From: Candidatus Thorarchaeota archaeon
GTDB lineage: Archaea; Asgardarchaeota; Thorarchaeia; Thorarchaeales; Thorarchaeaceae
Direction of reading: 5' to 3'
Assembly (NCBI GenBank): GCA_016840385.1
Contig: JAEOSL010000006.1
Span: 1-64,000 of the forward strand
DNA length: 64,000 bases
Part shown: piece after piece, positions 1 through 64,000 of the stretch
Layout of the letters: every line of letters starts with the position of its first letter
Position numbering within the stretch: position 1 is the stretch's first letter
Position numbers and translations under genes: made by a program
Notes under the pieces: model-generated
The model's input: only the letters and a program-made list of their open reading frames with translations
Told to the model about the DNA's origin: nothing
Databases searched by the model: none

Positions 1-248
1 CACACAAGGTTTTGCTTGAAATCACTGATGATGCTGGTGGGCTTCCTCTTGACATTCAAGATTTCCTAAATAACTCTGATACCCTTTCCGGTTCAACTAC
101 TCCCGGGATGGGGCTTGGCATAATCCTAATCCGTGGAATGGCTAAACTGTCTAATATTGTACTACGAGTTGAGAACACGCCGCTCCAACAAAGAACTGGC
201 ACCACCTATCATCTTGAGTTTGATAAAGCAATTACTGCTGACGCCTAG
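1..248 (+). CDS. C-terminal fragment of a sensor histidine kinase (cut by window edge)
   Basis: The reading frame is open at the left edge (codons begin at base 3) and stops at TAG 246-248. The visible part is the ATP-binding (HATPase_c) end of a histidine kinase: a G1-like box (DDAGGLP), a G2-like box (GMGLGIILIRGMAKL), and a final strand ending RTGTTYHLEF. The kinase would phosphorylate its own histidine in response to a signal; its sensor part lies outside the window. It is the leftmost cargo visible in the S19-tail array and has the same orientation as the complete kinase at 9087-10526. Confidence 0.8.
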   Translation, partial: HKVLLEITDDAGGLPLDIQDFLNNSDTLSGSTTPGMGLGIILIRGMAKLSNIVLRVENTPLQQRTGTTYHLEFDKAITADA

Positions 249-307
249 ACTGTTACAGATCCGATATTAGCATGAAAGTGGTTATCGACACCTTTCTCCA
301 TAACCGC

Positions 308-343
308 TTGCTATAGAACAGAACACCAAGGTCAGTCTTGATT
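308..343 (+). repeat. Short dispersed repeat, copy 1 (partner at 4651-4686)
   Basis: A stretch beginning TATAGAACAGAACACCAAGG resembles 4651-4686 closely, including the following TTGATT. Both copies lie just upstream of an S19-tail unit. At 4688 the repeat runs directly into a remnant of the LAGLIDADG-protein tail; here it runs into a short stretch (ends TGA 360-362) that could be an even more decayed remnant of the same tail. I infer that it is part of the ancestral element. Confidence 0.45.
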
Positions 344-377
344 GGAGAATGATGGTATTTGAGAAAAGTGAAAGAGT

Positions 378-501
378 AGCTCCTTTCTTCTCAGAGAAAA
401 GAGCTAATTATCTTCTATTTTAGCGGTACGTAAGCTGAAGACTTGGTAGCACCAATTCCGGGGTTGCCATGTTTCACGCGCCCCATAGGGCTAGAGCTTT
501 C
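378..501 (-). repeat. S19-tail repeat A: terminator hairpin plus displaced 3' end of rps19
   Basis: On the minus strand, 498 to 415 reads as the last codons of ribosomal protein S19 (SSSPMGRVKH, then GIGATKSSAYVPLK and TAG). It is followed by a hairpin made of AGCTC (378-382) and GAGCT (401-405). The stop codon of the flavodoxin gene (505-507) lies a few bases upstream of the tail. The tail has no S19 start and is not a gene. Several codons differ synonymously from the intact gene. Confidence 0.93.
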
Positions 502-504
502 TAA

Positions 505-1089
505 TTATCCAAAATCAATACTTTCAACCCATGAACGAATAGCATCCCAGTCTCTATAATCTCCTTCTTTTCCTATCTCTCCATCTCTATCTTTTATTCT
601 AATAATAAACAAATATAATTTCAAAATCATAGTGAGGAAAAAAGATAATTTGCTATAATCTAAAACACCCGCAATTTCCCCCATACTTACAGGTTTAACC
701 AGAGGAGCAATATCATATACTTTATCAGAATATCCTTTGACTTGTCGGGCTGTTTTCTCATTTTTTTGAGCCAATACCGCGCAAGTAAAAAAGAATGCCA
801 CAGGTATTTTACTTAATATTTCTTGGTTATTCTTAACAAATTTACTTGCATCGGACATCCACTTATCATATCTAATTGGGCTACCTATTACTATACGATC
901 ATAAGAAGTCAAATCAACCGTTTCTCTAACATGTTTAATTTCTACAATATTACCATTTTCGGATAATACATTCCCTATAAAATCAGCAATCTCTCCTGTA
1001 GATCCGGCCTCACTATCATAGGCAACTAAAACTTTATGACCATTTTTGATATCATTTTTGTTTTCGTGCATACTCACTCGATTTTTCAT
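505..1089 (-). CDS. Flavodoxin-domain protein (HemG-like)
   Basis: About 194 residues, probably slightly fewer since the first Met has an alternative at MHENKN. The N-terminal half is a flavodoxin fold: KVLVAYDSEAGSTGEIA forms the FMN phosphate-binding loop and RIVIGSPIRYDKW the second FMN loop, as in protoporphyrinogen-oxidase-type flavodoxins. A hydrophobic helix (FFLTMILKLYLFIIRI) lies near the C-terminus. The likely role is electron transfer or quinone/flavin redox chemistry; the substrate is unknown. It is the only gene between S19 tails A and B, ends a few bases from tail A, and has an AT-rich region with a TATA-like ATTTAAAG upstream, so it probably carries its own promoter. Confidence 0.8.
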   Translation of the reverse strand: MKNRVSMHENKNDIKNGHKVLVAYDSEAGSTGEIADFIGNVLSENGNIVEIKHVRETVDLTSYDRIVIGSPIRYDKWMSDASKFVKNNQEILSKIPVAFFFTCAVLAQKNEKTARQVKGYSDKVYDIAPLVKPVSMGEIAGVLDYSKLSFFLTMILKLYLFIIRIKDRDGEIGKEGDYRDWDAIRSWVESIDFG

Positions 1090-1160
1090 AAAATCGGCAC
1101 TTTAAATATATTACTTTTAACTTCTGAATTATCATTGAGGAATGACAAAATGAAAGAACA

Positions 1161-1276
1161 GCTCTTCTCTCCAAGAAGAAAAGAGCCAATCGCTTCTATT
1201 TCAGCGGTACGTAAGCTGAAGACTTGGTAGCTCCGATTCCGGGGTTACCATGTTTAACTCTCGCCATAGGCAAGCT
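1161..1276 (-). repeat. S19-tail repeat B
   Basis: Minus strand 1276 to 1196 encodes SLPMARVKHG through GIGATKSSAYVPLK and TAG. The hairpin arms are GCTCTTCTCT (1161-1170) and AAGAGC (1181-1186). The common left flank AAAATGAAAGA precedes the hairpin. The tail separates the flavodoxin module from the membrane-protein module. Confidence 0.93.
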
Positions 1277-1335
1277 GCGTAAAGCAATATCCATTATAGT
1301 CTAAATTATCGTTCATTCATTAGGAGCTTTGATAC

Positions 1336-1815
1336 ATGACAGATGACATTGTACCATATAATTCGATAATGAATTTTAGAATCATTTTTAGTATAATCAT
1401 AGTTTTCCTTGTTGTGCTCTTGGCTCCCTTTGCTTATTGCTTTGATGTAGGACCTGGTCCAGATTCTGTTGAAGCTATCATTTGGCACTATATCGAAGCT
1501 CCTTGGTATACTGGATTCCGATTCCAAAATCCCTTCAGATACTTTCCGTATATTTTTGTTAGAATGCTCTTTCTACTTCAGTTCCTAAGATACGTATTGG
1601 GAAAGACCTCGCAAAAGGCAACACTTCTAGTTGCAGCATATAGTGAACTGCATGTGGGACTGCTCTCTCTCCCTGTATTCATCTCTTGGTACTTTGGTCT
1701 TGGATTATTCTCAGCACCTGGTGGTGACCCTTTTCTACCAATCTTCCTTCCTCTTCCGATCTTATTCTTACTAGTTACTTTTGTGATATTCATTGATAGA
1801 CGCCGCTCGAACTAG
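1336..1815 (+). CDS. Small membrane protein of the DVGPGP family (cargo)
   Basis: 159 residues. It has a hydrophobic N-terminal segment (IIFSIIIVFLVVLLAPFAY), the motif DVGPGPDSVEAIIW, a mid-protein hydrophobic stretch, and a C-terminal helix (PIFLPLPILFLLVTFVIF). Function unknown. It is clearly homologous to the protein at 28842-29282, which shares DVGPGP, AIxW and PIxxPxPIL at equivalent positions. That second copy sits inside a duplicated etfA tail, so this family is cargo at two tail-duplication loci. It is the sole gene between S19 tails B and C. The start is supported by alignment with the paralogue rather than by a clear ribosome binding site. Confidence 0.8.
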   Translation: MTDDIVPYNSIMNFRIIFSIIIVFLVVLLAPFAYCFDVGPGPDSVEAIIWHYIEAPWYTGFRFQNPFRYFPYIFVRMLFLLQFLRYVLGKTSQKATLLVAAYSELHVGLLSLPVFISWYFGLGLFSAPGGDPFLPIFLPLPILFLLVTFVIFIDRRRSN

Positions 1816-1859
1816 ACTATGCTGAATTCTCTGTTTGTATTGAATAAATGAAAGAAAAG

Positions 1860-1980
1860 ACCTTCTCTCTGAAAAGAAACGAGCCAATCGCTTCTATTTC
1901 AGCGGTACGTAAGCTGAAGACTTGGTAGCACCGATTCCGGGATTTCCGTGCTTAACTCTGGCCATAGGCGAGCTGAATTC
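1860..1980 (-). repeat. S19-tail repeat C
   Basis: Minus strand 1980 to 1894 encodes EFSSPMARVKHG through GIGATKSSAYVPLK and TAG. It keeps the E-F residues that precede this segment in intact S19, so it is the longest preserved tail. The hairpin is weaker here. Bases 1892-1976 are identical to 8809-8893 (repeat H). Confidence 0.94.
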
Positions 1981-2115
1981 GTGTGATTATGACAAATGGG
2001 TTTCACTCACTATTATCCACTTACACATACAATTAGGATTGCATTGTAAAATATGATTTACTAACCAAATACAATAATATGCTGGCGCGTTAGCATATCG
2101 TTTGGAGGCTATAAG

Positions 2116-2235
2116 ATGGGCGGTAAAAGATATTCTTGTATTGATTGTAACAGGCAAATAAAGCATAAAGGAAGATGCCTTGCCTGCAATTCGAAAGCTA
2201 AAAAAAGAAAAGCCGCACAGGACCGAAAATATTGA
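2116..2235 (+). CDS. 39-residue zinc-ribbon protein
   Basis: A very small ORF opens with ATG 2116 and stops at TGA 2233-2235. A strong ribosome binding site GGAGG (2104-2107 region) sits at proper spacing. The protein has two CxxC pairs (CIDC and CLAC) separated by about 11 residues, and a very basic tail (KAKKRKAAQDRKY). It is probably a zinc-binding nucleic-acid-binding mini-protein. It precedes a remnant of the LAGLIDADG-protein tail on the same strand in this module. No family is assigned. Confidence 0.65.
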   Translation: MGGKRYSCIDCNRQIKHKGRCLACNSKAKKRKAAQDRKY

Positions 2236-2347
2236 TTTCTTATAAACCAAGAAATTCGGAAATACAAAAGAGAGTAATCAAAGTTTGAAGTAAATGATCC
2301 CATTACTTCACTTCTTATTCGACTCTTGAAATATGAAAGGAGCATAG

Positions 2348-2575
2348 GCACAGCATATAATACAGCATAATCCAGAAAAATTACTAGCGTATAGAAACGA
2401 AGTTGACTTCGTAAGAATTATCGCAGAACTCTCTCTGAAACCATCTGAGCGAGCTATTTCATGTCCACCTGAAGATATTGTAAAGAAAGAGAAAGTAGAC
2501 AAATGGGTTGAATCCGAACCAGAATTGAAAAGAAAAGCACGAGATGATTTTAGAACTAATGGTGTCAACTTCTGA
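2348..2575 (+). pseudogene. Remnant of a LAGLIDADG/HTH-protein C-terminus (module C-D)
   Basis: The frame after TAG 2345-2347 reads to TGA 2573-2575. It contains SCPPEDIVKKEKVDKWVESE followed by PELKRKARDDF. The end of the protein at 17181-20021 reads KCPPDDIRKRSKVERWVES followed by RPDLKEKI, an obvious match. Only about 75 codons remain, with no start and no endonuclease core, so this is a relic of a related element rather than a gene. Confidence 0.85.
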
Positions 2576-2667
2576 TTTCTAAGATTGAGAAAATGAAATC
2601 CAGAAGATTCCTTTATCTACATCCTCAACTACCAGTCAGGAATTGATAGATGGACTCTCCATTTCGC

Positions 2668-3075
2668 TTATTCAGGTGTATTTGATGATCCTGGTATTAT
2701 TAAGAAAGAGTAACAAAGGTTGCAGGCAGCAAATGAGTTCCATCCCAACCAAGACAGGTTTTCGTTATACACAATTATTGCCCATAAGACAATCACCACA
2801 ACAATCAGAACTACAGCCAAGAGTGTTCTCCTAATGGGAGTACTTTCATATAGCGGACGCATTGCAGCTGACCATCCACCAATCTTCTTTCGATCATATA
2901 CCACGAACATACTCATTACGAGAAACATGATGTTGAAAGGAATCGTGAGTATTGGGTTTCCGAAATCTGAGAGGAGGTATGCGAGTGGCCAGACCATAAT
3001 CCAAAGTACTAAATTTGATAGTATGAAAATCCTATCTCTCATTTGTATAGCAGTAGATGTAGGAATACTTGCCAT
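2668..3075 (-). CDS. Small membrane protein, unknown function
   Basis: 135 residues with about three hydrophobic segments: ILSNLVLWIMVWPLAYLL, ILTIPFNIMFLVMSMFVVY and TLLAVVLIVVVIVLWAIIVY. A charged loop (DRKKIGGWSAAMRPLYEST) separates the second and third. No recognised family. It is minus-strand cargo between the LAGLIDADG relic and S19 tail D. A TATA-like stretch lies upstream of the start, so it may be transcribed on its own. Confidence 0.65.
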   Translation of the reverse strand: MASIPTSTAIQMRDRIFILSNLVLWIMVWPLAYLLSDFGNPILTIPFNIMFLVMSMFVVYDRKKIGGWSAAMRPLYESTPIRRTLLAVVLIVVVIVLWAIIVYNENLSWLGWNSFAACNLCYSFLIIPGSSNTPE

Positions 3076-3128
3076 ACATATGTATAATGACTAAACTGAC
3101 ATAAGTTTTTTCAGTGATTTCTGGTTAC

Positions 3129-3235
3129 GCTCTGGAAAAGAGCCAATCGTTCTATTTCAGTGGTACATAAGCTGAAGACTTGGTAGCTCCAATTCCTGGA
3201 TTTCCATGTTTCACGCGTCCCATCGGCGAGCTGAA
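3129..3235 (-). repeat. S19-tail repeat D
   Basis: Minus strand 3235 to 3152 encodes FSSPMGRVKHG through GIGATKSSAYVPLK and TAG. A short hairpin (GCTCT/AGAGC, 3129-3142) follows. The stop codon of the leucine-rich-repeat gene (TAG, 3236-3238) directly abuts the tail, which marks the cargo boundary to the base. Confidence 0.93.
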
Positions 3236-4630
3236 CTATTCCAGGATTTCACTCCATTTCTTGTCTGTATTCTCCACAATCCACCATATAGCATCCTTCA
3301 ATTCCTTACTCATATCTACACCAGACATTGGTGAATTTCCTATCTTTATTTCAAAACCCAACTCTTCAAAGCTATTCTTGATTTGTTCGAGTCCTTCGGT
3401 ATTTGTATTAAGCCGCATATTCAGAGCACTTAGAATTTTGTAACCATACGCAGTTAGCCAGAGTTCACGCAAGTCCACTTCATCATCATTTACACTAATT
3501 CTTACTCTCTCAATCTCTTTCTTCCTGAGTTCAAAGATACACTGAGCGTTTGCTGCTATTTCCCCATGAGTAGTGAGTAATTCTTCAATTCTAAGACCAG
3601 TGGTTGTACCATTTTTGTCCACATTTGTAATAACTTGTTCCACGAAGGTCTTTATGAGAATGCTCTGGATCTCTACAATGGGAGTTTCTGGTGCCATTGA
3701 GAGAAGGGTGTCAGTGAGATTACAATCAATGAATCCATAGTCTGTTAGTCCCAGTGCCGCACGAATGTCATACTGAACTCGGTAGTTGTTCTCATACAGT
3801 TCACTCACCTCATAAAGAAAATCCCAGGGATAGAAACATGTTGGATGGGAATAGAATAACTCCGTTAATCGGTTGGAGCGTGATCGAAGCCATGTGAATC
3901 CAACACCTCCTACATCGAGTTCAGTATTTCTGAATACAGGAGTCATATCAATACTCTCAAGGAGGTTATCTCACAGAAATAATTCCTTAAGACGAGTACA
4001 AGAACTGAGTGGTGTTAGGTCGATATTCCGGAGCTGATTTACATGTAGTCTGAGATCATTAAGATCAACACAGGAGCTGAGTGGTGTGAGGTCAATACTG
4101 TCGAGTTGGTTATTATACAGATAGAGTGTCTGAAGATTAGTGCAGGAACTGAGTGGGGAAAGATCAATGTTTTGCAACTGATTCGTAGATAGGTAGAGTT
4201 TATCGAGTGCAGTACAGGAACTGAGCGGCGTGAGGTCGATATTCGTAAGCTGGTTCTCTAACAATACAAGACCCTTAAGAGCAATACATGCATCGAGTGA
4301 ACTGAGATCGACATTTCCGAGCCGATTTCGACCCAACCAGATACGATGAATATGAGTACAGGAACTGAGTGGGGTAAGGTCGATATTCTGGAATTTGTTC
4401 AGAGAGAGACCGAGTTTCTGAAGATTAGTGCAGGTACTGAGCGGAGTGAGGTCAATATGTTTGAGCTCGTTTCCTCCCAGATTAAGGAATTGTAACTTAG
4501 TGCAGCAACTGAGTGGAGAAAGGTCAATCCTTTCGATGTGTTGCTCTGTAAGATCTATGATATCTACATCCTGCTTGAATTCTGCCTGTTTTTCTCCAAA
4601 TGAAGTTGTGAACTTTAGTTTGATACTCAT
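3236..4630 (-). pseudogene. Leucine-rich-repeat protein interrupted by one in-frame TGA
   Basis: Two open frames, 4630-3971 and 3946-3236, lie in the same frame and are separated only by TGA 3973-3971. Reading through gives a 464-residue protein: a short N-terminal region (MSIKLKFTTSFGEKQ), then about nine tandem leucine-rich repeats of about 22 residues (consensus LxLxxNxLxxIDLTPLSSCT), then a helical C-terminal domain (from about residue 240) ending KKWSEILE. The TGA falls at a variable position of the last repeat, and the sequence after it (DNLLESIDMTP) continues the repeat pattern. This is most likely a nonsense mutation or sequencing error; recoding is possible but unsupported. Such repeats usually bind proteins. 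It is cargo between tails D and E. Confidence 0.8.
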
Positions 4631-4650
4631 TCCCCTTGCTCCATAGCCTC

Positions 4651-4686
4651 TTGTTATAGAACGGAACACTAAGATAAGTTTTGATT
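4651..4686 (+). repeat. Short dispersed repeat, copy 2 (partner at 308-343)
   Basis: TTATAGAACGGAACACTAAG and the following bases match 308-343. The repeat overlaps the region just upstream of the leucine-rich-repeat start on the other strand and leads straight into the LAGLIDADG-tail relic at 4688. Confidence 0.45.
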
Positions 4687-4687
4687 A

Positions 4688-4747
4688 GAACCTGAGTTGG
4701 AACGAAAAGTACGTGAAGATTTTCGAAATAAAGGTATTAGCATCTGA
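4688..4747 (+). pseudogene. Remnant of a LAGLIDADG/HTH-protein C-terminus (module D-E)
   Basis: Twenty codons including the stop remain: EPELERKVREDFRNKGISI and TGA. This matches the last residues of the relic at 6092-6226 (EPELEGKVRADFKNKGISF) and the relic at 2348-2575. It ends about 30 bases before the hairpin of S19 tail E, the same arrangement as at 6226. Confidence 0.8.
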
Positions 4748-4779
4748 TTTTGTCTGATACACTTACCAAAGTGAAAAGA

Positions 4780-4898
4780 AGCTCTTCTCTAGTAAGAAAA
4801 GAGCTAATCGTCTTCTATTTCAGCGGTACATAGGCTGAAGATTTGGTAGCACCGATTCCTGGATTTCCATGTTTTACGCGTCCCATCGGCGAGCTGAA
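4780..4898 (-). repeat. S19-tail repeat E
   Basis: Minus strand 4898 to 4815 encodes FSSPMGRVKHG through GIGATKSSAYVPLK and TAG. It is preceded by its own in-frame TAG (4901-4899). The hairpin AGCTCTTCTCT / AAGAAAAGAGCT spans 4780-4805. The cargo gene at 4906-5346 stops a few bases away. Confidence 0.93.
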
Positions 4899-4905
4899 CT
4901 AATTT

Positions 4906-5346
4906 TTAGGGAATATCGAAAGATTTAGCACAATTATTGCATGTTGCTGTTCCTTCCACTATATCTGTATCTTTGTAGACGTATCGTGCTTTACAATGAG
5001 GGCAAGTTAATGCACCTGACCACATTATCAAATTCTTCAAGTCTCTAAGTAATTCGTTGAATCGACCTCTTGGTTCCGGAATAATTCTAAGTCTTACTTG
5101 CTCCTTTTCAGGTATTATCGAGAGACACAGAAATATTAGACCAAACGTTTCTACAGATTTGTTAAGGGGAGAAGGTACATGTCCTGGTCCTGCAACATAA
5201 TGATCTTCAAAAAAATATTCGAAAGAGCCATCATCACCCAATGTTCGCTTAGGATATCCTGTTAGATGTTTATCGATATATTGTGTTATTCTATTGAGAT
5301 GTTTCAAATCAAATTCTTCTTCAATCATTTCACTCCAATCCTCCAC
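4906..5346 (-). CDS. Unknown protein with C-terminal zinc ribbon
   Basis: 146 residues and soluble. The N-terminal two-thirds (MEDWSEMIEEEFDLKHLNRI to about residue 110) match no family I know. The last 35 residues form a zinc ribbon with CPHC and CNNC pairs (LTCPHCKARYVYKD ... TATCNNCAKSFDIP). Such ribbons mediate nucleic-acid or protein contacts. It is the only gene between S19 tails E and F, on the same strand as the tails. Confidence 0.7.
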   Translation of the reverse strand: MEDWSEMIEEEFDLKHLNRITQYIDKHLTGYPKRTLGDDGSFEYFFEDHYVAGPGHVPSPLNKSVETFGLIFLCLSIIPEKEQVRLRIIPEPRGRFNELLRDLKNLIMWSGALTCPHCKARYVYKDTDIVEGTATCNNCAKSFDIP

Positions 5347-5418
5347 ATCTTAGCTACAGCATAACTAACTAAAAAATCAATCTTAGTTTGCACTACGCAT
5401 TCGTGGAATGAAAGAATA

Positions 5419-5534
5419 GCTCTCCTCTTCCTTGAGAAAAGAGCCAATCGCTTTTATTTCAGTGGAACATAAGCTGAGGACTTGGTAGCACCGATTCCGG
5501 GGTTTCCATGCTTCACTCTTCCCATTGGTGAGCT
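5419..5534 (-). repeat. S19-tail repeat F
   Basis: Minus strand 5534 to 5454 encodes SSPMGRVKHG through GIGATKSSAYVPLK and TAA. Hairpin GCTCTCCTCTTC / GAGAAAAGAGC spans 5419-5444. This tail uses TAA where the others use TAG, and GTT/CCA codons in VP, so it is among the more divergent at synonymous sites. Confidence 0.93.
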
Positions 5535-5617
5535 GACCGATTTGTTCCTAAGATGTGTGATTACTTTCAGACAAAGCCATAACGGAAAAGCTGTGAAGCT
5601 CAGAATCATCCCAATAC

Positions 5618-5905
5618 CTACTGAAACTGTCTAGCTCCAGTATATGGTGCAACGATGCCATATTTCATGTGGAGTATCAATGGTCCTTTGGAGAAGTCTA
5701 CAACCAGAATATCGGAAGCATTGAACATCAACGCTTTATCATCACTCTCATGGACGACAAAGTTCCCGTAAGATTCATTATATCTATCAATCTTGGAAAT
5801 CTCACCAAGTACAGTATCTGTTGACATGAGTTGTAGACCTTTCTCTTCTGATTTGGCTTTCTTCAGCACAGACTTCAAATACTCCCAGTGTTCGAATTTT
5901 ACCAT
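5618..5905 (-). CDS. Small unknown protein (95 residues)
   Basis: The protein is soluble. It has a helical start (FEHWEYLKSVLKKAKSEEKG) followed by beta-rich sequence (TVLGEISKIDRYNESYGNFVV, LMFNASDILVVDF, ILHMKYGIVAPY). I do not recognise the family; the C-terminal part could be a small beta barrel. It lies between S19 tails F and G, on the same strand as the tails, with a LAGLIDADG-tail relic divergent to it. Confidence 0.55.
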   Translation of the reverse strand: MVKFEHWEYLKSVLKKAKSEEKGLQLMSTDTVLGEISKIDRYNESYGNFVVHESDDKALMFNASDILVVDFSKGPLILHMKYGIVAPYTGARQFQ

Positions 5906-6091
5906 AACGATTCACAACTGACGGTACAGTGTCACAAATATAATCTTATCATATACGTGCAATTTATTCTTGGTAGATGATGATTCTGGTGAATCGCATG
6001 GTTATCTTCGATTACGATATGACTTAGGTGACATAGAGATAAACAACGTCGGAAATAGGCACCGAAACTAGATGTTTGTCTTGTAACAGTT
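5906..6091. other. Spacer with a degraded reading frame
   Basis: No gene. On the plus strand a short open stretch reads VDDDSGESHGYLRLRYDLGD before a stop near 6070. It lies just upstream of, and in a different frame from, the relic at 6092. It may be a frameshifted, more decayed part of the same lost gene, but I cannot align it with confidence. Confidence 0.3.
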
Positions 6092-6226
6092 CATCATCTT
6101 TATCGAGCATATTTAGATTGTAGTTCTGATGATGATAAAGAGAAAGTAGATCGATGGGTTGCATCAGAACCTGAGTTGGAAGGAAAAGTTCGTGCAGATT
6201 TCAAAAACAAGGGTATTAGTTTCTGA
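6092..6226 (+). pseudogene. Remnant of a LAGLIDADG/HTH-protein C-terminus (module F-G)
   Basis: Forty-five codons including the stop read LYRAYLDCSSDDDKEKVDRW, then VASEPELEGKVRADFKNKGI, SF and TGA. The segment Cx(2)DDxxKxxKVxRWVxSxPxL matches the end of the full protein at 17181-20021. No start is present. It stops about 30 bases before the hairpin of S19 tail G. Confidence 0.83.
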
Positions 6227-6258
6227 TATTGCCTGATGTGTTTATCAAAGTGAAAAGA

Positions 6259-6363
6259 AGCTCTTCTCTTGCAAAAGAAAAGAGAGCTTCGTATCTATTT
6301 CAGTGGTACATAAGCTGAGGACTTGGTAGCTCCGATAACTGGATTTCCATGTTTAACTCTTCT
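6259..6363 (-). repeat. S19-tail repeat G (truncated)
   Basis: Minus strand 6363 to 6295 encodes RRVKHGNPVIGATKSSAYVPLK and TAG. The usual SSPM codons upstream are gone and one residue differs (G to V before IGATK). Hairpin AGCTCTTCTCTT / AAGAAAAGAGAGCT spans 6259-6288. Confidence 0.9.
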
Positions 6364-6451
6364 TCCACTTTATCATCAAAAAAAAAAAACAGAAGCACCA
6401 TCTACTTGAGGATGCCTCTTATTATTACTTTATCAATTCTTCATTCAATAA

Positions 6452-7156
6452 TTATGGGATACTGCTAAAGAATGTAATTTGGTTAGAACAAAAGAATAGT
6501 GCCGACGAGGTTGAACTACTAATCAAGCTGAATCGATCAGCTGGAGCTGTAGATACAACTACGAGACTAATCTTCAACTCATATGTCACTCCAGCTGAAA
6601 CTGGAATGAATGTAGTGACACATCCTACATGTAAATAGGTGTAGGTATATGATTGATAATCAGAAGCTACTTGATATCTACTGTAGTCATAGGGGTCGAC
6701 TAATGAACAGGGAGATGTAATATACCCTCCAATTGGATCTGTCAGACCAAGACAACCAAATGCAACATGATGGTAATAATCAGTATACCAATTAAATTGG
6801 TAGTTGAGTCTAACTTGAATATAGCCACTCGAAGATGGTGTGTAGTCCTTTGTTAGATGCGCATCAAGTCTTCCGTATTGACCTGGTGTAGTTTTGCGGA
6901 CATTGATAAAACCTGTCCTATAGGCTGATGCAGTAAATTCGGGATCAGCATACATTGTTGCAGAGTCCCAGTAATATGTTGCTCCTCCTCCATCGGTACC
7001 TGCACCAAGCATCATAGGAAATGTTCCCGCAAATGCAATTGCTACAAAGAATCCAATGAGGAATAAAGCCTTTACCTTAGTTTCTCTATTTTTACCTAGT
7101 TTCAATTTGAAACTCATCCTCCAAATTGATACAAATGCAAACCACCTTAAAAACAC
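6452..7156 (-). CDS. Secreted or membrane-anchored unknown protein
   Basis: Up to 234 residues. The start is uncertain: GTG at 7156 has no ribosome binding site, while ATG 7117 (MSFKLKLGKN) gives a better signal peptide (KALFLIGFFVAIAFAGTFPMML) but has GGAGG directly adjacent. The exported part is rich in Tyr, Ser, Thr and Gly (ATYYWDSATMYADPEF, YQFNWYTDYYHHVAFGC) and looks like a beta-sandwich. No known family. It is downstream of the membrane protein at 7202-8656 on the same strand, with an AT-rich gap that could be a promoter. Confidence 0.6.
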   Translation of the reverse strand: MFLRWFAFVSIWRMSFKLKLGKNRETKVKALFLIGFFVAIAFAGTFPMMLGAGTDGGGATYYWDSATMYADPEFTASAYRTGFINVRKTTPGQYGRLDAHLTKDYTPSSSGYIQVRLNYQFNWYTDYYHHVAFGCLGLTDPIGGYITSPCSLVDPYDYSRYQVASDYQSYTYTYLHVGCVTTFIPVSAGVTYELKISLVVVSTAPADRFSLISSSTSSALFFCSNQITFFSSIP

Positions 7157-7201
7157 TGCTAATTAAAATATTTAATTTTTTAATATTTATTATAGTTTAC
7201 G

Positions 7202-8656
7202 CTAAATCATTCTCCTGATAGACCGGGTCACCTCAAAGACTACAACCGCCATGATTGGAGCCCAAAATACACCGTCGAAGATACCCGCTGCACCAATAAA
7301 GACTTGATTTGCAATTGGTTGAAATGGAGGAAAAGATGTGATGAGATCTGCAATTAAGATTGATATAACAGCGACACAATACAAAGAGATGATTCGAATA
7401 GAATTGGATTTGAATGAGCTAGAATTTGAAATATTCCAAGCATGTGCCGCTTCAACTTTTATCTCAAGTAGTATTGCAGCTAAAACAAATGAGAGCATGA
7501 ATGGAATAACAAAATGCCCTCTTATTGCTGAAGTCTGCCATCCGCCAGTAGAATATGAGAAACTTGAAGCAATAATAAGGCCTAGACTGATGATTGAACC
7601 AAGTACAAGCAAATATCCACTAGGATAGATAGTAGTATTTTCATGGTTAATCCTTTGATATAAAACGAAGAGCATACTAGCTATCAGACATATTAGCGGA
7701 ATCCCTACTGAAAAGTAGTTGATGTAAATCATTGTACTCATAACTGTTCCAATGTATAATGATTGCGAAACAAGAAAGTCCGTCCAGCTTGCATCAATCT
7801 CGGGCTGAAAGAATGTGATGAAATAGAATAAAATTGCAATCAGTGTTGAAGTGCCAAGTAAGGAGAGAGAAGGAGTTTTCATCACTACTCTTTCTGTTTT
7901 GTCAGTAATTATTTGCATAGATTCAATTGTGCTCTGGTGTGTACCAAATTTAATGACTGAAAGACTGAATGCCATTGAAACAATGAGTCCGATGAATTTA
8001 ACGCTGAATGGATCAAGGAGTGAACCCATAACCGCTCGTGGAACAAGAAATTGCATGAAAAAAGAAAGTGACAATAGGAGATAATATTTTGACAATGAAA
8101 CAGAACTCCTATTACTTTCTGGATCATCTATGCTTTCTTCAAGTGAAATAAAGGCATGATATATCAGAACTGATCCAACGAAAATACCTAGAAAAAGAAA
8201 CATGAGTTCCCCAACTATTGGCATCATAATGGTAACAGCTCCATTATCCCAAAATACCATGTAATCTGTAGAATATATTATTGAAATAGAAGATATGATT
8301 ACTTGAACAACTAACAATATGACGCCGTTTCGATTCATTTTGTAAGATTCGTTCCAAACAATGACTGATAGAAAAAGAAGAATGAAAGCATATGATATGA
8401 CCATGATTAATGGCCAGAATGATTCGTAGTTACCAATATCTCTTTGATACAAGTCCATCTGTAAGTACAATGACAAAGTGGCAAGATGAGAGAGTAAGTT
8501 ACAGATGATAATGCCAAAACAAGCTCCACTTCTAATTATTGAAATAGTATCTTTTGAACGAAGTAACTTCACAATTGCAAATAGAAGAATTGCCATTAGA
8601 ACTGAAATAGCTAATCCATTTATCATAATCCCCGCAAACCAAACCCCCAACTGCAT
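7202..8656 (-). CDS. Polytopic membrane protein, unknown function
   Basis: 484 residues with roughly twelve hydrophobic segments, e.g. GLAISVLMAILLFAIVKLL, GVILLVVQVIISSISIIYS, LMFLFLGIFVGSVLIYHAF and VFIGAAGIFDGVFWAPIMAVVVFEV. A charged central loop (SLEESIDDPESNRSSVSLSK) divides it. No transporter signature is visible and I do not assign substrate or family. It is the larger cargo gene between S19 tails G and H and is followed by the exported protein at 6452-7156, which could be a functional partner. Confidence 0.7.
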   Translation of the reverse strand: MQLGVWFAGIMINGLAISVLMAILLFAIVKLLRSKDTISIIRSGACFGIIICNLLSHLATLSLYLQMDLYQRDIGNYESFWPLIMVISYAFILLFLSVIVWNESYKMNRNGVILLVVQVIISSISIIYSTDYMVFWDNGAVTIMMPIVGELMFLFLGIFVGSVLIYHAFISLEESIDDPESNRSSVSLSKYYLLLSLSFFMQFLVPRAVMGSLLDPFSVKFIGLIVSMAFSLSVIKFGTHQSTIESMQIITDKTERVVMKTPSLSLLGTSTLIAILFYFITFFQPEIDASWTDFLVSQSLYIGTVMSTMIYINYFSVGIPLICLIASMLFVLYQRINHENTTIYPSGYLLVLGSIISLGLIIASSFSYSTGGWQTSAIRGHFVIPFMLSFVLAAILLEIKVEAAHAWNISNSSSFKSNSIRIISLYCVAVISILIADLITSFPPFQPIANQVFIGAAGIFDGVFWAPIMAVVVFEVTRSIRRMI

Positions 8657-8774
8657 GTATATTCAGTATAGATTGATTTTAAAAACGTAACTAAAAAATA
8701 AACGGAATTCTTGAATAAGTAAGAAAAATCGTCGTAATCAAATTGACTACAAGAATATGAAAAATGAAAGAATA

Positions 8775-8891
8775 GCTCTTTCCTCGAAAAGGAAAAGAGC
8801 CAATCGTTTTCTATTTCAGCGGTACGTAAGCTGAAGACTTGGTAGCACCGATTCCGGGATTTCCGTGCTTAACTCTGGCCATAGGCGAGCT
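8775..8891 (-). repeat. S19-tail repeat H
   Basis: Minus strand 8891 to 8811 encodes SSPMARVKHG through GIGATKSSAYVPLK and TAG. A clean hairpin GCTCTTTCC / GGAAAAGAGC spans 8775-8800. The 85 bases 8809-8893 are identical to repeat C (1892-1976) although the two lie 7 kb apart. Confidence 0.94.
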
Positions 8892-9086
8892 GATTATTAG
8901 GACAAACCCAACATAATTTGAGATATTTGTCATAAGAAATGATTTATTGTAAATTTAACCTGAAACCTGTAGTCACAATCGAATTTCTAGACAATCTATA
9001 GATGCACGTCAGAAGTTTTACACATTGAATTCGCGAATAAGGGATGCGAGCTATCACGGTGTAATCTTGGAGGCCCAACTAACAAA

Positions 9087-10526
9087 ATGGCATCAACTGA
9101 CTCTATGGACATTGACCTACATAAGACAAAACGTATCCTAAAGGAGCTATTAGAGCACACTATTGAAGGGATTGCCATCATTGGTGATGATGAACGGATC
9201 GAGTATGTGAATAACCGTATCTGTGAGATTCTGGGAACGTCACGTGATGAGATTATTGGTCAGTCTTTCAAAAGATTCATTCATCCTACTAGCTCTGACA
9301 TTGCTATCGAACATTACACTAGTAGACTTGACGGAGCATTGACTCCCTCTACTTACGAGATCAAGGTGGTTCGTGGAGATGATGAATCACGCACTCTCCA
9401 TCTTAGCTCATCTGTCCTTACAAATGGTGAGAACAAAATCAAGATACTTGCACAAGTTCATGATGTGACAGAGGAACGCTGTACTCAAAGTTCACTCTCT
9501 GACTATTTGATGAAGTACTCCACCTTGGTTGAAACAATGAATGAGGGTCTTGGGGTCATCGATGATGAAGGAATTTTTATCCATGCAAATACTGCATTGT
9601 GTAAGATGCTTGATTACACTAATAATGAACTAGTGGGTAGAAGCACTGCTGACATTATGCACGGCGATAATTTTGATGCAGTATTTGACAAGATCAAAGA
9701 TCGTATGGCTGGCAAGTCCACTCGCTATGAAACGCATCTTGTTCACAGGTCTGGAAGTTTAATCCCCACGATGGTTTCAGGATCTCCTTTGTTCAATGAG
9801 GATGGAGCGTACACTGGGAGTTTTGCTATTTTCACTGATATCACTAAACAGAAAAAAATTGAGAAAGATCTTCAAACTACTCGAAATAGATCACTGCTCT
9901 ATCTGGATCTGATGAGTCACGACATCAGAAATCATCTTCAAGAGATTCAGGTTGCAGCAGAGTTGATACAATACAATACAGGTACTCCAACTGCGGCAGA
10001 ACTAGTAGAACGTATTCTCGATTCAGTATCAAAATCCTCAGGGATAATTTCTGAAACTAGGACAATTGACACTCTGGCTAAATTACCACTCACTGATAGA
10101 TCACTTGATATAACAATCAAAGAAACTGTGATGGCTGCAATTACACATTTTGATGATGTTGATTTTCGAATGTCGATTCAGATATCAGATGCACTTGTAC
10201 GAGCAGATGAATATCTAGAGTTGCTATTGTCTGATCTACTTTCGAATGCGTGTCAGCGTTGTAGTCATGATGTGAAGCGAGTCTGGATCACACTCACAGA
10301 GAATATGACCGCCTACGAATTGGTAGTAAGTGATAATGGATCTGGAATTCCTGATGTTCATGCGAATGACCTACTCACCCCCTCGCAACGTCTTAGTGGT
10401 CTCCACTTGTATCTGGCACATTATATCGTTGAAAAATACGGCGGCGTTCTCGAAGTATTCAACAGGGTTCAAGATGAACCACATCAGGGATTATCAATAA
10501 AAGTCAACTTTCCAAAGACCCATTGA
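9087..10526 (+). CDS. PAS-PAS sensor histidine kinase
   Basis: 479 residues, cytoplasmic, no membrane segment. Two PAS domains (about 18-130 with IAIIGDDERIEYVNNRICEI, and about 140-260 with GVIDDEGIFIHANTALCKML) are followed by a dimerisation helix with the phospho-acceptor His near residue 277 (MSHDIRNHLQEIQ). The ATPase domain carries an N box (LLSNACQRC) and a G1 box (SDNGSGIPD). It should sense a small ligand or redox state and autophosphorylate; no response regulator is nearby. A GGAGG lies 13 bases before the ATG, rather far. It is the single cargo gene between S19 tails H and I and resembles the truncated kinase at the left edge. Confidence 0.92.
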   Translation: MASTDSMDIDLHKTKRILKELLEHTIEGIAIIGDDERIEYVNNRICEILGTSRDEIIGQSFKRFIHPTSSDIAIEHYTSRLDGALTPSTYEIKVVRGDDESRTLHLSSSVLTNGENKIKILAQVHDVTEERCTQSSLSDYLMKYSTLVETMNEGLGVIDDEGIFIHANTALCKMLDYTNNELVGRSTADIMHGDNFDAVFDKIKDRMAGKSTRYETHLVHRSGSLIPTMVSGSPLFNEDGAYTGSFAIFTDITKQKKIEKDLQTTRNRSLLYLDLMSHDIRNHLQEIQVAAELIQYNTGTPTAAELVERILDSVSKSSGIISETRTIDTLAKLPLTDRSLDITIKETVMAAITHFDDVDFRMSIQISDALVRADEYLELLLSDLLSNACQRCSHDVKRVWITLTENMTAYELVVSDNGSGIPDVHANDLLTPSQRLSGLHLYLAHYIVEKYGGVLEVFNRVQDEPHQGLSIKVNFPKTH

Positions 10527-10559
10527 CCTTCTAGAATCATTTTTGAAAAATGAAAGAGT

Positions 10560-10680
10560 AGCTCCAATCTTTCTTCTGAAAGGAGCTAGTCGTCTTCTAT
10601 TTTAGCGGAACGTAAGCTGAAGACTTGGTAGCACCGATTCCGGGATTTCCATGCTTCACTCTTCCCATAGGTGAGCTAAA
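10560..10680 (-). repeat. S19-tail repeat I
   Basis: Minus strand 10680 to 10597 encodes FSSPMGRVKHG through GIGATKSSAYVPLK and TAG. The hairpin AGCTCC / GGAGCT with an inner CTTT/AAAG spans 10560-10587. It separates the histidine kinase module from the Septu-like module. Confidence 0.93.
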
Positions 10681-10764
10681 ATATGCAGGATATAGTTGCC
10701 AGCTATAGCTCTTCTATTGTGCTAACTGTTATATGAGCTGCTAGAGTAAAGAGAACCGGGGACA

Positions 10765-12105
10765 ATGTATCTAGTTGAGTTAAATCTTCAGAATATTCGA
10801 TGCTTTAAGAATATGAAACTACGCTTTGTTGATGATGATGAAAAACCAATAATGTGGACTGTTATTTTCGGTGAGAATGGTACAGGTAAAAGTACAATTC
10901 TCCGTTCAATTGTACTCCTTCTTTCCAGTAGAAAAAGACTCGAAGATCTAATGAAGGTGTCAAATCCTATACGTGAAGGAACCCCTAGTGGAAGGGGAAC
11001 TGTAACGATTATGCTGGACGAAACTAGTAAGAGGTTAGAGAAATTTCTTGAGTTGGGCTGGATTTTCAATAACACAAAAGACAGAATTCCTAATGTAATG
11101 GAACCTGCGGGTGGGAATGATAAAATTTTTCTTGAAGGTGAGAAAGATTCCTTCTTCTTTTGTGCGTACGGTGAAACAAGATTACCCAGTGCCAAACCAT
11201 ATCGAGGGAGTCAATGGGATGATTCAGATCCAGAAAATGAAAATGTAATCTCATTGTTTAATGAAGGTGTGGCCTTAAAACCAGTCGATAAGGGGATAAT
11301 GAATATTCGTCACCATTTCCTTGAAGGTAACGAAAAATATCAAAGTGCAATGAAAGCATTATTGAACATACTACCAAGTGCACCCCCCTTTATAGAAATG
11401 TCACAGAGAGAGGAAGCTCTTTTCAAAACACCAAACGGAAATTTAGCTGTTGGTCAACTATCTAGTGGATATAGAGATGTGGTATGTCTCTTGGTTGATA
11501 TAATAACACGATTATTTGAAAAATTCCCTGAAAGTAAAGATCCATTGAAGGAGTCCGGAATTGTTCTTATTGATGAAATCTCTCTTCATTTACATCCAAG
11601 GTGGCAAAAGGTTGTCATAGGCAATTTACGTAAACATCTGCCAAATATTCAATTTATTGTCACATCCCATTCTCCATTAGTTGCACAATCGTTGAAGGAG
11701 AATGAAGTAGTAACATTAAAACAATCCGGCATAGGTAGGAACAGAATTATTGAAGTAAAGCGGCACGAATTCAGTCCTAAAGGCATGAGTGCAGATCAAC
11801 TACTTACTAGCTCAATTTTTGGTCTTGAATCAGCAAAATCTCTTGAAGTTGAAGCTTTGAGAAGAAAATTCAGGAAGCTAAGGAAGTTAATTCTCAAAGA
11901 GGTAGCATCCGAAAAACAAGAGGAAGAATACCAGAGAGTAGTTGACGAATTAAAAAGAGTGGGAGAAGCTCCTGGTGACACAGATTTGTTGAGAAGACTC
12001 AATTTAGCATTCCAAGATGCATTATCAGATATTGGAGATAGCGATCTAGTAGAACGACCGTCACTTGAAGAACTGAAGAAATTAGCAGATGAAATGAAAG
12101 ATTAG
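10765..12105 (+). CDS. ptuA: Septu-like defence ATPase (PtuA type)
   Basis: 446-residue ABC/SMC-type ATPase without a transporter part. Walker A GENGTGKST at about residues 36-44, signature LSSGYRDVV at about 232, Walker B GIVLIDEISLHLHP at about 265, and the switch region TSHSPLVAQSL at about 310. A charged coiled-coil C-terminus follows. Together with the adjacent HNH nuclease gene, this is the layout of Septu (PtuAB) anti-phage systems and of the effectors of some retrons, in which the ATPase controls the nuclease. No reverse transcriptase is nearby, so Septu is the better name. It starts 85 bases past S19 tail I, and its stop is 15 bases before the next gene. Confidence 0.85.
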   Translation: MYLVELNLQNIRCFKNMKLRFVDDDEKPIMWTVIFGENGTGKSTILRSIVLLLSSRKRLEDLMKVSNPIREGTPSGRGTVTIMLDETSKRLEKFLELGWIFNNTKDRIPNVMEPAGGNDKIFLEGEKDSFFFCAYGETRLPSAKPYRGSQWDDSDPENENVISLFNEGVALKPVDKGIMNIRHHFLEGNEKYQSAMKALLNILPSAPPFIEMSQREEALFKTPNGNLAVGQLSSGYRDVVCLLVDIITRLFEKFPESKDPLKESGIVLIDEISLHLHPRWQKVVIGNLRKHLPNIQFIVTSHSPLVAQSLKENEVVTLKQSGIGRNRIIEVKRHEFSPKGMSADQLLTSSIFGLESAKSLEVEALRRKFRKLRKLILKEVASEKQEEEYQRVVDELKRVGEAPGDTDLLRRLNLAFQDALSDIGDSDLVERPSLEELKKLADEMKD

Positions 12106-12120
12106 GGCTGTTAATCCAAC

Positions 12121-12903
12121 ATGATATCATACAATAGAAATTCGGTTCAATCTCCAGATTGGCTTGTTGATAAAAGAAACAAAAAACAAAATGATTCAAT
12201 GTTATTGCAATTTCATCAAGACACCAAGAAGAGATGGAAAGAAACCGGGAAAAAAAATACTGATTGGCCATCGAAAATTAAGGACCAATGGAAAGATTGT
12301 AGGGATAAACTGATAGAAATCTTCCATGGAAAGTGTGCTTATTGTGATACTAGGAGAATGGGACACGGTAATGTTGAACATTTTCGACCAAAGGATTTGA
12401 GAAAGTATTGGTGGCTTTCATTGACATGGGAGAACTTGTTATTCTCTTGTGAACGGTGTAATCAAAGCCACAAAAGAAGAGAATTTCCATTAGGACCGGG
12501 TAGTATGAGAGCCGATGAACCACTTAATAATCACCATTTTGAAAATAACATCATAATCAATCCACTTGATGAAGATCCTGAAGCTCTTATAGCTTACAGG
12601 AATGATGGGGATCAGGAAAATCTAGTTGCAGAACCCTCACTTACGTCACCAAAACGTGTTAGAGTGACAACGCATATAGAATTGCTTAAACTAAATGAAG
12701 ATAGTCAGGTGAATCTGGCAAGGAGAGAAATAAGAAATGTCTTCAATATTTGTCTATCAATATACAGGAATCCAAAGTCATCAGCCAGTGACAGAAAGGA
12801 TTCTGAAATACAGTTACGATACATGGCATCTGATGATGGAGAGTGCGCAGGAATGATTCGCTATCTTCTGAGGAAACATGGATATCCGAAGCTAATTGCC
12901 TAA
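12121..12903 (+). CDS. ptuB: Septu-like HNH nuclease (PtuB type)
   Basis: 260 residues. The HNH core carries two zinc-binding pairs and the catalytic motif: CAYC (about residue 73), NVEHFRPK (about 84-91, catalytic His), YWWLSLTWENLLFSCERCN (about 95-114) and EFPLG. This arrangement is characteristic of PtuB and related retron-associated HNH proteins. It is probably activated by the ATPase encoded just upstream to cleave invading or cellular nucleic acid. The two genes form an operon with a 15-base gap. No promoter of its own is visible. Confidence 0.86.
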   Translation: MISYNRNSVQSPDWLVDKRNKKQNDSMLLQFHQDTKKRWKETGKKNTDWPSKIKDQWKDCRDKLIEIFHGKCAYCDTRRMGHGNVEHFRPKDLRKYWWLSLTWENLLFSCERCNQSHKRREFPLGPGSMRADEPLNNHHFENNIIINPLDEDPEALIAYRNDGDQENLVAEPSLTSPKRVRVTTHIELLKLNEDSQVNLARREIRNVFNICLSIYRNPKSSASDRKDSEIQLRYMASDDGECAGMIRYLLRKHGYPKLIA

Positions 12904-12917
12904 TTTCTCATTGATTT

Positions 12918-13208
12918 TCAGACAATAACAAAGCTGTGAGGAAACAACACAAAATATTCTACCACAATCGATAGCAACACACCGCTCATCACTAATCCCT
13001 TCCCCTTACCCTGATTGGTTTCAGTGAACCAGAGAATGACTCCAATGAGCACGATGATCACACCCGATATCTGACCGATGAAGAGGAGAAAGTCCCATAT
13101 CTCAATGAAGTAACTCATAATCAGATTCGCAAAGTTCTGAAGGGGGCTCTGCATGAGTAGAGTTGGCATTGTGATTGCTCCTGTGAATGTAGCATCAGAA
13201 ATCACCAT
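12918..13208 (-). CDS. Small two-helix membrane protein (possibly pilin-like)
   Basis: 96 residues with two long hydrophobic helices (FLLFIGQISGVIIVLIGVILWF and GLVMSGVLLSIVVEYFVLF) separated by a short basic loop (NQGKGKG). The layout resembles TrbC/VirB2-type pilins of conjugation systems, but the N-terminus lacks a clear cleavable signal and I cannot confirm the family. It converges on ptuB (14 bases apart). The HerA-type ATPase lies on the other side of the decayed S19 tail, so a link with that DNA pump is possible but not shown. Confidence 0.5.
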   Translation of the reverse strand: MVISDATFTGAITMPTLLMQSPLQNFANLIMSYFIEIWDFLLFIGQISGVIIVLIGVILWFTETNQGKGKGLVMSGVLLSIVVEYFVLFPHSFVIV

Positions 13209-13743
13209 ACGGAAATCAAAGGATTAAAGGAACAATACGATGAGTCCGTGAGCGATCCCTGACACCATCTCTCAATGTTGGATGGTGCCTTTTTAACTCG
13301 TCAATAAACTCACTTTGAATTTCGGGGTGCAAATTATCTTCGAAAAGCGAGAGAGTAATTCTTTTTCCATTCAAGAAAAGAATTCATCACTAATTATTCG
13401 AATACGACATATGCTGAAGACTTGTAGCATTGATTCCGAGGTTGTCATGGATAACTTTGGTTATGAGGTTAGAAAATTCTTATCCGGAAAATGGAACACA
13501 AAACTATCACTTTCCTGCAAAGTACGACCTTGATACATTGCAGAAGTCCACCATGAGGTGTGTTGACGAGAAAAAATAGCACCATAATCTTGCTTTAGCT
13601 ACTCAGAAGCACCTTATCTCTCTATATAGTAGTACAATAGTTCATGGTGAACTTCTATCAATTAGAAAATACCTATCATAGTTCTAAGCTTGTTATTTGA
13701 TAATGAAATTCACAAGAGAGTGAATTAGAAACAAGAAATACAA
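13209..13743. other. Non-coding stretch holding the decayed S19 tail
   Basis: No convincing gene. It contains S19-tail repeat J (13357-13464) and, to its right, about 280 AT-rich bases before the HerA-type ATPase. A 72-codon open frame at 13315-13533 runs through the repeat and is explained by it. Confidence 0.6.
13357..13464 (-). repeat. S19-tail repeat J (decayed)
   Basis: Bases about 13390-13463 align with the other tails, sharing ATGCTGAAGACTTG-TAGC, TTGATTCCGAGG and CTTTGG-TAT. They have a one-base deletion and many substitutions, so S19 codons are no longer readable. The flanking hairpin survives (AATTCTTTT / AAAAGAATT, 13357-13384). It is the most degraded of the ten copies although it bounds the module nearest the intact gene. 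Confidence 0.8.
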
Positions 13744-16700
13744 ATGGTGTTAACTTTGCTAGGTACAATCCTGAAACCACTAATGAAACTGGCTGTGATG
13801 GGTAGTATAGTTGCTATCTGTACACTCTTTCTATCAAATATCATTACTCTTCCTCTTCACTATATTCCCTCATCGACGCCACATATTGTGAAGCAAGTAG
13901 GTGCCGCCATTTCCATCATATTTCTTGGAGCTGGTTTTGCAGCACTGATCTTTGCAAAAGAATGGCGAGTCATGAAATATACTGGACCCTTGGGGATTCT
14001 AGCACCCACTTTGATCTTTCTCATCAGCTATCTCATCGCAATTCCTCAGATTCTGTTTACACTAAGCCCTCTACAGATCGTTGTAGTTATTATATTGATT
14101 ATCAGTGGTATTCTAGTTCTAACAGATATTTTCACTGGAAAGATCAGTGGTACTCCATGGTTGAAGAGATTCACTATCCCGCAATCATCTTCATCCCTCA
14201 AAACTGGAACATCTGCTGCAGTTTCTGTGTCAACTACAACTATTGAGTCATTTGGTGCCTTTGAGATAGTAGAGATGCCTGAGGAATATATCTTTGACAC
14301 TCAGAATTCAAATCCTAGATTCTGGGAACCTTTCAAGAACATGCTCAGAGCTATGATGGCATCTGGAGCTCCTTTTGGATTCCGATTTGAAAGAATCTGG
14401 GGTAAGACAAGATTGTACTACCTTACCCTCGGAAGGTCTGCTGAGAATCTCCGAATGAACATGGATCTTCTTCAACGACTCCTAGGTAGTATGCTTCCCA
14501 AGTTCCGATTTGAGCGCAGAGATCGAATGCCCTCAGTTCAGTATAGTGATGGTGTTGTTGGAACTCTGACTGGAGAACTTGTGTCAATTGAGAATACACG
14601 TCAACGACCCGATCCAATGACTGTGATAGCTGAGTCGCTACTCCAGATGGAGAATGGTATCTTTCAGGTCTATGCAACACCAGTCTCACCGGGAGTCATG
14701 AGATCATTCAAGCGCATGATGGCTAATCGTGAGTACAGGTCTACCATGCAGAAGGCACAACACACGGTATCAACAAAGCGAGGTGGCCTATTCTCTGGTG
14801 GTGGAGAAACCTCAGCAACGGTGATTGATATCGATACTACAACTGAGGCTGATAGACTATTCCGAAAACACCAGAGACATAGCATTGAGCATGCATGCAA
14901 TGCAGAGATCAGTATTGCGTGTTGGGGAAAGAACATAGAACAGTCCGAGAGAGATGCACGACTGATTCTTGAGGTGACAAAGAGTACAGTTGTACCTGAT
15001 GACCCGACGAATGATCTGAAGGTGCGTATATACAAGAAGCCTGAGCTTGTACAGCATATTACCACTGGAAGACCCATCGGTCGAACTACACTCTTGACCC
15101 CTGAAGAGTTTGCTATGTTCTTCACTTTACCTAAGTCGGATGTGAGTGTAGTTCTCAGCAAACGGGAGGTCTTCTCTACTGCGACCAGACCAGTTCCCGA
15201 ACCAGTTGAATCAGTAGTTATTCCAGTGACAGAAGAGCAAGCCGAGAGGCGATTAGTATACTCAGAGTGGCGTATTCCCAATCACAAAGCAATCATTCTT
15301 GGTAACCCCATCAGTGCTAGCGGTTGTGGGGTTGCGGGTCAGTTTGTCTGGTTTGATATTCAGAAACTAGAGTCACATCTCGCCATCTATGGGAATACCA
15401 GATCGGGAAAGACGACCACAGCTCTCTCAGTTGTTGCACAGGCAATTCGTTCAGGTCTGAACGTATTGATTCTTGTTCCCATGCGGATTTCGGACTGGAT
15501 TACACTGATGTACCTATTTCCAGACAAGTTCTGGGTATTCAAGATTGGAGGTGACTCTGCGCTCTCAATGCATCTGAACATGTTTCAACCTCCTCCTGGA
15601 GTACAGGTTGCAGAGTGGATTACTGCTCTGGGTGATCTCCTCTCCAGCTGGATGCCAAACGACCGAGTGATGAGGATGCATCTGGATGATGTCCTTCACA
15701 CTGCATATAGAAACTGTGGCTGGGATGTAGAAACGAACAAGATGGGTCGCCCTATCTTGTTGAGTGACTTCTGGGATGCTGTCGAAGAGGTCTGTCTGAA
15801 CATCCCTTATGGTAACGAGATGAAACAGAACTTCTTTGGTGCTATTTACAGTCGGATCTCGAACATGATACGTAACAAGATTCTTGTTGATACTTACAAC
15901 ACGGATGAGGGAATCACATGGGAACAAGTTGCGAATAATAACATCCTGATCAGTACAGAAGGTGTGGCCTCTGATGAGGATAGCTCCTTCATAATGGGAC
16001 TCCTCTCTATTGGCCTTCATATGTACAAGCGAGTTCACCAGACCAAGAAGGTAACGAACCTTCTGGTTATTGAGGAGGCTAGTTATGTTCTGACAAATCC
16101 CGATGGTCCAGATCACTATGGTCACAATTCAAGTCATTTCACTGTGAATCGTATCGTCGAGATATTGACCACTGGTGGAGGTAATGGACTTGGAGTCATG
16201 ATCCTAGAGCAGTTTCCAAGTAGACTACATCCTGCTGTTGTCAAGCTAATAGTGAACACCATTGTCCATGCCATGGGCGAGAAAGTTGAACGACTGCTTA
16301 TTGGTGGTCATATTGGAATAGATGAGAAACGGACCGAGCACATCCATCAACTGGGTAAGGGTGAAACCATCGTCTTCCTTGAGGGTGAGGGTGCTGCACG
16401 CAGTGTAAAGATACTCCCCCTGAACTTGTACCTTGACTTTCCACTACCAGAGCGGAAAATCAAGGATGAAGAGATTATCAAGCATATGGAACCTATCTAT
16501 GAGAAGTATCCTGGATTAGGGAAGTGTGTTGAAATTCCCAAGGAGATTCGGGATAGAATTGCACGTGCAAAGCCTTCTGACCAGATCAAACCCACAGGAG
16601 TTGGTCCTGCTCCCATTGAGACCAATGGTATCAAAGTGACAGAGCGTAAGAACATCCATGAGTTTCTGGACAACCACATTCGTGACCTTGCTCAAAATCC

Positions 16701-16929
16701 AAAGTACGTGAATAATCTCGTGAAACGAATCGAACCGTTGAAGGATGGTGACTTTGAGCCAATGGTGACTATGGTCATTGATGTTGTGGATGAGTTCCAG
16801 TACAAGGGTGTCAAACAATTCTGGATTGCTGAACGTCTTGTGAAGCACACGCATAACCTGTACCCGAATCTATTGAGCGAGCACCTGATGGTCTCCACAC
16901 TTGAGCGGCTTCAGGAGCAGCTCGGATAG
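13744..16929 (+). CDS. HerA/VirB4-type membrane DNA-pump ATPase
   Basis: 1061 residues. Four N-terminal membrane segments (about residues 12-135, e.g. GSIVAICTLFLSNIITL, PTLIFLISYLIAIPQIL) are followed by a mixed domain and a HerA/DUF87 motor with Walker A GNTRSGKTTT (about 550) and Walker B LLVIEEASYVL (about 772). A late RTEHIHQLGKGETIVFLEG segment is typical of this family. Such membrane-anchored ATPases move DNA or unfold protein during conjugation or virion/plasmid transfer. It is the first gene of a three-gene operon ending at the intact rps19. The stop codon overlaps a possible ATA start of the next gene. Confidence 0.88.
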   Translation: MVLTLLGTILKPLMKLAVMGSIVAICTLFLSNIITLPLHYIPSSTPHIVKQVGAAISIIFLGAGFAALIFAKEWRVMKYTGPLGILAPTLIFLISYLIAIPQILFTLSPLQIVVVIILIISGILVLTDIFTGKISGTPWLKRFTIPQSSSSLKTGTSAAVSVSTTTIESFGAFEIVEMPEEYIFDTQNSNPRFWEPFKNMLRAMMASGAPFGFRFERIWGKTRLYYLTLGRSAENLRMNMDLLQRLLGSMLPKFRFERRDRMPSVQYSDGVVGTLTGELVSIENTRQRPDPMTVIAESLLQMENGIFQVYATPVSPGVMRSFKRMMANREYRSTMQKAQHTVSTKRGGLFSGGGETSATVIDIDTTTEADRLFRKHQRHSIEHACNAEISIACWGKNIEQSERDARLILEVTKSTVVPDDPTNDLKVRIYKKPELVQHITTGRPIGRTTLLTPEEFAMFFTLPKSDVSVVLSKREVFSTATRPVPEPVESVVIPVTEEQAERRLVYSEWRIPNHKAIILGNPISASGCGVAGQFVWFDIQKLESHLAIYGNTRSGKTTTALSVVAQAIRSGLNVLILVPMRISDWITLMYLFPDKFWVFKIGGDSALSMHLNMFQPPPGVQVAEWITALGDLLSSWMPNDRVMRMHLDDVLHTAYRNCGWDVETNKMGRPILLSDFWDAVEEVCLNIPYGNEMKQNFFGAIYSRISNMIRNKILVDTYNTDEGITWEQVANNNILISTEGVASDEDSSFIMGLLSIGLHMYKRVHQTKKVTNLLVIEEASYVLTNPDGPDHYGHNSSHFTVNRIVEILTTGGGNGLGVMILEQFPSRLHPAVVKLIVNTIVHAMGEKVERLLIGGHIGIDEKRTEHIHQLGKGETIVFLEGEGAARSVKILPLNLYLDFPLPERKIKDEEIIKHMEPIYEKYPGLGKCVEIPKEIRDRIARAKPSDQIKPTGVGPAPIETNGIKVTERKNIHEFLDNHIRDLAQNPKYVNNLVKRIEPLKDGDFEPMVTMVIDVVDEFQYKGVKQFWIAERLVKHTHNLYPNLLSEHLMVSTLERLQEQLG

Positions 16930-17180
16930 GGGGTCTATCTCTGGGGGGTAAGATCGAGCGACGTAAGGACTATCACGAGAGTGAGGGTGCGATACAGGTT
17001 CGCGAGTCTGAGGATGCAGAGAGAGAGATTGAGGTATGTGAATCGCTCTCAGCAGATATCGAGCAACGAAAGCAAAAGGCACTCGAAAAGATTGACGAGT
17101 CCGATTCGAAGATAGAGTTCAATCTGGAGGAGGTCACAAAGCGAAAGGAACGTGCTCTTGAGAAGATTGAGAGCAGTGAT

Positions 17181-20021
17181 GTGAGTGTAGAGGATAATGA
17201 TATACAACCTCCCAAGAGCGAAGGAACTCAAATGACACTGGAAGCATATGTGTCTGTGAAAGATAGTATTGAGGATAAAGGCGAAACCTCAGAAGAATTA
17301 GAACGAACCGATCAAGTAGAATCAGAAGATTTTGAGAAAAAGAATGACCAATCATCAGAGAAATCCCTTGAGGTAACGGAACAAGAAAACGGACCCAGAG
17401 TGATTGTGTCAGAATCAGAAATTACTCAGAAAGAAACTGACAAGCCCTCCGAGAAAACCTCTGATGCACCAGAACAAGTGAAAGATGTCAGAGAAACTGT
17501 CTCAGAAGAAGTCCTCGAAGAGCTCGGTAATCGCGAGGTCAAGATGTACAGTCCTGAGGTTCAGGGGAGGGAGGTATCATCAACTGAGGAATTGGAGGAA
17601 GTAGTCGAACAAGAAATGCCTGGAATGAAGGAGCATCGTAACTATGAGAAGATGCTGGGGCAGTGTGAGAATCACTTCAAGGCGGAGGAACGGTTCGGGC
17701 ACAGGAAGTGGGTTTCAAGTGGAGAGATTATCAGATTCTCTGAAGAGGTTAATGAACCCGAAAAGACAGTTCGTGCCTGGGTAGTTGAGAGCGCTAGTCC
17801 ATTGATGTATCCCACTCTTGAGAGTGCTATGACGAAGGAAGAGGTTGAGGAGAAGATTCGTGAGGTTCAAAACAATCTGCAGGGAGTTGATTCTTTTGAG
17901 GAGTTGGAGAATCGACTGAACCATCCATATCATGAAACTCATACCAAGGCTCAGGTGAGTTACCCGAAGGACCTTGAGTCTGCTAGAAAGTATTACGAGT
18001 TTCTGGATGAGATAGCAAAGGGTGGGACCATAGCTGATGTGTCGAAGAGAGTTGGAATTAGTCAAGGTAGTGGATCACGGTATCTCGAAGGCAGAATTAC
18101 TCGCCTCACCCATAAGGCAATTGAAACTATCCCGGAATTAGAAACAGTGGAAGTGAAAGAAACTTTTCACATTGATACACCTGAGAAATACGAACGTGCT
18201 TTGCAACGTCATCCCTTTGTCAAGGACCTACCAGATTTCAAGCAGTTGGACCATGAGGCAAGAGTGTATACAACACTCACGGATTTGAAGGCAAGAGGAG
18301 ACCTCCCTGATAAGATGGTGAAGGACCTTGCAAGAGAGAACAAAGTTGGGAAGCAGCAGTTGGCATCATGGCTGAGTGAGCGGAAGACGCAGGAGCTCAT
18401 CGCACGTCTTGAGATTTATGAAAATGCCAGAGAGTCCCATGAAGCGAAGCTTGCAACGGAAGCATTCGAACATCGAATCGACCCGTCAACAGTGTACGAG
18501 CATTTCCAACACTTGAAGGATGTGAAAGAACCAGATCCCAATCAGCTCGCTCAGGCTATTGAGAGTATGTATCAAAACTCTAAGTTATCAACCCGTGTAC
18601 AATGGAGTGAGCTCAGACCATACCATAGTGGGGGTCCTAAGTGGCTTAGGGATGTAGCACAGTCGATTCATGAGCAGCGTGTAGAAGTTGAGACTGTCCT
18701 GAATCAACGAATGGGGCTTGAAGGAAATCCTGATGTAAGATTACGCATCGGAGTTTTGGATAGCAAACTGTACATCCGTAGAGCTGACACCTCCGAGTGG
18801 AACTGGATGAACATCTACAAGAATGAGCAGTTCCATTTCAACAGCCTTGAAGAGAAGAACTCACTCACAGTTGAGGTGCAGACTAGGTTGGGAGTAAGTG
18901 GTCCGAAAAGATTGAGTGATATAGTAGATCAGATAACTGACTACAAAAGAGGTAGTACTTGTGGTATTCCTAACTACGATCTACAATCAAACACGCCGTA
19001 TCTCAAGGGCGAAACGCTTCATCTCTCTTTAGATACAACTGGTAAGAGCATTCGGGATATGCAGAGTAGTATTGAGCAGATTGGGCAAGTAAGAGAAGGT
19101 GTTGGGGGAATAAAAAATCCTCAATTTAGAATGAATGAAACTGAGATAGAGTCCATGTTCACGTCACTTCTTGGTACTGGGTTATCGGATGGACACATTG
19201 AGTTATCAAGCAGCGGATTTGTGTATACAGAATCAAATCGTGACCGGGTGGATATTGTCAATAAGCAGATAGACCAGTTTGGGGACGTCTATCGCAGTGA
19301 GGACATTCGACCAAATGGAGTAATCCGAACTCGGTACGCTTCCGCGTATGGTAGGGCATTGGAGCGACGTGGGTTAACAAAGGGTGATAAGACCCTGCAG
19401 AACGAGGGATGGCCTCAATGGTTGGATGAATCGACGGGAATAGAGAATCTGGAATACTATCGATCACTTTGGGTTCAAGATGGTAATTTCAAATTTGACA
19501 TAAATGGTAGGGCCGCATTCCAAGTAGACCGGGGTGTTGTTTTACGGGATCCTAAAAGAGCTCTGGAATATGGCATTGAAAATACGGCATCTGAGAAGAT
19601 GGCTGAATTTGTTCGAGATAAAGGAAACCGATCTGAAGATGAACTATTCAAAGTTCGATACAAGCTAACGAAAGGTACACTTGATGACCTAACGTATTCA
19701 ACGGATGCAGAAGTTTCTCAAATAGCTAGGGAATTGAAAACAATCGTAAATGATAATCCCCCCAAGTTGATGGTTGCTGAACAAAACGGTCTGAGACAAC
19801 ATGGAATCGAAACAAGGGAATATTTTGCTTATGTTACTTATTCAGAAAATACTGGTAGGTTATCTGGTCTCTGGCATTATGAAACAAGTACACTGAAGGA
19901 TACGATGCGTGTTGCGCTTAAATGTCCTCCAGATGATATACGTAAGAGATCTAAAGTTGAGAGATGGGTTGAGAGTAGACCTGATTTGAAAGAGAAAATT
20001 GAACTTGAGGAGGAAAATTAA
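17181..20021 (+). CDS. LAGLIDADG-type homing-endonuclease-like protein with HTH domains; candidate mobility protein
   Basis: 946 residues from the first canonical start, GTG 17181. The frame is open and coding-like back to 16905: ATA 16926-16928, overlapping the HerA stop, has GGAG (16914-16917) at ideal spacing and would add 85 Glu/Lys-rich residues. An acidic N-terminus (about 1-200) precedes HTH-like segments (TIADVSKRVGISQGSGSRYL at about 285; LARENKVGKQQLASWLSER at about 400). A LAGLIDADG-like segment lies at about 660 (FTSLLGTGLSDGHIELS). The last 35 residues (KCPPDDIRKRSKVERWVES) recur as relics beside S19 tails D, E and G. LAGLIDADG proteins cut long specific DNA sites. The gene overlaps its follower by one base. 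I infer, without proof, that it drives insertion at the rps19 end. Confidence 0.72.
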   Translation: MSVEDNDIQPPKSEGTQMTLEAYVSVKDSIEDKGETSEELERTDQVESEDFEKKNDQSSEKSLEVTEQENGPRVIVSESEITQKETDKPSEKTSDAPEQVKDVRETVSEEVLEELGNREVKMYSPEVQGREVSSTEELEEVVEQEMPGMKEHRNYEKMLGQCENHFKAEERFGHRKWVSSGEIIRFSEEVNEPEKTVRAWVVESASPLMYPTLESAMTKEEVEEKIREVQNNLQGVDSFEELENRLNHPYHETHTKAQVSYPKDLESARKYYEFLDEIAKGGTIADVSKRVGISQGSGSRYLEGRITRLTHKAIETIPELETVEVKETFHIDTPEKYERALQRHPFVKDLPDFKQLDHEARVYTTLTDLKARGDLPDKMVKDLARENKVGKQQLASWLSERKTQELIARLEIYENARESHEAKLATEAFEHRIDPSTVYEHFQHLKDVKEPDPNQLAQAIESMYQNSKLSTRVQWSELRPYHSGGPKWLRDVAQSIHEQRVEVETVLNQRMGLEGNPDVRLRIGVLDSKLYIRRADTSEWNWMNIYKNEQFHFNSLEEKNSLTVEVQTRLGVSGPKRLSDIVDQITDYKRGSTCGIPNYDLQSNTPYLKGETLHLSLDTTGKSIRDMQSSIEQIGQVREGVGGIKNPQFRMNETEIESMFTSLLGTGLSDGHIELSSSGFVYTESNRDRVDIVNKQIDQFGDVYRSEDIRPNGVIRTRYASAYGRALERRGLTKGDKTLQNEGWPQWLDESTGIENLEYYRSLWVQDGNFKFDINGRAAFQVDRGVVLRDPKRALEYGIENTASEKMAEFVRDKGNRSEDELFKVRYKLTKGTLDDLTYSTDAEVSQIARELKTIVNDNPPKLMVAEQNGLRQHGIETREYFAYVTYSENTGRLSGLWHYETSTLKDTMRVALKCPPDDIRKRSKVERWVESRPDLKEKIELEEEN

Positions 20022-20944
20022 TGACATGTGACTTAACTCTACTCAAAAAAATAATGATGGATACGATAAGTGATGAAACTGGAGTTGCAGGTGTCCCTAT
20101 CATAGTTGTTGAACGAAGAATGCAAGATAGTATTGAGGTCGCTGGTCTGCAATGTGGATTGTCCCAAATACGTGAAATCATTCAACGAGCTCTTGATGAT
20201 TGGGAGATTGACAAGACACCGGATGAACTAGCCTATTCAAAGATGAGAGAACTTGGGATGCCAGTACGTAGTGGATTTACGTGGCATCTCAAAATTCTTC
20301 CCCCTGAGAAGATTGCTTTATACAAATCTCTTCGCCCTGAAGTGAAAGCGCTGATTCAGCTTTTGAGAGAGCAGAATGATCCAGACAATTTGGGAGTGCT
20401 GCCTGTTGACCTTGCTGCAAAGAGATTGGTTGAGCAAGGATTTTCTGAGGATGATACCAAGAGTATCTATGCAAAAGATATCATTGAGGATTTTGGGACT
20501 AGCTGGGGCGACAACCGAGTTTGGTGCTATGGATTAATGCCAGAGTATAAGAAGAGTGAGGAATACAAACAATGGCAAAAGGAGATAGAGGATGAGTTCG
20601 ACAGAAAACAAGCTAGGCGAGAGCGCATGGTTGAAGAATGTGAGATAACCGGGCCTATTCATGGATACCTCGATGATCTAGCTGAAAAGCGGGAAGTTGA
20701 TTTGATGGAGTTATTGATGAATGAAGATAAGATGGATGAACAGGAGTTTCTACTCAAGAAGGCAGTCATCGAATCAAGGGATGAGGAAGCGGAGAAGAAA
20801 TGGAACGAGATTATCAAGTCTGTGTTCTCTCTCAACTTTTCTGACCTTATTGAACTCAGAGGGCTTTTTCTCGGGAAACCCTTTCCATCACTTGATACGG
20901 TTCAAGAAAAACTTAAAAAATCGAAAGAGAAAAAGGGCGCATAA
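20021..20944 (+). CDS. Unknown protein, third gene of the HerA/LAGLIDADG operon
   Basis: 307 residues, soluble, mostly helical and highly charged. It starts in the stop codon of the previous gene (TAATG overlap), with GAGGAGG just upstream, so the two are translationally coupled. The N-terminus (TISDETGVAGVPIIVVERRM) and the middle (WGDNRVWCYGLMPEYKKSEE) match no family I know. The C-terminal half is likely coiled coil (EEYKQWQKEIEDEFDRKQAR). It ends inside the terminator hairpin that also serves rps19 from the other side. It is probably part of the mobile module. Confidence 0.7.
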   Translation: MTCDLTLLKKIMMDTISDETGVAGVPIIVVERRMQDSIEVAGLQCGLSQIREIIQRALDDWEIDKTPDELAYSKMRELGMPVRSGFTWHLKILPPEKIALYKSLRPEVKALIQLLREQNDPDNLGVLPVDLAAKRLVEQGFSEDDTKSIYAKDIIEDFGTSWGDNRVWCYGLMPEYKKSEEYKQWQKEIEDEFDRKQARRERMVEECEITGPIHGYLDDLAEKREVDLMELLMNEDKMDEQEFLLKKAVIESRDEEAEKKWNEIIKSVFSLNFSDLIELRGLFLGKPFPSLDTVQEKLKKSKEKKGA

Positions 20945-20956
20945 CGCTCCTTTTTC
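20930..20956. terminator. Shared bidirectional terminator between the mobile operon and rps19
   Basis: AAAAAGGGCG, loop CATAA, then CGCTCCTTTTT form an imperfect hairpin with A/T runs on both sides, suiting both converging transcripts. Its sequence is unrelated to the AGCTCTT/AAGAGCT hairpins next to the displaced tails. Confidence 0.7.
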
Positions 20957-20969
20957 CAAATACGGGCTT

Positions 20970-21380
20970 TTACTTCAGCGGAACGTACGCAGAAGACTTG
21001 GTAGCACCGATACCCGGATTTCCGTGCTTAACACGCGCCATCGGGCTCGAAAATTCGCCAAGCACATGCCCAATCATCTGCGGGATGATTTTGACGCGAT
21101 TGAACTTGTTACCGTTGTGAACGGCGATGGTGAGGTCAACCATTTCAGGGAGAACGACCATGTCACGGCAGTGGGTTCTCACAACGACCTCTTTACCCTT
21201 CTTTATAGACTTCCTGGCAGCTCTGAGTTTCATCAGGAGTTTCTTCTGGCGTGGAGGGAGTCCTCTCTTGAGAGTCCTTCTCCTGCGTGTGGGGAGCAGT
21301 TCGATGAGCGAGTCCATGTTCAATTTGACTAGCTCTGATAGGGGGTAACCGCGGTACATTGGTTCTGCTTTCTGTGACAT
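20970..21380 (-). CDS. rps19: Ribosomal protein S19 (uS19), intact
   Basis: 136 residues from ATG 21380, which has AGGTGA at proper spacing. A longer frame to 21425 lacks a ribosome binding site. It is a small-subunit protein of the head that contacts 16S rRNA. Typical archaeal features are the basic TRRRRTLKRGLPPRQKKLL, THCRDMVVLPEMVDLTIAVH, IIPQMIGHVLGEF and C-terminal GIGATKSSAYVPLK. It stands apart from the usual L2-S19-L22 ribosomal cluster; the only same-strand neighbour is a TPR gene. Its 3' end is the template for ten displaced tails to the left, and differs from nearly all of them by synonymous changes (e.g. CCG for CCC, TCT for TCA, GTT for GTA, TAA for TAG). Confidence 0.97.
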   Translation of the reverse strand: MSQKAEPMYRGYPLSELVKLNMDSLIELLPTRRRRTLKRGLPPRQKKLLMKLRAARKSIKKGKEVVVRTHCRDMVVLPEMVDLTIAVHNGNKFNRVKIIPQMIGHVLGEFSSPMARVKHGNPGIGATKSSAYVPLK

Positions 21381-21452
21381 GTAATCACCTAATTTGATAG
21401 ACGGGGATAGCCGTGACCATCCCAAACATCGCTGAAACGAGAAAGTCCGAAT

Positions 21453-22022
21453 TTAAGGCTTGCGTACTGGCCATCTTGTATCATCTTCAGGTTTGTCGAT
21501 GACATTTCCTTCGTCATCAAGGAGACCTGCTTTTCTCATGGCAACTCGAACCCAACCCATGGAGCCTTCCATACCAGGGTCTCTCACAAGGGTTAGTCGG
21601 GCTAATTCGATTGCTTTCTCCCAGTTTTCTAGTTCGTAATTGATCTCAGCCATATGGAGAATTGCCGGGGCCAATCGTTCCTCAATTTCCAGAGTAATTT
21701 CAAAACTTCGAATAGCCTTGTCAAATTCTTTCAAATCCCTGAGAAGTACTCCTTTGTTGAAGTAAGGCACTGGATCATTCGGAGCTAATGAAGCAGCTGT
21801 GTCGAGGTGCTCCAGAGCTTCAATAGTAAGAGGACTATCAATATCGGGTTCATCCTGTGCTTGCATTAAAGCCACAGCGAGAGAAACTCTTGCGTTTGTG
21901 TGGTCTTGCCTCTTTGAAATAATCTCACGGAAGCTATCAATTGCTGCAAGTGTTTCCCCACTTGCAAGTTGTCTTGCAGCTCGCTCATACTCGGTATCTC
22001 TCGAACGTCCAAAGATTGGCAC
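21453..22022 (-). CDS. Tetratricopeptide-repeat protein
   Basis: 189 residues, soluble. Tandem TPR-type helix pairs run from about residue 10 to 170 (YERAARQLASGETLAAIDSF; PVPYFNKGVLLRDLKEFDKA; APAILHMAEINYELENWEKA). They form a protein-binding superhelix; partners are unknown. It lies upstream of rps19 on the same strand (72-base gap), so the two may be cotranscribed. It is divergent from glmM, with about 75 bases for both promoters. Confidence 0.85.
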   Translation of the reverse strand: MPIFGRSRDTEYERAARQLASGETLAAIDSFREIISKRQDHTNARVSLAVALMQAQDEPDIDSPLTIEALEHLDTAASLAPNDPVPYFNKGVLLRDLKEFDKAIRSFEITLEIEERLAPAILHMAEINYELENWEKAIELARLTLVRDPGMEGSMGWVRVAMRKAGLLDDEGNVIDKPEDDTRWPVRKP

Positions 22023-22098
22023 CTATACCACCAAGTTTTCAAACAGATGATAGCTCTTAAGTTATGGCCTAGGAGCACAGTTTGCAGGACGTGACTAA

Positions 22099-23451
22099 AT
22101 GACAAGGAAGAAAATGTTTGGAACAAATGGTGTTCGTGGAGTCATCAATGAAACGATGACAGTTGATTTGGTTCTCAAACTTGGCAAAGCGATCGGTACG
22201 ACGATTGGACCTGGTAAGATTGTTGTGGGTCGTGATGCTCGAAACGGAGGGGAAATGTTCTCCAAATCGGTGATTGCAGGATTGCTCTCAACGGGATGTT
22301 CCATTGTCAATATCGGTTATGTTCCCACACCTACCCTGCAATATGTAGTCCCGCGCATGGATGCGTCTGGTGGGGTCGTTATCACAGCTTCTCACAATCC
22401 TGCTGAGTTTAATGGAATCAAGGTAATGGGTAGCAATGGTATTGAGACATCACGAGAAACTGAAACAAAAATCGAGTCTGTTTTCTTCTCAAATAATTTT
22501 ACAGTATCTGCATGGGATAACCTTGCCTCAGTCACACAGGACAAGACTGCTATTGATCAACACATAGCTGGAATCAAGTCCCATATTGACACAAAAGTTA
22601 TCCAGAAAAGACACCTCGTTGTTGTCATTGATTCAGCTAATAGTGTGGGAGGTCTAGTTACACCAAAACTCATGCGAGATTTGGGTTGCAAGGTGATATC
22701 TCTTAATTCACAACTAGATGGTTCTTTTCCAGGCAGGTCTCCTGAACCCACTCCTGAGAATGTGATTGAATTACGTAAGACCGTGAAATCTGTTGGCGCT
22801 GACCTCGGAATTGCTCATGATGGTGATGCTGATAGAGCAACCTTCGTTGACGAATCCGGAAACATTGTTTCGGGAGATCATTCACTTTCTATCATCGCAA
22901 AACGAATTCTGAAGAAAGGTTCTACCTTGGTTACACCAATCAGCAGTGGTAAACTCATCGAAGATACTGTCGAACAAGCTGGAGCAAAGATTGACTGGAC
23001 TGTTGTGGGTAGTGTTGATGTTTCACATAGGGTTGAAGAAATCAATGCTGAATTAGGCGGTGAGGAAAATGGTGGGGTTTTCTACCCTCCTCTTCAATCA
23101 GTTCGTGATGGGCCTATGACCTCTGCACTCATTGTTGAAATAATGAGTAAAGAAGGCAAGAAACTATCAGAGTTAATCAGTGAATTACCAACTTACTATA
23201 CGGAAAAACAGAAACTGAAGATTCCTGCAGAGAAAATGAGTTCGATGAAGGAGAAGTTATTGGTTTTCACAAAGGATGAAGAACGTATCACTATTGACGG
23301 AATAAAATTGTTCTATGATGATGGTTGGATTCTCATTCGTCCATCAGGTACTGAACCATTGTATAGAATCTTTGCTGAGGGAAAAACTGTAGATAACGCA
23401 AAGAAACTTGCTAAGATTGGAGTGGATTTGATAGAAAGAGCACTGAGCTAG
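22099..23451 (+). CDS. glmM: Phosphohexomutase, probably phosphoglucosamine mutase
   Basis: 450 residues, the usual length of archaeal phosphoglucosamine/phosphomannomutases. The phosphoserine loop is VVITASHNPAEFNG (Ser about 97), the metal-binding loop HDGDADRATF (about 240), the sugar-binding loop GEENGGVFYPP (about 318) and the phosphate-binding loop RPSGTEPLYRIF (about 415). It interconverts hexosamine 6- and 1-phosphates for UDP-N-acetylglucosamine and glycan synthesis. The exact sugar specificity (glucosamine versus mannose/glucose) cannot be read from sequence alone; the archaeal GlmM reading is most likely. Confidence 0.9.
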   Translation: MTRKKMFGTNGVRGVINETMTVDLVLKLGKAIGTTIGPGKIVVGRDARNGGEMFSKSVIAGLLSTGCSIVNIGYVPTPTLQYVVPRMDASGGVVITASHNPAEFNGIKVMGSNGIETSRETETKIESVFFSNNFTVSAWDNLASVTQDKTAIDQHIAGIKSHIDTKVIQKRHLVVVIDSANSVGGLVTPKLMRDLGCKVISLNSQLDGSFPGRSPEPTPENVIELRKTVKSVGADLGIAHDGDADRATFVDESGNIVSGDHSLSIIAKRILKKGSTLVTPISSGKLIEDTVEQAGAKIDWTVVGSVDVSHRVEEINAELGGEENGGVFYPPLQSVRDGPMTSALIVEIMSKEGKKLSELISELPTYYTEKQKLKIPAEKMSSMKEKLLVFTKDEERITIDGIKLFYDDGWILIRPSGTEPLYRIFAEGKTVDNAKKLAKIGVDLIERALS

Positions 23452-23545
23452 ATTACTATTAATCCTCGCTCAAAGTGATTAACTCGGCACACTTAAAGCA
23501 CACTTAGTTAGTAAATTTTGATTTAGTCAGTTTGGAGGATATAGT

Positions 23546-24349
23546 ATGGTTTTCAATCCTTTAGGCCCCGGACTTGAATTGGTTTGGGATATCATTGCAT
23601 TTTTCATTGCATTCTTTGCGGTTTTGATGGCAGTACAAATCAATGCTGCAATTGAAAAGAGTGGTAAACTCTCAACGATTGTCACTCGAAAAGTAATTCA
23701 TATGGTCGTTGCACCCATCGGAATGCTTAGCTGGATGCTCTTCTCGGGTGGAGTTTTCAGTCGCTGGGTAGCATTTCTTGTACCCTTGATGTTCATACTT
23801 CTCTTCGTGGCAATTGGTACTGGTAAAATGGTAAACGAGGATTTTGTCAAATCTATGTCAAGAACTGGTGACCCCAAGGAATTACTAGGTGGTACTCTAT
23901 ATTATGTTGTGCTGTTCGGTATTGCCACTATTCTCTGGTTCTATGTACCTGTTACAGGAATTGCTGGAGCAACTCCCATGGTCGCTGTTATGTTTGGGTG
24001 TCTGGCCGGAGGCGATGGACTTGCAGATATAATCGGTCGCAAATACGGCGGTGAACGCAAGTTTGGAATAGGTGGTGCAGAGAAGACTCTAGCAGGTTCC
24101 TTTGGCATGTTCATAGGTTCGTTCTTGTTTAGCTTCATTCTAACTTTCATCTATTCTCTTGAGATTGGATTTGATATCTTTGCACTGATAATTCCATTTC
24201 TCATTATTAGCCTTGTAGCTACAATCGTAGAGGCAATCACACCAAAAGGTCTAGACAACTGGACTGTTCCGATTATTGTAATCGTTATGGTTGTCTTGTT
24301 CTACACCTTCATACCCGTTTGGTGGCCATTCCCGCTTCTGACGATATGA
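23546..24349 (+). CDS. CTP-dependent phytol/dolichol-kinase-like membrane protein
   Basis: 267 residues with about seven membrane helices. The hallmark motifs of the SEC59/VTE5 polyprenol kinase and CDP-lipid family are present: RKVIHMVVAPIG near residue 50, DPKELLGGTLYY, and GGDGLADIIGRKYG followed by KTLAGSFGMF (about 155-190). The protein probably phosphorylates a polyprenol or geranylgeraniol in the membrane. It begins with GGAGG (23534-23538) and is followed 23 bases later by isopentenyl phosphate kinase, so the pair likely serves isoprenoid lipid or dolichol phosphate supply. Confidence 0.8.
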   Translation: MVFNPLGPGLELVWDIIAFFIAFFAVLMAVQINAAIEKSGKLSTIVTRKVIHMVVAPIGMLSWMLFSGGVFSRWVAFLVPLMFILLFVAIGTGKMVNEDFVKSMSRTGDPKELLGGTLYYVVLFGIATILWFYVPVTGIAGATPMVAVMFGCLAGGDGLADIIGRKYGGERKFGIGGAEKTLAGSFGMFIGSFLFSFILTFIYSLEIGFDIFALIIPFLIISLVATIVEAITPKGLDNWTVPIIVIVMVVLFYTFIPVWWPFPLLTI

Positions 24350-24371
24350 ACTACCTCTAAGGTGATTTACC

Positions 24372-25190
24372 ATGGGTCAAGAACTAACTGTTCTCAAACT
24401 AGGGGGTTCTCTCCTTACTGACAAGACTAAACCATATGTCATTCGGAAAGATGTACTGGATTCTGCAGCTCAAGAGATCAAGGAGTGTATCAGTGAAGGG
24501 CTGATACAGTCACTAATCTTGGTACATGGTGTTGGTTCCTATGGTCATCCGCTAGTATTAGAGCATCAACTTCACAAAGGATTCCAAAGCACTGACCAGA
24601 TACTACCTATTGCCAAGACACAGGCGAAAGTCAATGAGTTCCGACAAATGATAGTGAAGCAATTCCACGAGATAGAGGTCCCTATGGTACTTCTACATCC
24701 TTCTTCCATGATTGTGTCTAAGAAAATGAGGATGACCAACTACTTTCTTGATTCGCTGAAAAGCTTCGTGGATCTAGAAACAGTTCCCCTTCTTGGAGGT
24801 GACATGCTAATTGACACTGCTATGGGATGGAGTGTCGGTAGCGGGGATCAGTTGGCAGTCCTTCTTGCAAAGGAACTGGGAGCTAAGAATCTAATATTTG
24901 CGTCTGATGTAACTGGGATTTATGAAGCAGACCCAAAGGAAGTTCCAGATGCTCGCCCCATTGAGATAATCAATTTGAAAGAATTAGAAGCTACTTTGGA
25001 GCGGATGGGGGTTTCCGGTGTTATTGATGCGAGTGGCGCTATGAAAGGGAAGTTGAAGTCAATCATTCCTGTTACTTCTGAAATCGAGAAAGGATTGAAT
25101 GTTGGACTGATTTCGATGATGGAATATGGGAACCTCAAGTTGTTTCTAAAGGGCGAAAAGGTGCAGCATACTCGTGTAACTGTTGAGTAA
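24372..25190 (+). CDS. Isopentenyl phosphate kinase
   Basis: 272 residues of the amino-acid-kinase fold. The N-terminal phosphate loop is LKLGGSLLTDK. The segment LVHGVGSYGHPLV contains the active-site His (GSYGHP), which distinguishes isopentenyl phosphate kinases. A nucleotide-binding segment (FASDVTGIYEADP) and a late GVIDASGAMKGKL complete the fold. The enzyme converts isopentenyl phosphate plus ATP to isopentenyl diphosphate, the last step of the archaeal mevalonate route. AGGTGAT lies before the ATG. It is cotranscribed with the polyprenol-kinase-like gene and ends at the terminator at 25217-25236. Confidence 0.92.
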   Translation: MGQELTVLKLGGSLLTDKTKPYVIRKDVLDSAAQEIKECISEGLIQSLILVHGVGSYGHPLVLEHQLHKGFQSTDQILPIAKTQAKVNEFRQMIVKQFHEIEVPMVLLHPSSMIVSKKMRMTNYFLDSLKSFVDLETVPLLGGDMLIDTAMGWSVGSGDQLAVLLAKELGAKNLIFASDVTGIYEADPKEVPDARPIEIINLKELEATLERMGVSGVIDASGAMKGKLKSIIPVTSEIEKGLNVGLISMMEYGNLKLFLKGEKVQHTRVTVE

Positions 25191-25216
25191 ACTAACTGAA
25201 TCTATAAAATGAGATG

Positions 25217-25236
25217 ATAGGGCCCTGCGGCCCTAT
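25217..25236. terminator. Hairpin terminator after the isopentenyl phosphate kinase gene
   Basis: A perfect 8-base stem ATAGGGCC / GGCCCTAT with loop CTGC. It sits between two converging genes (stop 25190 and stop 25261) and may serve both. Confidence 0.75.
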
Positions 25237-25260
25237 AGTCATGTTTCAGGAAGATTAGGA

Positions 25261-25569
25261 CTAATCCTCTTTCTTCTCTGTAACTTCTTCTTCATCGAAG
25301 TCAAAATCTTCGAGTGGCTCTGGAGCTGGAGTGGTGAGCATTGTATATCCAATCCACATCGCAATGACCATGATTAGTACAACTCCAAGTAAGATTGGTA
25401 GTCTAACTAATAGGTTTGGATCGAAGAGGAATGCGAGGCCCCCAAATGTAGCAGTAACCCAAGCTTCGAGTTGAAACAGTGGGATGATTGCTAACCCCAT
25501 AACGTAGTAAACGAGTACTAGCAGAGCGAAGATGAAGATAATTGCTCCAATTGCTTTTTCTTTGCCTAT
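25261..25569 (-). CDS. Small membrane protein with acidic tail; probable non-AUG start
   Basis: From the first ATG (25500) the protein has 79 residues, but the frame is open and hydrophobic further upstream (KEKAIGAIIFIFALLVLVYYVM), clearly a membrane helix. No ATG, GTG or TTG occurs there. AGAGGAGAG (25577-25585, reverse) is followed by in-frame ATT (25575) and ATA (25569). I give the ATA start, 102 residues. Three helices and a tail of Asp/Glu (EDFDFDEEEVTEKKED) are seen. Function unknown. Confidence 0.6.
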   Translation of the reverse strand: MGKEKAIGAIIFIFALLVLVYYVMGLAIIPLFQLEAWVTATFGGLAFLFDPNLLVRLPILLGVVLIMVIAMWIGYTMLTTPAPEPLEDFDFDEEEVTEKKED

Positions 25570-25785
25570 TGTAATTACTCTCCTCTATGATTAAAGGAAC
25601 TAAGTCGTTTAGCGGTGGTGCACTCATAAAAGCATTACGTAGGGTAACTTGTTGTACAATATCGTGTTAGAATTTATATCTGTTCGATGAGAGAGTCGTT
25701 TGGGATTTCGCGGTTGTCTCGGAAAGACGAGTCATGATGGGACAATCATCACTGAGTTTGTTACTCAGTTGGGGTGTTTAGGGAA

Positions 25786-26634
25786 ATGGATGATAATGGG
25801 TATAGCACGTCTTCACAAAGAGTGAAAATAAGAGCTTACGGGGTTTCAGCTAGCTCCGTCAGAACCAGTGTGGCAGAAATAACAGGAATCACTCCTGGTA
25901 AAAAAGAGGCTGTAATGACTACAGAAACTGGTAGGGTTTTTGCTGAACCCGAAATCTACTCTACTGGTGGTGGAGGTTACTGTGATTGCAGTGGTTGTGG
26001 TGGTGGTTCTGGGGATGGCGAAGCACTGCTTGTAGGTATAATCATAATTGCTGTATTGATGATAATGGTTGCAGTAGTATGGGCCATCGTTTTGATTGCC
26101 TTCTCTATTCTTACTATAGGTGGGTTCCTGAAGAGAAGATATCGAACTGTTGTTGTTATTGAGCGACAGAATAGGGAGTTTTTGGGAAAGCTTGCGATAT
26201 CGATATTCAGAAAAAATGGTGTCTTGGAGTATCCTTTTGGTCATGAGGGATATGATGACTGGGTCAAACGAGATTTCAAGCTACATCTACGACTTAAGCA
26301 TATCAGACAAGTTAGCTTATTCTTTGGTATCGGATGGGGATGGATTGAGGTTATTTTCAAAGTGAATGAACTTCTCGCTGGTTATGTTACAAACTACGGT
26401 CCTACTATTTTACCACTACGGCTTGTTATGCTTGCTATCTTTATTCCACTACTGCTCTATAGTCCTATATTGGAGATGCAATTCAATAACGCTCACAAAG
26501 AAGGTGAAGAGATGGTGATGAGATTACTTCACGAAGAATACGACTTCTCTCCAGATCACGCCATGTCTTTCGTAGATCCACCAAAGACCACAACTGGAAT
26601 ATCATCAGATGCTATCAAAAAAATAGACTACTGA
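25786..26634 (+). CDS. Membrane protein with Gly/Cys-rich linker, unknown function
   Basis: About 282 residues from ATG 25786; GTG 25774 is an alternative. A soluble N-terminus (about 1-65) ends in a Gly/Cys stretch (GGGGYCDCSGCGGGSGDGE) right before a long hydrophobic helix (LLVGIIIIAVLMIMVAVVWAI). Two more helices lie near residues 190 and 220. The basic segment FLKRRYRTVVVIERQNREF and the late ELL/HEEYDFSPDHAM region are probably cytoplasmic. The Cys pair could bind metal. I do not recognise the family. Confidence 0.65.
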   Translation: MDDNGYSTSSQRVKIRAYGVSASSVRTSVAEITGITPGKKEAVMTTETGRVFAEPEIYSTGGGGYCDCSGCGGGSGDGEALLVGIIIIAVLMIMVAVVWAIVLIAFSILTIGGFLKRRYRTVVVIERQNREFLGKLAISIFRKNGVLEYPFGHEGYDDWVKRDFKLHLRLKHIRQVSLFFGIGWGWIEVIFKVNELLAGYVTNYGPTILPLRLVMLAIFIPLLLYSPILEMQFNNAHKEGEEMVMRLLHEEYDFSPDHAMSFVDPPKTTTGISSDAIKKIDY

Positions 26635-26685
26635 CAAATTTCAACGCACATGCATATGAACTGGCATGCTTCTCCTGTATCGCAT

Positions 26686-26700
26686 GGCTTATATTTAGTC
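26686..26700 (+). promoter_or_regulatory. TATA-like promoter element for etfBA
   Basis: GGCTTATATTTAGTC, about 45 bases before the etfB start, fits an archaeal TATA box. Confidence 0.45.
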
Positions 26701-26741
26701 CACTTGCCGATACGCATACATACCACGGGAGTTGACGTGCG

Positions 26742-27530
26742 TTGAAGATTGTTGTACCTGTAAAGCAGGTTCCCGAAGTGTCTGAAGTTCGTATGAACGA
26801 AGAAACGGGCACACTCATCAGAGATGGTGTTCCAAGTATCATTAATCCATTTGATGAGCTTGCTGTAGAAGCTGCAATTCAATTGAAAGAGGCTCACGGT
26901 GGAGAGGTCACCATTATCACAATGGGACCACCACAAGCAAAGGATGTCCTACTCAAGGCTCTAGCAATGGGCGCCGACAACGCAGTGCATCTGACTGATC
27001 CTGCATTTGCTGGTGCTGATACATTGGCTACAGCTTTCACGTTATCTGAATATATCAAGAAAATGGAATTTGATCTTGTCATCTGTGGAAAACAGGCAAT
27101 TGATGGAGACACTGCACAAGTTGGTCCCGAACTTGCTGAATTTCTTGGTGTCCCACAGATATGTTATGTTCGCAAGATTGAGATCAGCGAGGATGGGAAA
27201 CACATCACTTGCCATCGTGAAACCGATGAAGGATATGAAGTTGTCAAGGCTAAACTACCTGCACTTCTTACTGCTACAAAGGGACTCAACGAGCCCCGAC
27301 TTCCTAATATCATGGGAATCATGAAGGCAAAACAGAAGCCATTCGAAGAGGTAAATGCAGAAACTCTGGGGACAGAACTTGAGCTTCTTGGTCTGGATGG
27401 TTCTCCTACTGTGGTTCGAAAGGTATACCCACCAGAGAAGAAGAAGGGTGGAATCATTGTAGATGGTGAAGATACTGCGGCTGCTGTGAAACAGCTTGTA
27501 GAATTTCTTACAAAGAAGGGGGCAATCTAA
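26742..27530 (+). CDS. etfB: Electron transfer flavoprotein beta subunit
   Basis: 262 residues from TTG 26742, with GGGAG ten bases upstream; no ATG fits the conserved N-terminus KIVVPVKQVPEV. The fold carries the conserved NPFDELAVEAAIQLKE and the AMP-binding LVICGKQAIDGDTAQVGPEL. EtfB binds AMP or FAD and, with EtfA, shuttles electrons between acyl-CoA or other dehydrogenases and a quinone or ferredoxin. It is followed immediately by etfA, with one base between the stop and the ATG. Confidence 0.95.
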   Translation: MKIVVPVKQVPEVSEVRMNEETGTLIRDGVPSIINPFDELAVEAAIQLKEAHGGEVTIITMGPPQAKDVLLKALAMGADNAVHLTDPAFAGADTLATAFTLSEYIKKMEFDLVICGKQAIDGDTAQVGPELAEFLGVPQICYVRKIEISEDGKHITCHRETDEGYEVVKAKLPALLTATKGLNEPRLPNIMGIMKAKQKPFEEVNAETLGTELELLGLDGSPTVVRKVYPPEKKKGGIIVDGEDTAAAVKQLVEFLTKKGAI

Positions 27531-27531
27531 G

Positions 27532-28731
27532 ATGAAATTCAATTACGATAGAGATCTATGTAATGGATGCATGCTTTGCCCCAAGGTATGTAACTTCGAT
27601 GCGATTGAGAAAGATGGCGACAAAGTCAAGTTCGACATGAACAAGTGTGTCTACTGCGGTTCGTGTGAAGAGATTTGCCCCGTTGATGCCATTCACATTG
27701 AACGTCGTGCCTTTGACAAGTCCCAGGTTAAGGAATACCATGATGTCTGGGTATTTTGTGAAACAAATGAAGGTCGACTCCGAAGTGTAGCTTTAGAACT
27801 TGTCACTGAGGGAAGAGTACTTGCTGATGCTCTGGGTGAGAATCTTATCGCAGTTATCATTGGTCATGAGATTGAGAATCATACTGATACCCTAATCCAT
27901 CAAGGCGCAGACAAGGTCATTGTTGTTGACGACAAGATGTTCACAGACTATACAACAGATGCTTACACCATTGCTATGACCTCATTAATAGCACCAAGGA
28001 AACCAAGCGTTGTTCTATTCGGTGCAACAGGCAATGGAAGGGACCTTGCTCCCAGAATTGCAGCTAGAATGGGTGTGGGTTGCACAGCTGATTGTACAGG
28101 TCTTGAGATTGATGACGAACGTCAACTTGTCCAGACTCGTCCAGCCTTTGGTGGTAACATCATTGCTGAGATTATCACACCAGCAAGAAGACCTCAGATT
28201 GCCACCGTAAGACCCAATGTCTTCAAGCCATCAGAACCTGACACATCACGTACCGGTGAAGTTGAGAAGGCTGACATTCAGATAAGTCCGGTTCAGGTCC
28301 GTACTCGTGTCCTTGAGAAGGTCAGTGAAGTTGTAGAGGGAATGAAATCGGTTGAAGAAGCTGATGTCATTGTCTGTAGTGGTCGTGGTATCAAAGACCC
28401 TGAGAACCTCTCTCTACCAAAGGAACTTGCTGATTTACTTGACGCTGCTGTGGGTGGTTCACGACCAATCGTCGACTTAGGTTGGTTACCTCCAACTCAG
28501 CAGGTCGGTCAATCTGGTAGGACCGTTTGTCCCAAGCTGTATTTTGCGCTGGGAATCTCAGGTCAGATCCAGCACCTCGCAGGCATGTCCTCAAGTGATC
28601 TCATAGTTGCTATCAATAAAGACCCTGAGGCCCCGATATTCGGTTCATCAGACTTTGGGATTGTGGGAGATATCTTCACCATTCTTCCAGAGTTGATCTC
28701 AGAGATCAAGAAAGTGTTTGATGCAAGATAA
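27532..28731 (+). CDS. etfA: Electron transfer flavoprotein alpha subunit with N-terminal 2[4Fe-4S] ferredoxin domain
   Basis: 399 residues. Residues 1-60 form a ferredoxin domain with two clusters (CNGCMLCPKVC at 11-21 and CVYCGSCEEIC at 38-48). The Etf N-terminal domain follows (about 65-250). The FAD-binding domain has WLPPTQQVGQSGRTV, GISGQIQHLAGM and AINKDPEAPIF. Ferredoxin-fused EtfA occurs in anaerobes and some electron-bifurcating complexes. Its last 15 codons and stop (28684-28731) are duplicated at 29286-29333, so the present end may have come with an inserted module. Confidence 0.95.
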   Translation: MKFNYDRDLCNGCMLCPKVCNFDAIEKDGDKVKFDMNKCVYCGSCEEICPVDAIHIERRAFDKSQVKEYHDVWVFCETNEGRLRSVALELVTEGRVLADALGENLIAVIIGHEIENHTDTLIHQGADKVIVVDDKMFTDYTTDAYTIAMTSLIAPRKPSVVLFGATGNGRDLAPRIAARMGVGCTADCTGLEIDDERQLVQTRPAFGGNIIAEIITPARRPQIATVRPNVFKPSEPDTSRTGEVEKADIQISPVQVRTRVLEKVSEVVEGMKSVEEADVIVCSGRGIKDPENLSLPKELADLLDAAVGGSRPIVDLGWLPPTQQVGQSGRTVCPKLYFALGISGQIQHLAGMSSSDLIVAINKDPEAPIFGSSDFGIVGDIFTILPELISEIKKVFDAR

Positions 28732-28739
28732 AATGAATA

Positions 28740-28766
28740 CCTGCTCAGTCATTGCGATTGAGCAGG
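28740..28766. terminator. Terminator after etfA (proximal copy)
   Basis: A perfect 8-base stem CCTGCTCA / TGAGCAGG with an 11-base loop, nine bases after the etfA stop. The distal etfA tail has a different hairpin at 29347-29366. Confidence 0.75.
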
Positions 28767-28841
28767 CTCTCACTATTTCTCATTAGCTCTTACGTCGTTC
28801 AACACTCTAAATACAAGAAAAACAACAGATTTTGCTTGATA

Positions 28842-29282
28842 ATGATGGAATCTAATTCCTCAATGATTCAGCGAATCAAACTCATTCTTATTATCATCAC
28901 TGTAATCATAGTCTTTATGGTCCCATATGGATACCATATAGATGTCGGACCTGGTCCTAACGGACTCATGGCAATTACTTGGGAGTTACCAGAAACCTAT
29001 GGTCTGATGATACTTTCAGCTCTCGAGTACTTCATCTATTATCTCTACCGGCTTGTTGTTCTCCGAGGGATGTGGAGATTGTTGAATGGTGCGATATCAT
29101 CCAGACGATTCATGGTTCATGGCCTAGTATCTGAGATAATTCCACTACTGATATCTATTCCCGGAGTCCTGTTTCTTAGTTCTGAAGGCGAGACCTATAT
29201 CCCAATTATGATTCCAATCCCTATTCTCTTACTCTATTGTGGTTTTGTTGTGATTTATCTTAGAACGCAAAGCGAAACCTAG
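28842..29282 (+). CDS. Small membrane protein of the DVGPGP family, inserted at the etfA 3' end
   Basis: 146 residues from ATG 28842 (ORF extends upstream to 28752, but the homologous protein and hydrophobic pattern favour this start). N-terminal helix LILIIITVIIVFMVPYGY is followed by DVGPGPNGLMAITW, the family signature, and a C-terminal helix PIMIPIPILLLYCGFVV. It is homologous to 1336-1815 in the S19-tail array. The gene stops three bases before a second etfA tail begins, exactly as cargo genes abut S19 tails. Function unknown. Confidence 0.8.
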   Translation: MMESNSSMIQRIKLILIIITVIIVFMVPYGYHIDVGPGPNGLMAITWELPETYGLMILSALEYFIYYLYRLVVLRGMWRLLNGAISSRRFMVHGLVSEIIPLLISIPGVLFLSSEGETYIPIMIPIPILLLYCGFVVIYLRTQSET

Positions 29283-29285
29283 TAT

Positions 29286-29333
29286 CTTCCTGAGTTAATT
29301 TCAAAGATCAAGAAAGTGCTTGATGCAAGATAG
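29286..29333 (+). repeat. Displaced duplicate of the etfA 3' end
   Basis: Reads LPELISKIKKVLDAR and TAG, against LPELISEIKKVFDAR and TAA at the end of etfA (28684-28731). Six of 48 bases differ and 13 of 15 residues agree. It follows the membrane-protein stop by three bases and leads into its own terminator. Homology begins at the Leu codon; the preceding residues do not match. Confidence 0.92.
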
Positions 29334-29346
29334 ATTTAGTTCAATA

Positions 29347-29366
29347 CCCAGTCCGAGCGGGCTGGG
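29347..29366 (+). terminator. Terminator after the displaced etfA tail
   Basis: Stem CCCAGTCC / GGGCTGGG (one G-T pair), loop GAGC, then TTTT and a T-rich run. It fits an ancestral etfA terminator left behind by the insertion. Confidence 0.8.
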
Positions 29367-29384
29367 TTTTCTATTCCTTTTCAC

Positions 29385-29501
29385 TTATTCTTCTACTTCT
29401 CCGTACACCATATACGCAAATGTAAGAAGAACAGCTAGAACCCCTAAAATCATTAGTAGAAGGAAGAGGATTGTTTCTTCAAGAGTTTGAGTCTGCTCCA
29501 T
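29385..29501 (-). CDS. 38-residue single-helix membrane protein
   Basis: A short ORF from ATG 29501 to TAA 29385: a polar start (MEQTQTLEETI), one membrane helix (LFLLLMILGVLAVLLTFAYMVY) and an acidic end (GEVEE). A weak GGGG lies about nine bases upstream. This is typical of small membrane subunits or regulators; no function can be assigned. It converges on the etfA-tail terminator. Confidence 0.5.
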   Translation of the reverse strand: MEQTQTLEETILFLLLMILGVLAVLLTFAYMVYGEVEE

Positions 29502-29630
29502 TTTTACGAACCCCACATGTACTGTCCTATCAGAAATCTGCAATACCATTTGTCTTTGGAAAGTACAAGACTCGCACTAACTACTGGTGCATTTAGATTG
29601 ATTATCAAAAAGAGCGATCGAAATGAAAGT

Positions 29631-29649
29631 GGGCAGTACTAGACTGCCC
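29631..29649. terminator. Terminator after the histone gene
   Basis: A perfect 7-base stem GGGCAGT / ACTGCCC with loop ACTAG, about 30 bases past the histone stop (minus strand). Confidence 0.7.
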
Positions 29650-29677
29650 AAACTTTTTCTTTCTTTATACTGGTAAC

Positions 29678-29878
29678 TTAGAAGTCGTAAGCCTTCAGAG
29701 TCTTTCTCTTGTTGTCCGTGCATCGCTTGGATGCTTCGGTCAACATAGCGTTGATCTGAGTGTTGATTGCACCATACGCATCAGATCCAACCATCATCTT
29801 GTTCTCACGTGCGAAGTCTTGTACAGCCTTCTTAACAAAGAAGGTAAACTTTGGTTTCTTAGCTTTAGCTTTTGCCAT
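29678..29878 (-). CDS. Archaeal histone
   Basis: 66 residues from ATG 29878, which has GAGG eight bases before it; an upstream Met at 29908 lacks one. After a short basic lead (MAKAKAKKPKFTF) comes the histone fold: VKKAVQDFARENKMMVGSDAYGAI, then a long helix (INTQINAMLTEASKRC), then the RKTLKAYDF end matching the GRKTVKAxD motif of archaeal histones. It should dimerise and wrap DNA. The loop DNKRKT lacks the usual Gly before Arg, so it is a divergent member. Confidence 0.85.
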   Translation of the reverse strand: MAKAKAKKPKFTFFVKKAVQDFARENKMMVGSDAYGAINTQINAMLTEASKRCTDNKRKTLKAYDF

Positions 29879-30119
29879 TGTATTTTCCTCTAAGATAGTG
29901 TCCTGCATGAAGAGGCATGGTTACAATAGAGTTTCCAACCCCCTGGCAACAGGCAAATGCAACGACCTTAATTTGCAATATAAGCATATGTCGCATAGAA
30001 CGCTTCTACGTTCACTCTAGCTAGACAATGAAAATTCCTATGATTTTGGTAAAAAAACGAACAACTGTATTCCGATACATTTATATGGAAATGTAATAAT
30101 GTACAGTTAGCGAATTACA

Positions 30120-31106
30120 ATGACTGAAGATATTGACGATATTAAACGCGAACTCGACGAGGTCCGCAAACTCAAAGAGGAGCTGCGCCGAGAGGTCGAG
30201 GATGTACGACGAGAAAGAGAAGATACACTTCGTCGTAAAGAAGAAATTGATGGAGAAAAAGCACGTCATGGAAGAAAGCCAAGACCACCACGCGCACCTC
30301 GTGCTCCACGAAGACTCAGAGCTGGTAAAGATATTGACATCGACATTGGTGGGATCACTGATAGTCTTGAGGACATGATGGAAGGACTTGGCAAATCTAT
30401 TGAGATGAGCATCAAGGATGTAGAAGGAATTGGAAAGAGTATTAGAATTCCTGGAATTCATGTTCGTAGAGCATCTCGAAAAGGTAGAAAGGGAAGAAGA
30501 ATTCGCAAGAAAGATATTGAGAAAATTCCCCCTGAACGTGTCGCAAAGATAGTTGCTCCGTTGGGTAGCGAGGAAAGATTGAGGATACTACAATTTCTGA
30601 AGGAAGGTGGTAAGACCTTCAATGAGATTGAGATCTTCACGACAAAGACTGGTAGCTCTCTGACACATCACTTGAATCCCCTAGTTGAGGCAAGTTATGT
30701 TGTGAAAGGAGAGGTTCGTGGAACCTACTACCTAACAGTTGAAGGACGTTTAGCTTACAGACTTGCTCAGTGGTTAACTCACCGTGTCGAAAGACAACGT
30801 GATAAGACTGGCAACAATGGATCGAACGGAGAGGCTGAGATCAAAGTTGATTTTGAAGAAGATACTGATGCTGAAGAGGTAATCATAGTAGAGGATGAGG
30901 AGGAGCTCGAGAAGGCTGCAGAACACCTTGAACGAGTTTCTGAAAGACTCGAAGCGACTCAGGATCAGCTCGAAGATGCTGCTGATGAACTGGTGGATGC
31001 CAAGGAAGAGGAGCACGAACGACTCGAAGAGCTTAGGGAGCAGGAAGAAGAACGTCAAGAAAGTCGAGAAGATGACGACCTCGATTCAATGGATTGGAAG
31101 GACTAA
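30120..31106 (+). CDS. Winged-helix transcriptional regulator with long coiled coils
   Basis: 328 residues. A charged coiled coil (about 1-55) and a basic linker (RHGRKPRPPRAPRAPRRLRA) precede an ArsR-like winged helix at about 135-225 (EERLRILQFLKEGGKTFNEIE ... SSLTHHLNPLVEASYVVKGEV ... RGTYYLTVEGRLAYRL). A second long acidic coiled coil ends in DSMDWKD. It is probably a DNA-binding regulator; ligand unknown. A TATA-like CATTTATATGG lies about 40 bases upstream. Its partner gene starts 13 bases later and also ends DWKD. Confidence 0.82.
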   Translation: MTEDIDDIKRELDEVRKLKEELRREVEDVRREREDTLRRKEEIDGEKARHGRKPRPPRAPRAPRRLRAGKDIDIDIGGITDSLEDMMEGLGKSIEMSIKDVEGIGKSIRIPGIHVRRASRKGRKGRRIRKKDIEKIPPERVAKIVAPLGSEERLRILQFLKEGGKTFNEIEIFTTKTGSSLTHHLNPLVEASYVVKGEVRGTYYLTVEGRLAYRLAQWLTHRVERQRDKTGNNGSNGEAEIKVDFEEDTDAEEVIIVEDEEELEKAAEHLERVSERLEATQDQLEDAADELVDAKEEEHERLEELREQEEERQESREDDDLDSMDWKD

Positions 31107-31119
31107 GGAGGAAACAAAG

Positions 31120-31884
31120 ATGAAGAATCTAAAACCCGATACCAATGCAATGGTAGTGACCGAAGAATACGACATCATCTCACACGAGAAAGCCTATGTC
31201 CGAATGGAACCTGGGTGCGTGTGGGTATACCTCCTTGAGGATGATAAGAGAGTGGGGATTGCCTATGCAGGTCCCTCCAAGTTTGCAGTTGACGCAATTG
31301 CAGAAACTGATATGGGTGCAATGGGTGAATCTGTGACTGATACTCTAGAGGGTATCTCATTATTCATTGGTTCCGCTTCATTGGACAACATATCCAAGAA
31401 GGCTGAGAACTCAGACCTTCAGACTACGGGATTCAATGATACTTCTGCATTCACTCAGGCTATTGAAGCATCTATGAAGGATCACATCAATGGTGGGAAT
31501 AAACAGACAAAGATTGACAACAAGAGCGATGCAAGGATCTTCTTTGGAACTGACTCTGAGGAAACAAAGGTCCTTCTCGTCCTCAGTGAAGAAAAAGGGC
31601 TAGTTTTCACCCATGGTAAACTAGTCTATGTAATAGGAGATGATAACATGGTTTCAGTAAGTAAATCCGGTGTAGTGATTACAAATAGGGATGGTAAACA
31701 ACTCATTGTTGGCAAAGGTCGCATTAGTGGACTTGATGATATCGTGGATATTGGTCCAATTGTAACCCGATCTGTAGCAGGTGCATTGAAGGGCTTGAAA
31801 GGGCTCAAAGCTATGAAGCCAATGATGAGAACCGCTGCATCCTATCCCTATGATAATGTAGACGACTTTGATTGGAAGGATTGA
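31120..31884 (+). CDS. Unknown protein coupled to the winged-helix regulator
   Basis: 254 residues from ATG 31120, with AAGGAGG (31105-31111) overlapping the previous stop. The sequence is beta-rich, without membrane segments, and resembles a polypeptide of repeated strands (KAYVRMEPGCVWVYLLEDDK, VLLVLSEEKGLVFTHGKLVYV, SGVVITNRDGKQLIVG). A Gly/Lys/Met-rich segment (GALKGLKGLKAMKPMM) precedes the end, DDFDWKD, the same last residues as the upstream regulator. I do not recognise a family. The shared tail suggests that both bind a common partner. Confidence 0.72.
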   Translation: MKNLKPDTNAMVVTEEYDIISHEKAYVRMEPGCVWVYLLEDDKRVGIAYAGPSKFAVDAIAETDMGAMGESVTDTLEGISLFIGSASLDNISKKAENSDLQTTGFNDTSAFTQAIEASMKDHINGGNKQTKIDNKSDARIFFGTDSEETKVLLVLSEEKGLVFTHGKLVYVIGDDNMVSVSKSGVVITNRDGKQLIVGKGRISGLDDIVDIGPIVTRSVAGALKGLKGLKAMKPMMRTAASYPYDNVDDFDWKD

Positions 31885-31890
31885 TGCAAG

Positions 31891-32016
31891 ATGGATGAAT
31901 GCAGCACACGACTTTCACGTATAGAAACAACTGCAGTGAATTTCATCCGTCAGGTATCTTCAGAATTGACATCATCCACTTCTCTATCTCGAGATGTCAA
32001 TCATATTCATGCTTGA
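31891..32016 (+). CDS. Possible 41-residue protein
   Basis: An ORF opens seven bases after the previous gene (MDECSTRLSRIETTAVNFIR ... DVNHIHA). GGAAGG lies about 12 bases upstream, inside the previous gene. It has no recognisable domain and sits before a strong terminator, so it may be translated as part of the operon or be chance. Confidence 0.3.
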   Translation: MDECSTRLSRIETTAVNFIRQVSSELTSSTSLSRDVNHIHA

Positions 32017-32034
32017 TTCGTTTCCGTACACTCC

Positions 32035-32060
32035 GAGCTCCTGTCCTCTGACGGGAGCTC
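32035..32060. terminator. Bidirectional terminator
   Basis: Stem GAGCTCC / GGAGCTC extended by GTC / GAC, followed by ATTTTTTAG on the plus strand. It separates the regulator operon from the converging ABC exporter operon. Confidence 0.8.
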
Positions 32061-32078
32061 ACCCTCTATTTTTTAGAA

Positions 32079-33893
32079 TTAACTTGACCTTTGTATAGCT
32101 CTAGGTCTGATTTGAAGTTCATAGAGTGAGTAGTACTTGCCCTTGCTCCGCATGAGATCTGCATGCTTTCCAGTTTCTACTATTTGTCCATTCTCGATGA
32201 CAATTATTCTGTCTGCATTGACAATGGTGGAAAGCCTGTGTGCAATAACAATGGAAGTTCTCCCTGCGAGAAGTGCTTTCATTCCTTTTTGGATTGCATG
32301 TTCAGTATAGATGTCCACTGAACTTGTGGCTTCATCAAGAACAAGGATTTTCGGATTTGCAAGCAGTGCACGTGCAAAGCTGACTAACTGACGTTCTCCT
32401 TCAGACAGTCTACCTCCCCGCTCACCTACTTCTGTATCAAATCCATTTTCAAGATTCTCAAAGATTCGACGAGCTCCAATTACCTCAGTAGCGTTGAGTA
32501 GCTCCTCATCGGTTGCTTCAGGTTTGCCATATCTGATGTTTTCCTTGATAGTGCCCATGAAGAGAAATGGATCTTGTAGAACAAGTCCAATTCTTGCATG
32601 CAATGACCTCTGAGTGACAGAACGAATATCGATGCCATCTATTTTGACTGAACCATCAATAATCTCGTAGAATCTATTCAGTAAACTCACGACTGTTGTC
32701 TTACCAGCTCCCGTATCTCCAACGAGGGCAATGGTTTCTCCAGGTTTGATATCCAATTCAAAGTTCTGAAGAACTACAGGTCCGTCGCCATATCTGAAAG
32801 TCACATCATTGAATTGAACACGACCTTCAATCTCTGGCATTGGTATGGCATCTGGTCGGTCCATTACTGCAGGTACGGAATCAAGTACAGTAAAGACTCG
32901 TTCTCCTCCAGCAAATGCACTCTGAACAGATGTGTAGAAGTTAGCGATGATGAGTATCGGTCTGAAGAATCGATTATTGAACTGTAGGAATAGGACAATC
33001 GTGCCCAAGGACATTACAGAAGCGGGATCTAGATATAGCCATCCTCCGATGAGAAGAACAATTGCAAGTCCTAAGCCGCTGATGAAACGAATTATGGGGA
33101 AGAATCCAGCTTGTGCCTTGCCAGCATCAACATTGGACTCATAATCTGCTTCATTTAATTCTGCAAAAATATCTGCGCTTATTCTCTCACGAGCGAAACT
33201 CTTCGTTACTTTTGCTCCTGAGATACTCTCTGCAAAGTTAGCAGTTACACTTGAAATGGTCTTTCGAGTTCGTCTATATGCCTCTCGTAGTTTCTTTCTG
33301 AAGTAGAGAGTAGTGATCATAAGGACGGGAACAACGGTAAGTGAAGCTATTGCTAGTCGTAAGTCAACTGTGAAGATAACTATACCAATAGCAAAGACAA
33401 TGAAAATCTGTGCAAAGGTACTGATCAGTCCACCTGCTAGTAATTCACTCATTCGGTCAACATCATTTGTCAATCTTGAGATAATTCTCCCACCCGATGA
33501 ATGATCATGAAACTCTTCAGACATTCCTTGTACATGAGTATAGAGATCTTGTCTGATGTCATAGACTGCTCTCTGGCCCATCAGAGCCATTAGATATTCC
33601 GTTCCATATGATGTGACCCATACGAAGAACTGAATAACTATGTAGAGGATTGCTGTATTTGTGATAGCTTCTAGACTTCCAGATATTATCGCTGCTGGAA
33701 AATCGATGTCAATTGCATGTAGGAGAATGAATGGTGTCCAAACACTAAGAGCAATGCCTATCGCTGTTAGTATAGTCACGGCTGCGAACAACTTTCTATA
33801 AGCAAGAAGGTACTCGACCATCCGCCATAGGAGTGTGCGATCCGCATATTCGTAGGACCTTGCATCTGGATCATCAGCATGGTCTAGACTCAA
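32079..33893 (-). CDS. ABC exporter subunit with canonical catalytic Walker B
   Basis: 604 residues: six membrane helices (about 25-320) then a nucleotide-binding domain with Walker A GDTGAGKTT, Q-loop VLQDPF, signature LSEGERQ (non-consensus), Walker B ILVLDEATSSVD with the catalytic Glu, and switch His (AHRLST). It is translationally coupled to the gene at 33890-35863 by a 4-base overlap. The signature faces the partner's degenerate Walker B, so the pair forms a heterodimeric exporter with one active and one degenerate ATP site, as in TM287/288-type exporters. Substrate unknown, probably a drug or lipid. Confidence 0.92.
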   Translation of the reverse strand: MSLDHADDPDARSYEYADRTLLWRMVEYLLAYRKLFAAVTILTAIGIALSVWTPFILLHAIDIDFPAAIISGSLEAITNTAILYIVIQFFVWVTSYGTEYLMALMGQRAVYDIRQDLYTHVQGMSEEFHDHSSGGRIISRLTNDVDRMSELLAGGLISTFAQIFIVFAIGIVIFTVDLRLAIASLTVVPVLMITTLYFRKKLREAYRRTRKTISSVTANFAESISGAKVTKSFARERISADIFAELNEADYESNVDAGKAQAGFFPIIRFISGLGLAIVLLIGGWLYLDPASVMSLGTIVLFLQFNNRFFRPILIIANFYTSVQSAFAGGERVFTVLDSVPAVMDRPDAIPMPEIEGRVQFNDVTFRYGDGPVVLQNFELDIKPGETIALVGDTGAGKTTVVSLLNRFYEIIDGSVKIDGIDIRSVTQRSLHARIGLVLQDPFLFMGTIKENIRYGKPEATDEELLNATEVIGARRIFENLENGFDTEVGERGGRLSEGERQLVSFARALLANPKILVLDEATSSVDIYTEHAIQKGMKALLAGRTSIVIAHRLSTIVNADRIIVIENGQIVETGKHADLMRSKGKYYSLYELQIRPRAIQRSS

Positions 33894-35863
33894 GGTTTCT
33901 CACTCTCCTGAACGGTAACTTTTGAAGCTGTGTCTTTGTTAATATGTGCCGCAAGTTCCATCTCGATAAGTGTCTGGTGTATTGATGAAAACAATCCATC
34001 CTTTGCTATCAATTCCTCATGAGAACCCATCTCAACAATTTGACCTCGTTCCATCATCACGATTAGGTCTGCATTTCTAACAGTACTCAATCGATGGGTA
34101 ATGATGAAGGTCGTTCGATTCGCCATTAGATTTTCTAAAGCCTTCTGAATAAGCATCTCTGTTTTTGCATCAACGGAGCTCGTACTGTCATCAAGAATCA
34201 GGATTTTTGGGTCTGCCAATAGAGCACGAGCAATAGCAATACGTTGTTTTTGACCACCACTTAGAGTAACTCCGCGCTCACCGATTTCAGATTCGTATCC
34301 TTCTTCCAGAGTTAGAATGAAATCATGAATCATGGCTGCCTTAGCAGCATCCTGCACTTCCTCAAGTGAGGCTTCTGGTCTACCAAAGGCGATATTCTCT
34401 TTGATAGTAGCACTAAAGAGAAACGGGTCTTGATGGACCATTCCAACTCGTTTTCTTAGGTCTGTAAGTGCATAAAGTCTGATGTCTACACCATCTATAC
34501 AGATAGTGCCCGGAGGTTCTACCTTGAATCTTTTTCCACCAATGGACACGAATCCATCATCTACCTGATATTCGACATCTTCGATCTTAACTTTCCCATC
34601 AGTTACACTGTATGATTTTTCTTGGTACGTGATTGTACTATTTGCATCAACATCATAGAATCTAGGAATCAGGTTTACCAAGCTTGTTTTTCCTGAACCT
34701 GTTCCGCCTAACAATGCAACAATTTGACCTGATTTAACATTCAAAGTGATATCTCGAAGGATGTAGCTCTCACTACTATAACTGAAGAAGACATTATCGA
34801 AATCAACTGCACCCTTAAACTGCGTAGCATCTACTGGAACCTCTGGGTTCATAACTGCCTCTTCAGCATCCAAAATGTAGAATGTACGTTCACCGGCAGC
34901 AGAGGCTCTCTGATACATTCCGACACCCCAACTTAGGAATCTTGCAGGCATCATAAGCATTCCAATCAGTGTGACAAAGCCCACAAATTCTCCAAGAGTT
35001 AATGTTCCTTCAACAATGAAGAAACCGCCAATGTAGACGAGGAATCCAACAATCGCTCCAAAGAGTGATGGGAGCATCGGATGATAGAATGACATGAGTC
35101 TGCTAGCTTCGACTCTCAGATCCAAGAAACCTCGATTTTCTTCCTCAACCCTTTCAGCTTCCCGTTCTTCTGCGGCATAGGACCTCACAACTTTGTGACC
35201 GTAAACATTCTCAGAGAGCACTGAGCTAAGTTTTCCGTACTGTTTTCGGGCCGCGTAAAAGACGGGTCTTACTTTCTTTGCAAAAACATACATAAACATG
35301 ACAATAATTGGTAAAACAACAAGCATGTAGACGGTGAGACTTGGACTTAGTATATACATGATAAAGAAAGTGCCAATAAGCATTGACAGCCCAATGAAAA
35401 TTACTCTGAAACCCCAAAAGAGGAACTCTCTCATCGTCGTCACATCAGTGGTGACTCTTGCCAACAACTGCCCAGTTTCATTTTCATCATAGAATGCAAG
35501 ATCCTTTTCCATCAAGCTATCATAGAGCTCTTCACGAATTTGATAGATCACTCTCTGGGAACTTATAGCAGCTCCATACCTTCCAATTACATCAAAGAGG
35601 GCGTACGAAGCTCCCAGAGCTACGTAGATTATCACAAACGGGATGAGCTGGTCTAGCTGATTTGCAAGGATGATGTTATCAATAATATGAACAGTTACGA
35701 GGGGAGTAACAAGATTGAAGACATTACCAATACCAGCTGCAAGAATGAATCCAATAAAGAGACGTTTGTTTCTTAGTGAATATCCTGTGAGTCTTCTAAT
35801 ATGACCCAATCTTTCAGCCCCACGAATTTTGGATTTTAACTGTAGATGATAAGAGTTATGCAA
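33890..35863 (-). CDS. ABC exporter subunit with degenerate catalytic site and an insert
   Basis: 657 residues: six membrane helices and a nucleotide-binding domain with Walker A GGTGSGKTS, canonical signature LSGGQKQR, and Walker B ILILDDSTSSVD, where Asp replaces the catalytic Glu. Between Walker A and the Q-loop lies an insert of about 50 residues (YQEKSYSVTDGKVKIEDVEY ... VSIGGKRFKVEP) not found in typical exporters. It is the first gene of the two-gene operon. The degenerate Walker B pairs with the partner's LSEGE signature, so the same composite site is impaired on both sides, which supports heterodimer function. Confidence 0.92.
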   Translation of the reverse strand: MHNSYHLQLKSKIRGAERLGHIRRLTGYSLRNKRLFIGFILAAGIGNVFNLVTPLVTVHIIDNIILANQLDQLIPFVIIYVALGASYALFDVIGRYGAAISSQRVIYQIREELYDSLMEKDLAFYDENETGQLLARVTTDVTTMREFLFWGFRVIFIGLSMLIGTFFIMYILSPSLTVYMLVVLPIIVMFMYVFAKKVRPVFYAARKQYGKLSSVLSENVYGHKVVRSYAAEEREAERVEEENRGFLDLRVEASRLMSFYHPMLPSLFGAIVGFLVYIGGFFIVEGTLTLGEFVGFVTLIGMLMMPARFLSWGVGMYQRASAAGERTFYILDAEEAVMNPEVPVDATQFKGAVDFDNVFFSYSSESYILRDITLNVKSGQIVALLGGTGSGKTSLVNLIPRFYDVDANSTITYQEKSYSVTDGKVKIEDVEYQVDDGFVSIGGKRFKVEPPGTICIDGVDIRLYALTDLRKRVGMVHQDPFLFSATIKENIAFGRPEASLEEVQDAAKAAMIHDFILTLEEGYESEIGERGVTLSGGQKQRIAIARALLADPKILILDDSTSSVDAKTEMLIQKALENLMANRTTFIITHRLSTVRNADLIVMMERGQIVEMGSHEELIAKDGLFSSIHQTLIEMELAAHINKDTASKVTVQESEKP

Positions 35864-35873
35864 CTTGCACTAT

Positions 35874-36290
35874 CTAGCTACATTTCTCTGCGAGTGTAGT
35901 CCCAAGGTTGCGACACTCTTCTAGAACTGATTCACCTGGATAGTCCTTCGCTTTTATTGGTTGCTCGATAACAATCTCTGCATTGAGTTCCTTCAGTTTG
36001 CTATCAATCTCATCTGGAGCTTCTCCACTCCACCCGTACGATCCATACCCCGCAGCTGGGAGACCTTTCAAATCTGGAAGTTCTGATAAGATTCGCTTCA
36101 CCATAGGAAGCACTCTCTTCATTCTGGTAGAACTACCAATTGCCAGAGCACAGAAACCTGTTGTTCCACTGAACTCTTTTGCATCAATAATCTCGCATTC
36201 AGCACCCGCAGCAGTGACTCCTTCACAAATTGCTTCTGCCATTGCTTTTGTTCGACCGCGTGTACTCTCGTAGATGACTCCAACTTTCAT
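35874..36290 (-). CDS. Flavodoxin
   Basis: 138 residues, the short-chain flavodoxin length. The FMN phosphate loop is IYESTRGRTKAMAEAI, and the second loop is LPAAGYGSYGWSGEAP. It is a small FMN electron carrier. It lies 10 bases upstream of the ABC exporter operon on the same strand, so it may be the first gene of that operon. It differs from the flavodoxin-domain protein at 505-1089, which has extra helices. Confidence 0.88.
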   Translation of the reverse strand: MKVGVIYESTRGRTKAMAEAICEGVTAAGAECEIIDAKEFSGTTGFCALAIGSSTRMKRVLPMVKRILSELPDLKGLPAAGYGSYGWSGEAPDEIDSKLKELNAEIVIEQPIKAKDYPGESVLEECRNLGTTLAEKCS

Positions 36291-36400
36291 CTTGATTCTT
36301 TCCGATGTTGATGCTCCTGTAACAAAAGACTATCGAAAGGGGCTTTTCTCCGTTACACCACTTTGCTGATAAGGCTCAATAAGAGCACAGATGTCTGACG

Positions 36401-37069
36401 ATGTCTAAAGATGTTGGAAAGAAAGCAGAAAAAGTCTGCAAGATACTCATCACCAAGTATGGCAAAGAAGTGAGTGAAAGGAAGCTTCCGCCCATTGATG
36501 AGCTCGTTATGACAATCCTTAGTCAACACACCAACGACATCAACATGTATCGTGCATTTGAAAGTTTGAAAGAAACTTACTCTAGTTGGGAGGAAGTCCT
36601 CGTTGCACCACAGGATGAACTGGCTGTAAGTATCCGTTCATCAGGAATGTACAATCTGAAGGCAAAACGGATTCAAGCTACTCTGAGAGAAATCCAAGAA
36701 CGGGTTGGTAAGCTCGATCTATCCCTTATTGAAACGATGGAGATTCCGGAGGCAAAGGAGTGGTTGACATCATTACACGGTGTAGGCCCAAAGACAGCTG
36801 CTATAGTTCTCCTATTCTCATTTGGTCTTCCAGTCTTGCCAGTGGACACACATGTGTGGCGAGTTACAAAACGATTGGGAATAATAGATACGAAGGTTTC
36901 TCGTGAGAAAGCACATGATCTCTTGGAGCAAATAATGCCCAGCGACTGTATTCCTTCTCTAAACAAGAATCTTGTACGACATGGTAGAGAGGTATGTCGA
37001 GCACAGAATCCAAAATGTCCCGATTGTTTTCTGAACAAGATTTGTGATTTCTATAAGTTACTCAAATGA
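36401..37069 (+). CDS. nth: Endonuclease III-type DNA glycosylase
   Basis: 222 residues. The helix-hairpin-helix LTSLHGVGPKTAAIVLL carries the catalytic Lys (about 128). PVDTHVWRV has the catalytic Asp (about 148). A [4Fe-4S] cluster is bound by VCRAQNPKCPDCFLNKIC, with Cys spacing 6-2-5 as in EndoIII. It removes oxidised pyrimidines and cuts the abasic site during base excision repair. The Lys argues for a bifunctional enzyme rather than MutY. It is divergent from the flavodoxin gene. Confidence 0.93.
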   Translation: MSKDVGKKAEKVCKILITKYGKEVSERKLPPIDELVMTILSQHTNDINMYRAFESLKETYSSWEEVLVAPQDELAVSIRSSGMYNLKAKRIQATLREIQERVGKLDLSLIETMEIPEAKEWLTSLHGVGPKTAAIVLLFSFGLPVLPVDTHVWRVTKRLGIIDTKVSREKAHDLLEQIMPSDCIPSLNKNLVRHGREVCRAQNPKCPDCFLNKICDFYKLLK

Positions 37070-37179
37070 TAGTTATGGCGTTTAAACAGTCATTCCATTA
37101 GTAGATACTATCAATACCTTCAATAGGCAATACTCGGTTTTAATCGATAATCATCTATACAAAGCCTGGAGCTTATCGC

Positions 37180-38553
37180 ATGGAATTATTCCTTCTTACT
37201 ATTGGTGCAGCACTTGTACTTGCGTACGTTGGTGCTTCTATTCTCAAACGACTGGGAATTCCTCAAACTCTAGGATTCATGCTTGCTGGTGTTGTTCTTG
37301 GTTTGACTCAGATACTTACCGAGCAAGGGATTAACGATTTGCGATTCTTTGTTGCTCTGGCCCTCGGCCTCATTGGGTACAATATTGGCCATGAATTAAG
37401 TAATCCTGAACTGACAGGAAGTAGAATTCGGAAACTCCTGTTCATCGTTATAATCGAGGCTACTGCGGCTTTTGCACTTGTTTCTTTTCTCACATATTTC
37501 TTATTGTCCTCAATTTCGTTTCCATTACCACTTCCAACTGCACTCCTTTTCGGAGCAGTTGCTAGTGCTACTGCACCGGCGGCAACAGCTGATGTAGTGT
37601 GGGAATCAAAATGTGAAGGCCCTGTCACATCCTCGCTGATGTTTGTTCTTGCTGCTGATGATATTGCAGCTGTGATTCTCACTAATTCCGCTATTGCATT
37701 TGCTCTGTGGACTATTGATTCAAGTACCATAACACTAACCTCTGTGATGATTGAGCCTGTGATAGGCATTATTGGTTCAGTGGTACTGGGTATCGTTGCT
37801 GGCTTTGTTTTTCTCTATCCTGTTAACAAACAGAAAGACAGAGGTAAACTTCTAGAACTTGAGATTGGAATGGTAATCCTACTGATCGGATCTATCCAAG
37901 TCATTAACGGATATCTTGATTCCCTCGGATTTTACATCCACTTCAGTGATATCTTTGCAGCTATGGTCTTTGGATATGTTGTAAGATCCAGAATCAGTAA
38001 GGACAAAGAGCAAGTTCCTGAGCTTCTTGAACGAGTGATGGCTCCAGTTGTGATGATCTTCTTTGTAATGGTCGGAGCCAGAATGGCTCAACTTCTAACA
38101 ACCTCTGAATCACTTCTGCTAATTGCATTAACTGCAGGTCTCTATCTTGGTGGTAGAACCATCGCCAAATACTTTGGAACAGCTCTTGGTGCTCGCATCG
38201 TAAATGAGGTTCCTGCAATCCAGAAGTATCTTGGTGGTTGTCTCCTTTGTCAAGCTGGTGTGGCACTAGGGCTTTCTTTCGTAATTGAAGAAACCTTTGT
38301 AGCACTGGGTGGAGATGCACAGATAATGGGTATCTTAATCCTAGGCGTTGTTGCTGCATCCACAATGATCCTTGAGATGGTGGGACCGATGGCAGTGAAA
38401 AAGAGTCTAAGCGCTGCTGGAGAATTACCAGAAAACGGACCACTTTTCGAACCGGATGAGGTAAAATTGTTCGACGTACCCGAGAAGGCACCCTGCTCTC
38501 TATTACCTCAAGAGGATTCGGATTCAACAATCGACGATGAAATCGAGGTTTGA
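37180..38553 (+). CDS. Cation:proton antiporter of the CPA family
   Basis: 457 residues with 12-13 membrane helices (e.g. LGFMLAGVVLGLTQIL, LLFIVIIEATAAFALVSFLT, LGGCLLCQAGVALGLSFVI). Motifs typical of Na+/H+ exchangers are present: ASATAPAATADVVWES and FVLAADDIAAVILTNS, with paired Asp in the ion site, and a charged C-terminal tail (PENGPLFEPDEVKLFDVPEK). It exchanges Na+ or K+ for protons across the membrane. No regulatory partner is next to it. Confidence 0.85.
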   Translation: MELFLLTIGAALVLAYVGASILKRLGIPQTLGFMLAGVVLGLTQILTEQGINDLRFFVALALGLIGYNIGHELSNPELTGSRIRKLLFIVIIEATAAFALVSFLTYFLLSSISFPLPLPTALLFGAVASATAPAATADVVWESKCEGPVTSSLMFVLAADDIAAVILTNSAIAFALWTIDSSTITLTSVMIEPVIGIIGSVVLGIVAGFVFLYPVNKQKDRGKLLELEIGMVILLIGSIQVINGYLDSLGFYIHFSDIFAAMVFGYVVRSRISKDKEQVPELLERVMAPVVMIFFVMVGARMAQLLTTSESLLLIALTAGLYLGGRTIAKYFGTALGARIVNEVPAIQKYLGGCLLCQAGVALGLSFVIEETFVALGGDAQIMGILILGVVAASTMILEMVGPMAVKKSLSAAGELPENGPLFEPDEVKLFDVPEKAPCSLLPQEDSDSTIDDEIEV

Positions 38554-38595
38554 AATCCGTTAGATTAACAAGAGTCCTCTGCTTTACTCTAGATT

Positions 38596-38889
38596 ATGTC
38601 CGATGACAAATGTATACGTGATGAGCCCTGGCATATTCTTTGTCGCGTAGTAAAACAAGAGGGAAACTGTGCCGCGGGTCACAAAGTTGGAGATGAGGTT
38701 CTCTTTACAGGTGATGAAGTCAAGGGGAAAATCTGCATCAGTGCAATGTACTCTATGCTCCCCAAAATCTATGCGATGATGCACAATGCAAGATTCCCAT
38801 GGCTAGACGATCAATGTATTGCAACACATGCCTGTCCTGATGCGTTTAATCCTTTGATGTATGAATTACACAGGGTTCCACGTGATTGA
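38596..38889 (+). CDS. TIGR04076-family protein
   Basis: 97 residues with five Cys: CIRDEPWHILCRVVKQEGNC, the basic GHKVGDEVLFTGDEV, KGKICISAMYSMLPKIYAMM, and the late IATHACPDAFNPLMYELHRV. This matches the small TIGR04076 family of unknown role found in archaea and anaerobes; the Cys pattern suggests a metal or cluster, unproven. It ends two bases before the converging zinc-ribbon gene. Confidence 0.8.
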   Translation: MSDDKCIRDEPWHILCRVVKQEGNCAAGHKVGDEVLFTGDEVKGKICISAMYSMLPKIYAMMHNARFPWLDDQCIATHACPDAFNPLMYELHRVPRD

Positions 38890-38891
38890 GT

Positions 38892-39272
38892 CTAATCGGA
38901 CTCCTTCTCGAGAACATCTGCATTGGGGTCTTCATTCGGGTCCAATAGTGGAGCGAAAGCTCCCTGAAGATCTTCCAGCACTGCATCTGCCTCTGGGCGA
39001 TTTGACATTACAGGAGCCACTCGACCATACCATCCACAATCAATACAATATAATGCTGGTTGGAAAGAACCTGGGAATACACCTAAATCATGAGATGAAG
39101 TAAGTTTGACCAATCGCGGGCTTTTACAGATGGGACACACTTCAATATCCACATCAAAGCCCTTCTTCTTCCATTCATCCAAAGCTTGTCTAACTGCCAT
39201 GAGTCTTCTTAATTCTTGAAGTTCTTTCGCAGAAAGTTGCCCTGTGGTTGGTCTTGACGCCATGGGTATCAT
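38892..39272 (-). CDS. Small zinc-ribbon protein
   Basis: 126 residues. A helical N-terminus (LQELRRLMAVRQALDEWKKK) is followed by a zinc ribbon with VCPICKSPRLVKL and LYCIDCGWYGR, then an acidic C-terminus (DPNEDPNADVLEKESD). It may bind nucleic acid or act as an adaptor. No recognised family beyond the ribbon. Confidence 0.75.
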   Translation of the reverse strand: MIPMASRPTTGQLSAKELQELRRLMAVRQALDEWKKKGFDVDIEVCPICKSPRLVKLTSSHDLGVFPGSFQPALYCIDCGWYGRVAPVMSNRPEADAVLEDLQGAFAPLLDPNEDPNADVLEKESD

Positions 39273-39393
39273 ACTGATAGCAATAATTTACAATTTACGT
39301 GTTATGATAGGCGCCTGATTGTACCATTCCCTCTGGCTAGTGTAGCCGCATTCTTAAGTTCTGAATTATCTAACGACTAGGTGGATTATTGAA

Positions 39394-39888
39394 ATGAAGG
39401 ATGTTGAGCTCTTCAAACTTGCAGCAAATTCAACTCGAAAGTGGAGAGAAATGGAGATGCACTTACTTAAAGAAAGGGGTTGCAAAGATCTTTCATTTCG
39501 CCCGCAAACTGGAATGTCATCATTGGGGTGGGTCCTAGCGCATCAAGCATCTGTATATGATTTCTCTCTCAACATGCTCATCAAAGCTGGACCTCCTAAG
39601 AATCCGAAACTATTCAAGCTATACACTCCAGGAACCGCAGGTGATTGGGCGGGCACCTCAAGAAAGGAAATCGCAGAATACTATGATTTAGGTGAGAGTG
39701 ATCTTCTCAACTGGATTAATGATGCCAGTGAATCGGAGCTAGAGCGGAAAATTGAGGAAGGAAAAGCTCCATCATACTTTGTTGGAATGACTGTTAGAGA
39801 AGTAATAGCAAGTGCATTTACTCACCTTGATTATCATACTGGTCATCTTACCGCAATCAGAAAGGACTGGGAAAAATCCAGAGGATGA
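39394..39888 (+). CDS. DinB-family protein
   Basis: 164 residues, a four-helix bundle of the DinB/DUF664 type. Candidate metal ligands are His in GWVLAHQASVYDF (about residue 50) and the two His of THLDYHTGHL (about 148-152), the usual three-His set. Members are metal-dependent thiol transferases or hydrolases; the substrate here is unknown. It starts after a GGTGG-containing leader and its stop abuts the converging TIM-barrel gene. Confidence 0.82.
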   Translation: MKDVELFKLAANSTRKWREMEMHLLKERGCKDLSFRPQTGMSSLGWVLAHQASVYDFSLNMLIKAGPPKNPKLFKLYTPGTAGDWAGTSRKEIAEYYDLGESDLLNWINDASESELERKIEEGKAPSYFVGMTVREVIASAFTHLDYHTGHLTAIRKDWEKSRG

Positions 39889-40701
39889 CTACAAGTTACT
39901 CAAACAATCTTCTGCATATTCCTTTGCTCTGATGATATTCTCTTTGTGTCTGTGAGATACCTCGATTGTGAGAGGTCCTTTGTATCCAGAATTGTGAAGG
40001 GTTTCGACTGTTTGATGGAGATTGATCTCACCATCTCCTGGAACTAGATAGTGCCTCTTTCCATTTTCTCCAAGTAGATTTCCATCACTATCTCGAAAGT
40101 GAACGTTGGCAATACGGTTTCCAAAAGCAGTTGTCATCCAATTCATGTCTGAACCATTGATGTGCATGAACTCCATATCAATGGTGATTCCCAGTGACCT
40201 ATTGTTATGTTTTTGAATCTCTTCGAGAATGTAGTGGTCAACATTCTTGATGTATGGGACATTTTCAAAGGTCAACATACAATCTACATCTTCTGCTTTA
40301 TTGAGGAGTATTTCGTACCTCTTTGCCCATCTTGAACTAGCGAGTTGGTCCTGTTCTGGTAAGTGCAACACAGCAACTTTGAGTCCGAGAGTTTCAATCA
40401 ATTCGAACGAGGAATGGACTGTATCGTTGAATTCTTTTTCATCAAAGGATACTACAAGGAATTTTGGTAAATGTATTGAATATGCTTGAAGTGAAAGGTC
40501 ATCAAGAGCTTCTTGTATCGTATCTCTTACCCAGTCCGGTTGATTGCTGTACCAGAGCTCAATGGTATCATATCCTGCATTTTTCACATGAACAAGAGAC
40601 CGAATCATGTTAGCTAGGACTTTCTCCGGTGAGGAGGATGATCTAATCCCGCCAAGTATTGAACATGAAACAAACACAAATGCGCTCTCCTGCTGAATCA
40701 T
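39889..40701 (-). CDS. Sugar-phosphate isomerase/epimerase-like TIM barrel
   Basis: 270 residues of the xylose-isomerase/endonuclease IV fold. The segments MLTFENVPYIKN, SLGITIDMEFMHINGSDM, NVHFRDSDG and GPLTIEVSHRHKE supply Glu, Asp and His ligands for a divalent metal. The protein could isomerise a sugar or inositol derivative; an AP-endonuclease role is less likely given the absence of other endonuclease IV motifs. It overlaps no gene and is coupled to the membrane protein at 40702-41235 (adjacent stop and start). Confidence 0.82.
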   Translation of the reverse strand: MIQQESAFVFVSCSILGGIRSSSSPEKVLANMIRSLVHVKNAGYDTIELWYSNQPDWVRDTIQEALDDLSLQAYSIHLPKFLVVSFDEKEFNDTVHSSFELIETLGLKVAVLHLPEQDQLASSRWAKRYEILLNKAEDVDCMLTFENVPYIKNVDHYILEEIQKHNNRSLGITIDMEFMHINGSDMNWMTTAFGNRIANVHFRDSDGNLLGENGKRHYLVPGDGEINLHQTVETLHNSGYKGPLTIEVSHRHKENIIRAKEYAEDCLSNL

Positions 40702-41235
40702 TCACGAATATAGCTCTAGGAATTCAACAATTTTTGTGTTTATTTCCTTTCTAAACCGTTCTATCTCTTCTCGCATTTCTAGGAATATTGAATCCTTTCC
40801 CTCTACAATCATCTTTCTATGAATCATTCCAATATCATCATTATAGTGAGTGATTCTTGAGTAAATCTCCCAAAGCATTCTCCTCTGATCATCTGGGATA
40901 TACTCTGCACGACCCGATCTTATACCTAGAATCCAGAACCCTTTTCGAAGAGGCATATCTGTTTTGAGTGCTTCAACGTTCACTTTTAATTCCTCAAGCA
41001 GATCAGAAAGCAATGCTCTTCCAGTCTTCCGATTACTCCTGATTTTGAAGACTTCACCCAAAGCTATTCCTGCAAGCATACCGAAAAAGATTGACAACAA
41101 CCTATACCCGTCTCTTATGACTCCTTCAATTCCACCTGGATTGAATATTATCACAACAGAGGCAACGATGATTATCGTAGCAAAGATCGAAAGCCATATT
41201 TTTTGTTCGTCCATTTGACCTAGCTTACTCCACAA
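40702..41235 (-). CDS. Membrane-anchored helical protein, unknown
   Basis: 177 residues. Two N-terminal membrane helices (LSIFATIIIVASVVIIF and LLSIFFGMLAGIALGEVF) are followed by a cytoplasmic helical domain (RKTGRALLSDLLEELKVNVE ... REEIERFRKEINTKIVEF). No known family. It is the gene directly upstream of the TIM-barrel enzyme on the same strand. Confidence 0.65.
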   Translation of the reverse strand: MWSKLGQMDEQKIWLSIFATIIIVASVVIIFNPGGIEGVIRDGYRLLSIFFGMLAGIALGEVFKIRSNRKTGRALLSDLLEELKVNVEALKTDMPLRKGFWILGIRSGRAEYIPDDQRRMLWEIYSRITHYNDDIGMIHRKMIVEGKDSIFLEMREEIERFRKEINTKIVEFLELYS

Positions 41236-41296
41236 GTTGTATGTCCATCAAGTCCACTTATTTTTACAGTCTTATGTCTTGTTAAAAGAAAAGAGT

Positions 41297-41320
41297 GGTA
41301 GTGACCAAGTGGTCACCACC
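41297..41320. terminator. Hairpin terminator between two minus-strand genes
   Basis: GGTAGTGACC / GGTCACCACC with loop AAGT and one mismatch; on the minus strand a T-rich run (TCTTTTC) follows. It ends the transcript of the membrane protein at 41334-42821. Confidence 0.75.
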
Positions 41321-41333
41321 CTAGAGGTTTCAT

Positions 41334-42821
41334 CTATTTGTTCTGTTTCTCAGATACAAAGTAGACACAGGTTTCTACTCCTTCACTGATCATAGTTTTA
41401 CGCCCACTTACAAAGGTCCCAATTGTACCAAAGAAGAGGCCGATGAAGAAGAAGATCATTCCAATTCCTAGAGCAACAGTTGTTCCAATCATTCGTTCTG
41501 CAATTAAGAACAGGTCTGGAATTGCGATTCTAATCCATGCTAATGGAAAGGTACCCATTGCTGCGATAACTGCACCGAGTAACATACCACCAAAGAGTTT
41601 CTTCGGGGCAAGTGACAATGGATTTTTAGTAGCAAAACCTAGTGCACCTTCAACCTTCTCTCCCTTTATCGCACTTACAATCTTGGAAAATGATCCTGGG
41701 AGCATAAATGAGGTCAGTCTTAGATTGACAACAATCGTTAACAAAGCTAGACCTATTCCCATGAAGATAGTTGCCATTCCAATAGCTTTTCCTGGTCTCA
41801 CTAGAGGACCGAAAGAGCCAACCATCCCTGCTGAAAAGAGCAGACCAAGGCCAGCAAAAACAATCATCCAAAGTAGTCCCACAATAGCTAAGATGGGAGC
41901 CAGCTTTGTAATTGTAAGCGGCGCTTCAACCGCTGGAACATCTATGCCAGTTGATTCTGCTACAGCTTGTCCCAAGTTAATTCTCTGCGCTCTCAACCAT
42001 TTGATGATAATTAGGAGCCAGTATGAAATTGAGAATAACATTATTCCAATTCCAATAAACATCCAATTTTCCCATGTTGGAGTTGGGATATCCACGACGA
42101 GTCGAATGAAGGCAAGTGGAATCAACCCGGTTGCTGTGATGATCATACCTACGTAGGTAAGCATGAGGTTCCACCTTGGGAAGAACTGTTTGACATTCTC
42201 CTGTGTGGCTTCCTTACCTGTTGCCATCTGCACAAGTCTACCTGGTAGACTAATCGCTTGTGTACTTAGATTTAGAACTATTGTAGCGAGTCCGAGGGCA
42301 ATACCACCAATCAATAGTGAAACACCTAGACCCTCAATTGGCTCAGCAAATATCTCAAAGATATGAGCTAAACTTGGGTCAATTATTGCAACTTCTGCCG
42401 CCATCCATCCCATTGTGACGAACACTGCAAAAGTTTCGATAAGTATTCCCAGAACGAGTATTTTCGCAAAAATCCGAGCAAAGAGAGGTGGTTTCATCTC
42501 TGGCGGCTGCAAATTAATTTTCGTTAAACTTGCACGTGCGTTTTCACCAGTTGTTCGAAGATTGATTACAATTGTGACAATTGCAAATCCTATTCCAAGT
42601 TTTAAAATACCTAATCCGTATAATGGCACAATTTCTGCGTACGCATGCAGAACTGCTTCAATTGCGGCCGCAGATAGGTATGCTGCAGATGCAGTGTCTA
42701 CTATGCTTTCTAATGTAACTTGATTGAATAATCTCAAAATTCCAATGAAGAATGAAATTACTACTATCAGCATTCCAATCATCAGTATTGATTTGTAACG
42801 TTTTACTAATCCGTCTATCAA
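41334..42821 (-). CDS. Polytopic membrane protein with internal duplication, unknown
   Basis: 495 residues with about twelve helices in repeated pairs, e.g. GLGILKLGIGFAIVTIVINLRT, GVSLLIGGIALGLATIVLNLST and GMATIFMGIGLALLTIVVNLRLT. The motif GIGxAxxTIVxNLRx recurs three times, so the protein arose by internal repeats. No transport signature can be named. A hairpin terminator follows. Confidence 0.7.
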   Translation of the reverse strand: MIDGLVKRYKSILMIGMLIVVISFFIGILRLFNQVTLESIVDTASAAYLSAAAIEAVLHAYAEIVPLYGLGILKLGIGFAIVTIVINLRTTGENARASLTKINLQPPEMKPPLFARIFAKILVLGILIETFAVFVTMGWMAAEVAIIDPSLAHIFEIFAEPIEGLGVSLLIGGIALGLATIVLNLSTQAISLPGRLVQMATGKEATQENVKQFFPRWNLMLTYVGMIITATGLIPLAFIRLVVDIPTPTWENWMFIGIGIMLFSISYWLLIIIKWLRAQRINLGQAVAESTGIDVPAVEAPLTITKLAPILAIVGLLWMIVFAGLGLLFSAGMVGSFGPLVRPGKAIGMATIFMGIGLALLTIVVNLRLTSFMLPGSFSKIVSAIKGEKVEGALGFATKNPLSLAPKKLFGGMLLGAVIAAMGTFPLAWIRIAIPDLFLIAERMIGTTVALGIGMIFFFIGLFFGTIGTFVSGRKTMISEGVETCVYFVSEKQNK

Positions 42822-42918
42822 AATCTTAACCCCACTTATGAAATATCTAAGAAAAAGTGCACTCTGCCAGATTCACAAACGGATCTGTCAGAGTACAAAC
42901 GAGTTTCTTTTACTAAAA

Positions 42919-43320
42919 TTATGCCATGGTTGGGACCGGCACACCAGCAGTTTCGAAAGCAGTCTTGAGGGCTGCCATGAATGCCTTCTGAGCCTCTTCA
43001 GGATAGTTTTTCACCGTTTGAAAAACATACTTTGTGTCTTCCTTATCGACATCTTCAGAAAGCTCGGAAACAGCTTTTGCTCGTGCAACCATCAACGCCA
43101 TTCTCTCTTCAGGCGAGAGGCTCATTATGGCTTTGATACGTGTACCATGGAATGGACCTTTCTTCTTATCATCAAGCTTGGAAATTGCAATTACCAAACC
43201 TTTCACAGACTGAACTCTCTGTTCATCAGGTTGGCCAGCAATCATCTTCACTCGTTCAGTAATCATCTGAAGCTTTTGCTCCTCAGGAGCATCTGCTAAC
43301 ATTTTAATCATGTCTTCCAT
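42919..43320 (-). CDS. Helical soluble protein, unknown
   Basis: 133 residues from ATG 43320, which has GGAG nine bases upstream; an earlier Met at 43335 overlaps that site. It is all-helical and rich in Met, Glu and Ala (MLADAPEEQKLQMITERVKM, IMSLSPEERMALMVARAKAV), with PEE/PDE turns at regular intervals, suggesting repeated helical hairpins. No family recognised. Confidence 0.65.
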   Translation of the reverse strand: MEDMIKMLADAPEEQKLQMITERVKMIAGQPDEQRVQSVKGLVIAISKLDDKKKGPFHGTRIKAIMSLSPEERMALMVARAKAVSELSEDVDKEDTKYVFQTVKNYPEEAQKAFMAALKTAFETAGVPVPTMA

Positions 43321-43492
43321 TATTAATTTCTCCAAAAATATTAATAACTTAACAATGGTTAATTTTGATATAAGTGTTGTCGTTACACACTCCTTTTATT
43401 TTTTAGATAAATATTGAAAAGAAATCTAAATTCTCAAGAGAAAAGCATTTGAGCACTAATATTTCAGACTGATTAGGTTAGGAGTTGAAAAT

Positions 43493-44518
43493 ATGTCACG
43501 CCGCGTATTTCTACTTACAGTAATTACCATTACATTTCTGCTTTCGTTGAATCTAGTATCTGCATCTAATGCTATAGAGGATACTACATTCGCTCCAGCA
43601 CAATGGACTGGTGGTTTGATTATTGATCATACCTGTATCGACCTCAATGCTATTCCATCTGAATACATAGAAGCTGCTCAGGATGATGTAAAGATCCATT
43701 ATGCTCATACAAGTCATGGAGGGCAGATAACTACAGGATTATCGCAGATTGAATCTGCTAATGCAACATTTGATGTATCTAGAACGAGTTTAGTTCTACC
43801 AACAGATACAGGTGCACTCTGTATCTATGATGGAAATTCTCCTCATACTTACATTACACCGAACTACTATTGGGAAGGTGAGGGTGCCACAGATATTACT
43901 CAAAACACACTTGATGACAATCCGGGTATCACAGTTTCTCTATGGTCTTGGTGTACTCAGGTTGATGGTTATGATGCAGCAGGAATTCAAGAATACTTGG
44001 ATACGATGACTGCACTTGAAACAGCCAACCCAGGAATTACATTCGTCTATATGACAGGTAATGCTCAAGCTACTGGAAGCTCAGGATATAATCGATGGGT
44101 CAATAATGAGATGATACGACAATATTGCATTGACAACGATAAGGTCCTGTTCGATTTTGCAGATCTTGATGTTTGGAGTAATGGGGTTCAAAACACATAT
44201 GCTCATGATCCTGGTGATGGAACTGTTCAGGTTCCTTCAGAACACCCCGATTTTATTGGAAATGAGGCAGGTCATACCACATACACAAGTTGTGATCAGA
44301 AAGGTTACGCATTCTGGTGGCTAGTTGCAATGCTCGCTGGATGGAATGTCCCCACAACGACTACCACAACAAGCACAACAAGCACGACGACAACGACAAC
44401 AACGACAACTGGTTCCACAACTTCCCAAATACCAATGAACGATATACTTCTATTCTCTGGTGTTGCTGCAGTTGTTCTCCTAGTTGGTTATGTTGCAGTA
44501 AGACGATTCTACAGTTAG
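43493..44518 (+). CDS. Secreted SGNH-hydrolase-like protein with Thr-rich stalk and membrane anchor
   Basis: 341 residues. Signal peptide (VFLLTVITITFLLSLNLVSA), then a domain of about 260 residues with YAHTSHGGQITTGL, a central WSWCTQVDGYDAAGIQEYLD and FVYMTGNAQATGSSGYNRW, and QKGYAFWWLVAMLAGW. The order of blocks recalls SGNH-type esterases or glycan deacetylases. A stalk of Thr/Ser (about 290-312) leads to a C-terminal helix (ILLFSGVAAVVLLVGYVAV). The stalk is probably O-glycosylated. It ends at a terminator shared with the giant gene. Confidence 0.7.
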   Translation: MSRRVFLLTVITITFLLSLNLVSASNAIEDTTFAPAQWTGGLIIDHTCIDLNAIPSEYIEAAQDDVKIHYAHTSHGGQITTGLSQIESANATFDVSRTSLVLPTDTGALCIYDGNSPHTYITPNYYWEGEGATDITQNTLDDNPGITVSLWSWCTQVDGYDAAGIQEYLDTMTALETANPGITFVYMTGNAQATGSSGYNRWVNNEMIRQYCIDNDKVLFDFADLDVWSNGVQNTYAHDPGDGTVQVPSEHPDFIGNEAGHTTYTSCDQKGYAFWWLVAMLAGWNVPTTTTTTSTTSTTTTTTTTTGSTTSQIPMNDILLFSGVAAVVLLVGYVAVRRFYS

Positions 44519-44526
44519 CAACATAT

Positions 44527-44549
44527 GGTGAGAGGACTAACCTCTCACC
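44527..44549. terminator. Bidirectional terminator
   Basis: A perfect 9-base stem GGTGAGAGG / CCTCTCACC with loop ACTAA, between two converging genes. Confidence 0.8.
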
Positions 44550-44564
44550 TTGCTATTTCTTTTC

Positions 44565-47500
44565 TCAGCTCTCGTCTGAAATTGTATCTGGAGCCCGAAG
44601 TAATTCGGTTGCAAATGGTGAATCATCCGTTGTAACAAGGAATTCATTCTCCAAAGCATCCATGATAGCTTTGTACACACGACCTTCTTCAAGACCACAT
44701 GAGGCAATTTCTGATGCGAGTTCTTCTAGTTTGAACTCTTCTCCATGCTTACTAGCAATTCTCTCGTTCGCACAACTAGTTGTTGGGAACTTCTTTACTT
44801 CATCAAGCTTGTAAGTTCTCAATAGTTGACCATCCAGAAGGTCTTCGAAGAGTGAATTGAACTGCTGTGTAGTATGATGGTCTAGAACTACTATCGGAAC
44901 CTCTTCCATTGTATCATCAAAGATGAATCCAACAGTCTTTGCAAATGATATCATCCTCTCTCTCTGTTCAGGTGATGGATTACCAGTTGTTATGAATGCA
45001 CATACCAGTTTGTTCGTTGAAATTACCCTGACAATATCTGAGATTGGAATCAATCCCCATTCCTCCGAGGATGACTCGATGTCAAACTCACCACGGAAGC
45101 TAGTGATAGCTGTGATGAAAGCTGAAATTACGGTTTCTTCAAGTCCATCTCTGAGAATCTTGGAATATATTGGTAGACCACTTTCTTTGTGAAGCACGAT
45201 TACTCCCATAAGACTCCTGATATCATCAAATCGATGCTTTATTGCTAGGGTTGCTTTATTCTCACGAATACGTTTCTTTCTTGCAGATCTTCTATAGACT
45301 AATCCTGCACAAAGTGCGAAGAGCCCAATCATAATTGGATAGTATCGTGTTGTTGTCACCCATAGCATGGTAACAACATCTCTTGCTGGCTCTAAACCTA
45401 CTGCAAAGTCTGCATTCATTACATAATCTGCAGCTTCACAAGTAATTTCGAGCTGGTACTCTCCATCTGCCACAGGCATTGGAATAGAACCACTATAAAC
45501 TCCTACAGTGGCTGTTTCAGTTAGGGCAATGTAATCAGTAATCCTTGCACCATTAGAATCCAATACAAAACAAAATACCTCTACTCCTGAAACAGGGTCT
45601 CCGGTATCCTCTTCTGTTATCTGAACATTGACAACTGATTCGAGATTTTCAGGACCACTCAATCCCTGCAATACTTCTACAGCTAGTGGTACTCTACTCA
45701 CTTCGAAAGTGAGTCTGAACGAACGTGATTCAAATCCAACTTTCTCAAAGGTTAGGAGTACACTGTGTTCTCCAAGCTCTTGTGGTGTTAGATTTACAGA
45801 GTATTGACCAGAACCTAATTCGATGTAGGTTACCCAATCTGAAGCGCTACCTGTTGGTACAATAATTCCTCCACGTATATTACTGCTATTGGAATCGAAT
45901 ATGAAACTGAAAGTGAAATCATAGGATCGCCCAATGAGAAGAGTTTCCAATGGGCTGGATCCTTCAACAGTTGTGTCTATCTCTTCAACCTCAATGAAGA
46001 ACGATTTTGTTGCTATCCGATAGTTTGTCCTATTTGCTACAACACTAAGAGCCCATGATCCTACTCCATTACCTCTTATTGTAACAATATAGTATCCAGT
46101 GAACTCAGTGACCTGAATGTCAAGATCAGCAACAGCTGGAACCACAGCAATATTGGCTCCCTGAACGGCTTGGTTTGCACTGCTACTATTGTAGTATATT
46201 ATCAGACTAAATGGTTCTGCAAATTCTACTACCGTGGATGAAATGTCACCAGCAAAGCTCAATGATGTCTGAATCTCAGTAACTACAAAGGTGAATCCTG
46301 CGCTTGAGCTCTGATAATTATCTGCGATTGCCCTGAATAATAAGTCAAAGGTTTGAATTGTAGAGGACTCCAAAGTAATGTTGTAGTAACCATTACCAAC
46401 TGAAATGGCATCAGTAAATATCAGACCTTCAGGAGGATTGACCAATGTGATATTTTCATCATCAATGGGGTTAAAACTCTCATCCATAAACCGGAGCTGC
46501 AGAGTATATGTTTGATTGATCGCGACAGTTTCTTCAGAGGGTATTGAAGTCAAAATTGTTGGAATACCACTTGCAGTCAGTGTGAAAGTTGTATATTGAG
46601 TTTCATGATTAGTGATGTTTGCGCTAATCACTATAGAAAATGTTCCTGCTGCACTAGGAGTTAGGGTAATCTCATAGTATCCATCAACAATGTGAGCGAA
46701 ACCAGTATGTACTAATCCTGTTCCTGGAGTTACTGTAACTACCAGAACATCTGCACCAGGTAAACCGTATCCTGTACTATTTCTGTACTCTACTATTAAT
46801 CGGTAACTTTCACTGAAAAGTACAACATCAGCTGTTCCATTCAGTAATTCAAGCTCACTTCCAGTTGCTCCAACTATCAGTATAAAGGAATCAGTTGTGT
46901 TGTAGTGGTATGGTTTTGTCATTGTGATGATAATTCCATATGTTGAAGAAACATTACAGATAATATCAATAGAATATAGTCCATTAGCACTATCTACGAA
47001 ATTATACCATGAGAGACCCTCGATGGGTCCTGAAAATATGAAGATTGGTAGAGCACCAGGGACGCCCGTTCCATTCAGGAATTCATAGCTAAGCTGAACG
47101 GTGAACACTTCATTCAGCCCAGTTTCAACGGGTATTGTTCCTGCATTGGTTATTTCCAAAACTGTAGGTAATGCAGTAACAGAAACAGTGAATCCTACAA
47201 TCGAACTCTGATAGTTAGTGGCTGTTGCCCTGAAGAGTAGGTTGTAGATATCAATATCAGAAGAGCGAATTGTGATGTTATAGAGACCATTCGTAACCCA
47301 GGTTGCTGATGAAACAGAAATTCCACTGGGTAAGTCAATTAATTCGATGGTGGCAGTGTCTATTGGATTTGAATCTTCATCCTCGAAGCTAAGTTGCAGG
47401 ACAAAGGTTTCATTGACTGTTATCGAAACACTGGAGGGTATCGCTGTCAGAACAGTCGGTATAACTACTCCCGTGAGCGTGAATGTTTCATAATGAATTT

Positions 47501-50129
47501 CGTGATTGAAGACATCTGCACTTAGGACAATGGAATAAGTTCCAGTTGTTGAAGGAGTGAAGGTTATCTCATAAAATCCACCGGTGATGTGAGTGAAGCT
47601 TCCATTAGTTAGTCCAGTCGAAGGAGTTATCGTGACAACTTGAAGATTGGCACCTGTGAGACCATAGCCTGTGCTATTCCTATATTCCACGACAAGCCTG
47701 TAACTATCTCCATATTGCACGACATCTGCAGTTCCGTTGACTAAAATTAACTCTGTACTAATTTCATTAATGCTCAGAGTAAAGGAATCCGATGCATTGT
47801 GATGATATGGTTTTGAAAGTGTGATTGTAATTTCGTAGCTTGTTGAGATATTGGAAATTATGTCTATTGAATATAAACCGCTTCCGCTATCGATGAATGA
47901 GCCCCATTCGATACCTTCCTGGGGACCAGTATATGATACAGAAGGCGCTGCTCCTTCAATCCCTGTACCATTCCACAGCTGATAGTCTAATTGTACTGTG
48001 AACGCATCAAACAGATCATTCTCTACAGGAGCTGGTCCAGCATTGGTAATTGCTAATGAGGTTTCAAATGACAAAGAAATGGTGAATTGAACTGATATTG
48101 GATCAAAATATGGTCTTGAGATATCCACAACTACTATGAACACACCATTTTCCAGAAGTGAAGTGTCGAAATCAGCATACCACCAATTCTGTACGAAATT
48201 CTGTGTGAAATCCACAGTAGTTGCTGACCAATTTGCACTCATTGATACACTTCCATCTAAAAGATACTCTCCTAAATCTGAGTCCGTCAGGATAATCTGA
48301 TTGGATATTACAAGTCCATGGTCAGTATCTATTGTAGGAGATTGAACAATGGCTGAAGCTCGGTGGTATAGATCAAATGTAGCAATCCCATAAGCTAATT
48401 CACTTCCATTGTTCCAGAATATTATGGCCTCCCAAATTCCAACAGAGGTGTTCGTTCCACCAAAGGCGAGGGTTGAACTATTCGCCAATCCACCGATGAT
48501 TGTTGCACCAGAATCTGTTGACCATAGAGTACTATTGGGCATCATCCAATCTATATTGACTGGACTGCCACTGCCTGGAGTGACACTTGCAGTTCCTATT
48601 TCTACATGGGTTCGTGTGATATTACCTGGGTAGAATCTTGAGCTTGCAGTCCACATCCCCGTGTCATAGATTTGAACCTCAACCGATTTTGCATAATTAA
48701 AGGACTGATGAGTGATTTTCCACCATCCTACTCTATCATACAGACTGTTAGGTATGAAAATGCTCCCTGCTGAAATAGTACATAGTCCTGTGATATCGTT
48801 ATTTAGCGAGTCCTTAATGGTCGCATTTTCCCAATCATTTGGATACTGTATTTCTAAGGTAATATTCTGATAATCTGCAGGTGTTGCAATATAGCTATAC
48901 ATCTCCAGATTTGCACTCTGTCCAGCATCAATTGAATAAGAAACTCCATGCTCTGCCAAATCAGTGGTCCACGAGCTATTAATATCACGTTGGTAGTATG
49001 TGATTACACCAAAATCGAAGGACACCGAGGTATTTGCTGTTACTTCTATTTCAAGTGGACTAACATCCCAGAGATCTGGATTTACTATTGTTGCAGATCC
49101 TGTTTCACCTGGGGGACCAGTAATTGGTCCCGAGGAACCCTCAACATTGAACGTAAGATCAACACTCCCATAGTCTACAGGAGTTTGGCTAGCAAATCCA
49201 ACATCATCAAGATGAAGCTCTATTTTTTGTGCATTGATTAGACCATCGGGTGAGCCATCAGCATCATAATCACCATTTTCTGTCATCACGAGGTCATTAT
49301 ATTCGAAATAAAATCCAATCGCAATATCGAAGGTTGCAGGAGCACCAGTGAGCTCAATTGGAAAATCAGATATCGTGTACCATACATTTCTTGCATCAAT
49401 CTCACAGAGACTCAGGTAGTAGGAGTCCGTGTGAATGTAGATTCGCAGCTCGACATCTCCCGCAAGATCATATGGTGATGGATCAAGTGGTCCTGAAACG
49501 TATCTATAACTAAAGCTCAAACTGAAGTTATCTGTTTGAGGTGAGTTGGTAATGGTCTGTTCCCATAGTATCTCAGACTCGAAATGATGTGTGTATGTAT
49601 CATCCTGAGGTGGATTCTTTTCTTTAAGTTCTCCATAGTTCACTAATGTGACGTATCCCTCTGTTGAATTCCATACTGCACTTTGGGTCTGTGAACCACC
49701 GCTGGAGTCATAGGTTGAGCTAGCCCAAGGGTCTACTTCGTCCTCAAAGGTACCGTTTTCTGCATAGAGTTTTCTCAGATTACCAACTTGAATTTCCGAT
49801 TTCGATACAGTCCAGTCATTTGCTTCGTCGATTGTAATATTTTGTTGAGCATTCTGTCCGGAATCAGTTCTTGCCCGGAAAACATCTGAAACTTGATGAC
49901 CTCTCTGAGTCATTGTATTTGGGTTCAAGACTCCCTCTTGGGTGTCCTGTGATAGTGCAAATGCATTCTTAGTGCTCATATCGTTTTCATAGGAATCAAT
50001 TAATCCCGAAGAATCCGAATTGTCATTATCCGAGATTGAATTCATATAGTAATTTGTGGGTGATAGAACTAACCCAAAAAGCATCGGAATGATAACCAAG
50101 AATGTGAGTATGAGTCGTTTATTCTTCAT
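44565..50129 (-). CDS. Giant surface protein: Ig-like repeats outside, longin/roadblock-like domain inside
   Basis: 1854 residues. A signal peptide (ILTFLVIIPMLFGLVLSP) is followed by a jelly-roll-like N-terminal part and many Ig-like modules. Two neighbouring blocks of about 300 residues are near-duplicates (starting LAITNAGPAPVEN near 48066 and LEITNAGTIPVET near 47165). One membrane helix near residue 1600 (YYPIMIGLFALCAGLVY) and a basic stop-transfer (RRSARKKRIR) lead to a cytoplasmic domain of about 230 residues: MGVIVLHKESGLPIYSKIL ... SFRGEFDIESS ... VRVISTNKLVCAFITTGN, in the manner of longin/roadblock domains. It may link cell-surface contact to small GTPases; that role is inference. 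Confidence 0.82.
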   Translation of the reverse strand: MKNKRLILTFLVIIPMLFGLVLSPTNYYMNSISDNDNSDSSGLIDSYENDMSTKNAFALSQDTQEGVLNPNTMTQRGHQVSDVFRARTDSGQNAQQNITIDEANDWTVSKSEIQVGNLRKLYAENGTFEDEVDPWASSTYDSSGGSQTQSAVWNSTEGYVTLVNYGELKEKNPPQDDTYTHHFESEILWEQTITNSPQTDNFSLSFSYRYVSGPLDPSPYDLAGDVELRIYIHTDSYYLSLCEIDARNVWYTISDFPIELTGAPATFDIAIGFYFEYNDLVMTENGDYDADGSPDGLINAQKIELHLDDVGFASQTPVDYGSVDLTFNVEGSSGPITGPPGETGSATIVNPDLWDVSPLEIEVTANTSVSFDFGVITYYQRDINSSWTTDLAEHGVSYSIDAGQSANLEMYSYIATPADYQNITLEIQYPNDWENATIKDSLNNDITGLCTISAGSIFIPNSLYDRVGWWKITHQSFNYAKSVEVQIYDTGMWTASSRFYPGNITRTHVEIGTASVTPGSGSPVNIDWMMPNSTLWSTDSGATIIGGLANSSTLAFGGTNTSVGIWEAIIFWNNGSELAYGIATFDLYHRASAIVQSPTIDTDHGLVISNQIILTDSDLGEYLLDGSVSMSANWSATTVDFTQNFVQNWWYADFDTSLLENGVFIVVVDISRPYFDPISVQFTISLSFETSLAITNAGPAPVENDLFDAFTVQLDYQLWNGTGIEGAAPSVSYTGPQEGIEWGSFIDSGSGLYSIDIISNISTSYEITITLSKPYHHNASDSFTLSINEISTELILVNGTADVVQYGDSYRLVVEYRNSTGYGLTGANLQVVTITPSTGLTNGSFTHITGGFYEITFTPSTTGTYSIVLSADVFNHEIHYETFTLTGVVIPTVLTAIPSSVSITVNETFVLQLSFEDEDSNPIDTATIELIDLPSGISVSSATWVTNGLYNITIRSSDIDIYNLLFRATATNYQSSIVGFTVSVTALPTVLEITNAGTIPVETGLNEVFTVQLSYEFLNGTGVPGALPIFIFSGPIEGLSWYNFVDSANGLYSIDIICNVSSTYGIIITMTKPYHYNTTDSFILIVGATGSELELLNGTADVVLFSESYRLIVEYRNSTGYGLPGADVLVVTVTPGTGLVHTGFAHIVDGYYEITLTPSAAGTFSIVISANITNHETQYTTFTLTASGIPTILTSIPSEETVAINQTYTLQLRFMDESFNPIDDENITLVNPPEGLIFTDAISVGNGYYNITLESSTIQTFDLLFRAIADNYQSSSAGFTFVVTEIQTSLSFAGDISSTVVEFAEPFSLIIYYNSSSANQAVQGANIAVVPAVADLDIQVTEFTGYYIVTIRGNGVGSWALSVVANRTNYRIATKSFFIEVEEIDTTVEGSSPLETLLIGRSYDFTFSFIFDSNSSNIRGGIIVPTGSASDWVTYIELGSGQYSVNLTPQELGEHSVLLTFEKVGFESRSFRLTFEVSRVPLAVEVLQGLSGPENLESVVNVQITEEDTGDPVSGVEVFCFVLDSNGARITDYIALTETATVGVYSGSIPMPVADGEYQLEITCEAADYVMNADFAVGLEPARDVVTMLWVTTTRYYPIMIGLFALCAGLVYRRSARKKRIRENKATLAIKHRFDDIRSLMGVIVLHKESGLPIYSKILRDGLEETVISAFITAITSFRGEFDIESSSEEWGLIPISDIVRVISTNKLVCAFITTGNPSPEQRERMISFAKTVGFIFDDTMEEVPIVVLDHHTTQQFNSLFEDLLDGQLLRTYKLDEVKKFPTTSCANERIASKHGEEFKLEELASEIASCGLEEGRVYKAIMDALENEFLVTTDDSPFATELLRAPDTISDES

Positions 50130-50218
50130 TGCAATTCCCTCAGAGGGTGAATGGCGTACGGAATTGAAACTGTGTAAAATAATACAACAGATTAGGTTAA
50201 TTGGAAAATATTGAGTTA

Positions 50219-50866
50219 TTACTGTTGTTTGTCTGTTTGTTTCATTCTTGGGATGAACATTGGGACTGATTTCTGGTATTTCTCATAATCTTCCCCAAAT
50301 TCTCGCACAAGCTCTTTCTCTTCCTTCCAGCACAGAATGTAGTTGATGATTATCACTAGTGGGGTCACAAGTAATGAGTAGAATGAAGATAACAAAAATG
50401 TAATTCCAATATGTGATAGCATTGCACCTGTGTACTGTGGGTGTCTCATTCGTGAATATAGCCCCGTAGTGATTACTTTTTCAGGTCTATGCGTTTCGGA
50501 CTCTTTCAAGCCAATCTCAGTGACTCCCTTGATTCCTAGCCAAGCTCCTGGAATGATGAAAACTATACCCAGAATGAGATGTAATATTGGAATTTGAAGT
50601 ACAAACAGACCGAGGATTGGGATAATGAATACAATCTCCTGAAGGAATGGGATAAGGAAGATAGGTTGCGGTGAAATCCAGAGACCAATCAAGAAGATGA
50701 AGATTCCCCACCCTGATATCATCCCCAGAATAGAACCAATTCTCTTCCCTTTCTCAGGACCATACTTCTCATCTAATCTTGCATGTTCTACGGAAATGAA
50801 GTGAAAGGGAACAACTGCAATGATTCCCACTATTGAAACTATGAACCAGAAACTCATCAGATACAC
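50219..50866 (-). CDS. Isoprenylcysteine-methyltransferase-like membrane protein
   Basis: 215 residues with four to five helices. The C-terminal block TTGLYSRMRHPQYTGAMLSH followed by FGEDYEKYQKSVPMFIP is the SAM-binding signature of the ICMT/PEMT family (RHPxY...E...E). It may methylate a lipid, prenyl-cysteine or small molecule at the membrane. It is the first gene downstream of the giant protein start, read in the same direction, with about 90 bases between them. Confidence 0.8.
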   Translation of the reverse strand: MYLMSFWFIVSIVGIIAVVPFHFISVEHARLDEKYGPEKGKRIGSILGMISGWGIFIFLIGLWISPQPIFLIPFLQEIVFIIPILGLFVLQIPILHLILGIVFIIPGAWLGIKGVTEIGLKESETHRPEKVITTGLYSRMRHPQYTGAMLSHIGITFLLSSFYSLLVTPLVIIINYILCWKEEKELVREFGEDYEKYQKSVPMFIPRMKQTDKQQ

Positions 50867-50956
50867 AATGTCATTCTAACTTATCAAATCAACTACACTT
50901 GAAAGAGTCTTATTATTGGTGACACATCAACTCTGAATATCATTTGGGATGACAAA

Positions 50957-51319
50957 ATGTCAACAGATACAGAAATGCTAGAAGAACTTAGAGAGATTAG
51001 AAAGCTACTGACTCCTGCACCACAACCTCCACCACCAGAAGGTGTGGTCAATGAATTTGTAGCCTTCATCTCAAGTTACAAGGTCCTTGGTCTTGCTGTG
51101 GCGTTCATCTTGGGTATATACATTGGAAATATTGTATCCGCCCTTGTGAATAGTTTCATTATGCCACTCGTTGAAATTGTGTATCCAGCTATCGATCCTG
51201 AGGATCTATTATACGAATTATCTGGTGGTCCCATCATGGACAGTCTGATTACATTCGTAATCGTGGCATTTGTGGTTTTCATCATCGTGAAGATTGCTGC
51301 AAGAATGGGAATCGACTAA
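50957..51319 (+). CDS. mscL: Large-conductance mechanosensitive channel (MscL) family
   Basis: 120 residues. After an N-terminal helix and Pro-rich linker (LLTPAPQPPPPEG) comes the first pore helix VLGLAVAFILGIYIGNIVSALVNSF with the conserved Gly/Ala face and IMPLVE, then a short periplasmic loop, then the second helix SLITFVIVAFVVFIIVKIAA. It opens under membrane tension to release solutes in osmotic downshock. A good hairpin terminator follows 25 bases later. Confidence 0.82.
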   Translation: MSTDTEMLEELREIRKLLTPAPQPPPPEGVVNEFVAFISSYKVLGLAVAFILGIYIGNIVSALVNSFIMPLVEIVYPAIDPEDLLYELSGGPIMDSLITFVIVAFVVFIIVKIAARMGID

Positions 51320-51341
51320 ACGAATTGTAAAAAATAATTTT

Positions 51342-51359
51342 GGGGAGAATAATCTCCCC
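51342..51359. terminator. Terminator after mscL
   Basis: A perfect stem GGGGAGA / TCTCCCC with loop ATAA, followed by TTGTTCTCTTTTT. Confidence 0.8.
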
Positions 51360-51389
51360 TTGTTCTCTTTTTGGTGGCATATACACGGA

Positions 51390-51602
51390 TTATTTGATTG
51401 CTCCAATAATCAGGAATAGAACACCTACTCCCATTAGAATGAGCATCAGTTCTGAAAAACTAAATTCTGCTATGGCTAGTGTGTAGTATCCCAAGAAGAA
51501 GTATGCTGCATATGCTTCAAAGCCGGCTATAAATGGTAAAATAGCTGGCAATATTCCTACTATTATTAGTAGGAGTCCAAGTATGGCTAAACCCTTTCCC
51601 AT
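51390..51602 (-). CDS. Small three-helix membrane protein
   Basis: 70 residues, almost entirely hydrophobic: GLAILGLLLIIVGILPAILPFI, AYAAYFFLGYYTLAIAEF and LMLILMGVGVLFLIIGAI. No family. It converges on the mscL terminator and stands alone. Confidence 0.55.
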   Translation of the reverse strand: MGKGLAILGLLLIIVGILPAILPFIAGFEAYAAYFFLGYYTLAIAEFSFSELMLILMGVGVLFLIIGAIK

Positions 51603-51686
51603 ATCAAACGTCTCCGGATGGTAGGTATTCTTTGCACATCTACCTATTTGTACGTTATGTCTAACTGGGGTATCACATTGTCATTT

Positions 51687-52865
51687 TCAAATAGAGATAG
51701 GGAGTAATCGGTGATTAACAAATTCTTCAATGTTCATCCTAACCTGCTCGATATCGGTCAGGTGCTTCTTAGCAACCTTCGCATAAACACTCATTACAAC
51801 CTTCTTCTGCTTACCCTCATCATCCAGCTCCCACCTACCCACAACTCGTCCGTTCAACCATATTGAAGGTCGAACCTCTCCAGTAGCTCGAGATCCTTTT
51901 CCAGGCATTATTTGTGGGCCATCTGGATTTGAAGGCCAGAAGTGTTTTCGATCTGCTGGGAATAGCATAGGTTGAACTGATTCTTCAATGAAATCAGTTC
52001 GGTCTATGAATGCTTTGAGAAAATGATCTTCATACGGAAGAAACCAAACCAAGGCTTGTTTCGGTTTCTCAACAGATGCGGCAATCTCAAAATCAGAAGT
52101 CAGCATGTACTTGTCCTTCTGGCCAGTATTGACTGTGACTATATCCTCACCAAGGCTGGAAATAGCATTCTTGACCGTAGTCTTGGTTTGACGTAGCCAC
52201 CACGCAATATCATCAACTGAGACCGGTCCGAATCGTTCGATGTGATGCTGAATTAGATTAGTGATGGCTTCTTGTTCATCAATTAACTTCAGTTTGAATC
52301 CATCAACCCATTGATCTAGCAACGCATATGATGTTAGATTACTCCTTGCATGCTTTGCTTTGGCACGAACTACTTCACCTCGTGCCATCAACATCAACAA
52401 AGCTGAACGCACATGGTCTCCGATATCTGGAACAACTTTCTTGAGATCGCTTGTACGTAGAGGTCCATCCTTTAATGCATCCTTAACACTGGAAAACATA
52501 GCCTCAATATCTTGGTCGGTGAGCACATCGACCTTCCTGTACTTGTCAGTTCGATATGCCTTGAATAGAGATGGTCCTGTGGCACTGATTATCATTGATA
52601 GATTATCAATATGCATCACATGAATCGTTGTTCTAAAGGCGTGAGTCCTGACTAATTTTCTACCACTATCTAATGACTCAAACATATCCTTAGCATCGAA
52701 GTCACCTATTCTTGCCCATGTTGAAAAATACGGGGTCCAGTAATCCGTTGAATGGAGACCTAGCTGGTATTTTGCGACATCGCAATAATTCGTAACTTTC
52801 TCATCAAGTAGAAATTGCTTTCTGAGTTGATTCCAATGCAGTTGCTCTGAAGTAGGTTCACCCAC
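51687..52865 (-). CDS. Winged-helix DNA-binding protein (HTH_42/AlkZ-like)
   Basis: 392 residues from GTG 52865 (GAGGGG seven bases upstream). The N-terminus (LRKQFLLDEKVTNYCDVAKY ... QLGLHSTDYWTPYFSTWAR) and the segment HHIERFGPVSVDDIAWWLRQ belong to the winged-helix family that includes the crosslink-repair glycosylase AlkZ/YcaQ. The late IMPGKGSRATGEVRPSIWLN and GRVVGRWELD strands are also typical. It may unhook damaged bases or simply bind DNA; catalytic residues are not clear. Confidence 0.8.
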   Translation of the reverse strand: MGEPTSEQLHWNQLRKQFLLDEKVTNYCDVAKYQLGLHSTDYWTPYFSTWARIGDFDAKDMFESLDSGRKLVRTHAFRTTIHVMHIDNLSMIISATGPSLFKAYRTDKYRKVDVLTDQDIEAMFSSVKDALKDGPLRTSDLKKVVPDIGDHVRSALLMLMARGEVVRAKAKHARSNLTSYALLDQWVDGFKLKLIDEQEAITNLIQHHIERFGPVSVDDIAWWLRQTKTTVKNAISSLGEDIVTVNTGQKDKYMLTSDFEIAASVEKPKQALVWFLPYEDHFLKAFIDRTDFIEESVQPMLFPADRKHFWPSNPDGPQIMPGKGSRATGEVRPSIWLNGRVVGRWELDDEGKQKKVVMSVYAKVAKKHLTDIEQVRMNIEEFVNHRLLPISI

Positions 52866-53054
52866 GTGTTACCCCTCGTTATGACGTGAAGGGGGTCTTC
52901 CTTTTATCATCTACTTTTCATGTATCTTTGAATCCAGCAATGGTGATTTCAAACAACAGGTACCCACAACCAACTTCTGACTTCAGATACTAGACTCACA
53001 ATATATCACTGAAAGATTTCAGTTTTGTACATTATTTACTTCTTGGGTATGGTC

Positions 53055-53834
53055 TCATGGTTCTTTTCGTATTCGTTGATTCAGCTTGTAGTAAAATCCA
53101 TCCTTTACTAAGCATGTATTGAGAAGGAACAAGATCCATACTGCAATGAGAAACACCGGTGATAATAGGGTCAGCATAGTTTCAATGAATGACAGTGGGA
53201 CCATGATCACTGCTAACTGGAAAGCCCAGTCTCTACCCAAGTACATTCCAATACCTGCAAGTAAATCCAATACGCCTAGGATAACAATGGCTAGAATTAC
53301 AGAGAAGAAGCTAAGCCATGGTATCGGTTCTGAGAAACCCAAAATCGGATAGAGCATAACTGCTCCCAGAAGAACAAAGAATGACTTCAATATTTGAGCT
53401 AGTACTGCAAGACCAAATACACGACGTTGAAGACTTCCGGGAATTCTAACCTCCTGAGTGTCAACACTAGCTAAGCGAACAAAGCTGTATCCTCCGTCAT
53501 TTCGAATTATCCCAAGTGTCACAAATTGAATTCCACAAATAACAAGGATGAAAGCTCCCGCGATCATTGATACTCCTAGAGTTTCTGGGAAGATTACATG
53601 AAAGAAACTCATCCCCGCTGAAACTCCCCATGCTTCAATCTTCAGACTCCAGAACCACCAGGCAACTATCAGTTCCACAATACCAATTCCAAGAAGCACA
53701 CTTGTGGTAGTTGTAACCACAAAAGAGAGTGCGATGAAGATGATTCCCCTTACTACGTGCAGTAGGGTGTTTAATAGAACATAGTCTGTTCTGATATATG
53801 GTTGTTCAACAGAGAGTTGTACTTCGCATCCCAT
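53055..53834 (-). CDS. Polytopic membrane protein, unknown
   Basis: 259 residues, about seven helices (VVRGIIFIALSFVVTTTTSVLL, MIAGAFILVICGIQFVTLGII, IPWLSFFSVILAIVILGVLDLL, LIAVWILFLLNTCLV), with a short soluble N-terminus. The internal pattern (GIxxL near 80 and 190) suggests a duplicated four-helix unit. No family. Confidence 0.65.
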   Translation of the reverse strand: MGCEVQLSVEQPYIRTDYVLLNTLLHVVRGIIFIALSFVVTTTTSVLLGIGIVELIVAWWFWSLKIEAWGVSAGMSFFHVIFPETLGVSMIAGAFILVICGIQFVTLGIIRNDGGYSFVRLASVDTQEVRIPGSLQRRVFGLAVLAQILKSFFVLLGAVMLYPILGFSEPIPWLSFFSVILAIVILGVLDLLAGIGMYLGRDWAFQLAVIMVPLSFIETMLTLLSPVFLIAVWILFLLNTCLVKDGFYYKLNQRIRKEP

Positions 53835-54071
53835 GGTAGTTCATCCTACGTCTAAACTCCCTTGCATAATAATAAGCAAACGGACCGCGCACGTCAATAC
53901 CAAAACTATGTATGAGATATATTTACTGCACGTTTAGTTGGAATATTGTGAAGAACTGGGTATTTTCGACTTACTCAAAAAATGAAGATTTCAATAAATA
54001 AACGAACTTTTGCTATAATAGAACAAAATACGACAAAGGTTTTATCTGTCAATGTACCGAAATAGTATTCT
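53835..54071. other. Divergent intergenic region upstream of the surface-protein operon
   Basis: About 240 AT-rich bases between divergent genes. No gene seen. Candidate promoters for the plus-strand operon include TTGCTATAATAG near 54010. Confidence 0.4.
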
Positions 54072-54080
54072 GAGGAGGTG
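54072..54080 (+). promoter_or_regulatory. Strong ribosome binding site that decides a TTG start
   Basis: GAGGAGGTG lies eight bases before TTG 54089. No ATG gives the same spacing, so TTG is the start of the surface protein. Confidence 0.7.
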
Positions 54081-54088
54081 CGCCGCTG

Positions 54089-56440
54089 TTGAAAAACAGT
54101 TTAGGCTATTCCATATTCGCGATGGTGCTAATGCTTGTGGGACTAGTGGTACTACCAGTCAGTGCTGCGTTTGTTCCCATAACTAATGAAATGACTGAGC
54201 AATCTTTTGAAACTGATGATGATGGTCACACTTACTTGTATGTAAGTAGCGAACTTGATTATCAAAGCAGGGACTATCTCGTCCATGATGGAGATGTAGA
54301 CATTTCCACGTATGAGTACGATGATGATTCATGGACTTTAGATGGGTCCTCATTTGAAGGTCCTGCTACAAGAGAATATCCTTTCCAGGCATGGGATTAT
54401 GTTGAGAGAGGATGGCTCGATGATGGAACTGCATTAGGTCAATTTATTGACTTTGCCAATACAACATCTGACCCACTGGAAATCGGAGCTGAATCAGAAC
54501 GTAGAGTTTTCCCACTTGACGTCGGCACCACAAATTCCATTGTCTTGGAGTCGTCAGTACCACATTATGGTACATTCAACCTAACAAATGAAGAATTCAT
54601 TCATGTAACAGTAGCATCCAGACAGGATGATATTATGCTCTCCTGTTCTGTTGCCTCTCCTGAAGGTGTTGTGTATGGACAAATGTTTCTTTCAGATGGG
54701 AACATTGATGTTATGCCAATTAGACCAGATGGCCCCGGAATGTATATTCTCTATATTGGCGCTTGGACCGATGTCAACAGTTTCTGTACTGTAGATGTTA
54801 CAATTGAATCAGTAACTCCAATCAACTTCCCTGTGGATACAATCATCGAAGGTGTCTTGCCAGGAAGCGAATATATCGCAGAAGTTGGAAGTGGCGATTT
54901 GGTTCATACGGAAACAGCTCCCACTGCTATAACATACAAATTCTACTCAAACACCGCAGTTCCAGAGCGCATCAGTTGGGCTATGAATCTACCAGAGCTC
55001 CAATCTGATGTTTACAGTCCATACATTCCACGACTTCGCATAACTAGTGATGCATATACAATGAATGATGTGGTGTATAGATATACAGACAGTTACAATT
55101 ATGATGAGGATCCATTCTATTTCCAGTCATTCCAGAATGAGAGCTACTATATGACTGTCATGGGAATGGAGAATGTTGAATACGTACTCATGCATGATGT
55201 ACCTACTTCCGCTCCTCTTCCGATAAACCAAGAATTCTATATCGAAAATATGCAATCTGATGTCACAAATGAGGTTTTCACACTTGATCTGTCTGAAGAC
55301 TCCATATTCAGAGTGAATACAACAGCTGCTAACGGTTATAGTTGGCGTATCTATTCTGTGTTTGATGATTTGATTTATCGAAACCTTGGTGTCAGTACGA
55401 ATCCCAATTTCCAAAACTCTGAAGTTTACTATCTTCCTGCGGGGACCTACATAGTAAAAGCTCGCGCAACCTCCTATAGCGCATTTGGTCACTATGAGTT
55501 TAACTTCGGATCCGTGGTTGAGGGTACTGGACCTGTTTCTGTTAATGATGGAAGTCTTATTGGTGTACGATTTGATACTAATGCTCTCGACTGGTATAAT
55601 GTGAGTGTTGCATTCAATACACACGATAATGTTACCGTATCAACCGATGTGCAGATACTCAACACGTTTGGTGAGAACGTGATGAACTCTGATGTTGGTT
55701 ACGGAAACCGACAATCTGGTTTTGGCTGGTTCGAATATCCAAATAACTACACATCCTGGATTGAAAGCGAGTTCGTTGATGGTTTTGGAATCGCAGTAAT
55801 TAGTCCGTATTATGTACAGAACAATACTGCAGGTCTTGTTTCAGACCAACTCTTTGGTCATAGCTTGGACTATACTGTTGCTGTTGAAGATGGTATTCCT
55901 TGGTATTTCAACGATACAGCCTCAATATCCATCGGAACTGGTTGGTATAATTTTACACTAGGATACCCCAGTGATGCTAGTGAATGGTACTTACTTTCGT
56001 TGGATTGTGATCCTGGAACCTGGATGAACGTATCTGTCTATGTAGAAGATGTGTCAACCTGGGATTGTGACATATACCAAAAGGTAAACTATTCCTACCA
56101 ATATTTGGACTGGGATTCTCTCGATGATACCTTTACTGGTTCATTCACTACTAATGGTACATTCCAGTTCGGTAGTATCAGTGACACTGTGAATTTGGTA
56201 TTCTGGATTGACAGAACTCAAGCAGTTGAAGGTAGTTTTGACATTGTGATTGAAACGCATGTTACCAATGCGTTTGATTTCATGGATCCATTGCAGTACA
56301 TGGGTAATGGAGCTGGAGGCGGAGTGGCTCCTCCTGTTGATTTGGGATTAGCCGCGGCTGGTGTTGGAATCTCAGCGGTTGCGATTGTTGTGGTTGTTGT
56401 GGTTATCCTGAAGAAAAAACCACAGTTACTAGGGAGGTAG
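54089..56440 (+). CDS. C-terminally anchored surface protein (paralogue 1)
   Basis: 783 residues from TTG 54089. Signal peptide (FAMVLMLVGLVVLPVSAAFV), a long beta-rich ectodomain with several repeats of the type GxWMNVSVYVEDVSTWDCDI and EFIHVTVASRQDDIMLSCSV, then a Gly-rich linker and one anchor helix (AAGVGISAVAIVVVVVVI) with a basic end. It is homologous along its whole length to the protein at 60095-62434. The operon order (anchored protein, then beta-helix protein) is repeated twice, so the pair probably works together at the cell surface. Function unknown. Confidence 0.8.
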   Translation: MKNSLGYSIFAMVLMLVGLVVLPVSAAFVPITNEMTEQSFETDDDGHTYLYVSSELDYQSRDYLVHDGDVDISTYEYDDDSWTLDGSSFEGPATREYPFQAWDYVERGWLDDGTALGQFIDFANTTSDPLEIGAESERRVFPLDVGTTNSIVLESSVPHYGTFNLTNEEFIHVTVASRQDDIMLSCSVASPEGVVYGQMFLSDGNIDVMPIRPDGPGMYILYIGAWTDVNSFCTVDVTIESVTPINFPVDTIIEGVLPGSEYIAEVGSGDLVHTETAPTAITYKFYSNTAVPERISWAMNLPELQSDVYSPYIPRLRITSDAYTMNDVVYRYTDSYNYDEDPFYFQSFQNESYYMTVMGMENVEYVLMHDVPTSAPLPINQEFYIENMQSDVTNEVFTLDLSEDSIFRVNTTAANGYSWRIYSVFDDLIYRNLGVSTNPNFQNSEVYYLPAGTYIVKARATSYSAFGHYEFNFGSVVEGTGPVSVNDGSLIGVRFDTNALDWYNVSVAFNTHDNVTVSTDVQILNTFGENVMNSDVGYGNRQSGFGWFEYPNNYTSWIESEFVDGFGIAVISPYYVQNNTAGLVSDQLFGHSLDYTVAVEDGIPWYFNDTASISIGTGWYNFTLGYPSDASEWYLLSLDCDPGTWMNVSVYVEDVSTWDCDIYQKVNYSYQYLDWDSLDDTFTGSFTTNGTFQFGSISDTVNLVFWIDRTQAVEGSFDIVIETHVTNAFDFMDPLQYMGNGAGGGVAPPVDLGLAAAGVGISAVAIVVVVVVILKKKPQLLGR

Positions 56441-56447
56441 AAAAAAG

Positions 56448-59400
56448 ATGAAACGAAATCCTATTCTTTACGTACTACTTGCAATACTGATTGCTCAACC
56501 CCTGCTAGTTATTGGGTTCGGCCCTTCGATGGCAACAAACGCAATAGATGCAGAAGATACTGTAATTCCCGCTCAGGGTACACGACTTAGCACACATACG
56601 AATCATGTACCAATAATAATTAATGATAATGCAGATTTTGGCCTACAAGGATGGCCTGGTACTGGTACTCCTGCAGATCCATATGTCCTCTCAGGGCTCA
56701 ACATTACTTATGATCTGGGCGTACCTGCAATTCAAGTGTATAATGTTGATGTTTCATTTGTTATCCGTGACTGTTACTTGAATCAGGGCTCTGAAGACTG
56801 GGCAGTTGAATTCATCAATACCACTGCAGCCACTATCGAGTATACAACTATCTACGGTAATGGTGGTGGAATTTACTGTGATAATGCGAACAACACAGAA
56901 ATCATGCACTCATTTGTTGAGAACTATGGTGACTCGGGCTCTACTACTTACCGCGCACTTCTCATTGAATATTCAGACTCGTGCTCTCTAGTTGGGAACG
57001 AGTTCAATTCTCCTAATGATACCAGCGCTGTATTTTCATATAGCCACAATATTGACTCACAGGACAACACTTACGCATCTGATGGTAGTTCTATGGTTCA
57101 TCTATTATTTACAGCTTGTAATTCCACTTCAATGGATCAGGATACAATAACATATGGAGGAATCAGTGTCAGCTTCTTTGGTTGTCATGATCTTGTATTG
57201 ACCGACTTGAATATCTACGATGTGCTAGATGGTATTTATGCATCTGACTGTCCAGGAATATCGATTACTGGAACCTCAATTAGTGCAACAAACAACTTAG
57301 GTGTACGATTACTTGGATGCAATAATGCAGTTATTTCTGATTGTACTATTGATGCTCCTGCTATTGTCAATGGTATCATCTATACAACTACATCAGAATG
57401 GTTGACAGTAACAGGAAATACTCTCTCTGGTTCAGATAATTTTGGTATCTTACTATCTGGAGCTCACAATAGCACAGTCACAACAAATACGATTACTGAT
57501 ATCTCACTTGCTGGAATTTATCTGGCTGATTCACACGATTGTGAGGTGTCTTCAAATACAGTTAGTGTTTGCAACACATACGGTATTCAATTAGCTACCT
57601 CTCACAGAGTTGACTTGGATGGAAATGTTATCTCGGATATCGATGGAGATGGTGTCTATTTTGAATTATCAGATAATGGAACTGTAAGTAATAGTATCAT
57701 TGACACAGTCACAGATGAAGGAATTGAACTGGATACTTGTAGTAATTGGCAGGTACATGACAACACAATTGCACATGCTGGTGTAGGCATTTACCTCTAT
57801 CAAGGAGCCTTTACAGATATCTGGTCCAATGATATTTCAGACATCGACAGTGAAGGAATCAGCGCTAACACTCATGATGTTCTTGAAACTTGGGAGAATA
57901 CAGTAACCAATGCAGATGTAGGTCTCTACTTCACAGACTGTGATGATCTCTATATCCGGGATGAAACAGTATCTGATTGTGTGACAGGTATTTTTGTCGA
58001 CCAATCCGAAGAGAGTGAGTTCTCTAACAATGTTATAACTGACTGTACTGATAGAGGATTTGACATATGGCAACTCGCAAACACGTCATTCATCCAAAAC
58101 ACACTCACGAACTGTGTTCCCTATGGATTCGAGATTGAATATAGTACCAATCTAACTTTCACTGGTAACGTACTAACTGGCGGCGGTTTCTATTTCTCAG
58201 TAGAAGCATCCCTTTCCGATGTAAACCACACATTTTCAGGGAATACTGTGAATGATTTGCCGCTGTACTACGGTATAGGTGTAGAAAATATTGACATTGA
58301 TGGAACTAGCTATGGTCAAATTATCCTTGCAAATAGTAGCGAAGTTGAAATCACAGGTGGCTCATTCATTAATTCAGCAACGATCTACTTCCATAACTGT
58401 GAGAATGTGAATGTCAGTGGTGTTACAATAACTGACCACATATTTGGAGTGGCTATAATCGATTGTGAGAATGTTACTGTTAGAAACTCTGACATCACAG
58501 GTAACTATGACTGGAGCAATGTTGGCATTCTAGCAGTTAGTTCTGATTGGTTTACTGCCGAAAACGTTGATATTACCACATCAGAAGTTGGTATCGTGGT
58601 TGGTAGTTCTCACTACGCAATAATTGATTCATGTATACTCTCTGACTCACCGGAGTTAATCTATGCTGAAAACTCCGATGGTGGAACAATAGTCGATTGT
58701 GACATTTTTGATGCTATCGCTGTTGGTATTGGTTTAGATAGTTCTGAGAATTGGACCGTTACAAACAACCATATCTATTGGTGTGAAATGGGAATTGAAA
58801 CTGACACCGCAGATTACATGAATTTGACTCTCAATGAAATCCATGACTGTTGGGTTGGTATATGGTGGCAAAATACTGCATTCGGGCTGGCATACAATAA
58901 TACTATTCGCTGGAATGATGGTGGAGTGATAATGATAACTCCTAATCCTGGATCTATGCTGTACTCTAACATACTCGCATTGAATTTTATAGATAATGGA
59001 TTTGATGATGGTGTACCAAATAATTGGGACGACTGGATTAGTGTAGGTAACTACTGGGATGATTATAGTGGTACAGGGACTTATTCTGTCCCCGGAAGTG
59101 CAGGTTCAGTAGATAACTTCCCAATGCAATATATCGTCACCGAGCCAATAATCAATGAAGCATTTGATGAGGACTACGCTGAAGGAACAACTGGTCATGA
59201 AGCTATATGGTATGCTTACGATGATTACCTCAATGACTACACAGTTACAATTGATGGCGCTTTCTGGACCTCAGGAGTAGTCAATGACCTTCAATTCCCC
59301 GAAATTAATGTAAACATTGATGGCTTATCTTATGGTGAGCATACCGCAGTCATTACAGTCTGGGATGTTGATTTGAATTCAGTTTCTGATACGATTCTAA

Positions 59401-60098
59401 TTGATGTCTTTGACATTGTAGACCCGACCGTTGACAACCCCGCAAACTTCGAGATATTCCTTGGAGTTACAGGAAACGAGATAATCTGGGAAGCTGATGA
59501 CCTCAATCCAGGCAACTACGTTGTTATGATTGATGACTCTGAGTATGCTACTGGTCCATGGACGAGTGGTACAATCAGCATAGATATTGACGGACTGTCA
59601 GCTGGCGTACATCACTTCACAATGACAGTCTATGATGCTGATGAGAACTCTGCTTCGGATTCAGTTTCAATTCTGGTCATTAACGATGCCACTGCACCCA
59701 TTATAGACAGTCCTGAGGACATTGTCTTTGTTGTAGATACAACTGGGAACCGAATTATCTGGACTCCTACTGACGACTACCCTGACAGCTTTGAAGTTTC
59801 TTTCAATGGAACCGTTATCGCTGCAGATAGTTGGGGTGGAGGTCATATAGTATTAGAACTAGATAATCTAGTAGTTGGTGAATATAATTTCACCATGACA
59901 GTCTTTGATGGAGGACAACATTCTGCGTCTGATACAGTGGCCGTTCAGGTCATACCCTATGAGGGATGGACGCCTGTTCTTCCGCCACCTGATTTCACAC
60001 TCCTCATTATTGCAGGAGTTGGAGTCACAGGTGCTGTTGTGATAATAGGTGTGATCTACGTCTTGAAGATCAAGAAGCCTAGTTCAGGAGGTGCATGA
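56448..60098 (+). CDS. NosD-like right-handed beta-helix surface protein (copy 1)
   Basis: 1216 residues. Signal peptide (ILYVLLAILIAQPLLVIGF), a long parallel beta-helix with repeated NTxT/NxI/GIxL rungs of about 22-24 residues (NNTEIMHSFVENYG, SNTVSVCNTYGIQLATS, GNTLSGSDNFGILL), then Ig/cadherin-like repeats (TGNEIIWEADDLNPGNYVVM; HHFTMTVYDADENSASDSVS), and an anchor helix (LIIAGVGVTGAVVIIGVIYV). The NosD family binds or processes surface polysaccharides or metals. GGGAGG precedes the ATG by 10 bases. It ends in an ATGA overlap with the next gene. Confidence 0.85.
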   Translation: MKRNPILYVLLAILIAQPLLVIGFGPSMATNAIDAEDTVIPAQGTRLSTHTNHVPIIINDNADFGLQGWPGTGTPADPYVLSGLNITYDLGVPAIQVYNVDVSFVIRDCYLNQGSEDWAVEFINTTAATIEYTTIYGNGGGIYCDNANNTEIMHSFVENYGDSGSTTYRALLIEYSDSCSLVGNEFNSPNDTSAVFSYSHNIDSQDNTYASDGSSMVHLLFTACNSTSMDQDTITYGGISVSFFGCHDLVLTDLNIYDVLDGIYASDCPGISITGTSISATNNLGVRLLGCNNAVISDCTIDAPAIVNGIIYTTTSEWLTVTGNTLSGSDNFGILLSGAHNSTVTTNTITDISLAGIYLADSHDCEVSSNTVSVCNTYGIQLATSHRVDLDGNVISDIDGDGVYFELSDNGTVSNSIIDTVTDEGIELDTCSNWQVHDNTIAHAGVGIYLYQGAFTDIWSNDISDIDSEGISANTHDVLETWENTVTNADVGLYFTDCDDLYIRDETVSDCVTGIFVDQSEESEFSNNVITDCTDRGFDIWQLANTSFIQNTLTNCVPYGFEIEYSTNLTFTGNVLTGGGFYFSVEASLSDVNHTFSGNTVNDLPLYYGIGVENIDIDGTSYGQIILANSSEVEITGGSFINSATIYFHNCENVNVSGVTITDHIFGVAIIDCENVTVRNSDITGNYDWSNVGILAVSSDWFTAENVDITTSEVGIVVGSSHYAIIDSCILSDSPELIYAENSDGGTIVDCDIFDAIAVGIGLDSSENWTVTNNHIYWCEMGIETDTADYMNLTLNEIHDCWVGIWWQNTAFGLAYNNTIRWNDGGVIMITPNPGSMLYSNILALNFIDNGFDDGVPNNWDDWISVGNYWDDYSGTGTYSVPGSAGSVDNFPMQYIVTEPIINEAFDEDYAEGTTGHEAIWYAYDDYLNDYTVTIDGAFWTSGVVNDLQFPEINVNIDGLSYGEHTAVITVWDVDLNSVSDTILIDVFDIVDPTVDNPANFEIFLGVTGNEIIWEADDLNPGNYVVMIDDSEYATGPWTSGTISIDIDGLSAGVHHFTMTVYDADENSASDSVSILVINDATAPIIDSPEDIVFVVDTTGNRIIWTPTDDYPDSFEVSFNGTVIAADSWGGGHIVLELDNLVVGEYNFTMTVFDGGQHSASDTVAVQVIPYEGWTPVLPPPDFTLLIIAGVGVTGAVVIIGVIYVLKIKKPSSGGA

Positions 60099-62434
60099 AC
60101 TTGAATATAATTAGTAAACAAGTTGCAATATCGGTATTCGCGATATCTTTGATGCTGTTGGGGATGACTTTGCTGCCAGTAAGTGCAGCCTATATCCCAA
60201 CACAAACCGAAACCTTTGACCAGAGTTTTGTAGCAGAGGAGAACGGTCATACCTATCTGTATGTGGATAATGAAATCTTCTTTGAACAATCCACGATAAC
60301 ACATAACGAAGATATGAACGTAGAGAAATATTTCTACCAAGAAACTTCATGGAATAATCCGTTCTCTGTTTTTCCTGGACCTGCAGAAAGGAGATACTCT
60401 TTTGCACAGGGTTCAGGTTTTGTTGGTGGCTGGCTTGATAATGGTACACTGTTACCAAGCTTTCACGATTTTGTCAACAAGTCAAATGCCCCTCTTGAAA
60501 TCGGGGCATATTCTGAGCGTAATGTCTTTCCAGTTGAAATTGGTGTTCAGTCTTCGTATATTCTGGAATCCAATGCGATGAATATTGGTACTTTTAATTT
60601 GACTAATGAAGAGTTTGTTCATGTAACATTTAGTGGACGGACCGACACTGCTGAACTTATGATGCTTATTCTCGATCCACAAGGCCGAATGCTAACAGAA
60701 GGATATGTTATTGGTGGGAATATAGAAATTGTACCCTTCCACCCCACAGGACCTGGAATGTATCAGATGATTCTGATGAGTTTTGCAGCGAATGATAATC
60801 TATGTATTGCAGACATCAGTATTGACCCCATCACACCAACTACGATTCCGATCGGAGGTATAGTTGATGGAGTCCTACCTGGAAGCGAACATGTCATACA
60901 AGATGATGGTGCGATGGTCCAGCAGGAAAAGGCTCCTACTGCAATAACCTACAAATTCAGTACAACTAGGACTACTCCTGCTAGGCTGCAATTTGCATTG
61001 AATATTCCAGAGATTACTGAAGATATCTATTATCGATATGAACCTTGGATTTTAATCACAGCTGATGTATTCTTCTCTGAATTGTTGCCTTTGGGTTATG
61101 GAATGTATCTTGATCAAAGCAGTGATCCATTCTACTATCAATCGTTCCAGGATGAAACCTATTATGCAACTGTCATAGGAATGGAGAATGTTGGCTATAC
61201 TCTATACCATGACCAGCCTGTAATCGATGAATTACCTATTAACCAAGAATTCTATATTGAGAATGTTGGAGTTGACAATGAATTACAGGTGTTTTCCTTC
61301 CAACTGGCACAAGATTCTGTAATGCGAGTTAATTCTACTGAAGGCACATATGGATATGGATGGGAGTTATGGACCGTCGATGATGATATGATGTATCGAT
61401 GGCTTGAAGTAGAAGATAACGATGCATTTGAAGATGCTGCCATCTATTACATTCCTGCAGGTGAATATCTAGTATCCGCCGAGTGTTCTGATTCAGACGC
61501 ATGGGGATTCTATGAATTCAATGTAGGACCTGTTATCGATGGAGTAGGATCCGTTGCGGTAGATAATGGAGGTCTTATCGGTGTCCGGTTTAATACCTCT
61601 GTGCTGTCATTGTACAATCTTACTGTTGCTCTGAATACACACGACAACATCACAGCTAGCACCGATATCGAAATTTTGAATACTTATGGTGGATACGTGA
61701 CGGACCTTGACACTGATTTAGGTAACAGACAATCTGGAGTGGGTTGGGTTGAATATCCATCGAACTTCACTCATGATATCTTTGAGAATGCCTGCGATGG
61801 TTTTGGTATTGCTGTGATAAGTCCTTATGATGTGCAGAATAATACTGCAGGTCTTCCGGGAAATTCCTTCAACGAATATACACTCGACTATACTGTAGGG
61901 CTTGAAGATGGTGCGCCTTGGAGGTACAATGGTACTGCTTCTATTTCAATTGAAACTGGCTGGTACAACTTCACTCTTGGTGACCCTGGAGACGTTGGTG
62001 AATATTATCTACTTTCAGTGGATTGCACTGAAGGCACCTGGATGAACGTTTCATTCTATATGGAAGATGTGTCAGATATGGAATGCTCTATCTACCAGGC
62101 TGTAGATGGAAAGTTTCAACGTCTTAGCTGGGGTGCTCTCGACAATACTCTTGTTGGTTCTACTTCAGGTGAGGGTGCGTTCCAAGTGGGGAGTATAAGT
62201 GATGTCATGTATTTTGTTTTTGACATAGAGCGAGTACAAGCTGGCGAAGGAAGACTGGATATAGAAATCACCCAGTTCCTTACAAACAGCTTTGAGTTTA
62301 TGCCACCTGTCATGTATCAAGGTGTTGAAGCACCTGGTGTAGACACAGGTACGCTTGCACTAGCAGCTGGTGCAGGTATCGCCATCGTAGCAGTGGTGAT
62401 AGTAATTGTAGTTCTGAAAAAGAGGAGGCTATAA
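60095..62434 (+). CDS. C-terminally anchored surface protein (paralogue 2)
   Basis: 779 residues, ATG 60095 overlapping the previous TGA (GGAGGTGC upstream). Signal peptide (ISLMLLGMTLLPVSAAYI), ectodomain like the 54089-56440 protein (DQSFVAEENGHTYLYVDNE matches EQSFETDDDGHTYLYVSSE), anchor helix (LALAAGAGIAIVAVVIVIVV) and basic end KKRRL. Similarity runs over the whole length, so a duplication of the whole two-gene unit is likely. Confidence 0.85.
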   Translation: MNLNIISKQVAISVFAISLMLLGMTLLPVSAAYIPTQTETFDQSFVAEENGHTYLYVDNEIFFEQSTITHNEDMNVEKYFYQETSWNNPFSVFPGPAERRYSFAQGSGFVGGWLDNGTLLPSFHDFVNKSNAPLEIGAYSERNVFPVEIGVQSSYILESNAMNIGTFNLTNEEFVHVTFSGRTDTAELMMLILDPQGRMLTEGYVIGGNIEIVPFHPTGPGMYQMILMSFAANDNLCIADISIDPITPTTIPIGGIVDGVLPGSEHVIQDDGAMVQQEKAPTAITYKFSTTRTTPARLQFALNIPEITEDIYYRYEPWILITADVFFSELLPLGYGMYLDQSSDPFYYQSFQDETYYATVIGMENVGYTLYHDQPVIDELPINQEFYIENVGVDNELQVFSFQLAQDSVMRVNSTEGTYGYGWELWTVDDDMMYRWLEVEDNDAFEDAAIYYIPAGEYLVSAECSDSDAWGFYEFNVGPVIDGVGSVAVDNGGLIGVRFNTSVLSLYNLTVALNTHDNITASTDIEILNTYGGYVTDLDTDLGNRQSGVGWVEYPSNFTHDIFENACDGFGIAVISPYDVQNNTAGLPGNSFNEYTLDYTVGLEDGAPWRYNGTASISIETGWYNFTLGDPGDVGEYYLLSVDCTEGTWMNVSFYMEDVSDMECSIYQAVDGKFQRLSWGALDNTLVGSTSGEGAFQVGSISDVMYFVFDIERVQAGEGRLDIEITQFLTNSFEFMPPVMYQGVEAPGVDTGTLALAAGAGIAIVAVVIVIVVLKKRRL

Positions 62435-62435
62435 A

Positions 62436-64000
62436 ATGAGAAAGAATCCAATCTTCTTAGTGTTGCTAGCTATTCTGGTTGCACAACCACTGCTAGTGGG
62501 TAATCTCGGAGTTGTTTCTCCGGGACAAAATGATGGCGTGTTCACACCCGCACTTGGGACTCGACTTGCGCCTGGCGATCACACAAATCATGTACCCATT
62601 CTGATTGATGGAAACGATGATTTTGTATCGCAGGGATGGCCTGGCTCTGGTACATCCGGGGATCCATACATCATTTCAGGTCTGAACATTACTTATGCCA
62701 ATGGGATGATATTAATTTCAATCACCGATACAACAGCATACTTCGTTATCCGTGATTGTTACCTTGATCAGGGATCATCAACAAGGGGGATATTTCTCCT
62801 TAATGCTAGTCAAGGTGTTGTTGAGCACTGTACAGTAAGCGCTCCTACTGAAGGAATATATCTGTATCAATCCAATGATACAACAATTTCACACACCGAG
62901 GCCTATGCCGTTGGGCATTCACTTCTTGTTGAGTACTCATGGAACTGCTTAGTAGAGAACAGTGAATTTGACTCTGAAAACTCTAGAAGCTCATATTGGT
63001 ATGATAGTCCCAATCCTACTCTGAATTATAATTCTTGGAATGCAGACCCTGGTGATGACAACGTAATTGAAATGGACGGATGCAATAACACAGTGATCAC
63101 TCATAGCACAATAGTCGATGGTTTCCGCGGTCTTGCCATGTACAATAGTTATGATGTAGAGATAACAAACCTAACCTTAACAGACGTAACTTATGGAATG
63201 CAATTCGATACATGTGGCGAGATTGATATTGCTGACTCATATAGCGAATCTCCGGAAACAACTCTTTACATGAATATGTGTAACGATTCATCAGTTATCG
63301 ATTCAGAATTCGTATGTGATGATGACGGTGACTATGCTATAGGCATCTACAGCTCTCACAGGTTCACTTTCACTGGTAACTATCTTGCAGATGCTGAAGC
63401 TTATGGAATTGTTGTGAACAATTGTGAGGAGAGCGTCATCAATTCGAATACAGTCTTTGAATGTGAACCAGTTGGAATCCTCATCGAAGATTGCCCTGAT
63501 ACAGAGGTAATTGGTAATACAGTGGATTACTCTGGAGGTTCTGGAATTGAATCACACGATTCTCCCAGATGTACAATAAACAACAATGACATCTACTGGG
63601 CAGAAACCGGTATCTATGGAAATAATCCTGACAATTCAACCTTCATTGGCAATACATTAGAGTATCATCTTGGTGGAATAGTTCTCGAGAATACTCCTGA
63701 GTATGTAAATGTCAGTGATAACCAGATAGATGACGCTGAATATGGTATCTATGTTGTAGAAGGTGAGTGGTGTCGCATCCATGATAACGTTATTTCAAAT
63801 GTTGATGATGGCTTGCATTTTGTATTTGGTGAGGACTTAGATGTCTATAATAATATCATATCTGCTTATGAATATGGAATCTATTTCCAAAATGTTGACG
63901 ATATGCATATACATCATAATACAATCACTGATGCAGATGATGGAATTTACGAATCATCCAATTGTGATAGGATACGAGTTGAGGACAATACACTCGATTC
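62436..64000 (+). CDS. NosD-like beta-helix surface protein (copy 2, cut by window edge)
   Basis: ATG 62436, one base after the previous stop, with GAGGAGG eight bases upstream. 521 codons are visible and the frame is still open at 64000. Signal peptide (FLVLLAILVAQPLLVGNL) and the start TNHVPILIDGNDDFVSQGW parallel copy 1 (TNHVPIIINDNADFGLQGW). The beta-helix rungs continue to the edge (NNCEESVINSNTVFECEPVG, GNTVDYSGGSGIES). Confidence 0.88.
   Translation, partial: MRKNPIFLVLLAILVAQPLLVGNLGVVSPGQNDGVFTPALGTRLAPGDHTNHVPILIDGNDDFVSQGWPGSGTSGDPYIISGLNITYANGMILISITDTTAYFVIRDCYLDQGSSTRGIFLLNASQGVVEHCTVSAPTEGIYLYQSNDTTISHTEAYAVGHSLLVEYSWNCLVENSEFDSENSRSSYWYDSPNPTLNYNSWNADPGDDNVIEMDGCNNTVITHSTIVDGFRGLAMYNSYDVEITNLTLTDVTYGMQFDTCGEIDIADSYSESPETTLYMNMCNDSSVIDSEFVCDDDGDYAIGIYSSHRFTFTGNYLADAEAYGIVVNNCEESVINSNTVFECEPVGILIEDCPDTEVIGNTVDYSGGSGIESHDSPRCTINNNDIYWAETGIYGNNPDNSTFIGNTLEYHLGGIVLENTPEYVNVSDNQIDDAEYGIYVVEGEWCRIHDNVISNVDDGLHFVFGEDLDVYNNIISAYEYGIYFQNVDDMHIHHNTITDADDGIYESSNCDRIRVEDNTLD

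Follow-up and report, generated by a model that had tools for sequence, protein, structure and literature searches.

The window, i.e., the whole 64-kb stretch of Thorarchaeota DNA analysed here, harbored the ribosomal protein gene rps19 and ten displaced copies of that gene's end (hereafter tails), all of which lay left of rps19 on the minus strand, in the same orientation as the gene (nhmmer), and each of which was composed of the last ~27 rps19 codons plus part of the 3′ UTR. Cargo between the tails consisted of single genes or small groups, and the rps19-proximal module contained three genes: a weakly matched HerA/FtsK-like ATPase gene, F13, and F19. The features were as follows (G, L, and F numbers below denote related genomes, loci, and ORF families, respectively):

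412-489, minus: displaced tail (nhmmer, codon comparison, folding); hairpin extending down to 378
505..1089, minus: flavodoxin cargo (Flavodoxin_5, 1.4e-26)
1193-1270, minus: displaced tail (nhmmer, codon comparison, folding)
1336..1815, plus: 159-aa ORF cargo of family F30, with relatives as cassette genes in L080 and L081
1891-1968, minus: displaced tail (nhmmer, codon comparison, folding)
2668..3075, minus: 135-aa ORF cargo without Pfam match
3150-3226, minus: displaced tail (nhmmer, codon comparison)
3236-3946: 236-aa ORF cargo behind the leucine-rich-repeat gene
3971..4669, minus: leucine-rich-repeat protein cargo (LRR_4, 6.5e-20)
4812-4889, minus: displaced tail (nhmmer, codon comparison, folding)
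4906..5346, minus: zinc-ribbon protein cargo; all matches below cut-off, one of them to a zinc-ribbon named for IS1595
5451-5527, minus: displaced tail (nhmmer, codon comparison, folding)
5618..5905, minus: 95-aa ORF cargo without Pfam match
6293-6362, minus: displaced tail with a shorter 5′ side (nhmmer, codon comparison)
6452..7156, minus: 234-aa ORF cargo without Pfam match
7202..8656, minus: 484-aa ORF cargo of membrane-like composition (ORF list), without Pfam match
8809-8885, minus: displaced tail (nhmmer, codon comparison, folding)
9087..10526, plus: PAS-PAS-histidine kinase cargo (domain search)
10594-10671, minus: displaced tail (nhmmer, codon comparison, folding); hairpin inside 10555-10608
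10765..12105, plus: PtuA-like ATPase cargo of Septu (PADLOC PtuA, E 3e-78)
12121..12903, plus: PtuB-like HNH protein cargo of Septu (PADLOC PtuB, E 4e-37)
13407-13456, minus: decayed displaced tail (nhmmer, E 1.7e-5)
13744..16929, plus: HerA/FtsK-like ATPase with N-terminal hydrophobic stretches, weakly matched (DUF87 E 7e-4 and FtsK E 6e-3, both below cut-off; PADLOC mad8 E 2e-12)
17181..20021, plus: F13, a 946-aa predicted LAGLIDADG homing endonuclease (motifs, structure model, fold matches)
20021..20944, plus: F19, the 307-aa partner ORF of F13, convergent with rps19, without Pfam match
20967-21044, minus: resident tail, the end of working rps19 (nhmmer)
20970..21425, minus: working rps19 (Pfam Ribosomal_S19, 1.1e-28; 96% identity to Thorarchaeota AMARA_8 over 139 aa)

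Displaced tails and cargo in the window

The first-pass annotation had listed ten copies of the rps19 end left of the gene and in its orientation, nine of them readable and one decayed, and these were confirmed by a nhmmer nucleotide profile built from ten copies and run on the window, with no further tail match at E<=10. The nine readable tails (E 2e-25 to 7.5e-21) were among the copies that built the profile, and thus their E values were flattered, while the decayed tail lay outside the profile. The cargo was likewise borne out as described for the flavodoxin, the leucine-rich-repeat protein, the PAS-histidine kinase, and the Septu PtuA/PtuB pair, and the supposed DNA pump corresponded to the weakly matched HerA/FtsK-like ATPase. 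The terminator hairpin proposed for the tails was found 3′ of the stop codon in six of the seven readable tails that were folded (seven of nine), and in the seventh, at 1858-1904, another hairpin was the best structure; the hairpins of these seven had energies of -13 to -20 kcal/mol and z values of -1.5 to -3.2 against shuffles.

The final 20 codons (VKHGNPGIGATKSSAYVPLK and the stop) were intact in eight of the nine readable tails, the ninth had one change, and the decayed tail retained 7/20. Pairwise differences among the nine readable tails numbered 0, 8, and 245 at codon positions 1, 2, and 3, respectively (pS 0.425, pN 0.005). DNA-level conservation of a site or drift after duplication would not produce such a pattern, and thus these tails are former working ends, which diverged while serving the gene. 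The argument rests solely on this window value; the 45 placed tails when pooled gave pN/pS 0.17, a pool in which loci overlapped (L015/L083) and a few ends were working ones (L090 and L092), and tails with fewer than 12/20 matching codons (3/48, including the decayed tail of the window) were dropped from the statistic. An integron reading was rejected: no tyrosine integrase (IntI) matched beside the array. The array tails were coding gene ends by their codon pattern. The neighbours of rps19 in the window were F19, F13, and the HerA-like gene, with no integrase match among them.

Tails and replaced ends in related genomes

Related genomes, where empty rps19 sites and other numbers of tails had been proposed as a check, supplied both. 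Displaced rps19 tails were present in 12/28 genomes at E<=0.1 and in 11/47 genomes of the class at E<=0.01; the latter count excluded G018, which carried two whole rps19 genes, and in the same search just a 30-aa frame was recovered from G042. The tails numbered seven in G003 (two of them back to back with no cargo between) and eight in G015, and the cassettes between them differed among separate assemblies. The cassette families F17, F35, and F30 recurred from array to array, and the F17/F35 order in L081 was the reverse of that in L082. The empty site was found in L012, where rps19 was joined directly to F37, i.e., the gene beyond the last tail in L008; the last L008 tail resembled the L012 rps19 end by eye, and in L082, F37 lay beyond both the last tail and an 84-aa ORF.

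The rps19 body and last 20 codons were compared across 20 genome pairs, and pS rose sharply from body to end in G003-G004 (0.17/0.60), G003-G005 (0.20/0.76), and G019-G020 (0.24/0.65), while no such jump was present in G004-G005 (0.21/0.23) or window-G001 (0.33/0.31). The rps19 end is thus replaced between some close relatives. One displaced G003 tail had the 3′ UTR type of present working ends (window, G001, G003, G004, and G005); by eye, the working ends of G005 and G008 also bore this type with no F13 adjoining, as if F13 had once been present there and since gone. F13 lay at rps19 in only 4/12 tail-bearing genomes (G003, G004, G010, and G016), and the rps19 arrays of the window and its relatives included cassettes without F13.

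Two parts of the serial-insertion claim thereby came apart. Recurrent insertion at the rps19 3′ end, with a replacement end supplied on every occasion, was supported by the codon pattern, the G003-G004 pS jump, L012 versus L008, and the UTR of the displaced G003 tail. The outward order, in which each insertion displaces its predecessor away from the gene, is less certain: the window tail nearest rps19 (13407-13456) was the most decayed of all, which speaks against a simple newest-nearest-gene rule. This tail beside F13 may be old, since G001, G003, G004, and G016 shared the rps19-proximal module of the window or its partner gene there, and subsequent cassettes may have inserted at displaced tails.

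F13 beside rps19 and other genes

F13 had a helix-turn-helix-rich N-terminal half and two LAGLIDADG motifs; across 25 sequences, D670 was invariant and D767 was conserved in at least 90%. Alignment and structure model gave two LAGLIDADG helices (653-665 and 754-766; pLDDT 83), each ending in a putative catalytic acidic residue, and the model displayed the characteristic fold and matched homing endonucleases by Foldseek and VIA-align; F13 is hence predicted to be a LAGLIDADG homing endonuclease. Pfam search at E up to 10 gave helix-turn-helix-type matches only, the PDB sequence search gave nothing relevant, and one scan of viral contigs with the F13 profile gave 11 pattern matches, none confirmed. 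F13 relatives (570-1,470 aa) were found in 33/47 genomes of the class and 37/227 of the phylum, often several per genome. The partner F19 adjoined rps19 also in L001, L003, L004, L016, and L023.

The clearest insert was found at sufS. In G003, F13 lay within 6 bp of the sufS end and a second sufS end lay 140 bp beyond F13; sufS of G004 continued unbroken into its flank, and the displaced G003 end plus flank matched G004 over 438 bp at 92%. Occupied (G003) and empty (G004 and G001) alleles, as expected of a homing endonuclease, were both at hand. The working sufS end of G003 was foreign starting near the codon that follows SG: AHCVHPFHHQLGIPVER versus WHCVGPFHYQMGIDPKK in G004, G001, G014, and G011. 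Both junctions shared the nine bases TCCATTTCA. F13 was the sole long ORF of this insert and is therefore the candidate for moving it.

A displaced end beyond F13, in the same geometry as at sufS, was also found at scpB (G001; F13 again the sole long ORF of the insert), argF (G009), and Lsm (G003, with two tails), and the HDAC-like gene of G047 and G048 had both F13 and a displaced end, with F13 in the gene's own direction. F13 adjoined ahcY in G003, G021, and G010, where contigs ended <240 bases past F13 and synonymous sites were saturated, and it sat between rpl23 and rpl2 in G005, G008, and G016; in L127, the sole locus tested for rpl23, the region behind F13 yielded no displaced tail of that gene.

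Among genes ending within 150 bp of the 3′ end of F13, 4/6 had a displaced tail, versus 13/439 other genes in the same loci (Fisher 2.1e-5), two of these 13 being HDAC-like cases. This count required at least 1.5 kb readable beyond, which left out eight further adjoining genes at contig ends, and it left out F13 matches short of the endonuclease half (profile position below 600); the control left out the seven rps19 loci. With a gap of up to 1.3 kb allowed, displaced tails were seen in 5/28 genes, and among same-strand genes upstream of F13 they were seen in 0/35, so some members of the F13 family lie away from gene ends or show no visible association with them. Many loci had an 850-1,065-aa ORF directly upstream of F13, several F13 copies not visibly at gene ends among them, and no target tail was found for these ORFs.

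A tree was built from 32 F13 rows chosen by hand and labelled by neighbouring gene. The Lsm, rpl2, and ahcY enzymes formed one group each (bootstrap 100), the four G003 rows were spread over different target groups, and the rps19-associated enzymes needed two changes; in total, target labels changed 11 times, versus a minimum of 10 and 22.4 in shuffles. F13 enzymes were thereby shown to cluster by target gene, and vertical descent may explain the Lsm group, because its three rows come from closely related genomes.

Proposed origin of the array and alternative readings

The array is probably a record of repeated insertions of homing-endonuclease elements, which replaced the rps19 end and pushed the old end outward, some of them with cargo. 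The predicted enzyme F13 would cut a conserved coding stretch near a gene's 3′ end, each F13 clade having its own target; the break would be repaired from an element-carrying cell, and the gene would gain from the cut onward a foreign working end plus the element (foreign end and insertion were both observed at sufS). The old end would stay beyond the element as a displaced tail, as seen at sufS and with like geometry at scpB, argF, Lsm, and the HDAC-like gene, and the new end, coded differently, would escape cutting and so protect its carrier. At rps19, this process would have been repeated many times, with F13 often lost, and F13-free cassettes would have come in or persisted, possibly mobilised in trans or through tail-tail recombination. 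F13 cleavage, homing, protection by new coding, and movement of cargo cassettes are what we infer.

Islands moved by a recombinase offer another possible origin. SCC, SaPI, and tRNA-end islands insert at a gene's 3′ end, restore that end, accrete in tandem, and encode a site-specific recombinase. Serial insertion into the gene end as an attachment site, by a tyrosine or serine integrase encoded on elements since lost or located elsewhere, would give the same geometry of a replaced end plus a displaced old end, and the nine bases common to both sufS junctions could be a short core. We consider this unlikely, and the analogy to SCC and SaPI drawn by the first-pass annotation was not supported: unlike in such islands, no recombinase, integrase, or transposase family was found above cut-off among 46 scanned proteins from arrays and array edges (a subset of array ORFs), the simplest insert (sufS) was one gene for a predicted homing endonuclease, as was the sole long ORF at scpB, and the starts of displaced tails differed among sufS, argF, scpB, Lsm, and rps19, with no common core by eye.

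Little probability is likewise given to the tails being homology arms between which cassettes swap by ordinary homologous recombination, F13 being one cassette among others. The recurrence of F17, F35, and F30, the opposite F17/F35 orders, and the back-to-back G003 tails all favour it, but it leaves unexplained the F13 copies beside other genes with displaced ends, the grouping of F13 by target gene, and the replaced working end; tail-tail recombination may well act on top of the homing-endonuclease explanation. Tandem duplication of the rps19 end in one genome followed by drift would account for copies all in one orientation and on one side of the gene, and it is very improbable, since drifting non-coding copies would not yield the observed codon-position differences, close relatives differed by replacement of the working end itself, and a distal tail ran into a flank known from an empty site. 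An assembly artefact is hardly credible: these were short-read metagenome assemblies with many contigs ending near rps19, but the tails recurred in 12 separate assemblies, with differing cassettes between them.

The preferred reading, insertion by homing-endonuclease elements, has its nearest precedent in mitochondria. In the mORF elements of Glomus sp. atp6, atp9, cox2, and nad3 and of Allomyces atp6, the gene is joined to a foreign carboxy-terminal end and accompanied by an endonuclease ORF, which is of the LAGLIDADG type in three of the four Glomus genes; the native end persists downstream and is nearer to relatives than the end in use (PMC3630166). Foreign end, endonuclease ORF, and displaced native end were all present at sufS, and the corresponding geometry was present at scpB, argF, Lsm, and the HDAC-like gene. 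The Thorarchaeota elements differed from mORFs in occupying archaeal chromosomal genes, in their 570-1,470-aa enzyme with a helix-turn-helix-rich N-terminal half, in their partner genes, and in forming cargo-bearing arrays of as many as ten displaced ends; for mORFs, transcription and movement driven by the endonuclease have been put to the test (PMC3630166), while the Thorarchaeota case is known from sequence and predicted fold. The rps19 array was rejected as a set of simple mORFs, in which every insertion has its endonuclease: cassettes without F13 were present in the window and its relatives.

HeimM2 of Heimdallarchaeum is also an Asgard mobile element with homing-endonuclease-like and leucine-rich-repeat genes at a fixed site by a conserved gene, but it lies between 16S rRNA and tRNA-Arg genes, and the available portion of the source describes no replaced or displaced protein-gene ends (PMC8813620). 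Free-standing phage homing endonucleases and HEG islands likewise lie by essential genes and are proposed to mobilise neighbouring DNA, but no displaced duplicate of the target gene end is described in the accessible sections (PMC10448857). In the open-licence literature, judged without full texts, no work was found on rps19-end arrays or an F13-type enzyme in Thorarchaeota.

The rps19 array elements are likely a natural counterpart of engineered gene drives. Home-and-rescue and Cleave-and-Rescue drives also direct a nuclease against an essential gene and bring a recoded working replacement, but they are engineered CRISPR systems in animals, whereas the Thorarchaeota counterpart is natural and predicted (PMC7968924, PMC7951863). 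A wider proposal is offered tentatively: Thorarchaeota may host a natural cleave-and-rescue family whose members target the conserved ends of core genes, each a different one, bring an uncuttable recoded end, and eject the old one; at rps19, successive invaders would have overwritten one another, and the ejected ends would now serve as landing pads for an integrase-free island of cassettes, collecting defence and other genes.

If true, mitochondrial-type gene-end replacement by homing endonucleases would also act, in the archaea nearest to eukaryotes, on core genes of the chromosome (those for a ribosomal protein, cysteine desulfurase, ScpB, ornithine carbamoyltransferase, and an Sm-like protein), genomic islands could be built without an integrase, ends of marker genes such as rps19 could derive from another lineage than their bodies, which would be a warning for phylogeny, and every displaced tail would preserve, like a dated fossil, an end that the gene once had. 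The family would further provide a natural model for rescue-type gene drives, succession and loss included; the sufS allele of G005, which had a foreign patch and native last codons with F13 absent, is probably a healed scar.

Ends of sufS and of an M24 peptidase gene

The sufS allele of genome G005 (locus L142) contained the foreign patch together with native last codons, and it did not carry F13 (predicted LAGLIDADG homing endonuclease family); this allele was probably a scar from element loss. An M24 peptidase gene of genome G024 (L249:4301-6165) harbored a second copy of its own C-terminal end about 0.8 kb downstream, with 56% over 39 aa, and an F13 relative was located 1.9 kb beyond this second end. 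The M24 peptidase gene was perhaps a further target, its element having lost F13.

Genomic settings of F13 relatives

F13 relatives were found between rpl23 and rpl2 within the cluster rpl3–rpl4–rpl23–rpl2–FtsZ–Lsm at three loci: L126 (G005), L127 (G016; the rpl23 side was seen in this locus), and L128 (G008; a 907-aa ORF was present before the F13 relative). In the loci seen, rps19 lay outside this cluster. Eight other loci (L130, L231, L234, L247, L250, L252, L261, and L265) each contained an 852- to 1,065-aa ORF immediately before F13 and in the same direction, and the window displayed a parallel arrangement, in which the HerA-like gene (HerA/FtsK-like ATPase, weak matches) preceded F13. 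Such a long ORF plus F13 would possibly make up a two-gene element with a different way of life.

Cargo and tails of the rps19 arrays

The array of displaced rps19 3' ends (tails) in G003 (L080) carried likely defence genes in the cassettes between its tails (L080:5422-12243); its cassette genes coded for (i) an Mrr-like nuclease matching PADLOC PDC-S02 (E 3.5e-140) and (ii) an HD-CE/ATPase protein. Two tails of the same array (7430 and 7519, gene orientation) stood back to back without cargo between them, the first tail's 3' UTR being fused with the start of the second tail. In G016, an rps19 tail array was adjoined by a cytidine-deaminase-domain protein of 790 aa (L082:2271-4640).

The array cargo may have been captured from the host, because a chromosomal ORF of the window (28752-29282, near electron-transfer flavoprotein-like genes) resembled, by eye, the array cassette gene 1336-1815 of protein family F30; an F30 member was found at the same chromosomal place in L022.

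Duplicate rps19 genes

The G018 chromosome (CP070658.1) harbored rps19 as two full genes (L018 and L021), which were in opposite orientation and separated by about 55 kb, and related genes of protein families F50, F51, and F0 were located upstream of both copies.
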